A stretch of DNA of 64,000 nucleotides. Origin: Muricea muricata (taxonomy: Eukaryota > Cnidaria > Anthozoa > Malacalcyonacea > Plexauridae). The stretch lies in the NCBI GenBank assembly GCA_963855995.1, contig OY979716.1, positions 44,304,480-44,368,479 of the forward strand, given 5' to 3'. Below, one piece after another: positions 1 to 64,000 of the stretch. A model generated the notes under the pieces. It was given only the letters and a program-made list of their open reading frames with translations, was not told the DNA's origin and ran no database searches. The position numbers and the translations under genes are program-made. Position 1 is the stretch's first letter. Each line of letters starts with the position of its first letter.

Positions 1-108
1 TTGTAAGCATGTATGTTAATTACCACCATAAGGTTTGTGTCATGGAGTTTGGTTGTATTGCTTTTAATCCATAGATTATTGTGCCTTGACTATAGCTTTG
101 CAACTTAC

Positions 109-3100
109 TTTAAAATCATCAGCGTTCCCATCCCACTCTCTGCTACAAAACCAGAAATGGTTACGAACTGCGCCCATCCATGCTGCTAGATCTTCATTCC
201 CCTTTTCTTTTGCGGCCTAGAAGTATAAGTACAACAATACTAGTAATGCAGATAGATGTAACAAATAAAAGTATTAAATAACAAACACAGGAATCTTCCA
301 ACCCATGCAATTTTCCAGAAAAAAGGCATGCTGTATTCTATTATTGGACTTTATTGAAAAGAAAATTTCAAAAAGGCAATGAAAAGAAAATTTCAAAAAG
401 TCAAAGTACAGTGAACAATGTTAGGATTAGCCCCTTAGATCACACAACTGCATGCCTCCAGTCAGATGAGCATTGATGAGCCCTGAACCTATATAAGAGA
501 TTTGGCATGGGCACTTTTAAATTTATGGAATGACCATCTAAACCCGATAATATACACAGATACTTCAGAGCAAAACAGGCTCTCATCTAAGAGCCAAATG
601 TTTGTTGAGAATAACACCTACAGCAGTAACTTTTTTAGCTAAGCTCTTTCCACCATGCCAAACATCCCATTGGTGAATAATAGCCTTGTACTTTGGTAAA
701 TTTTCTAAAAGAGAAATAAAAAGCAAACATTAATTAACACTATATTGTTTACATTGTGTTAATCATTATTGTTATTTAGGGAATATAGGTTGAAAAGAGG
801 TTAGTACATATTAAAAGAATAAATCTATGTATTTAAAAAGTATATCAACAAAATAACCAAAAGGATTAACTATTGTTCTGATGCAGATTCAGGGTAAAAA
901 TAAAAACAAATTAAAGAAACATTTATCATTTTCAACATCATTCAAAAATTTATATTTCGATCAGATAGACCCACAACATCATGAAACAATGTTACACTAT
1001 GGCAGGCAAAAAAATACTAAAATTGCCAGCCTGCTGTTGTTTCAGGTTAGCAAATAATTTTAAAGACCTAATTTGTCATTAATCTGTTAAGATTCCAATA
1101 AAATAAATGTATTTGGGATTTTCAGGGAAATTGTTATTAATTAAAACACTTACTCATTACTGCACTGATCTCCAGATGGCTATCAGTGACCAGCTCACTT
1201 AACACCATCTTGGACTTTAACAGCTGATCAAGTCCACGTTCAAAGCCCAACCTCTCCATATTAGGACTTTTCCTTCCCTCTACTTCACGAACATCCACAA
1301 TATTCATTCCCAGTATGTGCTTTGATTCCATGTCAGCAAATGAATATGTGCAATACTGAGCGCTGTGCCCAGGAGAATCATTGCGACCATCTGCACTCAA
1401 AATGACTTTCTTTCCTTCCCATTCTTGCCACAATTCATCTTTCATTCCATTCCAATAAGCGGCTACTGTTGGTGCAGTTAGTAAACTTTGGTACTGGTTG
1501 AAAAGATTTTTAGAAATGTACTTCAAGTTCATTATTTTCAATAAAAAGCCAATTTTAGTGTACGAATTGCCAGATAAAGCAATTGCTGAAGCAAGTAGAA
1601 GATTGGCTGCCCGGAGATTGACACAAGTAGGTTGTGATGCCCATCGCCCAGCAAAGTGCCCAGAAGAACATCCCCAATTGACTACCAGGCATGTTCCAAG
1701 GTATCGTTGCTTGTATTCAAGTTGCTTGCCACAGCCTGCACGTTTGCACACACTACCATGAAGTTCAGTAAGAACATCCATAATCATACTTGCAGAAGCT
1801 ATGCAATACTCTGTTTTTACAACATCTTCTGGACTGATTCTTTTGACACCCGATTTGTTCATATTTCCACTATTAACTTGCTCCCCTCCATCTTCATCAT
1901 CTTCGCCTTCAATTTGCGTATCATATACCACTTCTTCAAGAGAGGTTTTCTCCAACTGATCAACATCAAACCTGTCAACAATTCTTTTGTTAGTTTTGCA
2001 TACACAAAATACCCCTCAGAAAAATTGCAAGGATCCCCCCCCCAAAAAAAAGGGGATAGGAGAATATTAAATGAAATGGCCCATTTTAGGTTTATAAGGC
2101 TAACAGCAATATTGTTTATTAAATAAGAACTACTTACATAGAGTTGTCAACAGATGATAAATCAATTCTGTCTTCATGATCCTCTGCATCACTGTCATCT
2201 GCCTCACTTGCTGACATTGTCTCTTCAGCAACATGTGTACTATTAAAAGAACAATCCAACTTTGTAAAACTTATATGGTATGATAGTGGTTTATATGGTT
2301 ACATTACAATCAAATTACATCACATCCAAATTCTTCCTATTAACAGGTGTCCAATATACTGATACCATAACATACCCAGAATTTCATGACTATTAATATC
2401 ATGTCAGAGAACTAATTTTACTAATAAATGCCATCCCACAACATATAAAATTGTTCTGCATTGCACTTTGAAAATAGATGCGCACAGTAAAAGAGCCATT
2501 CAACCATATATGTTTTGTAACATAATATATGTAATGTAACCTTGTTTTTGCTGGCGATGTCATATACTCTTCTGTTAACAAGCGTCGGCGTTTGACGCTC
2601 TCACATGCCGCATGGCCTTCAGCCAAACGTTGTCGAATAGGTGTGGAAGATACGACTAGAATGAAAAGAAATGGCTTATGATATTTTCACTGGTTTTCCC
2701 AGTAATAACCCGTTTACTCACCATACACAAATTAATAACATTAAATAGCAATTTTAATAGAAAATAAATACTACCAGGCGAAAGAGTTGATATCGGTATA
2801 GACACGCTGCTCTCATCAACATGGTGAGCTTCCGCTTGGGCATCAGTTTGCGTCTCTGCTTCACTACAAAAATATAAAGTATATAATAGAATACAATGTA
2901 GAACACGCTTCGATGAGCAGTCAAGTGTACTTATTTTCAAAACATAACATGATAATATATATTTTGTTCGTTCGATTACTTAAAATTCCGAGTTTTGCTT
3001 GAGATAAAATGGTCCAATAATATGGTGGCCAAATCTTTGTCTGCCTTGGCGTTAACTTCTTCCTTTAGTTCCTGCCATCTCGCGTGTTGGTCAAATAAAT

Positions 3101-3212
3101 AAATCTTACTTGAGTCCCTTTCAGCATAATAGCGCTTTCTTCTAGCAGTTTTTTCTTCCTCAGACAATAAACGTGGACCAGAAGAACCCGCTTCTTGTCG
3201 CTCATCCGCCAT
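109..3212 (-). CDS. Seven-exon transposase-like gene, 3' end beyond window
   Basis: Exons on the minus strand: 3212-2980, 2863-2775, 2655-2541, 2239-2138, 1971-1154, 704-622, 216-109. Every junction has a GT donor and AG acceptor, the phases agree, and the joined frame (516 codons) has no stop. The start is the ATG at 3212 (MADERQEAGSS). The N-terminal third is charged and low-complexity. The large exon holds a Cys/His cluster (CKRAGCGKQ, then CSSGHFAGRWASQP) and the blocks SADGRNDSPGHSAQY and VTDSH. The sixth exon reads HQWDVWHGGKSLAKK and the seventh NHFWFCS. Spaced acidic residues in DGRND, TDSH and DVWH look like a DDE/RNase-H fold. The pattern recalls large uncharacterised invertebrate and fish families, possibly Kolobok-related, recalled without a search. 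The intact frame suggests a recent copy or a gene under constraint. The gene model is firm; the function is not. Confidence 0.8.
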
Positions 3213-3829
3213 ATTGGCAAGTAATTTATGCGAGTTGAATGCGACAAATTAACATTCCATTTTGGAGTCCCCACTGAGCTACTGCCTCGCGCATGCGCAA
3301 AACGGACTTGACATTACCTTTAAAGGAAAGTGCCAAGTCACTGCTAACAAAAGAGTGATAAGAAATATTTGTATGTTTTTGTAAACAAGACAATAACACT
3401 TTTTAAAATACCACTCTTTGCAATTGAGAAATGAAGCTGTTTGCTACCAACACAAGCATCTCGTTTGTCATGCATAATTAAGGAATGACAAAAATGCACG
3501 AATTTGTATAAAAATTTGTTGTTTAAAACCATTGCAAAATAATGTAAATTAATATAAATTATACTATAATAATGTGATAATAATAATATGATGTTTATGT
3601 TTGCATGCTTCAAATAAAAAATATTTGGAAAAAATAAGATAAAAATTACAAGTCTAGCTACGGCTCCCTGTGTGAATAACTTTTTAAAGTGCATGGTGTC
3701 GTATGTTTAGCTATGTATTAACTCTCAAAGGGTCGTGTAAACGTTTTGTATTATGCTTGAAAATAAAATTTTTGTAATGCTTACCTAACGCGCATTGAAA
3801 GATACAATATACTCACAGTTTTTGGCATG
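3213..3829. other. Gene-free stretch upstream of the seven-exon gene
   Basis: AT-rich sequence that would hold the promoter of the minus-strand gene starting at 3212. I see a short GC-rich patch just upstream of its ATG (about 3270-3310) and no supported coding region. Open frames here lack any recognisable protein. Confidence 0.4.
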
Positions 3830-4400
3830 AGTATTTAGTAATAGGTAATAAAAACCACATTTGTGTCTAGCAAAATAAAACAATATTTTGTGAAAACAGC
3901 CCCTTTGTTCATAATGGGGCAGCCTCCATGTAATATGAAATATGATATAGCATGCGGGTCAGGCCTGACTGACTTAATGTAAATCTATGAGATAGAGAAG
4001 GTAAAAAACAATATCTAGTAATGGACATACTCAAATAGGTAATAGGAAGCATATTGGTATCATGTAGAACAGACAATATTTTGAAACAACAGTCCCTATG
4101 TTTGTAATGAGGCAGTAACTGCAATTTGAAGTATGGTATAGCATGAAAGCTGAGTCTGAATGACTTGTAAAATAATGTATGAGATACGGAAAGTAAAAAC
4201 ATTATTTAGTAATGGAAATATTCAAATAGGTAATAGGGACCATATTGGTTGCAAACATAAAAAATATTTAGTAACAACAGTCCTTTTGTTGCTAACGAGA
4301 CAGTCAATATAGAATATGAAATATTATATAGCATGCGGCTAGTTGTGAGTGACTTATTGTAAGTGTATGAGATCGGAAGGCCAAAAAATAAACAAACAAA
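3830..4400. repeat. About 190-bp tandem repeat, three degenerate copies
   Basis: The phrase TCAAATAGGTAATAGG, preceded by TAGTAATGG, recurs near 4016 and 4207, with a diverged version near 3829. Each is followed by an ACAGTCC(C/T)T block, a GAGGCAGT/GAGACAGT block and TATAGCATG. The period is about 190 bp, and the copies differ by many substitutions and small indels, so the array is old. Flanking frames are shadows of the repeat. Confidence 0.65.
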
Positions 4401-4792
4401 AAAAAGAAATCTAGTGTGTATGTAAGTTTAATTAGCAATAAATTATTAATCATGAATGCAAACAAGTATAATAAACTAAAGCGTGTGTAGGTATAGGTTA
4501 CCCCCTTACAAATTGCCACATCACATGTTTTGTGATGCAGCTACCCATCACCCAATGCACTATCCAACACAGTCACAGAGAATGCAGTATTCTCACACCA
4601 AAATATATGTGTATTTTCTCACACATATGGATGTAAAGCATTGAATAATAAAACTCTTAGTTGCATTAAGGTCCAATGCTAGTAAAGCCTCTCAGGAAGT
4701 AACACAAATCTTCGTTCCCACAAAATAATTTTGAGCAGGCTCTATAGAGACAATTGCCATCACCACAAGTGCTATAACAACAATTATTATAT

Positions 4793-7014
4793 GGTCGCAG
4801 TCACACTTGCGCTTGAGCTTCACGTCTTGCACATGATAAGTGTGCTTGCTTGAACCACATTCCAAGCTTGCACTTGAATGTAAGCCAAGCATGTTGCAGT
4901 CACACCAAAAGAGTATTGCGTGCTTGTTCACTGTTGTTGACAGATGACTTTACTAATAATCTAAGTGCATTAAAAATAACTTCTTGGGATTTCATAACAA
5001 GTTTTCATATATAGCGCATATTGCCTAAATGGAAAACAAGTTTTTGCTGTTGCTTTATTTCAAATATCAAAGAATGTGTGACTCTGTCAGGCGCAAATCA
5101 CTTGCCAGACGTAGCAGACGGTTGTTTCTACAATTCAAAGAATCAACCAAGACATAATATATTTTCAATATGTCCGAACCATTACATTGGCCATAATGAT
5201 TATGGCTAGAATGGTTGCTCAAATAAATCAACGTCAGTACTGGGAGATTCCGCGACCACGACTGGGTTGGTTTGAAGTGATATTTGGAGATGGTCGTCAA
5301 TCCGTTCACTGGAAGGAACATTTTCGCATGCGTAAAGAGACATTTTTAAAGCTGGTAGACCTTGTGGCTCCCGCAATTGCCAAGGAAAACACGGTTTTGT
5401 GAAATCCTACCCCCCCCCCCCCTCTCATAATCGAATGGCTATTGCGCTATGGAGACTGGCAGTTGGTTCAAGTTTTTGTGCTATCTCTTCTCATTTTGAT
5501 GTTGGAAAGTCAACGTGTGTTAACATAACGAAAGAATTTTGCCAGGCCCTGATTACGTTACCAAGGCATTACATCAAATTACCCAACAATTGTGATGAAA
5601 CTACACGAGCATTGGTGCTCTTTCAGGATGACTGCAAATTCCCACTTGCAGTTGGAGCAATAGATGGCACCCAATATCGAAATTATTGCACCGAAGGAGC
5701 CTTTCAATTATTTTGATAGGCATCATCACTATAGTGTTATCATGCAAGCAGTCATGGGACCTAATGTTTATGGACACTGCAATCGATTATCCAGGTAGCA
5801 TGATGCCCGAGTTTTTCATTCCAGCAATATTTTTCAAAAGCCACAGAATGGTAAAATTTTGACTACAGTCGATGGTGTTCAAATTCGGCCTTTGCTTCCT
5901 TGGTTAATGAAGCCCTATCCTAACGGTGCTATTCCCAACCGTTCTCAACGCCGTTATAACAAGACTCTTTCTTCAGCTAAAGCTACGGTTGAAAGGGCGT
6001 TCGGAATACTTAAGGCAAGATGGAGAATACTTTTGAAAAGGTTGGACCACCGATTTGAAAATATTCGAGAAGTCATATTGTCATGCTGCATTTTACATAA
6101 TTTCTGCCAAGAGGCCGGTGAAGAGTTTGATGATGAGGAAATTTTGCATAATTATTCCTATAGACAGGGAACATTTGGAAACTAGACAACAGGAAAACGT
6201 TGTTCAAAATCCAGCTGCTGAATGTATTTGCTTGGCAATCAAGCAGAGTTTTTAAAACAATGAAACTGATATATTTCAATAATATATAATTTGGTATAAA
6301 TTTTGAAAACAATATTTATGGTATAATGGCTGTGAATATAATAATAAGTTCGTTATTACTTTTAATTTTATTACGAATTATATAGAATATGTAATCAAAC
6401 GACAATTTTGAATATGTATTAACGTATAATAGATTTCAAAAATGTTTGTTTTTTAGTGCGGAATAGTTTTTGATTTACTTTTTCATTATTTCTGCCATTC
6501 CTAACCACGAACAAGCAATAGCTGGATGGTTTCCGTTTATCCGACAAGAATTTGAATACTGAAGAGGAGCATTGCTTTGATCATTGCATCCGTCCAAACT
6601 ACTTGGCATCTGCGACATTTTCGTTTATAAACAAATCGGTTACACTTGACTTGGTCTTGCCCGAATAAGTAAATTAGTAAAATATTTTGAAATTACCGCT
6701 ATACTGTCTATCCAAACTGAAACTAACATGTCAATTGCCTGTCATAAAACTGAAAACCTCATTGGTTAAAAAATCTAATCCAGTTGAGAACTGCATTCCA
6801 ACACGATCCAAACACACTCTGCACTCTGCAGTGTGTTTGGAGCTTGCTGCGGTGCCTTTGAAATTTCAAGCAAATCGTATTAGATTTCAAGCGTGCTTGG
6901 ATTTTGCAGTTTGCGCGGTCACACTAGTATGCGTGCTTGGAAGCTGACGCGTTGACAGATTCCAGTGGATTTAACCCAAGCAAGCACAATTCAAGCGCAA
7001 GTGTGACCGCGACC
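4793..7014 (+). mobile_element. Harbinger-like DNA transposon with ~24-bp terminal inverted repeats
   Basis: The left end 4793-4816 starts GGTCGCAGTCACACTTG and the right end 6991-7014 is its near-perfect reverse complement (one mismatch). Both ends are flanked by TAT (4790-4792 and 7015-7017), a possible 3-bp target duplication. Diverged variants of the end sequence recur inside each end (around 4860-4910 and 6780-6960) as subterminal repeats. The element encloses a decayed HARBI1-type transposase. A short minus-strand open stretch near 6470-6620 could be a remnant of the second Harbinger protein, but it has no recognisable Myb motif. The superfamily call rests on the transposase, not the ends. 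Confidence 0.75.
5187..6185 (+). pseudogene. HARBI1-type (DDE_4) transposase, broken
   Basis: Three frames together resemble a PIF/Harbinger transposase. The first (5187-5402) is an N-terminal helical region with RMRKETFLKLVDLV. The second (about 5430-5716) carries the helix-turn-helix-like GVGKST-type block VGKSTCVNITKEF and the first catalytic Asp in AVGAIDGTQ. The third (5859-6185) carries the block VDGVQIRPLLPWLMKPYP and the Glu in ATVERAFGILKARWR. A frameshift lies at the C-run near 5410-5420. A second break at 5716-5860 removes the usual Tyr-rich stretch and scrambles the HDARVF block. About 330 residues are recoverable, close to usual family length. Cut-and-paste transposition is the family role; this copy is dead. 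Confidence 0.8.
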
Positions 7015-7480
7015 TATGCGTGAAAGATAAATATAATAATTGTGTTAAATTTCAAGCTGTACTAATTTGATGAAAGTACTAGTCAATGGTTAAATGTAAT
7101 AAATTATCAAGAATTAGGACTACCCCCACCCCCACTACCATAAACCACTCATAAATATCTTGGCCAAAAGAAGTAAATAAGGGACTGGTCATAAAGTATG
7201 GGGGGGGTCATGAAAATTTTAAGGATATACTGGGGAAATTTTAAGGATTTCTAGTGCCAATTAGAGGTTTGGCCTTTTAGTGGATTATATTCATTTTAAC
7301 CCAATGAAGCGGGCTTTCAATGAAAATCGACCAAATTTGGTGTGCATACCCCTGGAAATGTCCCTTACAATTGGCTGACTCGTCTACAGTTTTCAACTTA
7401 AGGGGGCTGACTTATGTTAAAAAATTTGTTTAAAATCCACTAAAAGGCGATGTTGCTAACTCAGCCCCCTTAAATGGTCT
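7015..7480. other. Intergenic stretch without a supported gene
   Basis: AT-rich. Contains the phrase GGGACTGGTCATAAAGTA followed by a G-run (7175-7206), which reappears at about 43857, so it is probably an end of a dispersed repeat. No coding region seen. Confidence 0.4.
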
Positions 7481-10400
7481 CGCAACAATTCCTACAGGGT
7501 TGGGGTTGCCGTAAGGCGCTTAGTAACCTGGCAAAAACCCTAAAAAAATGCTATCTAAGAACACCAGGTTATTTCACGAAGTCCAGTAAAGGTTATGTGG
7601 TTACATACAGGCATATATTTAACCCTAGGTTGACTAAAAAATTCTTAAGATATTGCCTCAGGTGGACGAAACTTGGCACCCAGATGCATTCTGGGACGGT
7701 GAGCAACATGGCGGGGTCAAATTTTGAAAAAAACAAAATCCTGATCTTTTACGGCGATTTTTCGGAAAAAAATTTTTTGCATATTTTAAAATTCTTTTGC
7801 AATAAATGGGACCACGTGGGGGGCGTGTCTAGTGCCAGGGATCTCGTTTTCGCGTTAACATTTTTTCTGACTTTTTTTCACAAGTTTTTTACTTTGGGTA
7901 TTTAACGGCCTGGATTTTTCTAAAAAAAACTTCGGCGCTAGAGAGGGGACATAAATACATACCTCTACCAAGTTTGGGGCCCAGTCCTCTAAACGCTCAG
8001 ATGCTACAAATCATTATTTTTGAAAAATTGACCAAATCTAGACAACTCGTTCGCAATGAAGAATCTATTTTTTCTTGAAAAGATGTATTGTAAAAATAAT
8101 CTACGTCTTTCACTTAATGAGGTCTATACTGCTTTATTTTGGCATAAATTAAATCATGAGGCGCTGCATCCATTTGAACAAGGGTGATTTTTTTTTACTT
8201 TTTCTAATTTTTTTCATCAATTTGTTATTTAAGGTGTTTATTCTACCGAATTCTTTCTAAAACTAACCTAGCGCTAAAGAGGGTGGGCAAGTGCATACCT
8301 CTATTTAATTTCAGCCCAAACCCTCTTGAACCTTACATGCTAGATATGATTATTTCTAAATAATCCACTAAATGACATTGGTGTTGTCTGTCTAGTACAT
8401 TGTTAAGAACCTATTTTTTCTTGAAAGGATATATTGCAAAAATGATCTCCATTGCCTGTTCCATATGTAATTGCCTTTCGTTTAGAAATACTTCGATAAT
8501 CAGCGAAGATATATGCTTTCGAATTGATAGCATGACAAAAAAAAATAGATTTTATATTTTCCGTACGCGTTTTCTCTTTCAAGAACCTATTTTTTTCTTC
8601 GTGACCTAGTGCAGGATGACCGCCTTATTAAGCTCTATCAGATAAGCCTATAAAAAAATAAATAAATTTTTTTTTTCGCATAATTTAGAATATTTAAGTT
8701 TTTTCTTTTCAAAAATAGCATCACGTGACTAGCCTCTCTGGCACCAGGGGGGTGATTTTCAGAAAAAAATAATTTTTCCCTTTTTTTTTATTTCAACTAA
8801 TAAAAACATCCATTCATCCAAGACTACCCTGGTGCTAGAGAAGGTCGCCATATGCATGCCCCTACCAAATTTCGGGCCCAGTTCTTTTAACACTTAAATG
8901 CTACAAGCAATTATTTTTTTCAAAATTCACAAAAAAACATCAACATTATCTTGCTTGTTCTCCATGAAGAACCTATTTTTTCTTGAAAAGATATATTGCA
9001 GAAATGTTCCTCGTGTTTTTTTCCATGTCTCTGTTTCTTTAGTTTTGGCATGCATAATATTACCTGGCGGGCATGTCCATTGCAATGACATCATTTTTTT
9101 AACAAAATCCACTAAATGACACCGGTGTTGTCTGGCTCGTTCACCATGAAGAATCTATTTTTTCTTGAAAGGATATATTGCAAAAATGTTCTACACGCTT
9201 ATTTACATACAACCTCGTACCTAAGGAAACGAAATAGGCTAAAATAAAGTTTTAGCCAAAGACACAGGGTATTTTTCAAAGTCTAGTAAAGGTTATATAG
9301 AAACATATAGGTTAATAAGCTCTACTCAAAGCATCAGAAAAATCTTTAAATCTTGCCCTAGGTCGACGAAACTTGGCACCAAGATGCATTTTGGGACGGT
9401 GAGTCGCGTGGTGGTGTCAAATTTTCAAAAAAAATTAATCCTGATTTTTTAGAGATTTTTTTTTGAAAAAAGGGTTTTTGCATATTTTAAAATTCTTTTA
9501 CCATAAATGGTATCACGCAGGGGGCGTGTCTAGCGACAGCTATGTAATTTTAGCATTTACATTTTTTAAAATTTTTTTTCGAATTTTTTTTAATTTGGGC
9601 CTTTCGTAACCTGGATTCTTTTCAGCACTACAAGCAACGCAAGCGCATGCTCGTACCAAATTTTGGGCCCAGTCCTTTTAACGCTCGCACGCTACAAATG
9701 ATTTTTTTAAAAAACTTCCCTAAATTGACCTATGTCGTTCTCTGTGAAGAACCTTTTTTTCCTGAAGATGTATTGCGGGGATAACTTATGCATTAAGTTC
9801 TTTTAGAAAAAGTAAAAAAAAATTAAGAAAAAAGAAAAAGACAAGCATTAAAAAAAAGATAAATGTAATTTTAATTTATCTTTTTATTATGTATGCATTT
9901 TCACCAGGAAGAACCTATTTTTTCCTGAAAAGATGTATTGTAAAAATGATCTACGCATTGGTATCTATCAGACTAAGTAATAAAAATGCACTGTACATAT
10001 GCACGTTTTTGCAGTCAAACACTCAGTCAATTTTTTGAAGGAAAATTATTCTGCGGACAATGTTTTCTACCAGTTAGACTTGACTGACTCTTCTCAAACT
10101 TAGCACTTGCATTCACTAAGATAAGGGTTTGTTGAAACTTTTAACCGCTTGGGCATGGCTTGTATAATGCCAGAGAAAATTGGGCCCGAACAGGGCATCT
10201 TTTTACTATTTTGTACGCATTTTCACCTGGAAGAAATTATTTTCTTCTGAAAAGATGTATTGCAAAAATGATCTACTCATCGAGTTCTATAAGATTGAAG
10301 AATAAAAACTTATCTTTAAAAATTGACGTTTGTGCAGTTTAACACTAAGCCAATTCTCTTAAGGAAAAATTTTTAAAGATAAGTTTTTATTCTTCAATCT

Positions 10401-13130
10401 TATAGAACTTGATGAGTAGATCATTCTTGCAATACATCTTTTCTGAAAAAAAATAGGTTCTTCCAGGTGAAAATGCATAAGAACCTATTTTTTTCTGAAA
10501 AGATGTATTGCAAAAATGATCTACTCATCGAGTTCTATAAGATTGAAGAATAAAAACTTATCTTTAAAAATTTTTCCTTAAAAAAATTGACTTAGTGTTT
10601 GACTGCACAAACGTCAATTTTTAAAGATAAGTTTTTATTCTTCAATCTTATAGAACTCGATGAGTAGATCATTTTTGCAATACATCTTTTCAGAAAAAAT
10701 AATTTCTTCCAGGTGAAAATGCGTACAAAAATAGTAAAAAGATGCCCTGTTCGGGCCCAATTTTCTCCGCCATCCCTGTATCTATACAGAGGTTTATCGT
10801 TTGACTTTCAGGCAAAAAAGTAATAATAAAAGTTTATCAGCACGCTGTTTTAACTGCAAATCTGCTTTTATTTCTAAAAAAACCACAAACTGGAAAAAAT
10901 TGAAATTTTTTTATCCATTTTGGGATCTGTGGACAAAGGTTTCTACCAGCTAGATTTAACCAATTGTTCTCAAACTTTGCAAGTGTATTAGGCAAGATAA
11001 TTGTTTGCTAAAATGATAAACTGCTAGCACATAAGTTGTATACTTTTGAAGAAAACTGGGCAAGAACAGGGCATCTTTTCAATATTCCACACGCATTTTC
11101 ACCTGGAAGAACCTATTTTTTTTTGAAAAGATATATTGCAAAAATGACCTGTGCCTAAAGTTCTATAAGGAAAAGACAAAATTAAAAAAATGTAAAAAAA
11201 AAGAAAAATCTTTAAGTGCAATATCCGTATCTATGCACAGGCTCATCTTTTGACATTGAAGCAAAAGTGTGAAAATAAATGTTTGTCAGCATTCTATGGT
11301 AAGTGCAATTGCAAAATTTTAGGCACAACCCTCTTAAGGCTTGGACACTACAACAATTTATTTTAAAATCCCCACTAAATTGACCTACGTCGTTCTCTGT
11401 GAAGAACCTATTTTTTTCTGAAAAGATATATTGCAAGAATAATCTACGCATCAAGTTCTTTTAGAAAAAATAAAAAAATTAAGAAAAAAGAAAAAGACAA
11501 GCATTAAAAAAAGATAAATAAATGTAATTTGAAATTTTTTATGTACGCATTTTCACCTGGAAGAACCTATTTTTTCTTGAAAAGATGTATTGTAAAAATG
11601 ATCTACGCATTAACTTCTATCAGACTGGGTAATAAAAATGCACTGTACATATGAACGTTTTTGTAGTCAAACACTCAGTCAATTTTCCAAAGGAAAATTA
11701 TTCTGCGGACAATGTTTTCTACAAGTTAGACTTAACCGACTCTTTTCAAACTTGGCACTTGCATTCACTAAGATAAGGGCTTGCCGAAACTCTTTAACGC
11801 TTGGGCATAGCTTGTATAATGCCGGAGAAAATTGGGCTCGAACAGGGAATCTTTTTACTATTCCGTACGCATTATCTCTTTGAAGAACCTATTTTTTTCT
11901 CCCTGACCTAGTGCAGAATGACCGCCTCATTAAGCTCTATCAGACAAGCCTATAAAAAATTTTTCGGATTTTTTTTTCACATAATTTAGAATATTTATGT
12001 GACAATTTAGATATTTAATTTAGAAATCACGTGACTAGCCTCTGGCGCCAGGGGGGTGATTTTCAGAAAAAAAATTTTTTTCCCTTTTTTTTATTTCAAC
12101 TAATAAAAAGCATCCACTCATCCAAGACTACCCTGGCGCTAGAGAAGGTTGCCATATGCATGCCCCTACCAAATTTCAGGCCCAGTCCTTTTAACACTTA
12201 TACAAGCAATTTTTTTAAAATTCACAAAAAACATAACATTATCTTGCTTGTTCTCCATGAAGAACCTATTTTTTCTTGAAAAGATATATTGTAGAAATGT
12301 TTTTCGTGTCTTGTTCCATACCTCTATTTCTTTAGTTTTGGGATACATTATATTACCTGGTGGGCATTTCCATTGCAATGACATCATATTTTTGGCAAAA
12401 TCCACTAAATGATACCGGTGTTGTCTGGCTCGTTCGCCATGAAGAATCTATTTTTTCTTGAAAGGATATATTGCAAAAATGTTCTACGCCCTCATTTACA
12501 TACAACCTCGTACCTAGGTAAACAAAATAGGCTGAAATAAAGTTTTAGCCAAAGACACAGGGTATTTTTCAAAGTTTAGTAAAGGTTATATAGAAACATA
12601 TAGGTTAATAAGCTCTACTCAAAGCGTCAGAAAAATCTTTAAATCTTGCCCTAGGTCGAGGAAACTTTGCACCAAGATGCATTTTGGGACGGTGAGTCGC
12701 GTGGTGGTGTCAAATTTTCAAAAAAAATTAATCCTGATTTTTTAGAGATTTTTTTTTGAAAAATGTATTTTTGCATATTTTAAAATGCTTTTACCATATA
12801 TGGTATCACGTTAGGGGCGTGTCCATCACCAGGAATGTCATTTTTACATTTACATTTTTTTAAAGTTTTTTCAAATTTTTTTATTCAAGGCCTTTAATCA
12901 CCTGTATTCTTTTAAAAACTACGCTTGCACTATAAAGGGAATGCAGGCGCATGCTCCTGCCAAATTTCGGGCCCAACCCTCCTAACGTTCCCACACTACA
13001 AATCATTATTTTAAAAAATCCACTAAATAGCATTGGTGTTGCCTTCGGTCGTTCACCATGAATAACCTATTTTTTTCTTCAAAGAATATATTGTGAAGAT
13101 GATCTAGGCATCAAGTTCTATCAGAAAAGA
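7480..13130. repeat. Mosaic of duplicated repeat blocks with a ~60-bp core
   Basis: The core, GAAGAACCTATTTTTT then CTTGAAAAGATGTATTG then CAAAAATGATCTACGCAT, occurs in some form near 8057, 8405, 8966, 9149, 9746, 9909, 10230, 10481, 11106, 11400, 11561, 12258, 12439 and 13058, and in reverse within 10400-10700. Larger blocks are copied: about 8574-9720 matches 11877-13020, and about 9700-10200 matches 11360-11880, giving an A-B...B'-A' order. A diverged A-type block lies at about 7640-8390. The blocks contain fixed phrases such as GGGCCCAGTCCTTTTAA and GATCTCC/GATCTACG. No protein is encoded and open frames are shadows. I do not recognise the family. Confidence 0.75.
10173..10767. repeat. 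About 595-bp nested palindrome
   Basis: The sequence from 10173 reads, with few mismatches, as the reverse complement of the sequence ending at 10767, centred near 10470. Each half is itself an inverted pair of a ~75-bp unit (GATTGAAGAATAAAAACTTA and its complement), giving four copies in alternating orientation. Arms match through GAGAAAATTGGGCCCGAACA at the outer ends. It sits inside the repeat mosaic and reuses its core unit. Confidence 0.85.
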
Positions 13131-13206
13131 GGAAAGAGTTTAAAAAATAAACAAATAAATAAATAAACAAATCAATAAACATATACGAAACTTTATATTA
13201 TATAGT

Positions 13207-13315
13207 TGGACATGAACTAGACCCAAGCCCCTGTGTCCATGACAACCTCGTGGAAATTCCGTTCCTGTTTGGAGCTGGCCGTTTTTCGCTCATTTCTCGC
13301 TGAAATACAACAATT
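13207..13315 (+). promoter_or_regulatory. Conserved non-coding first exon and 5' region of recombinase copy 1
   Basis: The segment starting ACATGAACTAGACC and ending ACAACAATT followed by the donor GTAAGTTTTTTTT is matched, in reverse orientation, at 49995-50110 before copy 2. Similarity extends upstream to about 13188 (GAAACTT) and into the intron. Conservation of a splice donor in a region without a start codon suggests a 5'-UTR exon with the promoter just upstream; this is inference. Confidence 0.6.
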
Positions 13316-14074
13316 GTAAGTTTTTTTTCGCCCTAATTGTAGTTAAGTGCTTCATGGAGATACTTACATAGTTTTTTTTAATAAAAACTTCAAAAGGTAG
13401 GTTTAATGTTTAATGTTTAAAGGACAGGTTTAATGTTTGTAAAAAAATTTTCTGTTTATCGAGAGGACTGAAACGTGATTGCGGATTGTAGAACCTGGAC
13501 TCTGGAATCAAAAACTTTTTTCTTTCAATTTTTTAAATATTTTTTCTTGAATTTTTTAAACTTTTTGTATTTTTTTTTTATTTTTTGCTAATTTTTTGTA
13601 ATTTTTTGTTCATTTTTTTAAATTTTTTTGTGATTTTTTCAAAATTTTTGGTACATTTTTTGATCAATTTTTTGTATTTTTTTTTTATTTTCTGCTAATT
13701 TTTTTTAATTTTTTGTTCATGTTTGGTCATTTTTTTGTGATTTTTTTAAAAATTTTTGGTACATTTTTTAATCAATTTTTTGTCATTTTTGGTAATTTTT
13801 TTAAATTTTATAATAATTATTTTCAGTTTTTGGTCATTTTTTGTGATTTTTAAAAGATTTTTGGTACATTTTTTGATCATTTTTTTGTCATTTTTGGTAA
13901 TTCTTTTAAATTTTATAACAATTATTTTCAGTTTTGGTCATTTTTTGTGATTTTTAAAAGATTTTTGGTACATTTTTTGATCAATTTTTTGTCATTTTTT
14001 TAATAATGTTTTGTTAATTTCTTTTTAAAATATTTTTATTATTTTTTTCTTGAAGAGAACTGTTAGCTGGAAAA
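13316..14074 (+). repeat. T-rich intron with ~106-bp tandem repeats
   Basis: The first intron of recombinase copy 1 is expanded by T-runs. The phrase TTGGTACATTTTTTGATC starts near 13648, 13756, 13861 and 13965, a period of 105-108 bp. Before the array, GGACTCTGGAATCAA (near 13497) matches, inverted, the corresponding intron of copy 2 (near 49700-49850), showing the introns are homologous although copy 1 is more than twice as long. Confidence 0.6.
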
Positions 14075-14524
14075 ATGCCTATGTCACTGGAAGACATCAA
14101 AACTAACTTGGCCAGTCTTGTACCATATTTACAAAATATCATTGATGAAAATGTCCCTTGCGAACGGATGCAGACATTTTATTATGGTAGCAGGAAGGAA
14201 AGGTAATATGCTAATTGCTGCTCTAGTGACCTGTAAGGTAATGTTTTAGTGGCATGTTTTGTAAAAAATAGTCATATTTAAAGGACGAACCTGATAGACA
14301 AATGCCCATCACAATTCTTCACGGAAGATGAACAGCAAATGGTAGTCCAGGAGCTAATGGGTTTGTTGGCTGGGAAAAGCTTTAACAACCTGGATATCGT
14401 CATGAAAGTTGTATTGCCAGAAACTCTCAAGATGTTCATGGACTTGAGAAACCTGCCATACGATCAGGCAGAGGAACAGCTCCTCGAGGGTGAATTCCCT
14501 GAAGAAGAGGTGCCTGTTGAGGAG
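14075..14524 (+). other. N-terminal region of recombinase copy 1 (two exons)
   Basis: Exon 14075-14202 encodes MPMSLEDIKTNLASL and a helical segment ending SRKE. Exon 14284-14524 adds about 80 residues with MVVQELMGLL, VVLPETLKMFMDL, YDQAEEQLLEGEFPEEEVP. The matching exons of copy 2 (49666-49533, 49397-49153) keep LLPET, QAxEELLEG and EVPVEE. The second exon of copy 1 meets a GC donor (GAG-GAG|GCATTT) where copy 2 has GT. I do not recognise this domain. Confidence 0.65.
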
Positions 14525-14596
14525 GCATTTATGCAAAAAATGTGAAGTGTAATGTCTAACCCATATACATTTAAAAGAAAATATATAATTTTCTAG

Positions 14597-15711
14597 ATGA
14601 GAAGTCATGAACATCTTGCTGAAGATGTTATTCCACCATCTCTGGCAAAAAGAAGGAAGGTAATTATTTGATGAAATTGATAACTATTTCCGTAATCTTA
14701 ATTTATTAAGAAGTATTTGATCATTTAGAGCCCAAGAATTCATGGCTGTTCAAGACTGCTCTACCTCAAAGGAGCTCATCATCCACCCCAGGTATACTCG
14801 ACTAGTTTTAATCTGTCAGAATTTCCTTCATATGTCACATGCTTCTTATTCACACATTTCAGAAAGAGAACAGTTTGGAAAGTGCTTCCACGTCTGGTGT
14901 GGTTCGAAACCTATTCGGAGATCCGATAGCAGGCCCAAAGGTATGTTCGAATAGTGTTAATTGGTGACAGTTTGCTTATTCATACGTCACATATTTTCTA
15001 TTGCCATATTTCAGGGAAGACGACAGTTGGGAGCACGTAAAAGACCATCAACGGCGAGAGATATTTTCTCTGATGCAAAGCCATCAGCCCCAAAGGTATT
15101 TTTGACTAGTGATAATCAGTCAAAATTTCATTATTCATATCTCACTTATTTCCTGTTGCCATATTTCAGAAAATACACTCGTCGGAAACGTGCAGGAATG
15201 CAACCATGGCCGTAGATCAGCCACCTGCCACAAAGGTATCTTTGACGGTTGGTTATTGGATCAAAATATTCTTATTCATAGGTCAAATATTTCCTATTCC
15301 CTTATTTCAGAAAAAGATATTGTTGGACAGCAGCAAGACACTGACAGTTGTCATTGAAAAATTCTAAAAAACTAGTCCATAAGGTATTTTTGATTTGTAA
15401 TAATCAGTCTAAATTTCCTTAAGCATATGTCAAGTATCCTCTATCATATGAATGTTAGATTCCAGAAACTCACGAACCTTCTCACTCCGATCATGATGGT
15501 GATGAATGTAGAAAGATGATCGAAGAAAAGGTTTGTTTTGCTAATAAATCTTTATATGTAATCATTCTTATCAAATATAACTGGTAAAAATGTACCTATT
15601 CATGTGTCACACATTTTCTATTTTCCTATTTTAGCAGGTGGAAAGTTCTGAGTGTGACGACGAGTCTTATGTTCCTCCAACACTGACGAGTCTTCTGATG
15701 AATCTGTGGAG
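14597..15711 (+). repeat. Tandem exon-intron cassettes of recombinase copy 1, part 1
   Basis: Eight small exons (63, 63, 78, 81, 66, 73, 72 and about 77 bp) separated by introns of 68-105 bp. Both exon and intron are repeated: introns typically start GTATTTTTGACTAGT, contain AATCAGTCAAAATTTC and a CATATGTCACATATTTCC block, and end CATATTTCAG. The exons begin with Lys or Gly codons and typically end Pro-x-x-Lys at phase 0 (KENSLES...GPK, GRRQLGAR...SAPK, KIHSSET...PATK). Exon 15311-15383 has lost the frame. Symmetrical phase-0 exons allow gain or loss without shifting the frame. The array is split by the BEL/Pao insertion and resumes at 23256. Confidence 0.75.
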
Positions 15712-15847
15712 GTGATCGAAGAAAAGTTTTGTCAAATTCTTGTAAACATTTTTACATTAGTTTTGGTAATAAATGTTTGTATGTAATCATTCGTATCAAA
15801 TATAGCTGGTAAAAATTTACCTACTCATGTGACACACATTTCCTATT

Positions 15848-16219
15848 TGTCGCGTTCCCGCACCACAATTCACCCGTGGGGCCAACTACGGCACGGAGTT
15901 CGCATGTGTCAACCACACTCATACGAAATTTACATATTTAATTAAAACATTTCCATACAAGATGCGGTGAAAACTACAAAGAAAATACGTAAAAAAAACT
16001 AAATAACCTAACCTTCTTTCTGTAAAATACACCGATTTCAACATTACTTACGTCTATAATCTTCTAAATCCAAGAAGGTGTATTAAGTAAGCAAGTAAAT
16101 ATATATATATACTCGAAGTATGAATCGTTATTAGAACGTTTCTCTTGTTGCTTAGCAACCCGGCCGTCTCTCAATTTCATGATAATAACACGAAGTATAA
16201 CACTAATAACAACTTAACA
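15848..16219 (-). repeat. 3' LTR of the BEL/Pao element
   Basis: 372 bp, bounded by TG and CA on the plus strand (TGTCGCG...CTTAACA). It matches the other LTR almost perfectly; the differences are a G/T near the edge, a T/C beside the TA run and two bases of TA length. It is the downstream LTR in the sense of transcription because the element reads leftwards. Confidence 0.92.
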
Positions 16220-16229
16220 CTCCTCGCCC
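16220..16229 (-). other. Polypurine tract of the BEL/Pao element
   Basis: On the minus strand GGGCGAGGAG abuts the 3' LTR, the expected position and composition of the plus-strand primer in reverse transcription. Confidence 0.6.
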
Positions 16230-16249
16230 AAGAATAAGCTATTCTTGCA

Positions 16250-19200
16250 TCATTGTTCGCTCGGAGTTGATAGAAGTAAGACAAGTTCGCTGATAGGACG
16301 AAGTACAATTTTCTTGGTTCCCTCTCTGAAGATCTTAACTCTGGCCTTCCTTACTCTGTCATCTTCACTTTCAATGGCTTCCGTCACTCTTCCCAAGCAC
16401 CAATCATTTCGGTGTAACTCTTTATCTTTCACCAGTACCACATCTCCATTTGCCAGATTCCTTTCTTTTTCATTCCACTTGGTTCTCTTTGCTGTAGGTT
16501 TTGTAGAAACTCTCGTTTCCAACGCAGCCAAAATTGCTCCGCAAGATATTGAACTCTTCTCCAACGTTTCCTAGCGTAGAGATCTTCCCTCACGAAAACG
16601 CCCGGTGGTGGCAGGAGCGGTTTTGGTTTCATGGTAAGAAGCATCGATGGTGACAAAGGAACTGGTTCATCAACATCGGCTGAAACCACAGTGATTGGAC
16701 GGCTATTGACTATTGATGATACTTCAGCCATCAGCGTAAGCAGTAATTCGTCGTCGAGTTGAGATGCCCCGATCTTTAGCAGCATCGCGTCTAAGACTCT
16801 ACGAATAGTTCCTATCTGCCGTTCCCACACGCCCCCAAAATGTGAGGCGTGTGGTGGATTAAATTTCCATTCGCACCCCTGTTCCTCAACGTATCTCCTC
16901 ACTCTCTCCTTATCCATTTCCTTGAGAGCGCTGTCAAGTTCAGACTTTGCACCCACAAAGTTCGTACCGCAATCGCATCTTAAGACAGCAGTCTGACCAC
17001 GAATGGCGAAAAAGCGACGCAAGGCACAAATAAAGGAATTTGCATCCATCGAATGAAGTATTTCAATGTGGATTCCTCTGGTACTTAGACAGGTAAAAAC
17101 TAAGCCCCACCGTTTGGCATTTGCAGCAGATCCTCTGAGTTTCTTTACCTGAATCTGCCATGGCCCGAAAACGTCCATTACGACGTTGGTAAATGGTGGG
17201 TGGGTTTCCGTACGATCAACAGGTAGATCTGCCATATGTTGTGTAAGTGTCCGTCCTCTAAGCTTTTTGCACGTAACACATGCATTGACAATTCGCGACG
17301 CTTCTCCGTGATCATTGACTATCCAGAACCCCGCTTGTCGGACTGCACCATGTGTAATCTGTCGCCCTTGGTGGTGAACAACTTTCTCGTGGTAGTGACG
17401 AATTATTAGCAACGACAGGTGGTGCTTCTTCGGCAGGAGTATCGGATGTTTCTCCTCGAAAGTTAGACTTGATCGGCTGAGACGTCCGCTAACTCGGAGG
17501 ATTTCATCTCGATCTAGGAAGGGGTCCAATCTGACGAGATTGGACTTGCGGAGGAGTCTTCTTCTTTCTTTCAGGTGGTCTCGACTTTCCGTCCCCTTGT
17601 CGTCATTTCTCTTCAACGCGTTGATCTCCGCTGCAAAGACTTCTCCCTGAACTGCTTTTATAATCACTGTTTTAGCAGCTTCGCCGCTTTCCTTAACCGT
17701 TGGATGTCGACATTCGTCCTTGACCTTTCGACCTTGCTCCGATCCGCGCATGACTTTTTTAGCTTTCTGACTTCTTATCTTCTCAACAAGATAAGCTATC
17801 GCACGTTGAAGTATTGTCCAGTCCGAGAATCGCTCAAATCGTTTAGCGTTAAGCGCTGATTCTTCTGTTGAGCTTGTAGCATACGCGTTGACTTTGACCT
17901 CGGGATCGTTTTCATCGATACTAATTTCGTCCATAGTTAATGGCACCGACACATTTATAGTTGGCGTATTCTTAGGTTCTGTCTTCAAGAATGATGGGCC
18001 TTCAAACCAGTTAGAATCTATCAACCCTGTTGCAGTTGTGCCACGAGTTGCCAAGTCTGCTGGATTTCTTGATGTTTGGACGTAGTTCCATTGGTGAGGT
18101 TCCGATGCGTCCCTGATCGTCTGGACTCGGTTGGCGACATAAATGTGGAATCTGCGTGCATCATTATTGATGTACCCCAGAACTACCTTAGAGTCCGTAT
18201 AAAACTTGACGTCATCAATCCTTAAGTCTAGCTCAGTCCGTAACTTCTTTACAGCTTTGATGGATAGCACAGCTGCGCACAGCTCGAGACGAGGAATACT
18301 AGTTGGTTGGATTGGTGCAACTTTCGCCTGACCGAACACCAAGCTAACGCTTGCTTTGCCCTTCTGATTAAGTTGTTTCAGATATGCCGCTACCCCGATG
18401 GCCTCTTTACTGGCGTCAGAAAAGGCATGGATTTCATTTCGCACCACTGTACCAAAGTTCTTCGGGTGGTAACATCGTTCAATGGATACACTTTCCAGAC
18501 TTGCGATTTGATTCTTCCAACCGTGCCATTGGTGGTTCAGATCTGGAGGAAGGGGGTCGTCCCATCTGAATGGTTGATCGTTCGTCTTCTCTCTTCCCAG
18601 GATAATTAACTTCTGCAATAACAGTTTGCCGACGAGGACTACGGGTGCTACCAATCCCAGTGGATCATACAGCGAATTGACTATGGACAAAACTCCTCTA
18701 CGTGTTAGTGGTTTCTCAGGAACTGAAACACTGAATGTCAATTGATCGTCTTCTAAATTCCATTGCACCCCCAGGGCGCGTTGTGTCGGCAAAACATCTT
18801 GACGTAAGTCGAGATCTTTCACGTCCTTTGCACGATCTTCCGGAGGAAAGGCCTCCATCACTAAGGCTGAGTTTGAAGCCACTTTGTGAAGGTGTAGATT
18901 AGCCGTTTCGAGGCAGGCTTGTGCGTTGCGTATCAAATCGATTACCTCTTCTTCCGTTGGCTTAGAGGTCAATCCATCGTCCACATAGAAATTATTACAT
19001 ATGAACTCTTTCGTTTTCTCTCCGTAGACCTCCTCGCCGTCTTCGGCTGTCTTCCTCATCCCAAAGGTCGTTACTGCAGGGCTCGGACCATTTCCAAAAA
19101 TGTGGACAGTCATCCTATAATCTATTATCTCTTGTCTTGGGTCGTTGTTTTTGAACCAGAGAAACCGTAGAAAGTTTCTGTGTTCTGGATTGACGTGAAA

Positions 19201-22200
19201 TGCGTAAAACATCTACTCTATGTCGCACATGACCCCGTGGTTTTCTTGACGGAACCGAATTAAGACACCCAAAAGGTTATTCATTAGATCTGGGCCAGCT
19301 AACAACTCCTTGTTCAGTGAGACGCCTTGGAATTCGCACGACGAGTCGAACACCACTCGGATCTGGTTTGGTTTTCTTGGGTGGTATACTCCAAAGTGTG
19401 GAAGGTACCATACCTTGGTAAGATTGCTCTCCTTTGACTCCGTTGTCTCTGCTGGAGGGATGTCTAGTGACTCCACTGGTTCTTCAGTAGGCACGACCTC
19501 GGCGTGGCCACGATCGATCATGCTGGACATAAATTCCAGGTAATCGTTTTGCATTTCGGGCTTTCTTTTGAATGTTCTTAATAGCCCATTGAGACGATTA
19601 AGTGCTTGTTCTCTGTTATTTGGCATGACTACGTCTTCAGTACGGAAAGGTAGTGGCATTTCCCAATTACCAAGGGCGTCTTTATGAATTCCTTTCTCAA
19701 CGATCTTTAGAAATTGACGATCTTCTTGCGACAAAGCAACATCGTTATCCTCTGGTGTGGTGTGGTAAACGTCCTCCTGATTCTCATTAAAGGGCCTTTC
19801 GTGGCTTTCCTTAACTTTAAAATAGTTTGGGCACGAAACGGTCTCTACTGGTGGGACGCCGTCCACGTTCGCCGAACTCATGCTGCGCGGTTGATCCTTT
19901 TCTAATGCTGTACGATACGCGGAAACGTGCGCGGGACCGCCTACACGGTCTAGACATGTCTGACCAGAGATTGTCCAACCTAGCAGCAACTTCTGAGCCC
20001 AAGGGGCTCCTTTTGGCCCATTCCTAAATTCGCGGACTTTTAGTAGCTCCGGTGCATCTCTTCCCAGAAGAATTTCAATGTTAGCATCTTTATCTAGCGG
20101 TGGTATTTCGTTGGTGATATCGTAGAGATGTGGGAAATGCTTTGTCATGGATGGAGTGGGAATTTCATCTTTTTCTTGTGGAATATGTTCACACTCTATC
20201 AGTTTGGGCAGTTTGGTAACCGTCCCATTTAATGACTTGATCATTAGTCCTGACACCCTGCGACCGTATTTCGTCTCTCTGGCGCTGCTGCACGTCGAAA
20301 GGAGGTACTTTTCTTTGGGGGCGTCTACTTCCAGTGTATCGGCAAGGTTTGGTGTAATCATGGATGCATTACTTTGCTCGTCAATAATTGCATATGCTCT
20401 GCAAACTATTTCTGGATTATCTTCAGTAAACACGTCCACTAATACTATTTTGCTGCACGAGAGTCCTCCTGTTTTTCCACGACACACAGAGGTACATTTT
20501 GATTTGACTTCCTCTTCCCCGTCTTTCTCTTCTTTAACCTTCGTTTGTTTTTCTTTATGCAATGCGAAAAGATGGCGAGTGCTGTCACACTTGGTACATT
20601 TTACTTCCTTTTTGCAATCTTTAGCGCGATGTTTCCCGGAAAGACAACGAAAACAAAGACCAGCGGACTTTAGCCATTCCATTTTTTCTTCAAAATTTTT
20701 TGTCTCGAATGCTTTACAACCGGTTAGTTCGTGTCCGTTGCGGTCATGATAGTAACAGTATTTCTCTTGTTTAATTTGTTCGTTCTGATCACCGTCCTTA
20801 GCGTTAGCTTTGTAGGCCTTAGCATGATGTTCGTTACTCCCTCGTTTTTCACTCTTCTTTGTTTGATCGGAATTCGGGTCAGCTGCAGAAACATTAGGAT
20901 GATTCTTCAACATCGCTTGTTTTTTAATCATGAGCGCGAACGTGTGAAATCCGGGATAATTATCGTTATTCTCTTCTGCGTAGCTGACTACCTTTTTTTC
21001 CCACTTGAATCGAAGAAAGCTTGGAAGGTTATCAACAATTGGTCTGATGGCACTTGTGTAGTTCAGACAGGCAAGCCCAGGTAGATTGTTGATTTGGTTA
21101 TCGACGTCCATACAAATGTCTGCGAAATCTTGTAACTTTACTTTGTCCCGTCCATTGAACTTTGCAGATTGTTGTAATTGCTCTAGTAGCGAGTTGGTTA
21201 TAACAGCTGTGTTCCCAAATCGTCTTCCTATTTCGGCCCACAGTTCACGAAGTGTAATCGCAGGATCACTGCGTTGTCTTTTCCTGAAATTGTCAACTAA
21301 GTCTCACACCTTGCCCTTTGTGTAGTTTCTGAGATAAGCCATTTCTTGGTTAGGATTTAGGTTGGCGTCTTGGATCATCGCTTCGAATGCCCTTTTCCAT
21401 GGTTGAAATAGTGTTGCATCACCTTCGAATACTTCTGGGTGACATTTTGGAAGATTTTGCCTTGCCAAGCTCGCAATTACCCGTTCGTTTGTTTTTGCGA
21501 TCCCTTCAATGCATTCTTGAAAGGCTGTTGGACCAGGAATTGAGGGTATTGGTGTAAAAATTGGTGGGTTCCCTGCAAATCCCTTAGGGGTAAGTAAACT
21601 CTTCGCTCTTTCGTCTTTAGTATGATCGTCCACATACTTTGCTTGAGCTTGTTCCACTTGACCTCGCTCTGCTTGACCTTGCTTCAAACTTCGGTTTGTA
21701 GGTGGTGACATTTTTTGGGTGTTGCCAGTTATATCAGGCATGATAGCAAAGGTGTTAACCAGGTTAGGATCTCCTAGCTCGGGTTCATGTTTGAGATTGT
21801 GAATGTCAACCCACGCTTTGGTGCGAGATTCTGTGTCTTCCACTTCCACGTCTTTTTGTTCGAGAAGCAGGTAAGAGGATTCTTCTTGGAGAATTGATTG
21901 TTCAACAGCATCGAGTTTGGCATTTGCGATTGCCTCAGCTTTCTCTGTGGCCAAGATTGCCATTTCTACTTCATGTTGTGCACGTCTCCGTTTCAAGCGT
22001 AGTTCTTCTTCCGCTTCATATAATTTTCTTTCATTTTCTCTTACTGCTATAATTCGATCGAATTCTGCTTTTTTCTTTGCTGCTGCAGCTTCCGCCATGG
22101 CCTTTCTTCTTGCACTTGCCGATGATGTTGAACTTGCTCGTGATAGTCCACTACGACGAGTACTCCTCGAACTAAGAGAAGGCGCTACTTCTGATGGTCT

Positions 22201-22752
22201 CCGTCTGTCCGTTCCGTCGTTAATTGCTTTCAACGCAAAATCTAGGATTTCTTTGCTATAGTTTACATGTTCATGTGCTTTATCTGAAAGTTCTCCCCAT
22301 TTGTCTCTCTCTAACAGGCTTATTAGCTCCTCCAACAAGCCTTTGTACTTCGTGTAAGATAATTTTGTGTTCGATAAATGAATGTCAAAATCCTTGGGTA
22401 GGGACTCTGCTGACAATGCTTTCTCAATGGTTTCATATGTTGTCTTTAACGTTTTCCCCTCTTTAGTAAGCTCAGATAGTGTTGTTTGGATGGCATTCTG
22501 AATAGCCTTTTGTGATAATGTACGACTTCTACCGGTTTCCACATTTACCCCTTCCATGTCAGCTGGTAAGACTCTTTGGGTCTCACCCCCCTTATTATAC
22601 GCTGACCCCCTTGAGGGTGTTGTTGGATCCCCCTTTACACCGTTAGCATGTTGATGCTTCGTAATCTGCTCACGTTCCACGGTTTCTGCATTTTTCCTAT
22701 GCTCGACCCCAGGCTCCCGATTCTCGTGACTCGTCCAGCTCATTTTGAACAC
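16250..22752 (-). pseudogene. BEL/Pao Gag-Pol polyprotein, two in-frame stops and one frameshift
   Basis: One frame runs from the ATG at 22752 to about 16500, broken by TGA at 21306-21304 and TAG at 19215-19213. It then shifts, and the C-terminal domain continues to 16250 in another frame. In order: a Gag coiled coil rich in Ala/Glu (about 22150-21850), zinc knuckles CFRCLSGKHRAKDC and CTKCDSTRH (about 20650-20560), an aspartic-protease region reading AIIDEQSNAS where family members usually show a DSG-like triad, reverse transcriptase with VFDSS and FYVDDGL, RNase H with AFSDAS, and integrase with an HHCC finger (CVTCKK), DVFGPW, DCGTNF and HFGGVWERQ. The Pao-type C-terminal domain follows. 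All domains are present, so decay is recent. The TAG lies inside a conserved reverse-transcriptase block and is most simply a mutation. Confidence 0.92.
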
Positions 22753-22864
22753 ATGTTTTTAATAACCGTTTATGCCTTTATATATCCAATATTTCGAAGA
22801 AAACAGATTTAATGTCGTAGCCCCACTGACTAGCTCGCCCCAAAGACAACTTTAGACTTTTCAC

Positions 22865-23238
22865 TGTCGCTTTCCCGCACCACAATTCACCCGTGGGGCC
22901 AACTACGGCACGGAGTTCGCATGTGTCAACCACACTCATACGAAATTTACATATTTAATTAAAACATTTCCATACAAGATGCGGTGAAAACTACAAAGAA
23001 AATACGTAAAAAAAACTAAATAACCTAACCTTCTTTCTGTAAAATACACCGATTTCAACATTACTTACGTCTATAATCTTCTAAATCCAAGAAGGTGTAT
23101 TAAGTAAGCAAGCAAATATATATATATATACTCGAAGTATGAATCGTTATTAGAACGTTTCTCTTGTTGCTTAGCAACCCGGCCGTCTCTCAATTTCATG
23201 ATAATAACACGAAGTATAACACTAATAACAACTTAACA
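22865..23238 (-). repeat. 5' LTR of the BEL/Pao element
   Basis: 374 bp, TGTCGCT...CTTAACA on the plus strand, nearly identical to 15848-16219. It carries the element's promoter by position. The 5-bp duplication CTATT follows at 23239. Confidence 0.92.
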
Positions 23239-23255
23239 CTATTCTCCTATTTTAG

Positions 23256-23466
23256 AAGGCGGAAAGTCATGAGTGTCGAGATGAATCATCTCACCGTCCA
23301 TCACACGAGCCTTTGCCAGTCCAGAAGGTATTTTTGATTTGTGAACATCAGTTTAAATTCCCTTAATCATATATATGATATATATCCTCTGCTCATATTT
23401 TAGAAACAGGTCAGGCAAAGCAGCAGCGATTGCTCAAGTGGACCTGAAGCCGCCCCAAAAACAAAG
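23256..23466 (+). repeat. Tandem exon cassettes of recombinase copy 1, part 2
   Basis: Two further small exons, 23256-23327 (KAESHECRDESS...PVQK, 72 bp) and 23404-23466 (KQVRQSSSD...APKTK, 63 bp), both phase 0 and separated by an intron starting GTATTTTTGATT. The first resembles exon 15635-15711 (VESSECDDES), showing a cassette-level duplication that predates the retrotransposon insertion. Confidence 0.7.
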
Positions 23467-23571
23467 GTTTGCAAAATTCTTCTAAACATTTCTTTATGTT
23501 GGAAAAGAAATATAAAAAAATGATTATAAAAAATTACAAAGAATTATCTAATTTTTCATTTTTTAAAACAG

Positions 23572-23831
23572 CAAGTGAGAAGATCCCGACCTTGCCTCTT
23601 GTGTGCTAAGGAGGTCAAATACATGACTGACCACCTTAAAACCATCCACCACAAGACGGCAAGTGAGGCGGTCCTACTGAGCAAGTGCAATCGCGCGGTA
23701 AAGCTTGGCGTCGTGCAGAACAACAAACCAGTTGCCTGTCCTGTGCCTGGCTGCAGTTCTCTTGTGGTGCGAGTAAACCAGCACCTTCGTAATATCCACA
23801 AAATGGACAAAAATGACGAAGAGTACAAGAG
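23572..23831 (+). other. Double C2H2 zinc-finger exon of recombinase copy 1
   Basis: Acceptor AAACAG, donor AGAG|GTTTTG. The exon encodes a first finger CLLCAKEVKYMTDHLKTIHH and a second CPVPGCSSL...HLRNIH, separated by a basic linker. It is open throughout. Copy 2 keeps only the second finger (CPVEGCNTY...HLTNMH at 47237-47098), so the first was lost or replaced there. The fingers probably bind DNA or RNA; this is family-level inference. Confidence 0.75.
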
Positions 23832-24302
23832 GTTTTGTTTATTATGTATTGTTAAAAGAGATTTTACTTCTATATAACATATGCATGAAAATTTCGCCGA
23901 AATTGTGCTCGTGTATCTTATGTATATGTGTCCTATAATAGATATAGCAAGGAAATTCGGCTGTTGCGCGCAATGGAAAAGAAGGCATCAAAAGATCAAG
24001 CCAAGACAGGTGGTGATGATGATGACGCCAATTCTTCCATGTCCTGCAACTCGACTACAAACGACGATGATTGTGCCAAAAAGACCCCCTGGAGCAACTG
24101 ATGGCTTCCCCCAGGAGACTGAAGGCGGACCTCTCTAGCGGTAGTGTAATATTTTTGTTTGGGTAGACTTCCTCTTGCGGTAGTGTAATATTTTTGTTTT
24201 CTACATGATGTATTTATGAAATGTTAGCACTCTCTCTTCATCATGTACACTGTTCCCACTATTTTTCTTATCATCCCTATACCTTTCTCTAAATGACTAC
24301 AG

Positions 24303-25420
24303 GTGATCATGGAGATAGAAGATCTCCCCGTGCTCAAGCTCTTTATGCACAACCTGTCGGTGTATGAAGGGGGCCGTAGGAAGGCACGGGTGTGTAAGGA
24401 CCATGTGAGAAGAATGTGCCGCCTCCTGTACGAAGTTGATTCAGAACCAAAGGGGGTCAAGAAGTTATGGCAACTTTTGCCGATGAACACTATCCGCAAC
24501 AACTTCTTCGAGGGAAACGATCTGCTATGTGAAAAAGACAAACGCAAGCCCCAAACACTGAAGTCCTATATCTTCACCTATCGATTGTTCCTGAAATTCA
24601 ACTTGGCCTCTGAGGAGAGCATCAGACTCCTCGAAAAACTGGATGATGATGACATCTGGCAGGTGAGAGATTATAACATTTAAACATATTTTTTTAACAA
24701 TATTTAGGATTACAACCCTAATCCTAATCCAACCCCACTCCTAACCCAAATCTATTCTTAATGCTATCCCAATTTCAACCCTTACCCTAATCCTAACCCT
24801 GATCCTAATCCTACCCCACTCATAATCTTAACCTGTTCCTAATGCTATCCCAATATAAACCCTTACCCTAATCCTAACCCTGATCCTAATCCTATGCCTA
24901 CTCTAATCCTGATACAAATTCAAAAAAAAATTAAAAAGTTTTTTTAACCTAACCAGATCCGATCCGCACTAGCCCATTTGGAGATGTGGCCGAAGGCGTT
25001 CACAGATGCCTTCAACCTGCGTAAGGCTCAAGTGCGTGAGCGGGACGAGAAGGAAAGGCTAACAAAGGAGGACTTCCAGTCGTTTGTGGGAGGGGAAAAA
25101 GCAACGGAGATCCAAGCCAAGTTTGAGATGCTGGCAAACAACCCGACGAAGGTGGTCGTCATCAATAACTTTGCTGAACTCCGCAACTACTTGCTGCTGT
25201 TGGTGCTCACAGCAAGTGGTCAACGCTGTGGGGCTGCCGCCAACCTCACAGTGGAGGAGTTTGAGCAGGGTGTTGAACATGCCAACAGCATTTATGTGAC
25301 AAAGACCCTGCGCCACAAGAGGGCTGCGGGCGGCCAGGCGAAGCTGCTTTGAGACGCTGGGCTTAAGAAGATGGCAAGAACATACCTTGATGTCATGCGA
25401 CCAATATTTGCCAACAATAG
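24303..25420 (+). other. Core-binding and first catalytic exons of recombinase copy 1
   Basis: Exon 24303-24662 encodes a helical segment (VRRMCRLLYEVDSEPKG...KPQTLKSYIFTYRLFLKF) like the N-terminal core-binding domain of tyrosine recombinases. Exon 24957-25420 continues with NNFAELRNYLLLLVL and ASGQRCGAAANLTVEEF, whose Arg fits the first catalytic arginine. A TGA at 25350-25352 (after GGQAKLL) interrupts this exon; the same position in copy 2 is Trp, so it is a nonsense change. Confidence 0.75.
24703..24915. repeat. Degenerate telomere-like CCTAA repeat in an intron
   Basis: Runs such as ACCCTAATCCTAACCCTGAT recur with variants (CCTAATCC, AACCCTTACCC). It fills most of the intron between exons 24303-24662 and 24957-25420. 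It resembles (CCCTAA)n with interruptions, and could be an interstitial telomeric repeat or a minisatellite of similar motif. Confidence 0.6.
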
Positions 25421-25485
25421 GTATGCAAAAAATTTATTATTAACATTTCATTACAAAATTCTTTAAAAAAAAAACACAACCATTA

Positions 25486-26177
25486 TAGTCAGGGAGGCAG
25501 AGGTCATTTTACCTACCTTCTCGAGGGACAAATCCATTTTGCTCTTAAATTGTCCGTTACATGCCTAATATAACAATTCTGAATGTTGTTTGGCCCAATT
25601 TATCTTGTGGGCTTCGATCAACACGTTTTTCTTCAGTTTTATTATAAAACTATTATGTGGTCAAAAATAGCAAACTTTCAAGTTCATTCATTTGAAAAAT
25701 GACTTGTATCATCAGAAAGCTTATAAAAAACAACATATAAGACATCATTACGGACATCCTGGTTTTTCAAGCTGTTTTCGAGTTATTGCTGCTTCAAAAC
25801 GGGAAAATGTCCTAAAATGACGCTAATTTCCTGGGCACTAGTCTGAAAATAAGTTTTCGAACGCTCATAACTCAACAAAAATGTGGAAAATAAAAGTAAC
25901 CATAATAATGTGTTATATGTAGTTTTTTATTACCTTTTTGATAACGTAAGTGGTTTTTCCCAGAAATAAGTCCGAAATTTCGCCTTTTTTGACAATAATA
26001 TAGTTTTATAGAAAATTTAAGAAAAAACGTGTTGGCTGGAGCCCACAAGAAAAATTGGGCCAAACAACATTCAGAATTGTTATATTAGGCATGTAACGGA
26101 CAATTTAAGAGCAAAATGAAATTGTCCCTCGATATGGTAAGTAGACATGTATTTTTGTACCTCTGCCTCCCTGACTA
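25486..26177. mobile_element. 692-bp non-autonomous DNA transposon with long inverted ends
   Basis: The left end starts TAGTCAGGGAGGCAGAGG; the right end is its reverse complement. The arms match for about 130 bp with a small gap, including TTAAATTGTCCGTTACATGC and AATGTTGTTTGGCCCAATTT. TTA flanks both sides (25483-25485, 26178-26180), fitting a 3-bp duplication of the Harbinger type, or a TA target if the ends are read one step differently. No transposase is encoded. It occupies nearly all of the 783-bp intron between exons 24957-25420 and 26204-27220. Confidence 0.85.
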
Positions 26178-26203
26178 TTAATATTAATCTATTCTAATCA
26201 TAG

Positions 26204-27220
26204 GTCCATGATTCCTGCCACTGCTGGCATCCCAGCAAAGCTGGCTTTTTTATTACTGCGTCTGGGCAAAATATGAATGAAAGTATGACCAGTAAAAGGA
26301 TTGACGCTATAGGCAAAAAGCTGAATCCCACCATGCCCGGCAATCTTCGCGGGTCAAGGCTAAGAAAAGGAATCATAACGATGCAAGGATCCGACCAATC
26401 CACATCCATCAGCAACACAAAATTAGCTAAACAGATGAGTCACACGGTCACAATGGCCCAGCACTATTACAACATTGAAGACGACGCACAGGCTGATGTT
26501 GACGTGGCATTGTACCTGTCCTCTTTCCTAAAACCAAAAAAGACAGTACCGGTTCCACCAACGCCAGCATCACTTACATTTGTGAGCGATCATGAAGTGC
26601 AATTGCTAACAGCTGCACCATCTCCACCAGTATCATCAGTGCCAAGAAGCCAGCCGTCACCTCCAAACACTGGTTTCAACACTGGTCCACATGCACTGAA
26701 AACCCTCACTTTAGCTATGGTAACAAACATACCATTACCACCTGCTCTAGCACCTGTTCCAGCACCTGTTCCAGCACCTGTTCCAGCGCCTGTTCCAGCA
26801 CCAGCACCACAACTGATTGCACCACAACGGGGGCCTTATGTACCAACACTTGCCAAAGGATTACCACAACAAAAACCCACAGCAACAGCACCAAAGCCAG
26901 TTACCACCTTGCCAAAACGCAAAATAAACTTTGCAGAGAAGTGTCTCTCCTGGATCCAGACGGGGAAGATACAAGACCATGGTCGACCAAGTTCCTCCGC
27001 TGCAACATCCTCGTCTGGGTCCAGACACTATTGGACCCCTCTACAAAGCGAAGTTGTCATGGAAGCCACCAGACACCTGCCTTCCAAAGCAAGGATGGAA
27101 ACCATCTTCAAAGCAGTCTTTGCTGATCAGGCATGCCAAAGACATGCCATAACTGAGCTCTTCACCCGACAGCAAATCCGGGATAAGTTCCGAAACATTG
27201 CCAAGAAGCGCGATTTGTAA
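26204..27220 (+). other. Last exon of recombinase copy 1: catalytic C-terminus and tail
   Basis: It begins SMIPATAGIPAKLAF, loses one base in the T-run near 26246, then reads NESMTSKRID, SRLRKGIITM, AKQMSHTVTMAQHYYN. The LR pair, the His in MSHT and the Tyr in HYYN fit the remaining catalytic set; the usual first His of box II is Ser here. A Pro/Ala-rich linker follows (four APVP repeats near 26755-26800), then a basic helical tail RHYWTPLQSEVV...TRQQIRDKFRNIAKKRDL that is well kept in copy 2 (45120-44735). Confidence 0.75.
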
Positions 27221-27324
27221 ATATTTTCCTTTATATAATTTCTTTTATATTTCACATTCTATCATTTCTTCTCTTTTTTGAAATATACTAAAAAGAGAAT
27301 TATTTGTGTATAAGTGGATTTACA

Positions 27325-27515
27325 AGTCTTAACCTATTCCTACTTCTATGCCAATATTAACTCTCCCTAATCCGAACCCTTATCTTAACCCTTTCCCTAA
27401 TCCAAGCCTAATCCTAAGCTATTCATAATCATAGCACAATATAACTAATCTTAATACTAACTCTTATCCTAACCGTTTCCCTAATCCGAACCCTGATCCT
27501 AATCCTATCCAATCT
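27325..27515. repeat. Second telomere-like CCTAA repeat, just after copy 1
   Basis: Phrases such as CCCTAATCCGAACCCT and CTAATCCTAAGC recur about 100 bp beyond the stop codon of recombinase copy 1. It is the same degenerate motif as at 24703-24915. Confidence 0.55.
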
Positions 27516-27579
27516 ACTATTTTTACACCCTATAATTGGCATCATATATATATGCATAAAAGGCATCATGCTTGTGAAA

Positions 27580-28370
27580 AAATGACAGACTGGACCAAAA
27601 ATTGAAAAATTTTGTCACGTTTTTGAATCTGTGGACAATGTTTTCTACCAGTTAGACTTGACCGATTCTTCTCAAACTTGGCACTTGCATTCACTTAAAT
27701 AGGGGCTTGCCAAAACTGTTAATCGCTTGGGCATAGCTTGTATAATCTTGGAGAAAATTGGACCCGAACAGGGCATCTTTTCACTATTCCGTACGCATTT
27801 TCACCTTGAAGAACCTATTTTTTCCTGAAAAGATGTATTGCAAAAATGATCTACGCATCAAGTTCTATAAGAACAAAGAATAAAAACGCGTCTTTTAAAA
27901 TTGACGTTAGTGCAGTCAAACACTCAGTCAATTTTTGGAAAGAAAATTATTCCATGTCTGTATCTATACACAGCCTTATCCTTTCACTATGAGGCAAAAA
28001 TGTAGGTATAAAAGGTCATCATGACACTGTTCTAAGTGCAAATCTGCTTTTATTTGTGAAAAATGACCAACTGGGCAAAAAATTGAAAAATTTTGTCTCG
28101 TTTTAGAATCTGCGGACAATGTTTTCTACCAGTTAGACTAGACCGATTCTTCTCAAACTTAGCACTTGCATTCACTAGGATAAGGGCTTGCCAAAACCTT
28201 TAACTGCTAGGGCATAGCTTGAATAATCCTAGAGAAAATTGGGCCCAAACAGGGCATCTTTTCACTTTCCGTACGCATTTTCACCTTCAAGAACCTATTT
28301 TTTTCTGAAAAGATGTATTGCAAAAATGATCTACGCATCAAGTTGTATCAAATAGAGCAATAAAAAATTT
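27580..28370. repeat. Repeat blocks matching the 7480-13130 mosaic
   Basis: Two copies (about 27590-27960 and 28060-28360) of a block with GACAATGTTTTCTACCAGTT, GCACTTGCATTCACT and the GAAGAACCTATTTTTT core. They match about 10045-10290 and 11705-11900. Their position on the far side of recombinase copy 1 suggests that gene was inserted into the array. Confidence 0.75.
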
Positions 28371-29737
28371 GAACACCCGATTCGGACCACGCCCATACCA
28401 TAAGTTTCCCAAACATCACTTAAAAATGTCTAAGACATCACTTCATTATTGTTTCCAGGCCACGCCCACCTCGGCAAAACCCTTTGGACCACGCCCAATC
28501 CCACCTCCACTTAGGCTCCGCCCACTTACTCAAGTCACCATTCACTTTGCCTCCATTAATCTCGACTATCGAGCAAAACACCTAGCCTGGTCACTTATTG
28601 GTTAATTAGGTCAAGAGAGTAGAAAATGCCCATCAAGTGCGCCTAACGAGCGAATGTTAACAACAGCGACTAAATTTTAACCAAAATTTGACTAAGTGTC
28701 ACAATCCACCGAATAGCAATTTCCCTTGAAAATGCTATCTCCAAGGTGCTCCACTAAAGGGCAATTTCCCCTGAAAATGCTATCTCCAAGATGCTCCACT
28801 AAAAGGCAAAATCCACTAAATGATCAATCCACTAAAAAGCAACTGCCCTTTAGTGGATAATCCACTAAAAGGATACCAAACTCCTAACCCTAACCAAGAG
28901 ATTTGGATATCAAATCGTTGTTGTAAAATGATTCCACTAACGATACTTCACAGACCCATCCTTTTCCTGAAGAAAACCCTAGCCAAAGCCATTCCAATTG
29001 GAAACATTTACAATTCTTCATTCATCTCACTTAAATGTGCAATGTGAGGAAGATCACAAACAAGAGAAATTAATTGAATTCTTCACGGCAACATGCATCT
29101 CAATCCATACAATCTGATTTAGAAATTGATAGCTTTCCATTCTCTACGCTAAACTTTGAAAGACTTTCAATCATATTCTCGAAATAAAAAATTATCATCC
29201 TGATCGTTGCCAAGAGACGTAAGTTCTTGCCAATGCTTGCTAAGAGTTGTTAAAAGCTCCTTAAGATGGATTTTCCCCTGCCCTTATTTTTCAAGGTTGG
29301 TTTGCATTTCTTCTAGAAAAGCAATAATTCTAGGAAACCACGAAACTATTTTCCAAGGAGGAAGATTAACAGCTTGACTTTTCATCATGAGAGTAACACT
29401 TGGTTGAAGAACGTCTAGAATCCCACACATATCAATGGCCTAATCTTGACCCCACACCTACACCTTGGCATACACTGTATTATGATAATATACGTAACAC
29501 TGTGTCTTAAACACAATCTATAATGCAGTCAGATAAGACAATGTTTATAATATTTCTGTCACTGAATTAGCTGTGGAGTTTAGCAGACTTCTCAACTCAC
29601 ACAATTTCATCGTGTAACACACAATTTTAAGCTTTATCTCACAATCTGATACAAGGCCTTGTCTTGTTTTCACATGACAATGAAGAAGTGTCAGGGCAAT
29701 GAGCGCAACAACGGTTGTACCTGTATAAGGGGATACC
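28371..29737. other. Intergenic stretch with short repeats
   Basis: No supported gene. Contains CCACGCCC motifs (28385-28530), a ~48-bp direct repeat AGCAATTTCCCTTGAAAATG...CTCCACTAAA (two copies, about 28710-28805) and several TCCACTAAA phrases to 28880, a motif also seen within the 7.4-13 kb mosaic. Confidence 0.45.
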
Positions 29738-30169
29738 ATGTGCAATCTGTCAATTGAGATCGATCACTTTATGGTCCAGATTTCAAATATGCAACTGACT
29801 CCAAGTTTGAGAACAGTGGAAAGGAGTGTAAATAGGCAGAAATTTCTGAATGCAATGCGGCTCTTGATAATGGTAAGTCTGCAAAAGGGCATACATATTT
29901 CGCGAGAAGATTTGGTCAAATGGTCGAGGAATGTTAGAAGACACCTTGAGACTGAGCTCATCACCATTTACTACACCACAATCCATGGTCCGCCATACCC
30001 TATGGATGATCTGGTAGAAGGCAGGGAGCGTGCTCACCTGCTGTGGCGACTATGTCCAGCCAAGAGAGCATTGCGTGGCTGCATGTCGAAAGAGGACATG
30101 AAAAAATATGTAAAAAAGACTTTCCGTTTTGCCCTGAGAGGGGGTAAAGAAGCGCTAGGTGAGGTATGA
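29738..30169 (+). other. Unrecognised open frame, 143 codons
   Basis: Open from ATG (MCNLSIEIDHFMVQ) to TGA, with a basic middle (KWSRNVRRHLETEL) and a Lys/Arg-rich end. I recognise no domain. Its tail runs into the reverse-transcriptase fragment encoded on the other strand. It could be an exon of an eroded element or chance; the low-complexity-free composition makes it worth listing but not a firm gene. Confidence 0.25.
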
Positions 30170-30440
30170 GCACACTTGGCTAGCACCTCGATGGAGAGCA
30201 CATACAGGAGAGGAGACAGAGGGCACCCCTGGTTGAACACCCGCAAGGGCAAATGAAAGAAGATGTTCAGCCGTTGATGATGATGGCAGATTAAACGTTC
30301 ATATAAATAATATGACCCAACTCTTAAAGTCTGGGCCAAGGTTGAATGTGTCAAGTATGCAATGAAGGCAACCCAAGCCAACACGGTCAAAAGCCTTCTA
30401 TTGATCTTCAGAGGGAAGGGGTAGGGGGAGGACTTCTCGC
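30165..30440 (-). pseudogene. LINE reverse-transcriptase fragment
   Basis: In one frame the minus strand reads QGCPLSPLLYVLSIEVLA, the conserved QGCPLSP block of non-LTR reverse transcriptases. Just upstream, another frame reads KAFDRVGLGCLHCILDTFN followed by FKSWVILFI, the preceding AFDRV block. At least one frameshift separates them. The catalytic YADD region is not present, so this is a short internal remnant, L1- or Tx1-like by motif. Confidence 0.7.
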
Positions 30441-30629
30441 TCCACATACTTGAGATTTTTTATAATGGACCTGTGCGAGTAATGATTGCCATGGTACGTG
30501 CTCCCTCTTTAGCTAATATACAGTCCAAGTGACTGAGAATAGTCTTAAATATAATACCTTTTGCTAGTAGAGTTTAATATAGCAAAACAGTACGTTTACG
30601 TCTAAGTGCCTGATAATTGGCCGTGTGAA

Positions 30630-31150
30630 ATTAGCAAAAGTACTGGGACCGATCTGCTTCAAGGTATCTCAAATAGCCTTGACCTATCTTGGTTATGTGT
30701 CCATTGGACTTAATACCTTTCAATGAAGATAGCGAGTTCTTGTCACTAGAATCATTTGATTTAGCAGTGTCTTTATCTATGACATTAACCGTTTTCTCAT
30801 GCTTTCTCAACAAATCTGTTGGATTCGTTCATAGTGGCAAGCAGTTTTCCAGCAGATTCATGATCTTTCGGAATGATATTGGCAAGAGAGTTTTAGGATC
30901 TTCATTTTTATGCTTTTGCATCCAATGTTGAATCTTGTACAATTCTCGTCCACGTACAAGTTCTGTCCCACATTTTAAACAAATATGGGGATTTGGTTGG
31001 TTTTCCTTGGGTTGTAGGTTGCTAGATATCCTTCCTCTTCTCCTTCAACTAGGTTGCCACAGAATACATGAACATATTTTTTACATGCAACACATTGATG
31101 GACAATCCCAACTTCCAGGTCACAAACTGGACAAAGTTGATCATTGTCTT
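30630..31150 (-). pseudogene. Zinc-ribbon plus BED-like finger fragment
   Basis: The minus strand reads LCPVCDLEVGIVHQCVACKK...HVFCG (C-x2-C...H-x-C-x2-C...H-x2-C pattern), then, after a one-base shift, PHICLKCGTELVRGRELY and QHWMQKHKNEDPK, then an acidic-basic tail with a stop. The same order, zinc ribbon then PHICLxCGxEL finger, appears at 31960-32240 and partly at 35703-36440, so this is a piece of the same transposon family lying in reverse orientation. Confidence 0.6.
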
Positions 31151-31151
31151 T

Positions 31152-31506
31152 CAGGGCCTTTTTTTAACTATATACGTGGGGGGGGGGCAAGGACCCCCCA
31201 CCCCCTCCTTTGGCCCCCCACTGATGGATTTTGGCCCCCCCCCCCTACTAAGTTGTCATGTTGTTACTTTAATGTTGTCAGCTCCTCGCTGTTAACGATA
31301 TATTACACCAAAAAACAGTGCATTGATGAGCAAAAATGTTAACTAATAATAACTGATCCTAACATTTTAAAAATATTTTTCATTCAATAATGAATATAGA
31401 AACTATGTCAGCATATCCCACAATTTGCTGGTCCCTTCGGTCATTACCAAAAGGTCCCTTATGTACACCGGCCCCCCCCACGGGCAATTTCTTAAAAAAG
31501 GCCCTG
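31152..31506. mobile_element. 355-bp hAT-type MITE
   Basis: Ends CAGGGCCTTTTTTTAA and its complement, extending as ~34-bp inverted repeats that include a G-run/C-run (CGTGGGGGGG against CCCCCCCACGGG). Flanks TTGTCTTT (31144-31151) and TCGTCTTT (31507-31514) match at seven of eight positions, an 8-bp duplication typical of hAT elements. No coding capacity. The interior is G/C-run rich (CCCCCCACCCCC). Confidence 0.8.
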
Positions 31507-31693
31507 TCGTCTTTAAATTAAATATACGAGTGTATTTGTTGGTGTGGCGATTCAATCATTCATTCATTCTCCAATATAAATTATTAAAATATGTTTAAAG
31601 TGTATAAAGTATTATCTCCAACAAAATTCCCAAAAGGCAAAAACTCAAGTCAAGGGTGCACAAGCACGAGCTGAATGTACAATGAACGAAAAA

Positions 31694-31740
31694 TTTTTTA
31701 TACTGCACGAGACCGGCGGGGCCGAGTGCAGTATACAAAA
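31694..31740. repeat. Short foldback with GC-rich loop
   Basis: TATACTGCAC is mirrored by GTGCAGTATA around a loop GAGACCGGCGGGGCCGA; flanking A/T runs extend the stem. Likely a very short remnant of a dispersed foldback. Confidence 0.5.
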
Positions 31741-31959
31741 TTTTGAGTGTGTGTATTTGTAAACAAAACACGAACTTAACAGTCTCTAACACATTTAATA
31801 TATGATCTGAGTTCACTGCTCGTGCAAGAAACATGAAAAGATTTGGATATTTTATTTATACTTTTTCTGAAACAGTTACATGACAATGTGAAATAAAATT
31901 TCATGACACATTATGACATTTTGACAAGTTGACTAAGTCTGAAACTTGAGCAGCTACAT

Positions 31960-33400
31960 TAGTGATTAGACAAAGCAGATTAGAAGCAAAAGCTAAACTC
32001 AAGTATTTAATAATACTGCAATTTCAGAATAACCCTTGGAATGAACTATTCAGAGTAAAGCCTCATAATCAACCAACTGTTGTAAAGAAAAGGGCAAAAA
32101 CTAAAAGAGATCAAAGTGACCCCCACATTTGCCTGGAATGTGGAAATGAGCTTGCCCGAGGATACAAGTCCTACAAAGAAACGGCACTGGAATCAGAAAC
32201 ATCCTGATAAGCTATTAAAAGATTGTGAGAAGTTGATTGTTCTAAACAATCATGTTCGAGCCAGAGACATGCTTCAAAAAAAGCAAAGTAAAGAAACTGT
32301 TCCATTCAGTAGCTCCAATACTGTCATTACAAGCAGCTTTGAAAGTATGCACGATGACACTTTAGCCCAAAACGCATTTGAAAATGTTTCTGGTGCTGAT
32401 ATTGTTTTAACTGAACAAAGTAAAAATTCTTAGAGCATAGAGACAAGCATCTCTTCACCAACACCACAAGTATCTCACAGAATAGAGGAGAACTTTCAGC
32501 CAAACAATAGCATATTGATACAGGATGCACCTGGCTCACAAGGAACTGAGACATGCCAACAAAGAAATGAAATACCGACTATCCAGTCCAGAATAACAAG
32601 TTTTTGCAGTTATCCTGATGAAACCAACGAGCCATCACTCAGCCATATTCAAAGTGATATCAATGAGATTTTGATGGCAATAAATGAGCTATAACTAAAC
32701 AATAAAGACACATCAGTACTGAATATATCTTCACAAGGGTATGACTCCCTTGATATCGGGGAAATGAAAACGGCAAGAAACCTTTTGGAGCTTTGCAAAC
32801 AAGAAAAGCTAGACATTGATTTGCTAGAGGATGGTTGCAGTGTAGTTACCTGTATTCCATCCAATGAATTTGTTAAGGCTGACCCTTCAACAAAAATGTA
32901 ATTGCTTTGGTATCCTGTTTGGTTTTCTAACTTTTTAGTAATTGTTAAGCTAAATTAGCTTATTTAAAATAATTAGACATATACCAACCTTGTTTTAATC
33001 TCTTATTATTTCAGCTCAGCTCTGAATAAATGTTTGGCCAGGAACTTTGCTATGACAAACAAAACTGCCAGCTTGTAGCAGGATCAATCCAGGAATGGTA
33101 CAGCTTTAAGAATGCTCTCTGTGAGCATTTTAGCTGCAACACATGTAGGAATGGTGGACAATTTCATGTTAAGGCTCTACAGTACAGGATAAAGCAAAAG
33201 CGCGTTAATGCAAGAAACCTGTCCATTAATATAAACATTGTAGCTGGTGGATTAGAAGTATGCAAAATGAAGTCAACAGCCCTCATTCATTTTTGGAGGG
33301 GGTGTTGCTCATTTGGAATCGAGTTCCACTTCCAGGCAACTTTGCCACTAGTCTCACTACAGAATCTGATCTCAAGTTGAGAGGTCTGGTTTAGTTAATT
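31960..33400 (+). pseudogene. BED-like finger transposon fragment, decayed
   Basis: Frames read PHICLECGNELARGYKSY then, after a one-base shift, KKRHWNQKHPDK, a Cys2His2 finger followed by a Ser/Thr-rich acidic region. Stops occur near 32431 and 32692. A motif QSRITSFC (32584-32607) sits where the related element at 36084 has QSNMLSFF. A further exon-like stretch lies around 33015-33380, with broken frames. The organisation parallels the 5' half of the gene at 35703-40060. Confidence 0.55.
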
Positions 33401-35702
33401 TTAAAGTGTTGTTTAGATTGTGGAGCTGAGCGACCGCAGCCGAAGGATAAATTATGTTCATCATGTGGTAATAGTACATATTTTATTGTTAAATTTTATT
33501 AATTTTTGTATACTTTCAGTATATAAGTACAAGTCAAACCAGTAACAGAAAATGCTTTCAAAATATGTTTGTATGAGCGTGAGGAAAAGGCATTACAAAA
33601 TATATATTTAAAATATATGCAAGGGGAGGCACAGTAGACCAAAATAGTTTTTGTTGTCAACACTTTAGCAGGTTACAATACAGCTCAGAAATAACCTAAC
33701 AGAGAAAACACGCTTGGAAAGTGTCTAAAACACGTTTGTAAATGCATTCCACTCGCGTTCCATTTGCATTCCTGAGCATTCCAATTTGCATTCCACTTTT
33801 ACTGGAACGCATTTATTTAACACTCATAATAAGATTGGATATTATTGGTTATTATCATGATTCCTTAATCATGTGACGTGCCACCACACACGCATAAGCA
33901 TTCGCTTTGCTGGTTGATCCACTAAAGCCTTGTATCTTTGTCTCGTAATTATCTAATTTAATTCAACTCGAAAAGCTATTTGAACAGCCATCAAAGAGTA
34001 AGGTTGAAGAGTGATAAAGTGAGCTTCAAGACCTAATTTTTTATATATTATTATTGTCGGCTTACTCGACTCTAATTGGGTAAGAACTGTGATGATAATC
34101 ATTAATCATATAAAAAACATGTCACGAGCTGTCAAGCTTAGGTTCAAAAACGGTATTATTATATTTCGTCAAAACGTGTGCAATTTTTCATACTTCTTCA
34201 CACCGTTATCTTCATCTTGTGTTTCGCTAATTCCTTAATGGCTCTTAACAACTGACTGACACAATGTTTTGGCTTTTGTAAGGATTAACGGTGGTAGTGG
34301 GTGTGGGGGGGGGCCTGACACTTCAAGACATTTTGATACTCTTTTGTGTATAAAGGCTAAAAAATATGACTCTCCAACTCATTTTTCTCTACTGTTCTTG
34401 TCTATTTTATTGAGATACAGGAAACCAAAATCAGTGTGGTATAAATTAACTTATTATGCCTATTACGTTCCACTGTTGATTTTCCTGTTTGATGTGTTAT
34501 TTATTCACTACTGAGACAAACCCATATTTCAAATGTAGCATGCATGTATGTCTTTGAAACATTTTTGCTGGTATACACTTGTGCGACTTGCATCTATTAT
34601 CATTTTAAACACTACAGGGCCCCACAGCAGCTAAGGTTTCATTCGATGCCGGGATGTTCGAACGCAGGAACGTGATATTTTACTACAGAAGACAACATGT
34701 TTCCACTGGAATGCTTTGGGATGGGTTCTGAACCCACAGTGGAAAGTTGGGGACATAAACAGGAGATCTCCTGCGGCAGGCGAAGTGCAAAAATTGCTGA
34801 TGCGGCACAATTTCGCGGCAGGAAAAACCGTAAAATTAGAGTTGCGGCAGGATCTGCGGCATATATACTATAAACAAAACTTGCGGCAGAATTTTGATAT
34901 CATTAACAGAATTTTTTATTTCGCTCTTCAAGACATTCCAACCAGTGAATAAATCTATTTCAACTGCAAGACAGAATACAATGACATACATGAAGTATTT
35001 CAATTCATCCATTTGTCAGCTGGCGAAAATCAAATGAATAATTAAAATTTCGAGTCACACGCGATGTAGCTACGTTTATCATGTTTTTACAACATTGTTT
35101 TACGTTTTGTAAATGTAATTTATGGGCTTATGGCATCTTTTCCTGAGGCGTCTTCAGGTAGGTGCTGGTAGAGACTTTAAACAGGAGTAAAAGACCTTTT
35201 TTTGTAGTATATTATCCTTGCCAAGTGGCGGAGGACATTATTTAAGCAATTTGCCTTTTGCAGATATTTCACAAATCGCGAAAACAATTGGATTTTGACC
35301 GTTTTTCAAACTTTCATGCTATGGATTTCTGTACTTTTGTGGATTTTTCATGGATGTTTTCCATTTCTTGGCTCAAAAACGACAATTAATCGGTACTTTT
35401 TGGCAGTTTTTGCTGCAAATCAACATGCACTTCGGTGTTTAACTCATGCTTTTCCCCGTTTTGGCCACTTTTCCCGCTAAATTACTTCTTTAAAATACTC
35501 ATTATAAACTTATTATATTATAAAGGTTTATTTACAAAGAAATGCATCAAATGCCTTTCGAGTAAGAAATATGCCTCTAGAGCCCTAGACTACTGGATTT
35601 TCTCATTTGCGTTGTGTTTTGTGACTGATGAAAAATCTGATATATTCTGTTAATCGTACTCCGCAATTATAAACTTGGAACCCATCTTTAATCTTTTTAT
35701 AG

Positions 35703-38700
35703 TTTGTATTTCCTGCGAACAACCGTACAGTGGGAGTCATACTTGTCTCTCCTGCTTCAACCCTTGTCATAATTTTGCACCATGCAGCACCTATGGGCCA
35801 GCTGAGGGATATAGTGCACAGGTTTTATGTTCTAAATGCCAAGGTACAATGAATTTAGGGTGTGCTTGCTTGCATGCATGCACGCGGCAATTTAAACGCA
35901 AAATTTTAAATTGATTTTTTGAGAACAATTATGTAAAACAATTTGTAAAAACTTATGTCAGTTACTTTATATATGCATTAGTAAATCTTCTTTTGACTCT
36001 CCTTTGCAGCGAAAGGTGCAATAAATGCAATCAAGATTACTGCTAACCCAAAATGTAACAACAATAAAACACAAGCAAAAACGCAAAGCAATATGTTATC
36101 TTTTTTTGGAGAAACCACTTCTAATCGAAAAAGGTCCTTATCTCCTCAGTTGTTTGAATCCAAAAAAGCACGGCAAGACAATTCAACGAGACATGCGCCG
36201 TCAAGACAACCGTGTATCTGCATAACTTGTTTTAAGTAAGTCAATATACTTACATACCTGCAAACTATGCACTTTTACTTTAATGCTATTACTGCTATAT
36301 ATTGATTTAGTTGTTTCCTATTATATGTAGTGCTGACAAAACAATGTCTCCGTTTAACTACTACTTATGTCGTAGTGATAAACAAACAAAAACGCGACAC
36401 CTAGAAAAAAGTCATGCCAAAACAGCTGCCGGGAAAAGTAAGGTACGTTTTGTAGATACAAATGCTATGGAGGCAAAAGAAGCCTTGAAATGTTACAAAA
36501 TAGCTTGTAATAAGAAAACACCTGAAAAAGGACAAAGATGTGAAGTATCCAGACGCCAATCTCCTTTACTACGAGAAGATGAAATTTCAACTGCTACGCA
36601 CAAACAGCAATCAACTGAAACGTCTGAAATATGAGATGACACTGATAGTCTAAAGTCAAAAGTAGATACAGTAATTCATATGCTAAAAAACGTGTCCATA
36701 AAAATCGGGCAGCAAAAGCCCTCCACTATTCCTGACATCTCCACAATAGTTAAAGAACTGTCTACAGATGAAAACCATCAAGTGGACTGGAGTGCAATTG
36801 AAAACATTATTGACCTGACAGAAAAAGTACAGAGTATTAGGTTCTTTGCTGGTCAGTTTGGCGAAAAGGGTTGTGTAAGATGTGAAACTTGCTTTAACTA
36901 CCTTTTTTCTCGAGATGGTACTTTGACAAAACGTGACTCGTTGTTGGTGGATGATGATGACGGCCAAGCGATTGCAACTCATATTAAAAGGTATGTTGAG
37001 TTTTTAATTCTCGTTCATTCGTTCAATAAAATTTTAGTTAACATATTGCTGTCTGTGTTATAGATTCGGTAGTAACATATCTACTGGTTTATTTTTGGAA
37101 GCTGAAAAGGTCAACAAAATTGTCGAAAGAAAAAATGACAGTTGGTATCACCTAAAAAGTAAAATAAAGAACCACCTTAGTTGTGTTGGAGACAACGCAA
37201 AGACGCATTTGGAAGCACTTAAGGTAGAACGCTAAAAATTGATGCAACATGCAGGAGTGTTCAATCATATCATTACATTAAATCTTTAGCGATTATTTTA
37301 GGCAAAACATGTGAAAAACCGATTAGAGAAAAGAGGTATCAACGTTGCGAGGAATCTTGTCAGGGTCGCGCTTTCTGTAGTTGAATCAAAATGTGCCGCC
37401 ACACATTTCGAAACACAAATCGCGGCCCACGTTTCAACTGGTTCTGACATGGGAGACATTGGCCATAGTTGGAAACAATTCATCGACATCTTGAGGGCAA
37501 CGGAAATTTATCTTGATAAGCAAGTGCAGGAATACCTCCAGACTCCTCTTCAGAATACCTTATTACCACCCCATTTTTGTGCACTGGCTGATAAATCTAC
37601 CGTTCACCATGTCACAAACCAGGCAGTCGTCATTACCACAATGGTACAGGGAATTAAAACGCCAATAGCAGTACAAGCACCCGGTGTGTACCATGCTGAT
37701 GACCAATCAGAAAGTGTAACTGGCGCATGTGCTCCAGAGCTGGCGGAGACAATGTTTGATACGATTAAAATGGCTTATCCTGGACTGACTGATATATTGG
37801 GAAATTCGTGGCAGGGTAGTGTGCTTGATGGACAATACCAAGCAAAAGGGTTTGCTAAAAAGCTTATGAGCCTTCTGAAGAAGACAGATTCTGAGTTTGT
37901 AGATGTAGTGTGTGGACAAATTTGGCCATAGAAGATGTATTCGAAGGGAAAATTGGGGAGTCAAAGGAGTTCATGAAGCGATTAATAGGTATTATTTCCA
38001 AAAAATTATGGAAATGTATTGTTATCTTTGTTCGATTTTAACAAATCTATTTCATTGGTTGTTATATAGGTCGAAGCTCAGCTATCCACAAATTGTTTCA
38101 AAGGGGAAAGCCGCTTGCTGCAGCCAGGAAAAAAGCGGAAGAAATGAAAAGACCTCTTCATCTAACAAGTCGGACCTGTGCAACTCGATTTTCGTCTTCA
38201 CAAGTTCACGAGTTTCGCAAATTGCTTTCGTCAATTGACATCTATATGGCGACATATACCGAGCAGCACTTCAAGGATGACGATTTTGAAGTCAAGAAGT
38301 TTGAAATAAGTGGTCAAGACTTCATCGCTGACCTATGTGGTTGTGTCGACGTTATAACTCCTGTGATTAGCTATCTAGTTGATTTACAAGGCGTCCAAGT
38401 TCCTGTGTGGAAAGCGGCAGTGTGGTTTTCAAAAGTAAAGGCAGATATGAAAGACCTTGGCACCCTGTTGATAGACGATCCTCCAACCAACTGCGTAAAT
38501 TTAAAGTCTAATATTGATGACATCAAGGAGTTCAAGTTTAATGGTCATGAATTAGTTGAAGGCAGGCTAGTTGTTGAAACCGAAGTGCATCATGCTCGTG
38601 ACAAGGAAAGATCAGAAATCATAACGTGGAAAATGCGAACTGAACGACGTTCAAGACGATCTGCGGCGACTGGCTAAGGATTTGGCTTCCTCCTTAGAAA

Positions 38701-40060
38701 GTCGCCCTGCTAAATGTTTGTCAAGTCTGCAACATACCCTTACCTGCATAGACATCGACTCTCTCATCAATCTCCTTATTGGCCAGCAGAACACCTGTGG
38801 TTACCCCTCCCTAAAACGTGAAGATGACTTTGTCGAAAATGGCAAGAGAGAATTCAAGAAATTTTATACCTATGTTTGCTCCCTAAACCACGTAAAAGAG
38901 CTCGCCGAAAATCACTTCACACAGTTGAAATTAAGACCTGTATATAGTGATGAAGTATTAACTAAGCTCAAGAACACATTAAAGATTATACTGTGGACAC
39001 CTCAATATATGCAAACTCTATCCAGATGGTTCTCATTCTTGACAGTGGGAGACAAGGGGAAGGTAATTTCAAGTAACCTGCATATCAAATGTACTATTGA
39101 TCTTGTTAATATTATTACAATTTTATTGGCAAATTTGATACATCAAATCGTTATGCACATACTTGACATTCATTTACAAAAATATAAGTTCCATTTCATT
39201 GCAGGTAGAAGAGAGTAGCCTTCAATGTGAGGTAGGAAATCTAGTAAAGCTTATGGAGTTCCAGCGCATCCAATCGTCCTACTTTGCGAACACCTACTAT
39301 CTTCAGAATCTTTATAATGCTACATTTTTGACAAGTGACAAAAAACTTAAGACGTTCGTGGTATTGGTTAATGAAAGTGAAGTCTACAGGTACATAATTT
39401 TGTGTATGCAAAAATATGGTAAAATATTATCTATGTTAATACACTACTTTAATAACAAAATATATATTTTCAATATAATTTTACGAGTTTTTGCCTTTAT
39501 AGATCTTTGTATGTGGATGAATTTCTGTTCAATGAAGTTGGCATTGAGATGAGCATAGCAATAGACATCGCACTTGCACTTGGGAACACTGAATCGATTG
39601 TTGAATCCTTGTATTCAGTTATGAAGTCTCAGTGCATGGAAGGCGGCCAAGATAATAGTACATTGGCTTTACGGTATAACTATAACTATAGTTGGTATAA
39701 CTATAACTATAGTTGCTATTCTTTTCTTCTTTCTCAATTTAAAACGATTCATTTCCATAAAAATACAGTTGTTGGCAATTTATATAACGTTAATTTGATT
39801 AACATACCGGCACTATCATGCATAGAACCATTTTCTGTTTTAGAACCAAGATTGACTGGCTGATGCCCACCATAATTCAGGCTAATAAGATTGTAGCTGC
39901 AGTTGCAAACATCTACATCAAAGGTGATTCCAGCCGTAAACTTCCTAGGCACCGCTGGCCAATATTGGGTGCAAAGGCAACATTTTCGCAGGGAAAAGAT
40001 TATGGCAAAGTGATTTCAAGGAAGAAAAACGAAACAGCCCGATTACCATTTCTTTTGTAG
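35703..40060 (+). pseudogene. hAT-like transposase gene, nine exons, three lesions
   Basis: Exons: 35703-35843, 36010-36235, 36331-36990, 37064-37223, 37302-37988, 38070-39062, 39205-39389, 39503-39673 and 39844-40060, all with GT-AG borders and matching phases. Order: zinc ribbon (CISCEQPY...CLSCFNPCHN), a Ser-rich linker with QSNMLSFF, a BED-like finger (YYLCRSD...TRHLEKSHAK), then a long helical and RNase-H-like region (CALADKST, NLAIEDVFEGK, SRTCATRFSSS), and a tail ending in RLPFLL. NLAIEDVF sits where hAT proteins have the LNL block. Lesions: TGA at 36632, a frameshift near 37920 and another near 38645. No ATG is clear, so a 5' exon is missing. The superfamily is tentative. Confidence 0.6.
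36084..36107 (+). other. PIP-box-like motif QSNMLSFF
   Basis: The eight residues fit Q-x-x-[MLI]-x-x-F-F, the PCNA-binding consensus, in a Ser/Lys-rich unstructured linker of the transposase. The related fragment upstream has QSRITSFC at a similar place. Binding is inferred from the motif only. Confidence 0.5.
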
Positions 40061-40669
40061 TTTTGTGAATGTAACATAAAGATACATATAATGCCTACTA
40101 AAACAGTTGCATTGGCAAAGACAACAGCCTGAGAACATTGCATCTTCTTAATTGTATTGTTTGTGGTGCATTTCTTCGGATTGCTGAATTTATATACTGT
40201 AATTTATTCACAATCACAGTGTTCAGCTACAATTCAGCTGCACTTTCATGGATTGGATTCCAAATGACAAATGTTAATGATTTCATGTCTTTAATTAAGC
40301 CTGTTTTCCACTTCAACCGTATCACCAGAAGTGCACATGAAACAAATAAATACACTACGTTTCGGTACAACACGGTTGAAATGGGAAAAGGGCTTAAGTA
40401 TCAAATGTCACTTAGTTTTTAACGTCTTGTGGTCATCTGTCATTGGCCCCGCCCTCACCTTATCGCTGACGCGCGTGATCGCGGTTTGCGCCTGCAATGC
40501 TCAATGTCAGCACCATTGCGGCAGGATAAAAGCACTGTCACATCAACTTGCGGCAGTCTCCTGCGGTAGCCGAAACGTACTTTCCACTATGGTTCTGAAC
40601 GCAAATGGAACGGGTTCTGAATGCAAATGGAACGTGAACGCAGTGTTAGGTTGTTTCTGAGCAGTGCTG

Positions 40670-41304
40670 TAAATTGATCTTACTCATCTTAGCATTTAAA
40701 TTTGTGATTTCCTGAATCCTGAGCCACATTTTCTCCAAAATTTGATGATCAAGAATGCATATTTATACTTGCCCTACAAATTGCCCAAAAATTTTCATGT
40801 CTTTCAAAAATGTGCAGTGAGGGGGGGGGGGGAGTTGGATCTCAAAGAACATATTCAGATACAAGAAACAGACAAACATCCCCTTCCTTTCTGCATTTTT
40901 GGCTTTCTCTCCACTTGAGGCATGCTATCAAGTTGGATGCCGGGGAAATTTGGCAAACAAGCACCAATAAAGTTCTGTTATGGCACCATTTAGTTCTGTT
41001 ATGCAAATATTCCATGTCAATATGAATGATAATGTAAAATTTCAACAGTGGGACAAAATTGTCAGGCTAGTTACACAACTGATGATAAAGTAGGGGATAT
41101 ACTTAGTAGCTGTATTACATTCTGCACATGTACAATAATTGTTTTGAAGTACTTTGTTTTGATGAAGACCTCAAAATGACCTTCCAGCAAGTTGGGGTGA
41201 ATGACGTAGCAGGAGTAACTAGTGTTTGCAACAATTTGCAAATTCTATATACATCTAAGCTGCAATTTTGCACCATAGAAACTGTTCATCCTTTTCAAGA
41301 GAAA
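40670..41304. other. Intergenic stretch without a supported gene
   Basis: AT-rich with one 13-base G run at 40818-40831. No coding region recognised. Confidence 0.4.
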
Positions 41305-42080
41305 ATGCCCAATAGATGTGCAGCGGCTGGTTGTTCAAATGTTCCTGACCCTTCCAAGAGTGTTGGTCTTCACGAATTTCCTGAAGATAACGATTTGAAA
41401 AAGAAAAAAGAAACTTTGGATTGCGTTTGTGTGAAGAAAATGTGCGAAATGGCTTCCCACAGATACATCCTACCTTTGTACACAGCATTTTAAAGCCAAC
41501 GATTTTGAAAGCTCTTTCATTACAATTCCAGGCATGCAGCTTGTTAGTCGAGCAATATTGAAAAAAGGATGCTGTTCCTACCATACACAGCCAGAAAGCT
41601 GAAGCAAGCAATGTTGACAATGACAACAGCACTGACTCAGGCATTCAAACAGACAACATCACAGTGTGAGTAAAATTGTACAAAGATGTACATATTTTAA
41701 TATGTTCCTCTATTCTGTTAAACTGTTCAAGATTTACTTGACATTGCTTCTACTATCATGTAAATATCTGATTAAATAGGTTATAAGGGGTCTGCTAAAA
41801 GAAAGCGTGACCAAAACCAGCCAGGGAGGAAACAGCTTCTGTCAGAGCCTGATTTAGGTGACTTTACTCACACTTTGAAACAATCATTTACTGTAAGTCA
41901 ACACATGTGTGCTTTGTGCAAATAGAAACATATAAAGTAATATATTTTCATAGACACAAGATTTTTCCAGTCAAACACCTGAGTGTTGTGGTTGCAAGAA
42001 ACTGTGTAGCCAAAACTGCCAGCTTAGGAACAATGTCATCAGTCTTGAAGTGAAAATGAAGGTGCAAGAAAATCAAATTT
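41305..42080 (+). pseudogene. THAP zinc-finger protein, N-terminal exons, frameshifted
   Basis: MPNRCAAAGCSN at 41305 starts a THAP domain (C-x4-C form), followed by VGLHEFPEDNDLKKK. After a frameshift the rest reads KCAKWLPTDTSYLCTQHF, which supplies the C-x2-H pair, then FKANDFES, with a TGA just before KCAKW. Two candidate exons follow: about 41787-41891 (AKRKRDQNQPGRKQLL) and from 41957 (CCGCKKLCSQNCQLRN). THAP domains bind DNA and head several animal transposases and host factors. No catalytic domain follows before 43 kb, so this is a remnant of the 5' end. Confidence 0.75.
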
Positions 42081-43138
42081 AGCAACAAAAAGGTAACACA
42101 CTGCATAAGATATGATTTTCCTGTGCAAGATATTTATACTTAGCTATTATAACATTGTAAGTCACTTGTGATTAGTATTGTAAAATTTTAGCACTGCTCT
42201 GCTAGCACCATGGAAACCACTATTAGCAATGTAATAGGTATTTGGTAGTTAGTATATAATATTTCGTTTCTATTAATTCCAGGGAGTCATAAAATTTTGA
42301 AAACATTCAAACTGAGCCAAAGTTTCTTGTTTTTCTATCCTAGCTACTGCTCCTGTTCAATACATGTCCAAAGTGCAAATAAGGTAAGCCTTTTGTCAAG
42401 ACATCTGTTATTGGGACCATGGTTCAAGTGACAACACAACGCTTCAGTCATAATTGTTCTTCACCTGTGAATACCTGGAGCAATCAGCCAAACATGATAA
42501 CCAAAATGGCTGCAAAATGAATTTTTTGTTTTGTTTTGTTTTTCAGTCTTGGTGTCAGGTGCTTTCCCATCAAAAACCTTAGTCTTTAGGAACATGGGTC
42601 TATCATCCATTTCTTTAAAGACTTACTTCAAGCATCAGGTTGTAAGTAAATTATTAGGTGACAGTTTAATGAGTTCATGCCCTAATAGCTGCATCTGCTT
42701 GTCCATGGTAGAATATGCCCAGCCAATCTGATTATTCAGCACAGGGGCGGATCCAGACCGATGCAACCGATTCGAATGCATCGGTCAGAATTTCACATTA
42801 ATTTAATACCTCCAAGTCAAGTTTCAATAAAAACTCGAAAAAATAACAATATACACATTTTAATCTCAAAAAGGCATGCGTGTAGGGCCTATTGTGGTAT
42901 CATCAATCAATAATTTTATTGATAAAAACAATGATTTCAAATAAGGAGAGTTTTGATAGCCATTTCGCGTGTTTTTATTGATCGTCTTTTTATCGATATA
43001 TAAGGGAGTATTATAACGTCAGGTTGTAGTCAAAAATGTCTGGATCATTGTGCTTACTTTTAATTTGTGAGTAAGCACATGGCTAGGGTGGATTGCAGAG
43101 GGTGGATTGCTTCGCACCGATGCATGCATCGGTCATAC
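42081..43138. other. Intergenic stretch without a supported gene
   Basis: AT-rich; possible eroded continuation of the THAP gene but no frame could be supported. GATGCATCGGT phrases at 42756-42785 and 43118-43133 foreshadow the tandem repeat that follows. Confidence 0.4.
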
Positions 43139-43330
43139 GAGACAGTACCGCACGATTCTATTGTTTGAAGGGTAGATTGTCTTGATTGACTGATGCATTG
43201 AGACAGTACCGCGTGATGCTTATTGTTTGAGGGTAGATTGTGTCTCGACTGACCAATGCATCGAGACAGTACCGCGCGATGCATATTGCTTGAGGGTGGG
43301 TTGTGTCTCAACTGACCAATGCAACAGGCA
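43139..43330. repeat. About 62-bp tandem repeat, three copies
   Basis: GAGACAGTACCGC starts units at 43139, 43200 and 43263, each with ATTGTTTGAGGGTAGATTG and CTGACCAATGC-like segments. The third unit ends in a partial copy. Confidence 0.8.
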
Positions 43331-44262
43331 TCGATGACCGATGCAAATTACTAGTTATTAATATTTCGATTCACCGTGGAAATAATTCGAGCATTTCCCG
43401 CAAGTACACAAAAGTTTTGTCCAAGCGCCAGTTTTACGCAACTATGCAAATTATTGTGATCTCTTGACCTTACTACGAGAAGGAAGGCAAAATTTTGGAA
43501 TCCTTTCGAAAAGGGGAGAGATCTTGCTTTGAAATTGTTGATTCCTAAACACCTTACCAATGCAAGTGGCGCATTGAGAGCTTTAAAGTAAGTATCATTC
43601 ATTTTGTATGAAAAGCTCTGCTGTGCTAGTTATATTTTAATGTGCTAGGCTTTATATTCAATATTGTGAGATTAAATTTTTGATATTTAAATTGATAGAC
43701 ATTTTATTTGTAAGATTATTGATGAAATACTATAATAATACTAATGTATAGATAGCAATATTGGGTAAGCTGCATTGGAGGGGAGGGCATTGGAGACCTG
43801 GGAGTACCTTACAAGCAAGAATCCTTATTATTAATCTTTTGTAGTTGTCTTAGGGACTGGTCATAAAGTATAGGGGTGGGGGGGGCTATAAAAATTTATT
43901 TTTGTGTGGCCCACCCCTGATTTTCCTACAAAATATACATGACCCACCCCCTATTTAGGGGCAGGAGATGTGCGTAGTATTAGATGTTGGGTTGGTGTCA
44001 GGTGGAAGTGAAGCTATTGTAGAGGGGTTCTATAGTGTTCTTAATGCACATAAGCAATATGGTTGGACAATCAAATGATGTTTTGATGCATCAAGCTGTT
44101 GTTGATTGGTGCATTCCCCAACCCATGTCATAATCCTAGATTTCTGAAGAAAAAAGTGGTTTTGGCAGGTGAAATTACATACCAAATAGTCAAAATATGG
44201 TTATAAGAATATACTTCTCAAAGTGTAGTCATCAAAATATAGTTATTTACATTATATATATT
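43331..44262. other. Intergenic stretch with a dispersed-repeat end
   Basis: No supported gene. GGGACTGGTCATAAAGTA followed by a G-run at 43857-43891 matches 7175-7206 and is mirrored loosely by a C-run (TGACCCACCCCC) at 43930-43943, suggesting a small foldback-like repeat. Confidence 0.45.
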
Positions 44263-44715
44263 GACAGGTCTTTACCTGTAGTCGAAATGCGGTGTTATAA
44301 TAAATCTCTTGATCATAATATAAGATCATTCTCTTGATCATAATAGTGAAAATATGGTTATAAAATATACTTATGAAAATATAGTTATCAAAATATAGTA
44401 TTTTTACAATACATACATTTCAATAGATCCTTCCTTACCTGTTGTTGAATTCGACAGGTCTTTACCTGTGGTCGAAATGCTGTGTTATAGTAAATCTCTT
44501 GATCATAATATAAGATCATTCTCTTGATCATAAAAGTGAAAATATGGTTATAAAAATATGCTTATGAAAATATAGTTATCAAAATATAGTTATCAAAATA
44601 TAGTTTTTTACAATACATACATTTCGACAGATCTTTACCTGTTGTTGAATTCGATAGGTCTTTACTTTTAGTCGAATTTCACAGGTCTTTACCTGTTGTC
44701 AAAATGCTGTGTTAT
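44263..44715. repeat. About 190-bp tandem repeat with CAGGTCTTTACCTG palindromes
   Basis: Copies start at 44263 (GACAGGTCTTTACCTG), 44453 and, shortened, 44626. Each includes TCTCTTGATCATAATATAAG and ATATAGTTATCAAAATATAG. The array ends close to the 3' end of recombinase copy 2. Confidence 0.8.
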
Positions 44716-47310
44716 GTAAAACAAAAAATATTTACTAAATGTTCCTCTTTTTTACAAGGTTTTTAAACTTGTCACGAATTTGTTGTTGTGAGAATATTTC
44801 GGTAATTTTGTGGCCCTGGCATTCGGGATCTTTTCGCATGGTGTTGTCAATGTCTGTAATTCCAGCACGACGGTGCAGGTGCTTCGTCGTGTTTCTCACC
44901 ACTTCCCCTTGCAGGTCCATCCAGTACTGTCTGGACCCACAAGAGGAAGATGTACTTGATGCCACGTCATGTATAACTCCTTTGGTAAGCCATGAGACAC
45001 ACTTTAGCTCTGGACTTAATGGATGTTTATGGATCTTGCCAATGGTTAACACATTTTGCACAGGTGTATGTGACTTCTTTATCCTCAGCTGTTGCACGCC
45101 ACCATCGTCAACAAATGTGACCTGTGGTGGTGCTGGTGGTGTTTTAGGAGATGGTTGTTTGCTCGAGGGAACCCAATAATGATAATAATTAATAATTAAC
45201 CTACTCATATTTCAACAGGTTCACTTTCAGAAAAATATTTACATTTGTTGTTGGACCACATCCTTGACCGACGGGACCATTGATGTTAGAAGTGGATCAG
45301 TACTGGTGGACATATCATCGGAAGAAACCTAATAATAATAATAATTAATTTAATGATATTTCAACAGGTTAACTTGTTTCAGTATATGATGATACTGTTA
45401 TCAATGTAGGACCTCTGTTTACGTTACCTGCGCTGATTTAGGTTTAAACAGGGACCTGAGGTAAGATGCCACCCTGGCATTAGACTGCACCTCTTCTTCA
45501 ACGTAACAGTACGTCTGTGCAGTTGATACAGAATGGCTCATCTGCTTGGCTAACGTACAGGGGGATGGTGGCAGCTTCATCTGTCCATTGAAGTGAGACT
45601 ATGCCCTTCCTCAATTGCGACCCGTGCAGATTTCCAGGCATATTAGGCTTCAGCTTTTTTCACATAGTGATTATTCGCTTGCTGACCATGCTTTCATTCA
45701 TCGGCTGACCAGCAGCACTGATGAGGAAAGCTGGCATTGCCGGAATGCCAGCAATTGCGGCAATGACCGACCGTTCGCTTGCAAACATTGGCGTCAGTTG
45801 CACATCCCACATGAGCTTCACGTGGCTGCCCGCAGATGTTTTGTGCCTCAGTATCTTGGTGATGTAAAGGTCCTTTGAGTGCTGGACACCATTCCAGAGC
45901 TCCCCGACTGTGAGATTGCTCGCAGCCCCATATTGTTGACCACTTGCCATGATGACCAGCAGCAGCAAGTAGGCGCAAAGTTCCGCAAACTTCATGATGT
46001 CCACTGCCTCATTGGGATTGTCCGCCAGCCTGTCGTATTCCGATTTGGTCTCTTTAGCCTTATCGCCGTCGATGAGCGCTTGGAAGTCTTCAGTTGTCAG
46101 CGTCTCTTCCTCATCCCGTTGACGCACTTCTGACTTTCATAGGCTGAATGCATCAGAAAATGACTTTGGCCACAAGTCCGCCTGTTCATTGCAGAATAGA
46201 CCTAGAACAACAACAATACCAACAATAAGAATTTATTGAAGAGCAGACTTGAATGATCATAATATTTGGAAAAGGTTACAAACCCTCACCTGTCGGAGAT
46301 CGTCGTCACCAAATGCCATCAGTTCTCTGATCTCTTCTTGACATGACATGACAAATTTAAGAAAGATCCGCAAGCTCACGATGTAAGATTTGAGTGTCTG
46401 TGGCTTTCTTCGGTCCTTCCCCAGGAGGTCATTTCTGGCAAAGAAGTTGTTCCTGATCTTTGTCAATGAGATATGTTGCCACAGCTTACGAACAGTTTTC
46501 GGCACAGACTCAACCTCATAGAGCAAGCGGCTCACTTTCCTTACATGGTCAGTGGAAATGCGTTGTTTTCGCATACTACGTTCATATGTACGAAGGCTAA
46601 ACAAATGCATAACCGGGAGCTCTTCTATCTCCCTGACAACCTGTAGTATATAAAAACATTCAAATAGTTTATTACGTAGTCTTTAATAAAGGAGTTTAAT
46701 TAAGATTGACATTTTTGGGACATATAGAGATCAGGAGAAAATCCAGGGAACAACGTATGTTAGGGAGAGACAAGTAAAATATATGCTGAAAAACCAAAAT
46801 ATTACACTACCGCAAGTGGTGGGTCCGCCCTTGGTCTCCTGGGGGAAGCCAACAACTTGTCCAGGGGATTGCTGTCCTTGATGAGTGCAAATGGGATGAT
46901 GGTTTCTCAGCACTTGTGCTGGGTTTTCCCAGCGAAGTGCATTTGGACGTCCTTGCCATCGACCGCAGAAGGATAATTTGGTCATTATATCTATGATAGA
47001 ACACAAATACATAAGATACATAACCACATATTCCTTAAAATTTCACCTAGATGTTATAAAATCTTAAATGTATGTTAAAGATATGTAATAAACCAACCTC
47101 TTGTAGTCTTCACCATGTTTATCCAATTTATGCATGTTGGTCAGGTGCATGGCTATGCAGACTGCATAGGTATTGCACCCTTCCACGGGACAGGCTACTG
47201 GCTTGTTTTCTGACTTCACAACGCGATTCACTCATTTCTAAAATATCAGCAGATGATGTATCTCATAACAAATAAGGAAATTTTGACCGATTATAATTAG
47301 CCAAACATAC

Positions 47311-48809
47311 CTTTTGGACTGGTGAAGGCCTGGTCAGGAAAATATTCTGACCCTTCGCTGCACTCTGCATCCGAGCTTTGCAGTTTCTAATATACGAGAA
47401 TGGAAGATATGTGACACAAATAATTAAATTTTTACCAGTTAAATTTGCCAAACCTTTTTTCGATGAGCCCTGCAGATTCTTCTGCAGAATCACCACTGTC
47501 ATACTCAATTTCCTTATTCATGTCATATGTAATCTGCTTATATTTTAGATAACTTTGACCAATTATCACTAGTTGAACCTACCTTTTGGACTGGTGAATC
47601 TTGCTTGGAGTGATGTTCGGGCCCATCGTTGCAATCCCCTGAGCTTTCCAGTGTCTAAAATATGAAAGTGGGAAATATGTGACATTATATGTAAACAACG
47701 AGTTTGAGTGTTTCATCAGGGGATCCAAACACGAGAAAACGGTATGAAACACAAGTGCGAAGCGCGAGTGTTTTATTGTTTTCGAGTGTTTGGTTCCCCT
47801 GATGGAACACGAGAAATGAGTTGTTTACATAACATCTCAAACGAAAACATTTCACTGGCTGTTCAATTTATTAAGCACTAATGGGGACCTATGAAAGTAA
47901 TTTGTTTTATCTTTGTGAACAATGGAGATAAGTATTCTACCTCCTGCTTTTGTAAGTTAATTTCTATAGTCCATTGTAAGACAGAAATGTGTAGGGCGTG
48001 TAGAACTTATTGCTGACCTTGATCATTTGAACATAAGCGAAGAGGGAGTAATTAGGATGAATTTGTAATTAGGATTTCAGTTATTAGATGAAAACCGTTT
48101 TTGAACTAACAACAGTGATGGTATATGATTTTTAGCGTGTTTCCTTGCGATATCGAACGTCAATCATGTGACGAATTCGGGTGAGTTCATTTGCTAATTT
48201 GCTTATGAATTATTGAGTTGGAGATACATGAGTAAATTTTGAACAGTAAAATCTAAAGATGTATAGCTAAAACTTATGCAGAAATGTTTAGAAGAATTTG
48301 ACAAACATTTCTTTCGATCATCCCTTCAGATTCTTGAATGGAATCATCCATGTCATTGTCAGGTTCCTAAAATATGAGCAGATGGTATATGCCATATGAA
48401 TAAGGAAATTTTGCCGGTTATCACTAGTCACACATACCTTTGAGGCTGGAGGACTATTTTTCAATAGATCTTTGAGACATTTGGTCCTCATTGCCAAACT
48501 TTTGATTTTCTGAAATATGGGAATAGGAAATATGTGACATATTAACAAGGAAATTTTGACTGATTATCACTAGTCGAACATACCTTTGGGGCTGGTGGCC
48601 AATCTTCGAAAATGTCTCTGGCCATCAATGGTTTGCTGATTTTTCCAAACTTTTCGTTTTCTGAAATATGGGAATAGGAAATATGTGACACAGGAATAAA
48701 GAAATTTTGACCGATCATCACTAGTCGAACACACCTTTTGGACTGGTGGACTACCTTTATACAGGTCTCTGACCACGGATTTGCTGATGGTCTCTGCACT
48801 TTTCCTTTT
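47311..48809 (-). repeat. Tandem exon-intron cassettes of recombinase copy 2
   Basis: Cassette exons: 48809-48735 (KRKSAETISK...PVQK, 75 bp), 48660-48584 (77 bp, frame lost), 48509-48438 (KIKSLAMRTK...PASK, 72 bp), one ending near 48320, 47654-47583 (72 bp), one at about 47545-47454 and 47386-47311. Introns repeat GTATGTTCGACTAGTG...AATTTC and CATATTTCAG in the same order as copy 1. The array is interrupted by about 0.6 kb of unrelated sequence containing a MITE (47691-48280). Confidence 0.7.
47691..47828. mobile_element. 138-bp foldback MITE inside copy 2
   Basis: GTAAACAACGAGTTTGAGTG at the left end and its imperfect complement at the right end form arms of ~50 bp (including TTTCATCAGGGGATCCAAACAC against GTTTGGTTCCCCTGATGGAA) around a small loop with CGAAGCGCGAGTG. 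It has no coding capacity. It interrupts a cassette intron. Confidence 0.75.
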
Positions 48810-49994
48810 CTGAAAAATAGGAATAGAAAATATGTGACATAATGAATAAGGAAATTCTGACCGATTAAAACTAGTCAAGCATACATGGGGCGGTGGATGA
48901 GCTGATTTTAGATCAAGTATTCTCGATGCTGGATGGTAACTTGTGCTCTAAATGATCAAATACTTTTTATGAAATTAAGATTACGGAATCGGTTATCAAT
49001 TTTATTAAATAGCTACCTTTCCCCTGATCTCAACAGATGGTGGAATGACATCCATATCATCAGATATATGACTTGTGTTCTAGACAATGAGAGAATTCTT
49101 TTGACAAATATATGTCGGTTAGACAACACATTATACATTTTTATATAAATACCTCCTCCACAGGCACCTCTGTTTCTTCAAACTTGCCCTCGAGCAGCTC
49201 CTCTTGTGCCTGTTTATATGATATTCCACATATGTCTTGGTATATCTTGATCATAGTTTCAGGAAGGAGCAACTTCATGACACAATCCAAGATATTTGTC
49301 TTGTTTTTCAGCATCTCCATCAGCTCATCCATTATTGCATGCCTCTTGTTGTTCTTCAGAAAAGTAAACCATCGGGCACTTTTCAACCAAACCCATCCTT
49401 TAAATATGTTTATTTATTTAAAAAATTTCCCAGTGAAACATTATCCTACTTACATAACAGGACGAAACATACACTATTGAATTTTAGAAGATGAACACTG
49501 CTAAGTAACAGCAACAGCAATTAGCCTATTACCTTTCTTTCTGACTCTCACTAATGAATGTTGCCATGCGCTGACAGGGGGTTTTTTGATGCAAGATGTC
49601 TTGCAGGAAATCAAAAAGATCAGCCACCCTGTCTTTCACCTCCTTGGTTGTCATTGCCAGTGCCATCTCCAAAAAAAGAAAAAATTAGTATTAATATTCA
49701 AAAAAAATTTTGATTCCAGAATCCAGAGTCAAGACTTTTTTAACTGCAAAACAGATCAATATTTTGCAAGAAAAAAGAAAAAAAATTCAAAAAACATATT
49801 GGTAAAAAAAAATTGATTCCAGAGTCCAGATTCCACAGTCTGGAATCACGATCCGGTACTTTCCATGAACGGACCAAATTTTTGAAAGATGACAACTATC
49901 GCTAAATTTAACCTTTTAAAGTTGTGGTTTCGAAAAAAAAATTACCTAAATACCTCCATGAAGGCCTTAACTACAATTAGGAAAAAAAACTTAC

Positions 49995-50110
49995 AATTGT
50001 TGTCTTTAAGCTGTAGAATGAAGGGAAGACAATTGAGCTCAAAAAACAATGCAACTTCCGGTAAGTTGCTATGGAAACAGGGGCCTTGGTCTAGTTCATG
50101 TTAAACTATA
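49995..50110 (-). promoter_or_regulatory. Conserved non-coding first exon of recombinase copy 2
   Basis: On the minus strand TTAACATGAACTAGACC ... ACAACAATT|GTAAGTTTTTTTT matches 13207-13315. Similarity runs out near 50128 (GAAACTT), which may mark the 5' end of the mobile unit. The intron to the ATG at 49666 is about 330 bp, against ~760 bp in copy 1. Confidence 0.6.
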
Positions 50111-50129
50111 TAACACGAAGTTTCATTCA

Positions 50130-51151
50130 ATCTTTTGCTTATATCTCGGTCAGTTTTTGTCTATTGTTTCCAGAGTTTTATGCAGGTCACAAAGGAGGTA
50201 TATACAGAGAGTTCACTCAGGGGTACAACGTGTGCCAGAATGTCAGCCGACTTTCGGTTTGGCCACCATGTTGAAAACAACCAAAACATCAGAAACTAAT
50301 ATGTTGGAATGCGAAAGAGACCCACTAAAAGCGCCCTAACTTTTTCTTTTTCAATGCCAAACTCATGATATTTTGAAATGTTATAAAAAAACGGCTGTTC
50401 TATGATACAATTGTCAAAAAGAGGAGGAGTTCATTCGTGGAATTTGTTGTTATTTCTTATTGTTATACATCAGCAGATTAATTTGACCTCGGTTCTCGGC
50501 GAATAAGATTCTCGTTCTCCAACTAGAAGTTAAATAAATAGACATGAGTTGTGTCCTGTCGACCTGAAAGATAAAGTGAAGGATTTCTTAACGTTTGTAA
50601 TTGGCCCAAGTCGGGGCAGTAGTTTGATATTAAAAGTACTGTGATAAATTGCTGGAATATAACTGCTTTTACTGTCTTACTTTGCTTGTAAACATATATT
50701 TTGTAGGTTGTTACTTGAACCTTAAAGTCCTTTGGCTATGGCTTTATGAACTTGGTGCCACAAGGCCTCCAGTGACCTTACCATGACTGTTCATTGATAT
50801 TGGAAAATGCTATAAGATCGACCAAGGAACCTTATTTACAGAACTGACAATGGGACTTTGATCCGTCAGAGTCAGTTCGAGTCGTTATGAAAATTCTAGT
50901 GGAAACTCGTAATCGTTAGTTTTTACGATTTTTCTTAACTGTTGACCGACTTTACTCTACAATAAAGGGAAAATAATCTAAAGATAAAAACTTTTCTGTT
51001 ACTCAAGTTAATGTACTATTTAGCATGGTATTATTGTTGCTATCTTAGTTGTTAAAACTTGTCAGGATAACATCAGGCATTAAACCTGTTACAATTGCAA
51101 CAAAATGTGGCTTTGACTAATGCAAGTTTTGTACAAAGAAACGGTAACCAG
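50130..51151. other. Intergenic stretch without a supported gene
   Basis: AT-rich, no motif or open frame of note. Confidence 0.4.
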
Positions 51152-51231
51152 TCAAAACGTCCCCAGGTCAAAACGTCCCCAGGTCAAAACGTCCCCAGGT
51201 CAAAACGTCCCCAAGTCAAAACGTCCCCTAG
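51152..51231. repeat. 16-bp minisatellite, five copies
   Basis: GTCAAAACGTCCCCAG repeated head to tail about five times with one or two changes in the last unit. Confidence 0.9.
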
Positions 51232-51479
51232 TAATGTGTTAATTAAACCAAAACATATTACAAAGGAAATGTTTTACTATTAACTTACATGTTTTTAAAA
51301 TAATATAGCGTGAAAATATTAAGATTTAGAAAAAATTGAAAACCTTGCTCTATTTAGTATTTAACATTGAGGATACATGTAACTTCTAAAACTGAATTCT
51401 AAAACAGATTTTTTTTGAAACTAAAGCTCATTTTTCTGAAAATCTACATGAAAATTTAATGTGAAGAAAAATATGATAT

Positions 51480-51640
51480 ATAGTATAAGAAGATTCTATA
51501 GGAATTCCTTTTGGAAATCCTTTTCAAATTCCTATTGGAAAAGTCCGAAAATCCGATACAATATCTTATAGGAATTCCTAAATGAATTCCTATACCAATT
51601 CTTAAAGGAATTCCTATAGGAATTTTTCGTAAGGGATACA
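51480..51640. repeat. Palindromic TAGGAATTCCTA-rich repeat
   Basis: GGAATTCCT and its variants recur every 15-30 bp in both orientations, ending TTTTTCGTAAGGGATA. A related tract ending TTTTTCGTATGGGTAT lies at 59855-60110. Confidence 0.7.
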
Positions 51641-51660
51641 CTTTTGCTGTTCAAACTGGA

Positions 51661-52300
51661 CAAGCAAGATGGGCACATCTTGAAAGTAGTTTCATTGCGC
51701 ACAATTCTCCTGCAATATGTTCAGCCCAATTTTCAAAAAGTTTTCCTTCAACTTGCCGATATTTCTTCCTTTCTCGCCTTTTCAGTTTCTCCTCCGAGAC
51801 CATTCTAACTTGAATGCCAACAAGCTAGGCTTGTTCGTGAAGCAGTTGCACCATCAAATAAAATGGCAAGTTCCCACGTTTCACATGTCTGTTCAGCATT
51901 CCATGCCATCCCTTTACGTCGTTGTTGGTTCGAACAGGCTCATTGAACACACTCCAGCTTTCTGGGTTCCACAAATTGCCTGCAATAACATTAAAAAATA
52001 TAGAACAACAATCGCATTGCCTTATGAGTACCGTACAATATGTAACTAAAATTAATTAAATAAATTTTTAATCAATGAATTACCTGCTATCCAATTAATT
52101 CGAATGTAAGCCACAAGCTCGATCAGCATTGGTGTGCCAGCCTTTGCCGAAAGCCTCTCAAAAATGGCTGGTATGTGTTTTTTTGGCAGGTATGGAAGGG
52201 TGAGGAACTTTCTACACAGCTTGTGAGTGGCACTGTCGCTTTTGTATGCTAGAGGTAGACCAATAGCTTGGTAGATCATTTGGCTTAACACTTGTTGAAG
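51661..52300 (-). pseudogene. C-terminal end of a MULE-related protein
   Basis: Two minus-strand exons: about 52300-52085 (YKSDSATHKLCRKFLTLPYL, KKHIPAIFERL, AYIRINWIA) and 51979-51661 (NLWNPESWSVF, VRTNNDVKGWH, then in another frame LPFYLMVQLLHEQA and SEEKLKRRERKKYRQVE to a stop). GT-AG borders and phase agree. The RTNNDxxGWH block and the following helical segment match the C-terminal region of animal proteins with a MULE transposase domain. One frameshift follows GWH and one TAG lies after HEQA. The catalytic exons are absent from the sequence upstream (52300-53088). Confidence 0.6.
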
Positions 52301-52498
52301 TGCTTTTTTGAATGCACCCAGAAATAATAACCTATTCACCCAAGAGACAACCTTTGTAATAATTTTACCAACTAATTGCCAACAGCATTTATCAATGATC
52401 ATGCAGCCCAAAATGGTTCTCAGACAATCATTGCAGAAATTAGTTGGGACACTTGAGAAAATATCCACTACGCAAATAAATGTGAGCAAAATTAGCAT

Positions 52499-53088
52499 TC
52501 TAAACTGATTTCATGACGCCCCCGCCCCCTTTTTCAATGTTGTTTCATACCTCGCTTAGTTTACTGTATTACATTGCACTCGATCGGTTTTATTTGGAAT
52601 AAAACCAGCATTGTAGAAGGGGGGATGGGGGATATGTAACATTTCAGGACAAATGTTCCAATACTTTCTGCAAGGATTACATGTGGTTGCTTTAATCAAG
52701 GTCATTGCTTTGCTGCTGCTTGAGCAAAATGTTTACAGATGTATATATAGCCCATGAGGACACAACAGCGGACATAGCACGTCACAAACCTCTTAGATGA
52801 ACCGTTGGATATCCTTCCTCCAGGTTTTTATAGCAATGTCAACAACAAATTACAACGAACAACATTGAGAAGGGGGAAGAGTGGGAGCAATCAAAGTGGA
52901 GATCAGCGCCAAGCAGATGTGACGCTGTCTTTCGAAACTTTACTGCCCATAATTTTTGCCAGTATCGTAGGTTTCAACAATTGATTGATTGTAGGCATCC
53001 TTGCTTTTTACATATGCCATTTGGCCCATATGCCATGTTGACCACATTAAGTCATTTTACCCTAAAAGAGTTGAGATTATTTATAAGT
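52499..53088. other. Intergenic stretch without a supported gene
   Basis: No recognisable coding region or repeat seen. Confidence 0.4.
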
Positions 53089-53216
53089 AATACCAAGATA
53101 TAAGGGAAGTTAGTGATTAAATGTCCCCAAAAGCAGAGGGAGGTTTGTGGAATTCCACAAACCTCCTGAGGGTGTGGGACATTTAATCACTAATTTCCCA
53201 ACATATCATGGTATTA
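53089..53216. mobile_element. 128-bp foldback element
   Basis: TAATACCAAGATAT...GTGATTAAATGTCCC is mirrored at the right end by GGGACATTTAATCAC...ATGGTATTA, arms ~41 bp. The centre holds a second palindrome, AGGTTTGTGGAATTCCACAAACCT. A partial further copy of the arm (TTTAGTGATTAAATGTCAC) lies at 53402-53420. Confidence 0.75.
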
Positions 53217-55413
53217 GTTTGTAATACCATGATTAATGAGGATATACAGTATAATTTGAATTGTAAGAAATGGCTTGGGAATATATTGTGTTGAAAATAC
53301 ATAAATATCTGATTATTTTGTTGTGTAAAGTGTTGATTTGTTTGGATTCCAGTCATGCATACAAATTAGGGAAAATTTCTAATTTTCCCCCATTCTGAGT
53401 AATTTAGTGATTAAATGTCACTCTGAGAACAATAGAAACCGAGTTGATCGTGGTATTACTCTGGTAAATGAAACGCATACCAAACCCTATACAGGACCTA
53501 GACTAATTAGTGTATGTAAGAAGTTTGACAGAAACTTGAGAACTTGAGAAGCTCCACAAAAACTGTACAGACACTCAAATTGTATTTTTCAAAAGTTAAA
53601 CAATCAAAAATAGAGAACAATGTAGAAGTTTGTATTACATTGTTATAGTCTATAAGAAATAAATTATTCCCAGCTTTAGTATGTGTTAATTTATGCAACC
53701 AACCAGTTATGTATACTGTAATTTGAACAGTTTGTTCCAACAGTTCTATTAAAAACATTTGTGTATTGTACCATTCTATTTGTTTATTGTTGTAAAAACT
53801 TTATGATACACATTTCAAACAACTACTTTGTGTATCTTCTCTGTCATGCTAAAATAACATTACCTCATAATGCTACCCCAGACATGTTACCCTGCCGATA
53901 TCAACACCTTGCATATATTATTCTGCCATCTTGAATAAATTTTACACCTATACCCCATCGGCATCATGTTATACGCCGCTAGGGTCAATGGGCAACATTA
54001 TGATGATGTGTGTAGTCACCACCTTCTTGCATAAATTATTCCGGCACCATCTTGCACGAAGTGAGCACCTTGCATAAATTATTCTGTAATCTTGAATAGG
54101 GTCATTGGTCACTTGGCCTGTTCCTGTAATTATTGTTAGTTTGTAGCTAATAATATTGTGGTGAATTTAAAATATACATGCTTATTAATGACGAAAGGTA
54201 GTGACAGTATCTAGTTGTTTTCGAATAGAATAAGTTTGGTGAGTTTCTGTTGTTTTGATGCAATGCTTTCACAAACAGTTCTCTTAGAGTAAACTTTGGA
54301 GAATCGACAAAGAAAGATCTTTCAGTACAATTCAGTTATTTTCTTGACAAAAATAGTGATGCGGTCATCACTCTAGTTCTCATTGAGGACGTGTGTTTAC
54401 TGCTATTGTAGTGATTGAAATGCGCTTGGCTTAATTTCCTGGAGAATATAACACTAAACATAAGTGTTGATTTATGTGGCAGGTTACTCCATTTCATGAC
54501 TTTTGCACTTAGATACTTGTCTGCTATTTTCACAACTTATTTTGATGGAGTTCTTACCTTTCCATAGGTCTTAAAAGAAATTAAGCTGGACTTTTTAGTA
54601 GTGCTAAAAAGTATATGCATGGTCTAAACATCATTTGTCTCCAAGAACAATGCATTCTTCAGCACATTCTGCACACTTGATACAGCAGCTGATTTTGTCA
54701 ATGAACCCCCCTTCCCCAATGTGTTCAAGGACATCGTCTTGCCAAAAGTTGGAACTTTTTAGAAACTTTGCAAGCTTGTTTGATTTTAATTAGCAGTTTT
54801 TTCAATTTTATAATAAGATTGGCAATTTTAATACATATTAACTCCCCCTGATGAAAGGGAAGGCAAATGATTTCCAGCAGTGTTAATCAGTAAGATTTCC
54901 TTTGGACTCAGTTCACTATGACTGATAAAACTATTCGATATATTATAAGTCCTTAATGCACCAGAGATGCCACATAGATGCCACATGAAAATTGAAAATA
55001 CAAGAAATTATTTGGAAGTTTAAAAAATTATTTAAAAGCTTTTTCACACACTTTGAGTTTTCCCAGTGTCACATACATTACTTTTTTCAAATATGGCAAA
55101 AATAAGAAAAATACATATATAAAATAATTTTTAATAAAATTGATTCATTAACATTGGCGATATTAAATTACTGCCTTAAATTGCACGACATAAGTTAATT
55201 AGTAGTGGAATAATTCCCACCCTTGCACACCTCTAGACCAATACTTACAGGGGTGTTCACCCGTGCACATCCCTGTGGTGAACTCACCACTGTATTAATA
55301 TATGTCATGACTTTAGGTCAATCAGAGTTTACAAATAATATATTATACTAAGATTATATATCAACTACATATGCTGTTAAAATATAGTTACAATACACCA
55401 TATTATTTTTTAG
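53217..55413. other. 2.2-kb gene-free stretch
   Basis: AT-rich. Phrases like ACCTTGCATAAATTATTCTG repeat loosely at 53905-54095. No supported coding region; any upstream exon of the CACTA gene could lie near its end but none is evident. Confidence 0.4.
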
Positions 55414-58400
55414 GGTTCATCAAAGTTTGATACCATAGGAGAAGAATCATTAACTGAAACTGACAAGTCTACAGATGAAGACGAACTTGTATCTGCAGCA
55501 GAAAGTCATGCATCCCATCAAGCACATGTAATTATTGAAATTGCAAAATATTAATACCCATAGTGTTTTTTTCCTGGTAACTTGAAGAGCACACATGCTA
55601 CATTGTAAAGTTGATAGAATAATCACTAAGACTTGGTAAATAAATTGAAAATGCTATTTAATATATTACATCCAGGAGTATATTTCTCCTGATCCCGTGA
55701 TCAAATTTCAGACACGTCTTGCAGTCTATGATAATTTCTGAAGCAGTGAGGATACTTTTAAACATTTCCAGCACTTTTATACTTATTTTGATCTGTATGC
55801 ATATTTTGAATAGGAATAGTGTAATATATATTTTTTACCTAAATAGATTGATAAAAAATTATGTTTTACAGATCCTAAACATGGCAAATGCAGATCAACC
55901 AATTTACCCAGATGCAGATATAACCAAAGCACAGAGCCTTCTACTAATTCTTTCCTTCCTTCTGAAGCATCATTTGTCTGATGAAGTATTAAAAGATTTA
56001 CTTGGCATACTAAATGTGTTGTTGCCAGAGACATTTCCTAAAACCAAGTACATGTTCTACAAGGCATTTAGAACGGGCAGTTCACAGGTATGTAATTCAC
56101 CATGAAATTGATTTTTTAGCTTGTAATTGTCATAGCAATGCACCTGATATTACTATTTATTGTTTAGCTGGTTGTGTATTTTAAACACATCTTAAACAGT
56201 TACAAAAACATGTTTTAAAGTTTATTGACAATTTTGTCATCATAACATGTCACGTAAAGTCCTAACTACAAAAGCTTACCCTACAAGGATGGGGTGACTA
56301 CAAAAGTTTTGTAGTTTGCCACAACTACAGCTACTTCAAGAATATGTAGTTAGCTACAAGTACTGCTACTTTTAAACAAAAGTAGTTCGCTACTGACTAC
56401 AGCTACTGCTTAAAAAATGTAGCGAACTAACTCGCTATTTCACTACTCATTATTTTATTATTAGTTTTACTGTATTTGGAGTATTACTACAGCTCAGGAT
56501 GTAGTGTAACCTTTAACGTTTCGACAGTAAATACAAAAAACTTTTTGTAAGTAACGCAGTGTTCACGATTACCAATTTCTATTTATACATAACACAATAA
56601 TTGGTTTTCGAAATTATTGTCAGTTAAAGTTGCCCTCTCTGGCTGGAATATACATCCAGCAGAGCTAAATAAGCGTTCTATAGCCACACTCGATGGAAGT
56701 CGAAAGAATGGGGATTATTCATGCAAATTTACTATTCATTGATTTTAAGAAAAACGTGTCTTGATATTATGTTCTATCAGTATGTTAACAATTTTAAAAA
56801 GTAGCGAATAGCCTGGTCAATGTTCAAAAGTAGTCAACTGTCACTGTCAGCCATTACCCAGCTAGATACTAGCTCACCCTGTATAACAACCCTGTAAGAC
56901 AAAGGTCATTATATTCAACTCAACTGTCCAAGAATTAAAATTTAGTATAGGAATGCATCCCTAACCAGTACATCATAAATTTATATTTGATAAAAATTGC
57001 AATTACAATGTAGCACTTTTGTAAATTTCGTCCTAGTAGCATCATTTCTTCTCTGCAATATGGTTGATACTAATTGACACATGTTTTTGTTTAGGTTCAC
57101 TTTTATTGTCCAGTATGTATGTCATACCTTGGCAAAGATAAGACAAGATGTGCATGTGACTCCTGTGGTGAAAAGTTTGATTATGACAAATGCTTGAATG
57201 ATGGAACATACTTTCTGTATATACCACTTGAAGGGCAGTTAATTGATCTACTTATGGATCAGAAATTGTACGAGTGCTTAACGGATCGGGATGTTGAAAC
57301 ATTTTTCAGATCAAATGTCATATCTGATGTAACTTTTGCCGGACTTTATAAAGATTTGGTAGTGAAACATGGTTTGACAGGGAATGACATGTCTGTCACG
57401 TGGAATACAGATGGTATCCCAGTGTTTAAGTCCTCAACTTATTCCATTTGGCCATTGCAGTGCATTATTAATGAACTTCCTCCACATCTTCGGTCTCAAA
57501 ATGTGTTGCTAACAGGACTTTGGTTTGGAAATAAAAAGCCTTGTATGAACACGTTTTTAAAGCCATTTGTTGATGAGTGTTCAAAGCTTGAAGTGCATGG
57601 ATTTTTGTTCAAGAATGAAAGAGTACATAGAAGAGTATTTAATTTGGTTTGCTCAGCTGACAGTCCTGCCCATGCAATTATAAAGAATTGTAAGCAGTTT
57701 AACGGTTGTTATGGTTGCGATTGGTGTGAGCATCCTGGTGAACCCGTGATTAGAGCAAGTGGTCCTCCAGTACGATACTACCCATATAGAGGTGCTCCTG
57801 TGCTGAGGACAGCAAGGCAGCAAGCAGAATATGCACTGATGGCAGAGGAAAAAGACCAACCAATTAAAGGCGTAAAAGGAGTGTCAGTGATTGAAGGTTT
57901 ACCAACCTTTGATTGTGTTAAAGGATTCACTGGTGAGTATCTACATTCGGTTTGTCAAGGTGTCATGCGACAGCTGTGTAACTCTTGGTTGGATCCAGTA
58001 AACCATGATGAAAGTTACTACATTGGTCGAAGAGTGGAAGTATTAGATGGCCGACTGAACACCATTAGTCCTCCCTCAGAGATCTCAAGAGCTCCACGAT
58101 CATTAAAAGAACGCAAGTTTTGGAAGGCATCTGAATGGAGGTCCTTTATCTTCTATGGATTGGCTGTTCTCTCTGGCGTTCTTCCGAATACATATTTAAG
58201 GCATTTTTTCCTTTTTGTCTATGGTGTGCACATCCTGCTTGGAGACTCGATTGACGATTCTGCAACGGAGAGTGCCGAGCGTGCATTGACAAAGTTTGTC
58301 ATGCAGATGGAGGAGCAATATGGCCTGAGACGCTGTACTTTTAACGTTCACCAACTCATTCATTTAGCAGGCAGTGTGAGATCTTGCGGCCCTCTCTGGT

Positions 58401-59086
58401 CTACATCAGCCTTTGTATTTGAAGGGAATAACCACTGCATTCTAAAGATGTTCAATGGAACACAGTACGTGCCACAACAGATATGTGACACATTTATTGT
58501 AGATCGCAAGCTGTCCCGTTTAGCACAAGAGTGTTTGGAAACAAACACATCTCAAAATGTGCTAAGCATGTTTCACCAGCTCAATGGAAAACATGTGAAA
58601 AGAAGTTCAACTTTCCTGGGAGAGAACACCAAAGTTATTGGCTCTGGAAAGGTGACTACTTTGTCCACGCTTAAAGTTCTGGCTCTAATGATGTTTTTGG
58701 AAGATGATGTTCTCAACCGATCAGCCACAATGTATCACAGATTTATTGTCAACAATATTCTTTACTCAAGTGTTGAGTGCACGCGATCAAAGAGGCATCA
58801 TGACTACACGGTGACTGTAGACCACCCAAACGTTATGTATGCAAATGTGGTTGGTTTGTATTCAGTTAAACGTAAATGTGATTGTTGTCTTTTGGAAATG
58901 CAGTATTGTCAGTGTAGAAACGTCGTCGTTGTTATTCTGCAACCTTTAGAGTGCAAAGGAGGTACACTATTTCATGACACAAGTGTTGGGATCAAGTCAA
59001 GGTTCTTGAAGGAGGTTACTAAAACAAACAGATTTGTTGCCATTTCTCCTGATAGGTTGAGAAGGAAGTGTATTCTTGTGTCATAA
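55414..59086 (+). CDS. CACTA/EnSpm (tnp2-type) transposase gene
   Basis: Exons 55414-55527 (acidic, SSKFDTIGEESL), 55872-56087 (ITKAQSLLLILSFLLKHHL, the helical N-terminal block of the family) and 57095-59086, all in phase 0 with GT-AG borders. The last exon has 663 codons without a stop. It begins with a Cys finger (FYCPVCMSYLGKDKTRCACDSC), then VTWNTDGIPVFKSS, SIWPLQCIINELPPHLR, LLTGLWFGNKKP, the tnp2 catalytic blocks, a second Cys cluster (CYGCDWCEHPG) and a C-terminal Cys-rich stretch CDCCLLEMQYCQC. An AATAAA is at 59138. No ATG is obvious in the first exon, so a 5' exon is missing from the model. Terminal CACTA repeats were not located. The intact main exon suggests recent activity or constraint. 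Confidence 0.85.
56583..56705 (-). pseudogene. hAT C-terminal dimerisation fragment
   Basis: The minus strand reads SSVAIERLFSSAGCIFQPER followed by LTDNNFENQLL and a stop, the conserved C-terminus of hAT transposases. It lies in the second intron of the CACTA gene, inside a region of AGTAGC/GTAGTT repeats (56290-56450) that look like hAT-derived end sequence. Probably an internally deleted hAT element; its borders could not be set. Confidence 0.75.
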
Positions 59087-59854
59087 TCTACCAAGAATTT
59101 TGTTTGTGAGCTGCCCTGCCACTTTTATAATGACTAAAATAAATTTGTGGACATGATCAGTCGAAAAGCAGGTGAAAACCTGCTACCTGATGGACGACTT
59201 ATAATTAGAACACTGTAGTTGCGAATGAGGTTTTGTAGCTTCTTGAGATCTCTAAAGAACTGACCAAATAGTTACTGAGAGACCATAATGCTGCAGAGAC
59301 ACATATAAAGAGCAAATTATACAAGCAGATTTAATACGGTTAACTTATTTGCACAAGAACTATTCAAATTATAATGAACAATATCATGTGCGTGGACAAC
59401 ACCAAGACGACCTTGGAACACTACCAGCAGAAATGTGCAGGAACTCTCTAGCTGCATTAAAAACATTACTTGAACGTTACTTGCGTTGAACTTATGTTAC
59501 TATCCTGAGGATGTGGAACTGATGGAAGTCAGTGTTTAGTGTAATTCTGCCCATTCTTTTTGTTTTTGATGTTTCTGCTAAATATGCTTTTCCTTACTGT
59601 TTGTAATATGATTATATGTCTATTGGTTCTTGTCAGTGTTAATTATTGCAATGTGCCCCACCAATGGATTTTCTTGGGAGGGGGCATAATAATTTCAGCT
59701 AAATAAATAGAGTCCACTATATAAACATTTTTGATTATTTTAAGGCCTTAAGTGGAGGTCTGTTGAGGGGTTGAACTCAGAAAATAGGAGTGGTGATCAC
59801 ACCACAAATACTGGTTGATTTCACAGGGGTTTTCCCTCAAAACAAACATGACTC
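59087..59854. other. 3' flank of the CACTA gene
   Basis: Contains AATAAA at 59138-59143 and no other supported feature. Confidence 0.45.
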
Positions 59855-60110
59855 CTATAGGACTACTCAATATAAGCCTTAAGAATCATAACATTCATAA
59901 GCCTATACAGTCTTATAGGATATTCCTATAGGATTCTTATAGGAATTGTAGTTCAATAGGCATCCTATAGAAATCCTATAGGATATTCCTATAGGATTCT
60001 TATAGGTATTGTAGTTCAACAGGCATCCTATAGGAATCCTGTAGAATACCATAAATCCTATAGGATTTCCTATTGAATCCTATTGAACTTTTTCGTATGG
60101 GTATGCACTC
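59855..60110. repeat. Palindromic CCTATAGGAATCC-rich repeat
   Basis: Units such as CCTATAGGATATTCCTATAG recur; a ~70-bp block TATAGGATTCTTATAGGAAT...GTAGTTCAA is directly repeated (about 59925 and 59993). It ends TTTTTCGTATGGGTAT like the tract at 51480-51640. Confidence 0.7.
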
Positions 60111-60477
60111 GGCATAATAAATTGTACGAAATAACGAAAATATCTCGAATTGATAAATAGACACAAAGCCAAATTATATTTTAACATTTAATACATAAAT
60201 CATTACACAAACACATTACATAACTTGTGAGTATTCAAAGAATATATCGGTTTTTCTTTCTTAAATTCGATCGTTAACTCTATATTATACGTTTTTGGTT
60301 GATAACATTTTAACAGTGTAAACAATGTAATTTTCCGATCACGTGAAAACGCACGCATCAAAATTTAGAACAATATAAATTGTAACAGTTCGTTACAGAC
60401 CTCATTCCTGCATAAACCAGAACAAAAACAGAGATAATGACTTATATTGTAGTTCTAACGAGTTTCCAAACCATCTA

Positions 60478-61682
60478 GCCCTATTAACTATGCCTTAATC
60501 AAAGTTGGATTAAATCAGATAATGATGTCGATAAGGGATTCATGATGCCTAGAGACTCTTGTAGGTGATGTTATTAATTGTTTTAGATTCAAATATTCAC
60601 ACAAACCATGAAGAGATGATGAATCGACATTTGACAACAATAGATTACAATTAGTCTCCTGCAATCAAAAAATCTTTATTGAATGTCAAAGCATGAGTCA
60701 TATTAGGTACTAGCATTTTCTCTAAACAAGATATAGGACAGTTTGGTGGTCGGTAGACAACACAAATAAGAATAGACCACAAGTTTCTTTGTTGTATTTG
60801 AAACCACAACTGTTGAAAACCTCTGCTGGAAATAGTACTCAGATCTTTCATTTGCATAACTTTGATGCTTGACTGAACATAAGCACAGATCCCGCCACCT
60901 CTTTTGCCTAAACAATCTTGCCTTATTAAACGATAACCTGGAATTAAAATGCTTGTGTTGGTGTGAGTAGAGTTTAGCCATGTTTCAGATAGGGTGAGGA
61001 TATCAAAATCTTCAACTGACATCAACCGCTTAAGTTGTGTGTAGTGGTTACGGTTTAATGACTGAATATTTAGATGTGCCACATTTAAATTCTTTTTAGG
61101 ACCATGTCTTACTTCTAAATTCGACTGAGTGGTCTCTTTTTCTATGTGGATCAAATTATAGTTAAAGACAGATTTGGGATTTTTCAACCGAAAGGTGGAT
61201 TTGTTTGCGTACAGACGAGTTGTTATTCTCACAGGAATGATGTTTAAATTATTCAAATTAGTAGGAGACATATCTCTGTATAATGGCCTCGAGCCATTAA
61301 AACCGCTAATGCCTTTGGAAGAACTTCGATCTTTTTCTGGTTTTAAACAGCCCTCACGAATATGATCTGATTTTCCATAAGGTCCAGGATTACAATGAAT
61401 ATCTCCACATTGAAATATCAAAATACATACTTCAACCTTCTTTACTAGCCGCATTGAAACAAAAGTCATACCACGCTTCGTTTCCTTCCATATGTGAAGT
61501 GCTGATCTCGAGGTTGACTTTGTACAGCGAATCACAGCCGATTGGGTGATAAAACAACTTTCCATAGATTCACAATTCAATGCCAAGCATATTGCTGAAT
61601 TTGCTTCGCAATGACAAGCCACATATGCTGAAAGTAGCACCAAGACTATCATAAGGTTCTTGAGGTTAGGCATAGCTTGCAT
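60478..61682 (-). pseudogene. LINE endonuclease ORF, 3' part missing
   Basis: The minus-strand ORF from ATG 61682 has a hydrophobic start (LMIVLVLLSAYVA, signal-peptide-like), a second hydrophobic stretch ending GDIHCNPGP, a motif common at the start of CR1-like LINE proteins, then an AP-type endonuclease: LNVAHLNIQSL, DILTLSETWL, RGGGICAYV, VVYRPPN, FLIAGD. It stops at 60653-60651; the following block continues in a shifted frame (LCEYLNLKQLITSPTR, ESLIDIII) to about 60480. Reverse transcriptase should follow but does not, so the element lacks its 3' two-thirds, the opposite of usual LINE truncation. The membrane-like N-terminus is unusual. Confidence 0.8.
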
Positions 61683-61797
61683 TGCATTGATGTGTTTGGG
61701 CCTCTTGAAACTACATATATTCTTTCAAAACAGAATACAATGTTTTAAGCGAAGGGTCTCTGTTGACAAGCAAACTTCTTTTTCTTGTGGAAAATAA

Positions 61798-62290
61798 ATG
61801 AACGTTGCTGCACATACAGCTAAGAACAACAACACTTACAATGTATTATACCAGGTCCATCAGAGGCAGACGTTCCTACAGGAGTACCAGGTTTTACAAA
61901 AACAGGAGCTGATTAAAGATGAAATTGTTACAGCAATGAACAGTGACAAGATGAGAACTGCTATCTCAAATCAGCCTAACCAATTATTTCATGACGAACT
62001 TATTTCCACAATAAAACCACTTGAAGAAGAACTCGCTTCGGTTAAGGCTGAAAATGTTAGTCTTCGTAACAAACTATCGGATATGAGGAAAAGTTTCACC
62101 TCGGTGTCACTATTAGCAAATGCCAACGAATAATATTCCCACAAATACAACCTCAATTTCTGGCATCAAAGAGGAAAATTGCTATGAAGCATTGCATTCC
62201 AAAGAGAAAAATTGCTATGAAGCAGTCAATAATTTTTTTGAGACAGGACTTGGTGTCACGGTCAATGGATCTAAGCTGTTCCAGTATTGG
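61798..62290 (+). pseudogene. LINE ORF1-like coiled-coil fragment
   Basis: An ATG at 61798 opens 111 codons with a Gln-rich helix and a coiled coil (EEELASVKAENVSLRNKL), then a stop. An overlapping frame continues ISGIKEENCYEA and VNNFFETGLGVTV, the pattern of ORF1 proteins in which a coiled coil precedes an RRM-like domain (xRISGxxE). The two frames imply a frameshift near 62115-62150. Lies head-to-head with the endonuclease ORF, so it is likely a separate fragment. Confidence 0.5.
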
Positions 62291-62385
62291 AAAAAAAAAC
62301 CGATATCGATATAGAAAAATATACCAATAATATCGATATTTCAATTTTTTTTTATTTTTTCGAGCGCTAAATTTTTTTTTTATTT

Positions 62386-63048
62386 TTGTACCACCGAGCG
62401 CTCAAATTGTGTAGCAACAATTGTCTGTTTGAAAACCAAGTCCGGAAACTAAAATCATTTATGTCTTGGAACGGCTTCCCACGCACGATTAGAAGTTTAC
62501 TAATTTCAAAATTAAAAAACAAACCAGCTAATGCCCGCCAAACTCAAAATAACATTTGTGATGAAAATGATGCTAGACCTAAAATTTGGCTTCATATTCC
62601 TTACCTCAGCAGGCAAGGAGAAAGTTTAGTCAAAAAATGCCTGAAGAAACTACAACGCAATCTAAACGTTTCGGTTAACTTCATTGTGATTTACAACACC
62701 AAAAAACTGTCGTATTTCCTGTCCAATAAAGACAAAATTTTAAATTTATCAAAGTCTAAAGTTGTATATGAAGTAACTTGTCCCAGCTGTTGCAAAACCT
62801 ACATCGGCCAAACAAAACGATGCTTACAGAAACGATTTTCTGAACACAACAAACCAGACAAAAGTGCGATTGGGCAACACTTTAACAACTGCGAGTATGT
62901 GCAACATATCATCAGTTTACGTCATGCATGTGATGATAATATAACTCTTACAGACACCTCTACATTCATCTACAACCTAATATGTGACAATGTAAAAATC
63001 CTTCACAATGCAAACACCAACACATCTAATTTTCACTTATTTCTTTAA
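62386..63048 (+). pseudogene. Penelope-like element, C-terminal GIY-YIG endonuclease
   Basis: The frame opens with the end of a reverse-transcriptase/thumb region (RALKLCSNN, MSWNGFPRTIRSLL), then a linker and VTCPSCCKTYIGQTKRCL with RFSEHN and IGQHFNNC, the Cys-flanked GIY-YIG nuclease of Penelope-like elements. The frame is intact to the stop at 63048. The first ~500 residues, including reverse transcriptase, are missing, so it is 5'-truncated as usual for these elements. The listed ATG is only the first in the frame. An AATAAA lies near 63279. Confidence 0.85.
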
Positions 63049-64000
63049 GCTCTGTACATAAAGTTCCTTTCTCCATCTCTTAATTCTGGTCTCAAAGCCA
63101 GCAAAGAGCTTACCCTGTTTTTCTAATTCCCTTTTGTAACACTTTCTTCGCACCTTTTCACTGCCTAGAAATCAGACTCTGATCGACAAATTCCTTTGTA
63201 ATGATGTCATGTGATAACTATTGTATATAAGACCGTGTATTATATTGTAATTCTAGTCTGTCTGATGATGATTTTGCAATAAAATCGAAATATCACAACT
63301 CAATATCGTCTTGTTTTAATCCGTATCCTAGGTTTCAAGATGCTAATCTTCGGATTATGTTTTATTTTATATTTTCCAGCAAGTTGACTCAGAAGCTGGA
63401 ATTTTTTGCTGTGATGTTTCCACCAAAGTAATGGGTCATCATCACCATCGATCGTAGGGATTCTTTTGCATTCATCTATTTCCTTGCTTAACCTGCTACG
63501 GGGTATCTATGGGATGGTCGAAGTCATCTGCAATATCTGCTGCATGCTAGTTAGGGAAGCGAGCGTCTTTTGGCTTTTTGATGACATAGGGATCATTATC
63601 TTTTCCCCTTTCGAAGTGATCCCAAACAGCGCTTGGCATGATAAAATATCGAAAGTTGGCAGGTTACCGTCGAAACGAGATGAACTTGAAATTTAATAAA
63701 CAATGTTTCAATTTCGTCGTATTTATTTGTCACAATGCTGCTGATGACTCGTGCATGAAACGCGCTCAGAATGCATTACATTGAAACTTTTCACGAAAAA
63801 CAACAAGGCCTATTTGCTAATTAGACCATTAACGCAGGTACCATAAGAATTAAAAAGTAATCAAAAGGTAATCAAAAGGCCATTAAAAACCTATTAGCTA
63901 CTCAAAGAAATCCGAAAATGTTGAAAATATCGAATTTATTTCAATATTTTCGATATATCGAATATCGATAAACCGAAAAAAGCAATATTGATTAACCAAT
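63049..64000. other. 3' flank of the Penelope-like element and right edge
   Basis: Contains the element's A/T-rich tail. An ATATCGATA-rich tract at 63925-63975 resembles the CGATATCGATAT tract at 62300-62345 on the other side of the Penelope fragment. No gene supported. Confidence 0.45.

Follow-up and report, generated by a model that had tools for sequence, protein, structure and literature searches.

Two related, disrupted genes with tyrosine recombinase (YR) features lie in opposite orientation in a 64,000-nt stretch of the Muricea muricata genome (the window; GCA_963855995.1, contig OY979716.1, positions 44,304,480 to 44,368,479, forward strand), which raises the question of what kind of gene or element left them there. 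On balance, we favor the view that copies 1 and 2 are the old, broken remains of a low-copy DNA transposon family encoding a YR. The product, a PWWP3A/B-C-like domain with C2H2-like fingers and a YR, did not fit any of the known element families with which it was compared.

Copy 1 (plus strand) and copy 2 (minus strand) are homologous, decayed, multi-exon genes, as blastn and six-frame comparison showed, and the parts named by the initial annotation, which had described an inverted pair, align. The upstream non-coding stretch (13187 to 13548 on the plus strand in copy 1, 50124 to 49775 in copy 2) is 71% identical between the copies. It is followed by the start exon (14075 to 14203 and 49660 to 49532; E = 1e-10), the helical exon (14315 to 14533 and 49362 to 49144; 47% amino acid identity, E = 3e-20), the short exons, which also align, the zinc-finger exon (23689 to 23832 and 47228 to 47097; E = 1e-15), and the core-binding exon (24297 to 24680 and 46646 to 46272; 57% amino acid identity, E = 8e-46). 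The first catalytic exon aligns with an E value of 9e-40, the second piecewise (E = 2e-10 and 8e-10), and the tail (26783 to 27217 and 45154 to 44738) with an E value of 4e-26; this C-terminal tail is conserved, with 46% identity between copies. Copy 2 (44735 to 50124, minus strand) belongs to subfamily B, has stops and frame changes, and has lost the first catalytic arginine, Arg I (SGQQYG); its short-exon array (48386 to 48884, minus strand) is a 151-nt tandem exon-intron repeat in 3.4 copies. Because the two copies belong to different subfamilies, with 54% amino acid identity in the first catalytic exon, two separate insertions appear likelier than one inverted duplication. A local inverted duplication was rejected on this ground and on a second, that no arms were found beside copy 2. 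Copies 1 and 2 would be independent, now dead insertions.

The best-preserved copy, L041 of subfamily B, served as the source of the gene model, established by homology and comprising at least 15 exons. Nine of these are short (60 to 75 nt), every length being a multiple of 3. In copy 1, with all exons on the plus strand, exon 1 (14075 to 14202; boundary by homology to L041) carries the start codon and the first part of the PWWP3A/B-C-like domain, and exon 2 (14284 to 14524), placed by copy comparison and profile matches to PF20886, continues it. The short-exon array, with boundaries set by eye, has an upstream part (14597 to 15751), in which exons were placed at 14597 to 14659, 14729 to 14791, 14863 to 14940, 15015 to 15095, and 15170 to 15235 and later ones are decayed, and a downstream part (23256 to 23466). 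Between the two parts lies a nested BEL/Pao retrotransposon foreign to the element (15848 to 23128, minus strand), with 264-nt direct repeats that are 99% identical and a Pao peptidase (PF05380, E = 1.9e-42). The zinc-finger exon (23572 to 23831) has two C2H2-like motifs identified by eye; the zinc-finger region gave a weak match to zf-C2H2_2, below the cut-off (E = 0.065). A linker exon (23942 to 24140) and the core-binding exon (24303 to 24662), both placed by copy alignment, precede the first catalytic exon (24957 to 25420; Arg I and Lys), which has a nonsense codon at 25350 to 25352. The second catalytic exon (26204 to 27220) encodes Arg II, His, and Tyr together with the C-terminal domain and has one frameshift near its start. 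For the gap between the copy 1 catalytic exons, an insertion into an exon was considered and rejected after comparison: the copies of subfamily A show an intron at this point, and within it copy 1 has a foldback (25510 to 26143) with inverted arms of 277 nt, 78% complementary (25510 to 25786 and 25867 to 26143). The fold predicted for the C-terminal domain had a mean pLDDT of 58.1, which is insufficient as a basis for fold searching.

Judged from its sequence, the catalytic region belongs to a divergent tyrosine recombinase. The YR catalytic set is R-K-[H]xxR-H-Y. R91, K122, R210, H236, and Y244/Y245 are invariant in a five-sequence alignment, and in the element family the first His of HxxR is replaced by Ser. 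Copy 1 has SGQRCG, SRLRKG, MSHT, and HYYN, as first reported; loss of Arg I was seen in three loci (47.66 Mb, 84.64 Mb, and copy 2). A search of the catalytic exons against YR profiles, proposed at the outset, gave a divided answer: taken singly, the window's catalytic, core-binding, and tail frames matched no YR family in Pfam (0/6), and L041 matched PF00589 (profile positions 5 to 168 of 172; E = 5.4e-4, and 0.0011 in a second scan), the sole family returned, with scores of 20.2 and 19.2 bits, below the curated cut-off of 27.1. Pfam scans of the relatives L033, L074, and L077 gave no YR family, NCBIfam had no match for L041 or L074, and a PDB profile search found no significant YR, XerA appearing only at an E value of 0.59. 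The distant relative L073 matched XerC (E = 1.4e-6) and XerD (E = 2.6e-5) with scores far under their cut-offs, and L074 as query recovered the element family (E = 7.5e-10). In the core-binding and catalytic exons, dN/dS was 0.10 to 0.39 in 33 of the 42 listed pairs (those with dS of 0.14 or more), which in this sequence comparison establishes purifying selection. The zinc fingers, short-exon array, decay, and tyrosine recombinase of the initial annotation were all supported.

The N-terminus, first described as unknown, proved recognizable. PF20886, the C-terminal domain of PWWP3A/B (MUM1), was matched in all six copies scanned, one of them at the cut-off when spliced: exons 1 and 2 of L041 align to profile positions 28 to 128 of 141 with 27 bits, equal to the cut-off of 27 as printed. 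Single exons scored below it (15.9 to 26 bits), and a genome search gave 26 matches, 3 of which exceeded the cut-off with neighbors in frame. The likeness to PWWP3A/B-C is thereby established at the level of profile matches. In contrast to PWWP3A/B, the element gene fuses the PWWP3A/B-C-like domain to a YR, and the scans made returned no PWWP domain.

The search for further copies found 23 loci in the genome where the catalytic exon is encoded with at least 54% identity; the gene is therefore multicopy, which excludes a single host gene duplicated only here. Viral contigs gave 63 pattern matches, with no relatives of the element among them. All but two of the loci (21/23) lie within 37 to 87 Mb of one chromosome, C1, a distribution that is odd in being untypical of a free transposon. 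It would suit a host gene family of YR descent that segmental duplication had distributed over one chromosome, as would the host-like exon structure and the purifying selection. We consider this explanation quite improbable: a stop or frame change is present in 17/23 loci (three exons compared), and the ends of a unit bounded by terminal inverted repeats (TIRs) recur in unrelated flanks at three places.

This unit, which we take as the whole mobile unit carrying copy 1, extends from 7259 to 28893 (plus strand), or about 14.3 kb once the nested BEL element is subtracted; family units are about 11 to 14 kb. The 5' and 3' ends of copy 1 agree within about 11 bases with those at 84.18 Mb and 51.64 Mb, amid unrelated flanks. 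Only 3 of the 23 loci showed both ends, all in one young group (subfamily A), for which the comparison demonstrates like ends at three unrelated places; the 3' end alone was found at 47.66 Mb, inverted relative to the gene, and at 75.63 Mb (up to 4 errors). The TIRs are imperfect and about 30 bp long. The 5' repeat, TTAGAGGTTTGGCCTTTTAGTGGATTAT (7261 to 7288, plus strand), aligns with the 3' repeat (28857 to 28887, minus strand; CCCTAA next outwards) with 26 of 28 aligned positions identical and one 3-nt gap, and a 24-mer of it had one match in the window and none in shuffles. A subterminal motif, CCACTAAAAGG, forms a cluster at 28751 to 28872 (plus strand), at 28751, 28796, 28829, and 28862 (plus) and 28846 (minus), and recurs at the 5' end at 7273 (minus) and 7437 (plus); the search, which allowed up to one mismatch, gave two further window matches (26289 and 50322). 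All three complete units have such clusters at both ends in the same layout. The 5' arm (7259 to 13186, plus strand) contains palindromes (10241 to 10452 and 10488 to 10699, 96%) as well as internal repeats several hundred bases long, and its one frame of at least 100 amino acids (7474 to 7905) had no Pfam match. The 3' arm (27221 to 28893, plus strand) also has internal repeats, with a degenerate telomere-like CCTAAC tract at about 27350 to 27530 and a longest frame of at most 91 amino acids. The idea that these flanking repeats are mere background was rejected, as they sit inside the unit.

DDE elements typically bear short TIRs together with subterminal repeats. The unit shows both features, and the introns and PWWP3A/B-C domain of its gene are host-like, so a rival has to be weighed in which a foreign DDE transposase acts in trans on a TIR element that has captured a host YR-derived gene as passenger. 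A search for a 3'-end 27-mer (up to 2 mismatches) found five exact genome copies, all on C1, and each lay either at a copy with the gene or where one such end is repeated in tandem, a search that more diverged gene-less derivatives would escape. The three insertions share no target-duplication length: CCAA at copy 1 and GGACT at 51.64 Mb are possible duplications that differ in length and offset, and none was found at 84.18 Mb. No empty site was recovered, one genome query giving only the element's own flanks. With the catalytic residues kept and selection seen, we regard movement by a DDE transposase as unlikely. Instead, we infer that the YR is the mover of the unit, of which the kept residues are no proof.

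The initial label, Crypton-like, holds only broadly, for a DNA element that encodes a YR and in which no reverse transcriptase of its own was recognized; the TIRs and C-terminal domain depart from it. A standard animal Crypton (CryptonA or CryptonI) would share the DNA form and the YR as the only recognized gene. As described by Kojima and Jurka (PMC3212892), animal Cryptons have neither terminal repeats nor a C-terminal domain, whereas this element has TIRs of about 30 bp and a conserved tail; DUF3504 was also absent from the families returned in the Pfam scans. We therefore give this assignment very little credence. The best reading is a YR-encoding DNA transposon family with TIRs, which cannot be filed under animal Crypton because of its TIRs and its C-terminal domain. 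DIRS, Ngaro, and PAT elements pair reverse transcriptase and RNase H with a YR; neither enzyme was recognized in 7259 to 28893 outside the nested BEL element. TEC elements have inverted repeats and a Tc1-type transposase. They resemble the unit in being DNA elements with a YR, here likewise with TIRs, and differ from it in that no second gene was recognized in the arms of the copy 1 unit; according to PMC4157794, they are known only from ciliates. Fungal Starships, again large DNA elements with a YR, have a DUF3435 captain as the first gene at the 5' edge and, at 170 to 196 kb with accessory genes, are far larger (PMC12506042); here the gene is central, in copy 1 beginning 6.8 kb inside the 5' end, and Pfam scans of L041 did not return DUF3435. 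Nearer relatives occur in the same genome, L073 to L077, long-frame C2H2-YR genes of a type that occupies about 18 sites across C1, C2, and C5. By eye they have two C2H2 fingers, a core-binding region, a YR, and a C-terminal region, and they share R..K..R..H..Y with the element, with sequence matches both ways; they differ in their long frames without introns, 23 to 27% identity, and the lack of any returned PWWP3A/B-C match. Proteins similar to L073 to L077 occur in fish and cnidarians.

In the mechanism we propose, a unit with TIRs and CCACTAAAAGG repeats carries one recognized gene. Its product begins with a PWWP3A/B-C-like domain, continues through the linker encoded by the nine short exons to a pair of C2H2-like fingers and a core-binding domain, and ends with the YR (R, K, R, H, Y) followed by a small C-terminal domain. 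The zinc fingers, the C-terminal domain, or both may bind the subterminal repeats; the YR would cut and rejoin the ends, probably via an excised circle, leaving no target duplication of fixed length; and the PWWP3A/B-C-like domain may address chromatin. Taken further, the family could represent a class of animal DNA transposons so far unrecorded, in which a YR encoded by many exons, with an acquired PWWP3A/B-type chromatin domain, mobilizes a TIR element whose ends often lie beside telomere-like TTAGGG tracts and whose spread is bound to one 50-Mb chromosome region, with insertion perhaps chromatin-directed or confined to a non-recombining region; we offer this tentatively, as possible rather than probable. 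No TIR-bearing animal YR transposon with a PWWP3A/B domain was found in the literature searched, with subscription journals and preprints mostly outside its coverage. YR transposons are few, and their integration in animals is little understood. With its TIRs, its subterminal motif in repeated form, and its several young copies, the family would offer a concrete substrate for the study of end recognition by a eukaryotic YR, and the PWWP3A/B-C-like fusion, together with the one-chromosome distribution, would make chromatin-guided insertion or region-restricted proliferation directly testable.

Copy 1 (plus strand, 14075 to 27220) and copy 2 (minus strand, 49666 to 44735) of the tyrosine recombinase (YR) gene can be matched one part after another on opposite strands, at a similarity far above chance (core-binding exon, E = 8e-46; first catalytic exon, 9e-40), bearing out the inverted homologous pair of the initial annotation. 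In copy 1, the first catalytic exon contains a nonsense codon, the second is frameshifted close to its start, and short exons have decayed. The short-exon region of this copy also houses a BEL/Pao element, with a Pao peptidase match at E = 1.9e-42, and another of its introns contains a foldback. In copy 2, Arg I is missing, and there are stops and frame changes.

Further copies were found when the genome (a eukaryotic assembly of 453 Mb in 74 contigs, with the window at C1:44304480-44368479) was searched with the catalytic exon; the BEL/Pao element and the genes present suggest that the genome is an animal's. All 46 candidates were scored, and 39 matched: 23 distinct loci at identities of at least 54%, 5 more fragments of those loci, three places at 38%, and eight at 23 to 27%. 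All but two of the 23 loci (21/23) lie at 37.28 to 86.75 Mb of the 124-Mb contig C1; the other two are at C3:32414 and on C39. Among 147 PF00589 matches scored of 545 candidates, 88 were on C1 and 30 in the same interval; against this control, itself a capped list, the clustering has a Fisher P of 5e-11. The core-binding and catalytic exons contain an in-frame stop at 10 of the 23 loci, a frame change at 13, and either at 17. The three places at 38% identity (L033 to L035; C1:44630547, 50242989, and 55075626) form a third subfamily, also in the clustered region, with core-binding and catalytic parts within a single 351-aa frame; two pairs of them, compared over 3.3 kb, were 97.6 to 98.6% alike.

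Gene structure was modeled on L041, a better-preserved copy at C1:44.96 Mb. Its 15 exons, with boundaries chosen by hand and tail (C-terminal domain) exons excluded, are each preceded by AG and followed by GT, and the spliced model has 877 codons with two stops. Nine short exons, each 60 to 75 nt long, have lengths divisible by three and are in phase 0. The array probably grew through tandem duplication of symmetric exons, since in copy 2 it is a 151-nt tandem exon-intron repeat. The N terminus, previously described as unknown, proved recognizable: exon 2 alone matches PF20886, the PWWP3A/B C-terminal domain, in six of six copies scanned, at E values of 0.012 to 9.6e-6, all under the cut-off. 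Hand-spliced exons 1 and 2 of L041 cover 28 to 128 of its 141 positions with a printed score of 27 bits, the same as the cut-off, and this also supports the splice. Exon 2 found 21 places in the genome, free of stops, 19 of them at family loci; C63:276324 and C1:47972822 have no catalytic match. Separately, weak matches to the remaining half of PF20886 (E = 0.19 to 0.36) come from five frames about 8.57 kb apart (C1:92917148-92951621), as well as from C45:12013 and C13:7749156.

Scanned singly against Pfam, the window's own exons matched no YR family. The 271-aa catalytic frame of L041 matched PF00589 (E = 5.4e-4, 20.2 bits, positions 5 to 168 of 172), as did its core-binding and catalytic exons together (E = 0.0011), both scoring less than the curated 27.1-bit cut-off. 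The genome also encodes distant relatives, in whose long frames two C2H2 fingers, a core-binding region, a YR region, and a C-terminal region can be made out by eye. In a scan of five proteins, the relative L073 matched PF00589 (E = 0.0037) and PF02899 (E = 0.0066), and L041 also matched PF00589; no YR family was returned for L033, L074, or L077. With NCBIfam, L073 matched XerC (1.4e-6) and XerD (2.6e-5), both far under the model cut-offs, and L041 and L074 matched nothing. L074 as query recovered the window family across its catalytic domain (E = 7.5e-10), and R91, K122, R210, H236, and Y244/Y245 are invariant in an alignment of five sequences. A PDB profile search gave no significant YR (XerA, E = 0.59); its best row, a capsid protein (6.4e-4), was taken as chance. 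The predicted tail model (pLDDT 58.1) is too weak to bear on mechanism. Such C2H2-YR relatives occupy at least about 18 places on C1, C2, and C5 (59 of 256 candidates scored), some with frames of 682 to 820 aa, and may form a further element family.

Copy 1 lies in what is probably a mobile unit. Compared with the units at 84.18 Mb (L078+L039) and 51.64 Mb (L079+L040), homology starts at window 7259-7260 and stops at 28889-28893, with unrelated flanks; the ends agree within about 11 bases in three pairwise comparisons (both ends at 3 of 23 loci examined). The 5' end is TTAGAGGTTTGGCCTTTTAGTGGATTAT and the 3' end, on the other strand, TTAGGAGTTTGGTATCCTTTTAGTGGATTAT; these terminal inverted repeats (TIRs) align with 26 of 28 positions identical and one 3-nt gap, and each end pattern (up to 3 mismatches) matches once in the window and never in shuffles. 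The motif CCACTAAAAGG (up to 1 mismatch) occurs nine times in the window, seven within about 180 bases of the unit ends, and its layout is the same in the other two units. Genome-wide, the 3'-end 27-mer (up to 2 mismatches allowed) gave five matches, all exact and all on C1: the three complete units, the 47.66-Mb copy, in which it is inverted relative to the gene, and a second, tandem copy of the 51.64-Mb end. A 75.63-Mb copy has a related 3' end adjoining TTAGGG repeats, and 9.9-kb stretches of L041 and L042 contain no recognizable unit end. The sequence common to both flanks is CCAA for copy 1 and GGACT for the 51.64-Mb unit, at differing offsets; the flanks of the 84.18-Mb unit, which sits inside a 112-bp inverted repeat, have none in common. 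An empty-site search with the joined 51.64-Mb flanks recovered only those two flanks and the tandem repeat.

The 51.64-Mb 3' end and its flank are repeated in tandem, 1.6 kb apart (C1:51639084 and 51640706). Degenerate telomere-like CCTAAC/TTAGGG tracts occur inside the element (window 24717-24910 and 27350-27530) and directly outside several unit ends (L040, L051, and L078), and the family's C3 locus is 32 kb from the contig end. Neighboring open frames comprise two at 5336-6185 (plus), just beyond the unit's 5' end and PIF/Harbinger-type nuclease-like by eye; a 663-aa frame at 57095-59086 (plus) matching Transposase_21 (PF02992, E = 5.6e-9); and a 357-aa frame at 60651-61724 (minus), LINE endonuclease-like by eye.

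Across the core-binding and catalytic exons, dN/dS was 0.10 to 0.39 in 33 pairs with dS of at least 0.14 and 0.25 to 1.42, from few changes, in 9 younger pairs (42 non-independent pairs listed, each with more than 150 shared codons and dS below 0.9). For L019/L020 (the L041/L042 loci) the excess of silent changes has P = 2e-24, site numbers being approximate. Such selection is expected of a transposase lineage and a host family alike.

Common ends, TIRs, subterminal repeats, retained catalytic residues, and selection form the observed base for a mechanism in which the YR would drive excision and insertion of the unit, the zinc fingers and/or tail would bind the subterminal CCACTAAAAGG, and the PWWP3A/B-C-like domain might target chromatin. 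The label "Crypton-like" holds in the wide sense of a YR DNA transposon; we do not file the element as an animal Crypton, because terminal repeats and a C-terminal domain, both described as lacking in that group, are present here. Without claiming separate superfamily rank on the present comparison, we place it at variant-level distance from known kinds, as a YR DNA transposon in the wide sense, set apart by description from the animal Cryptons.
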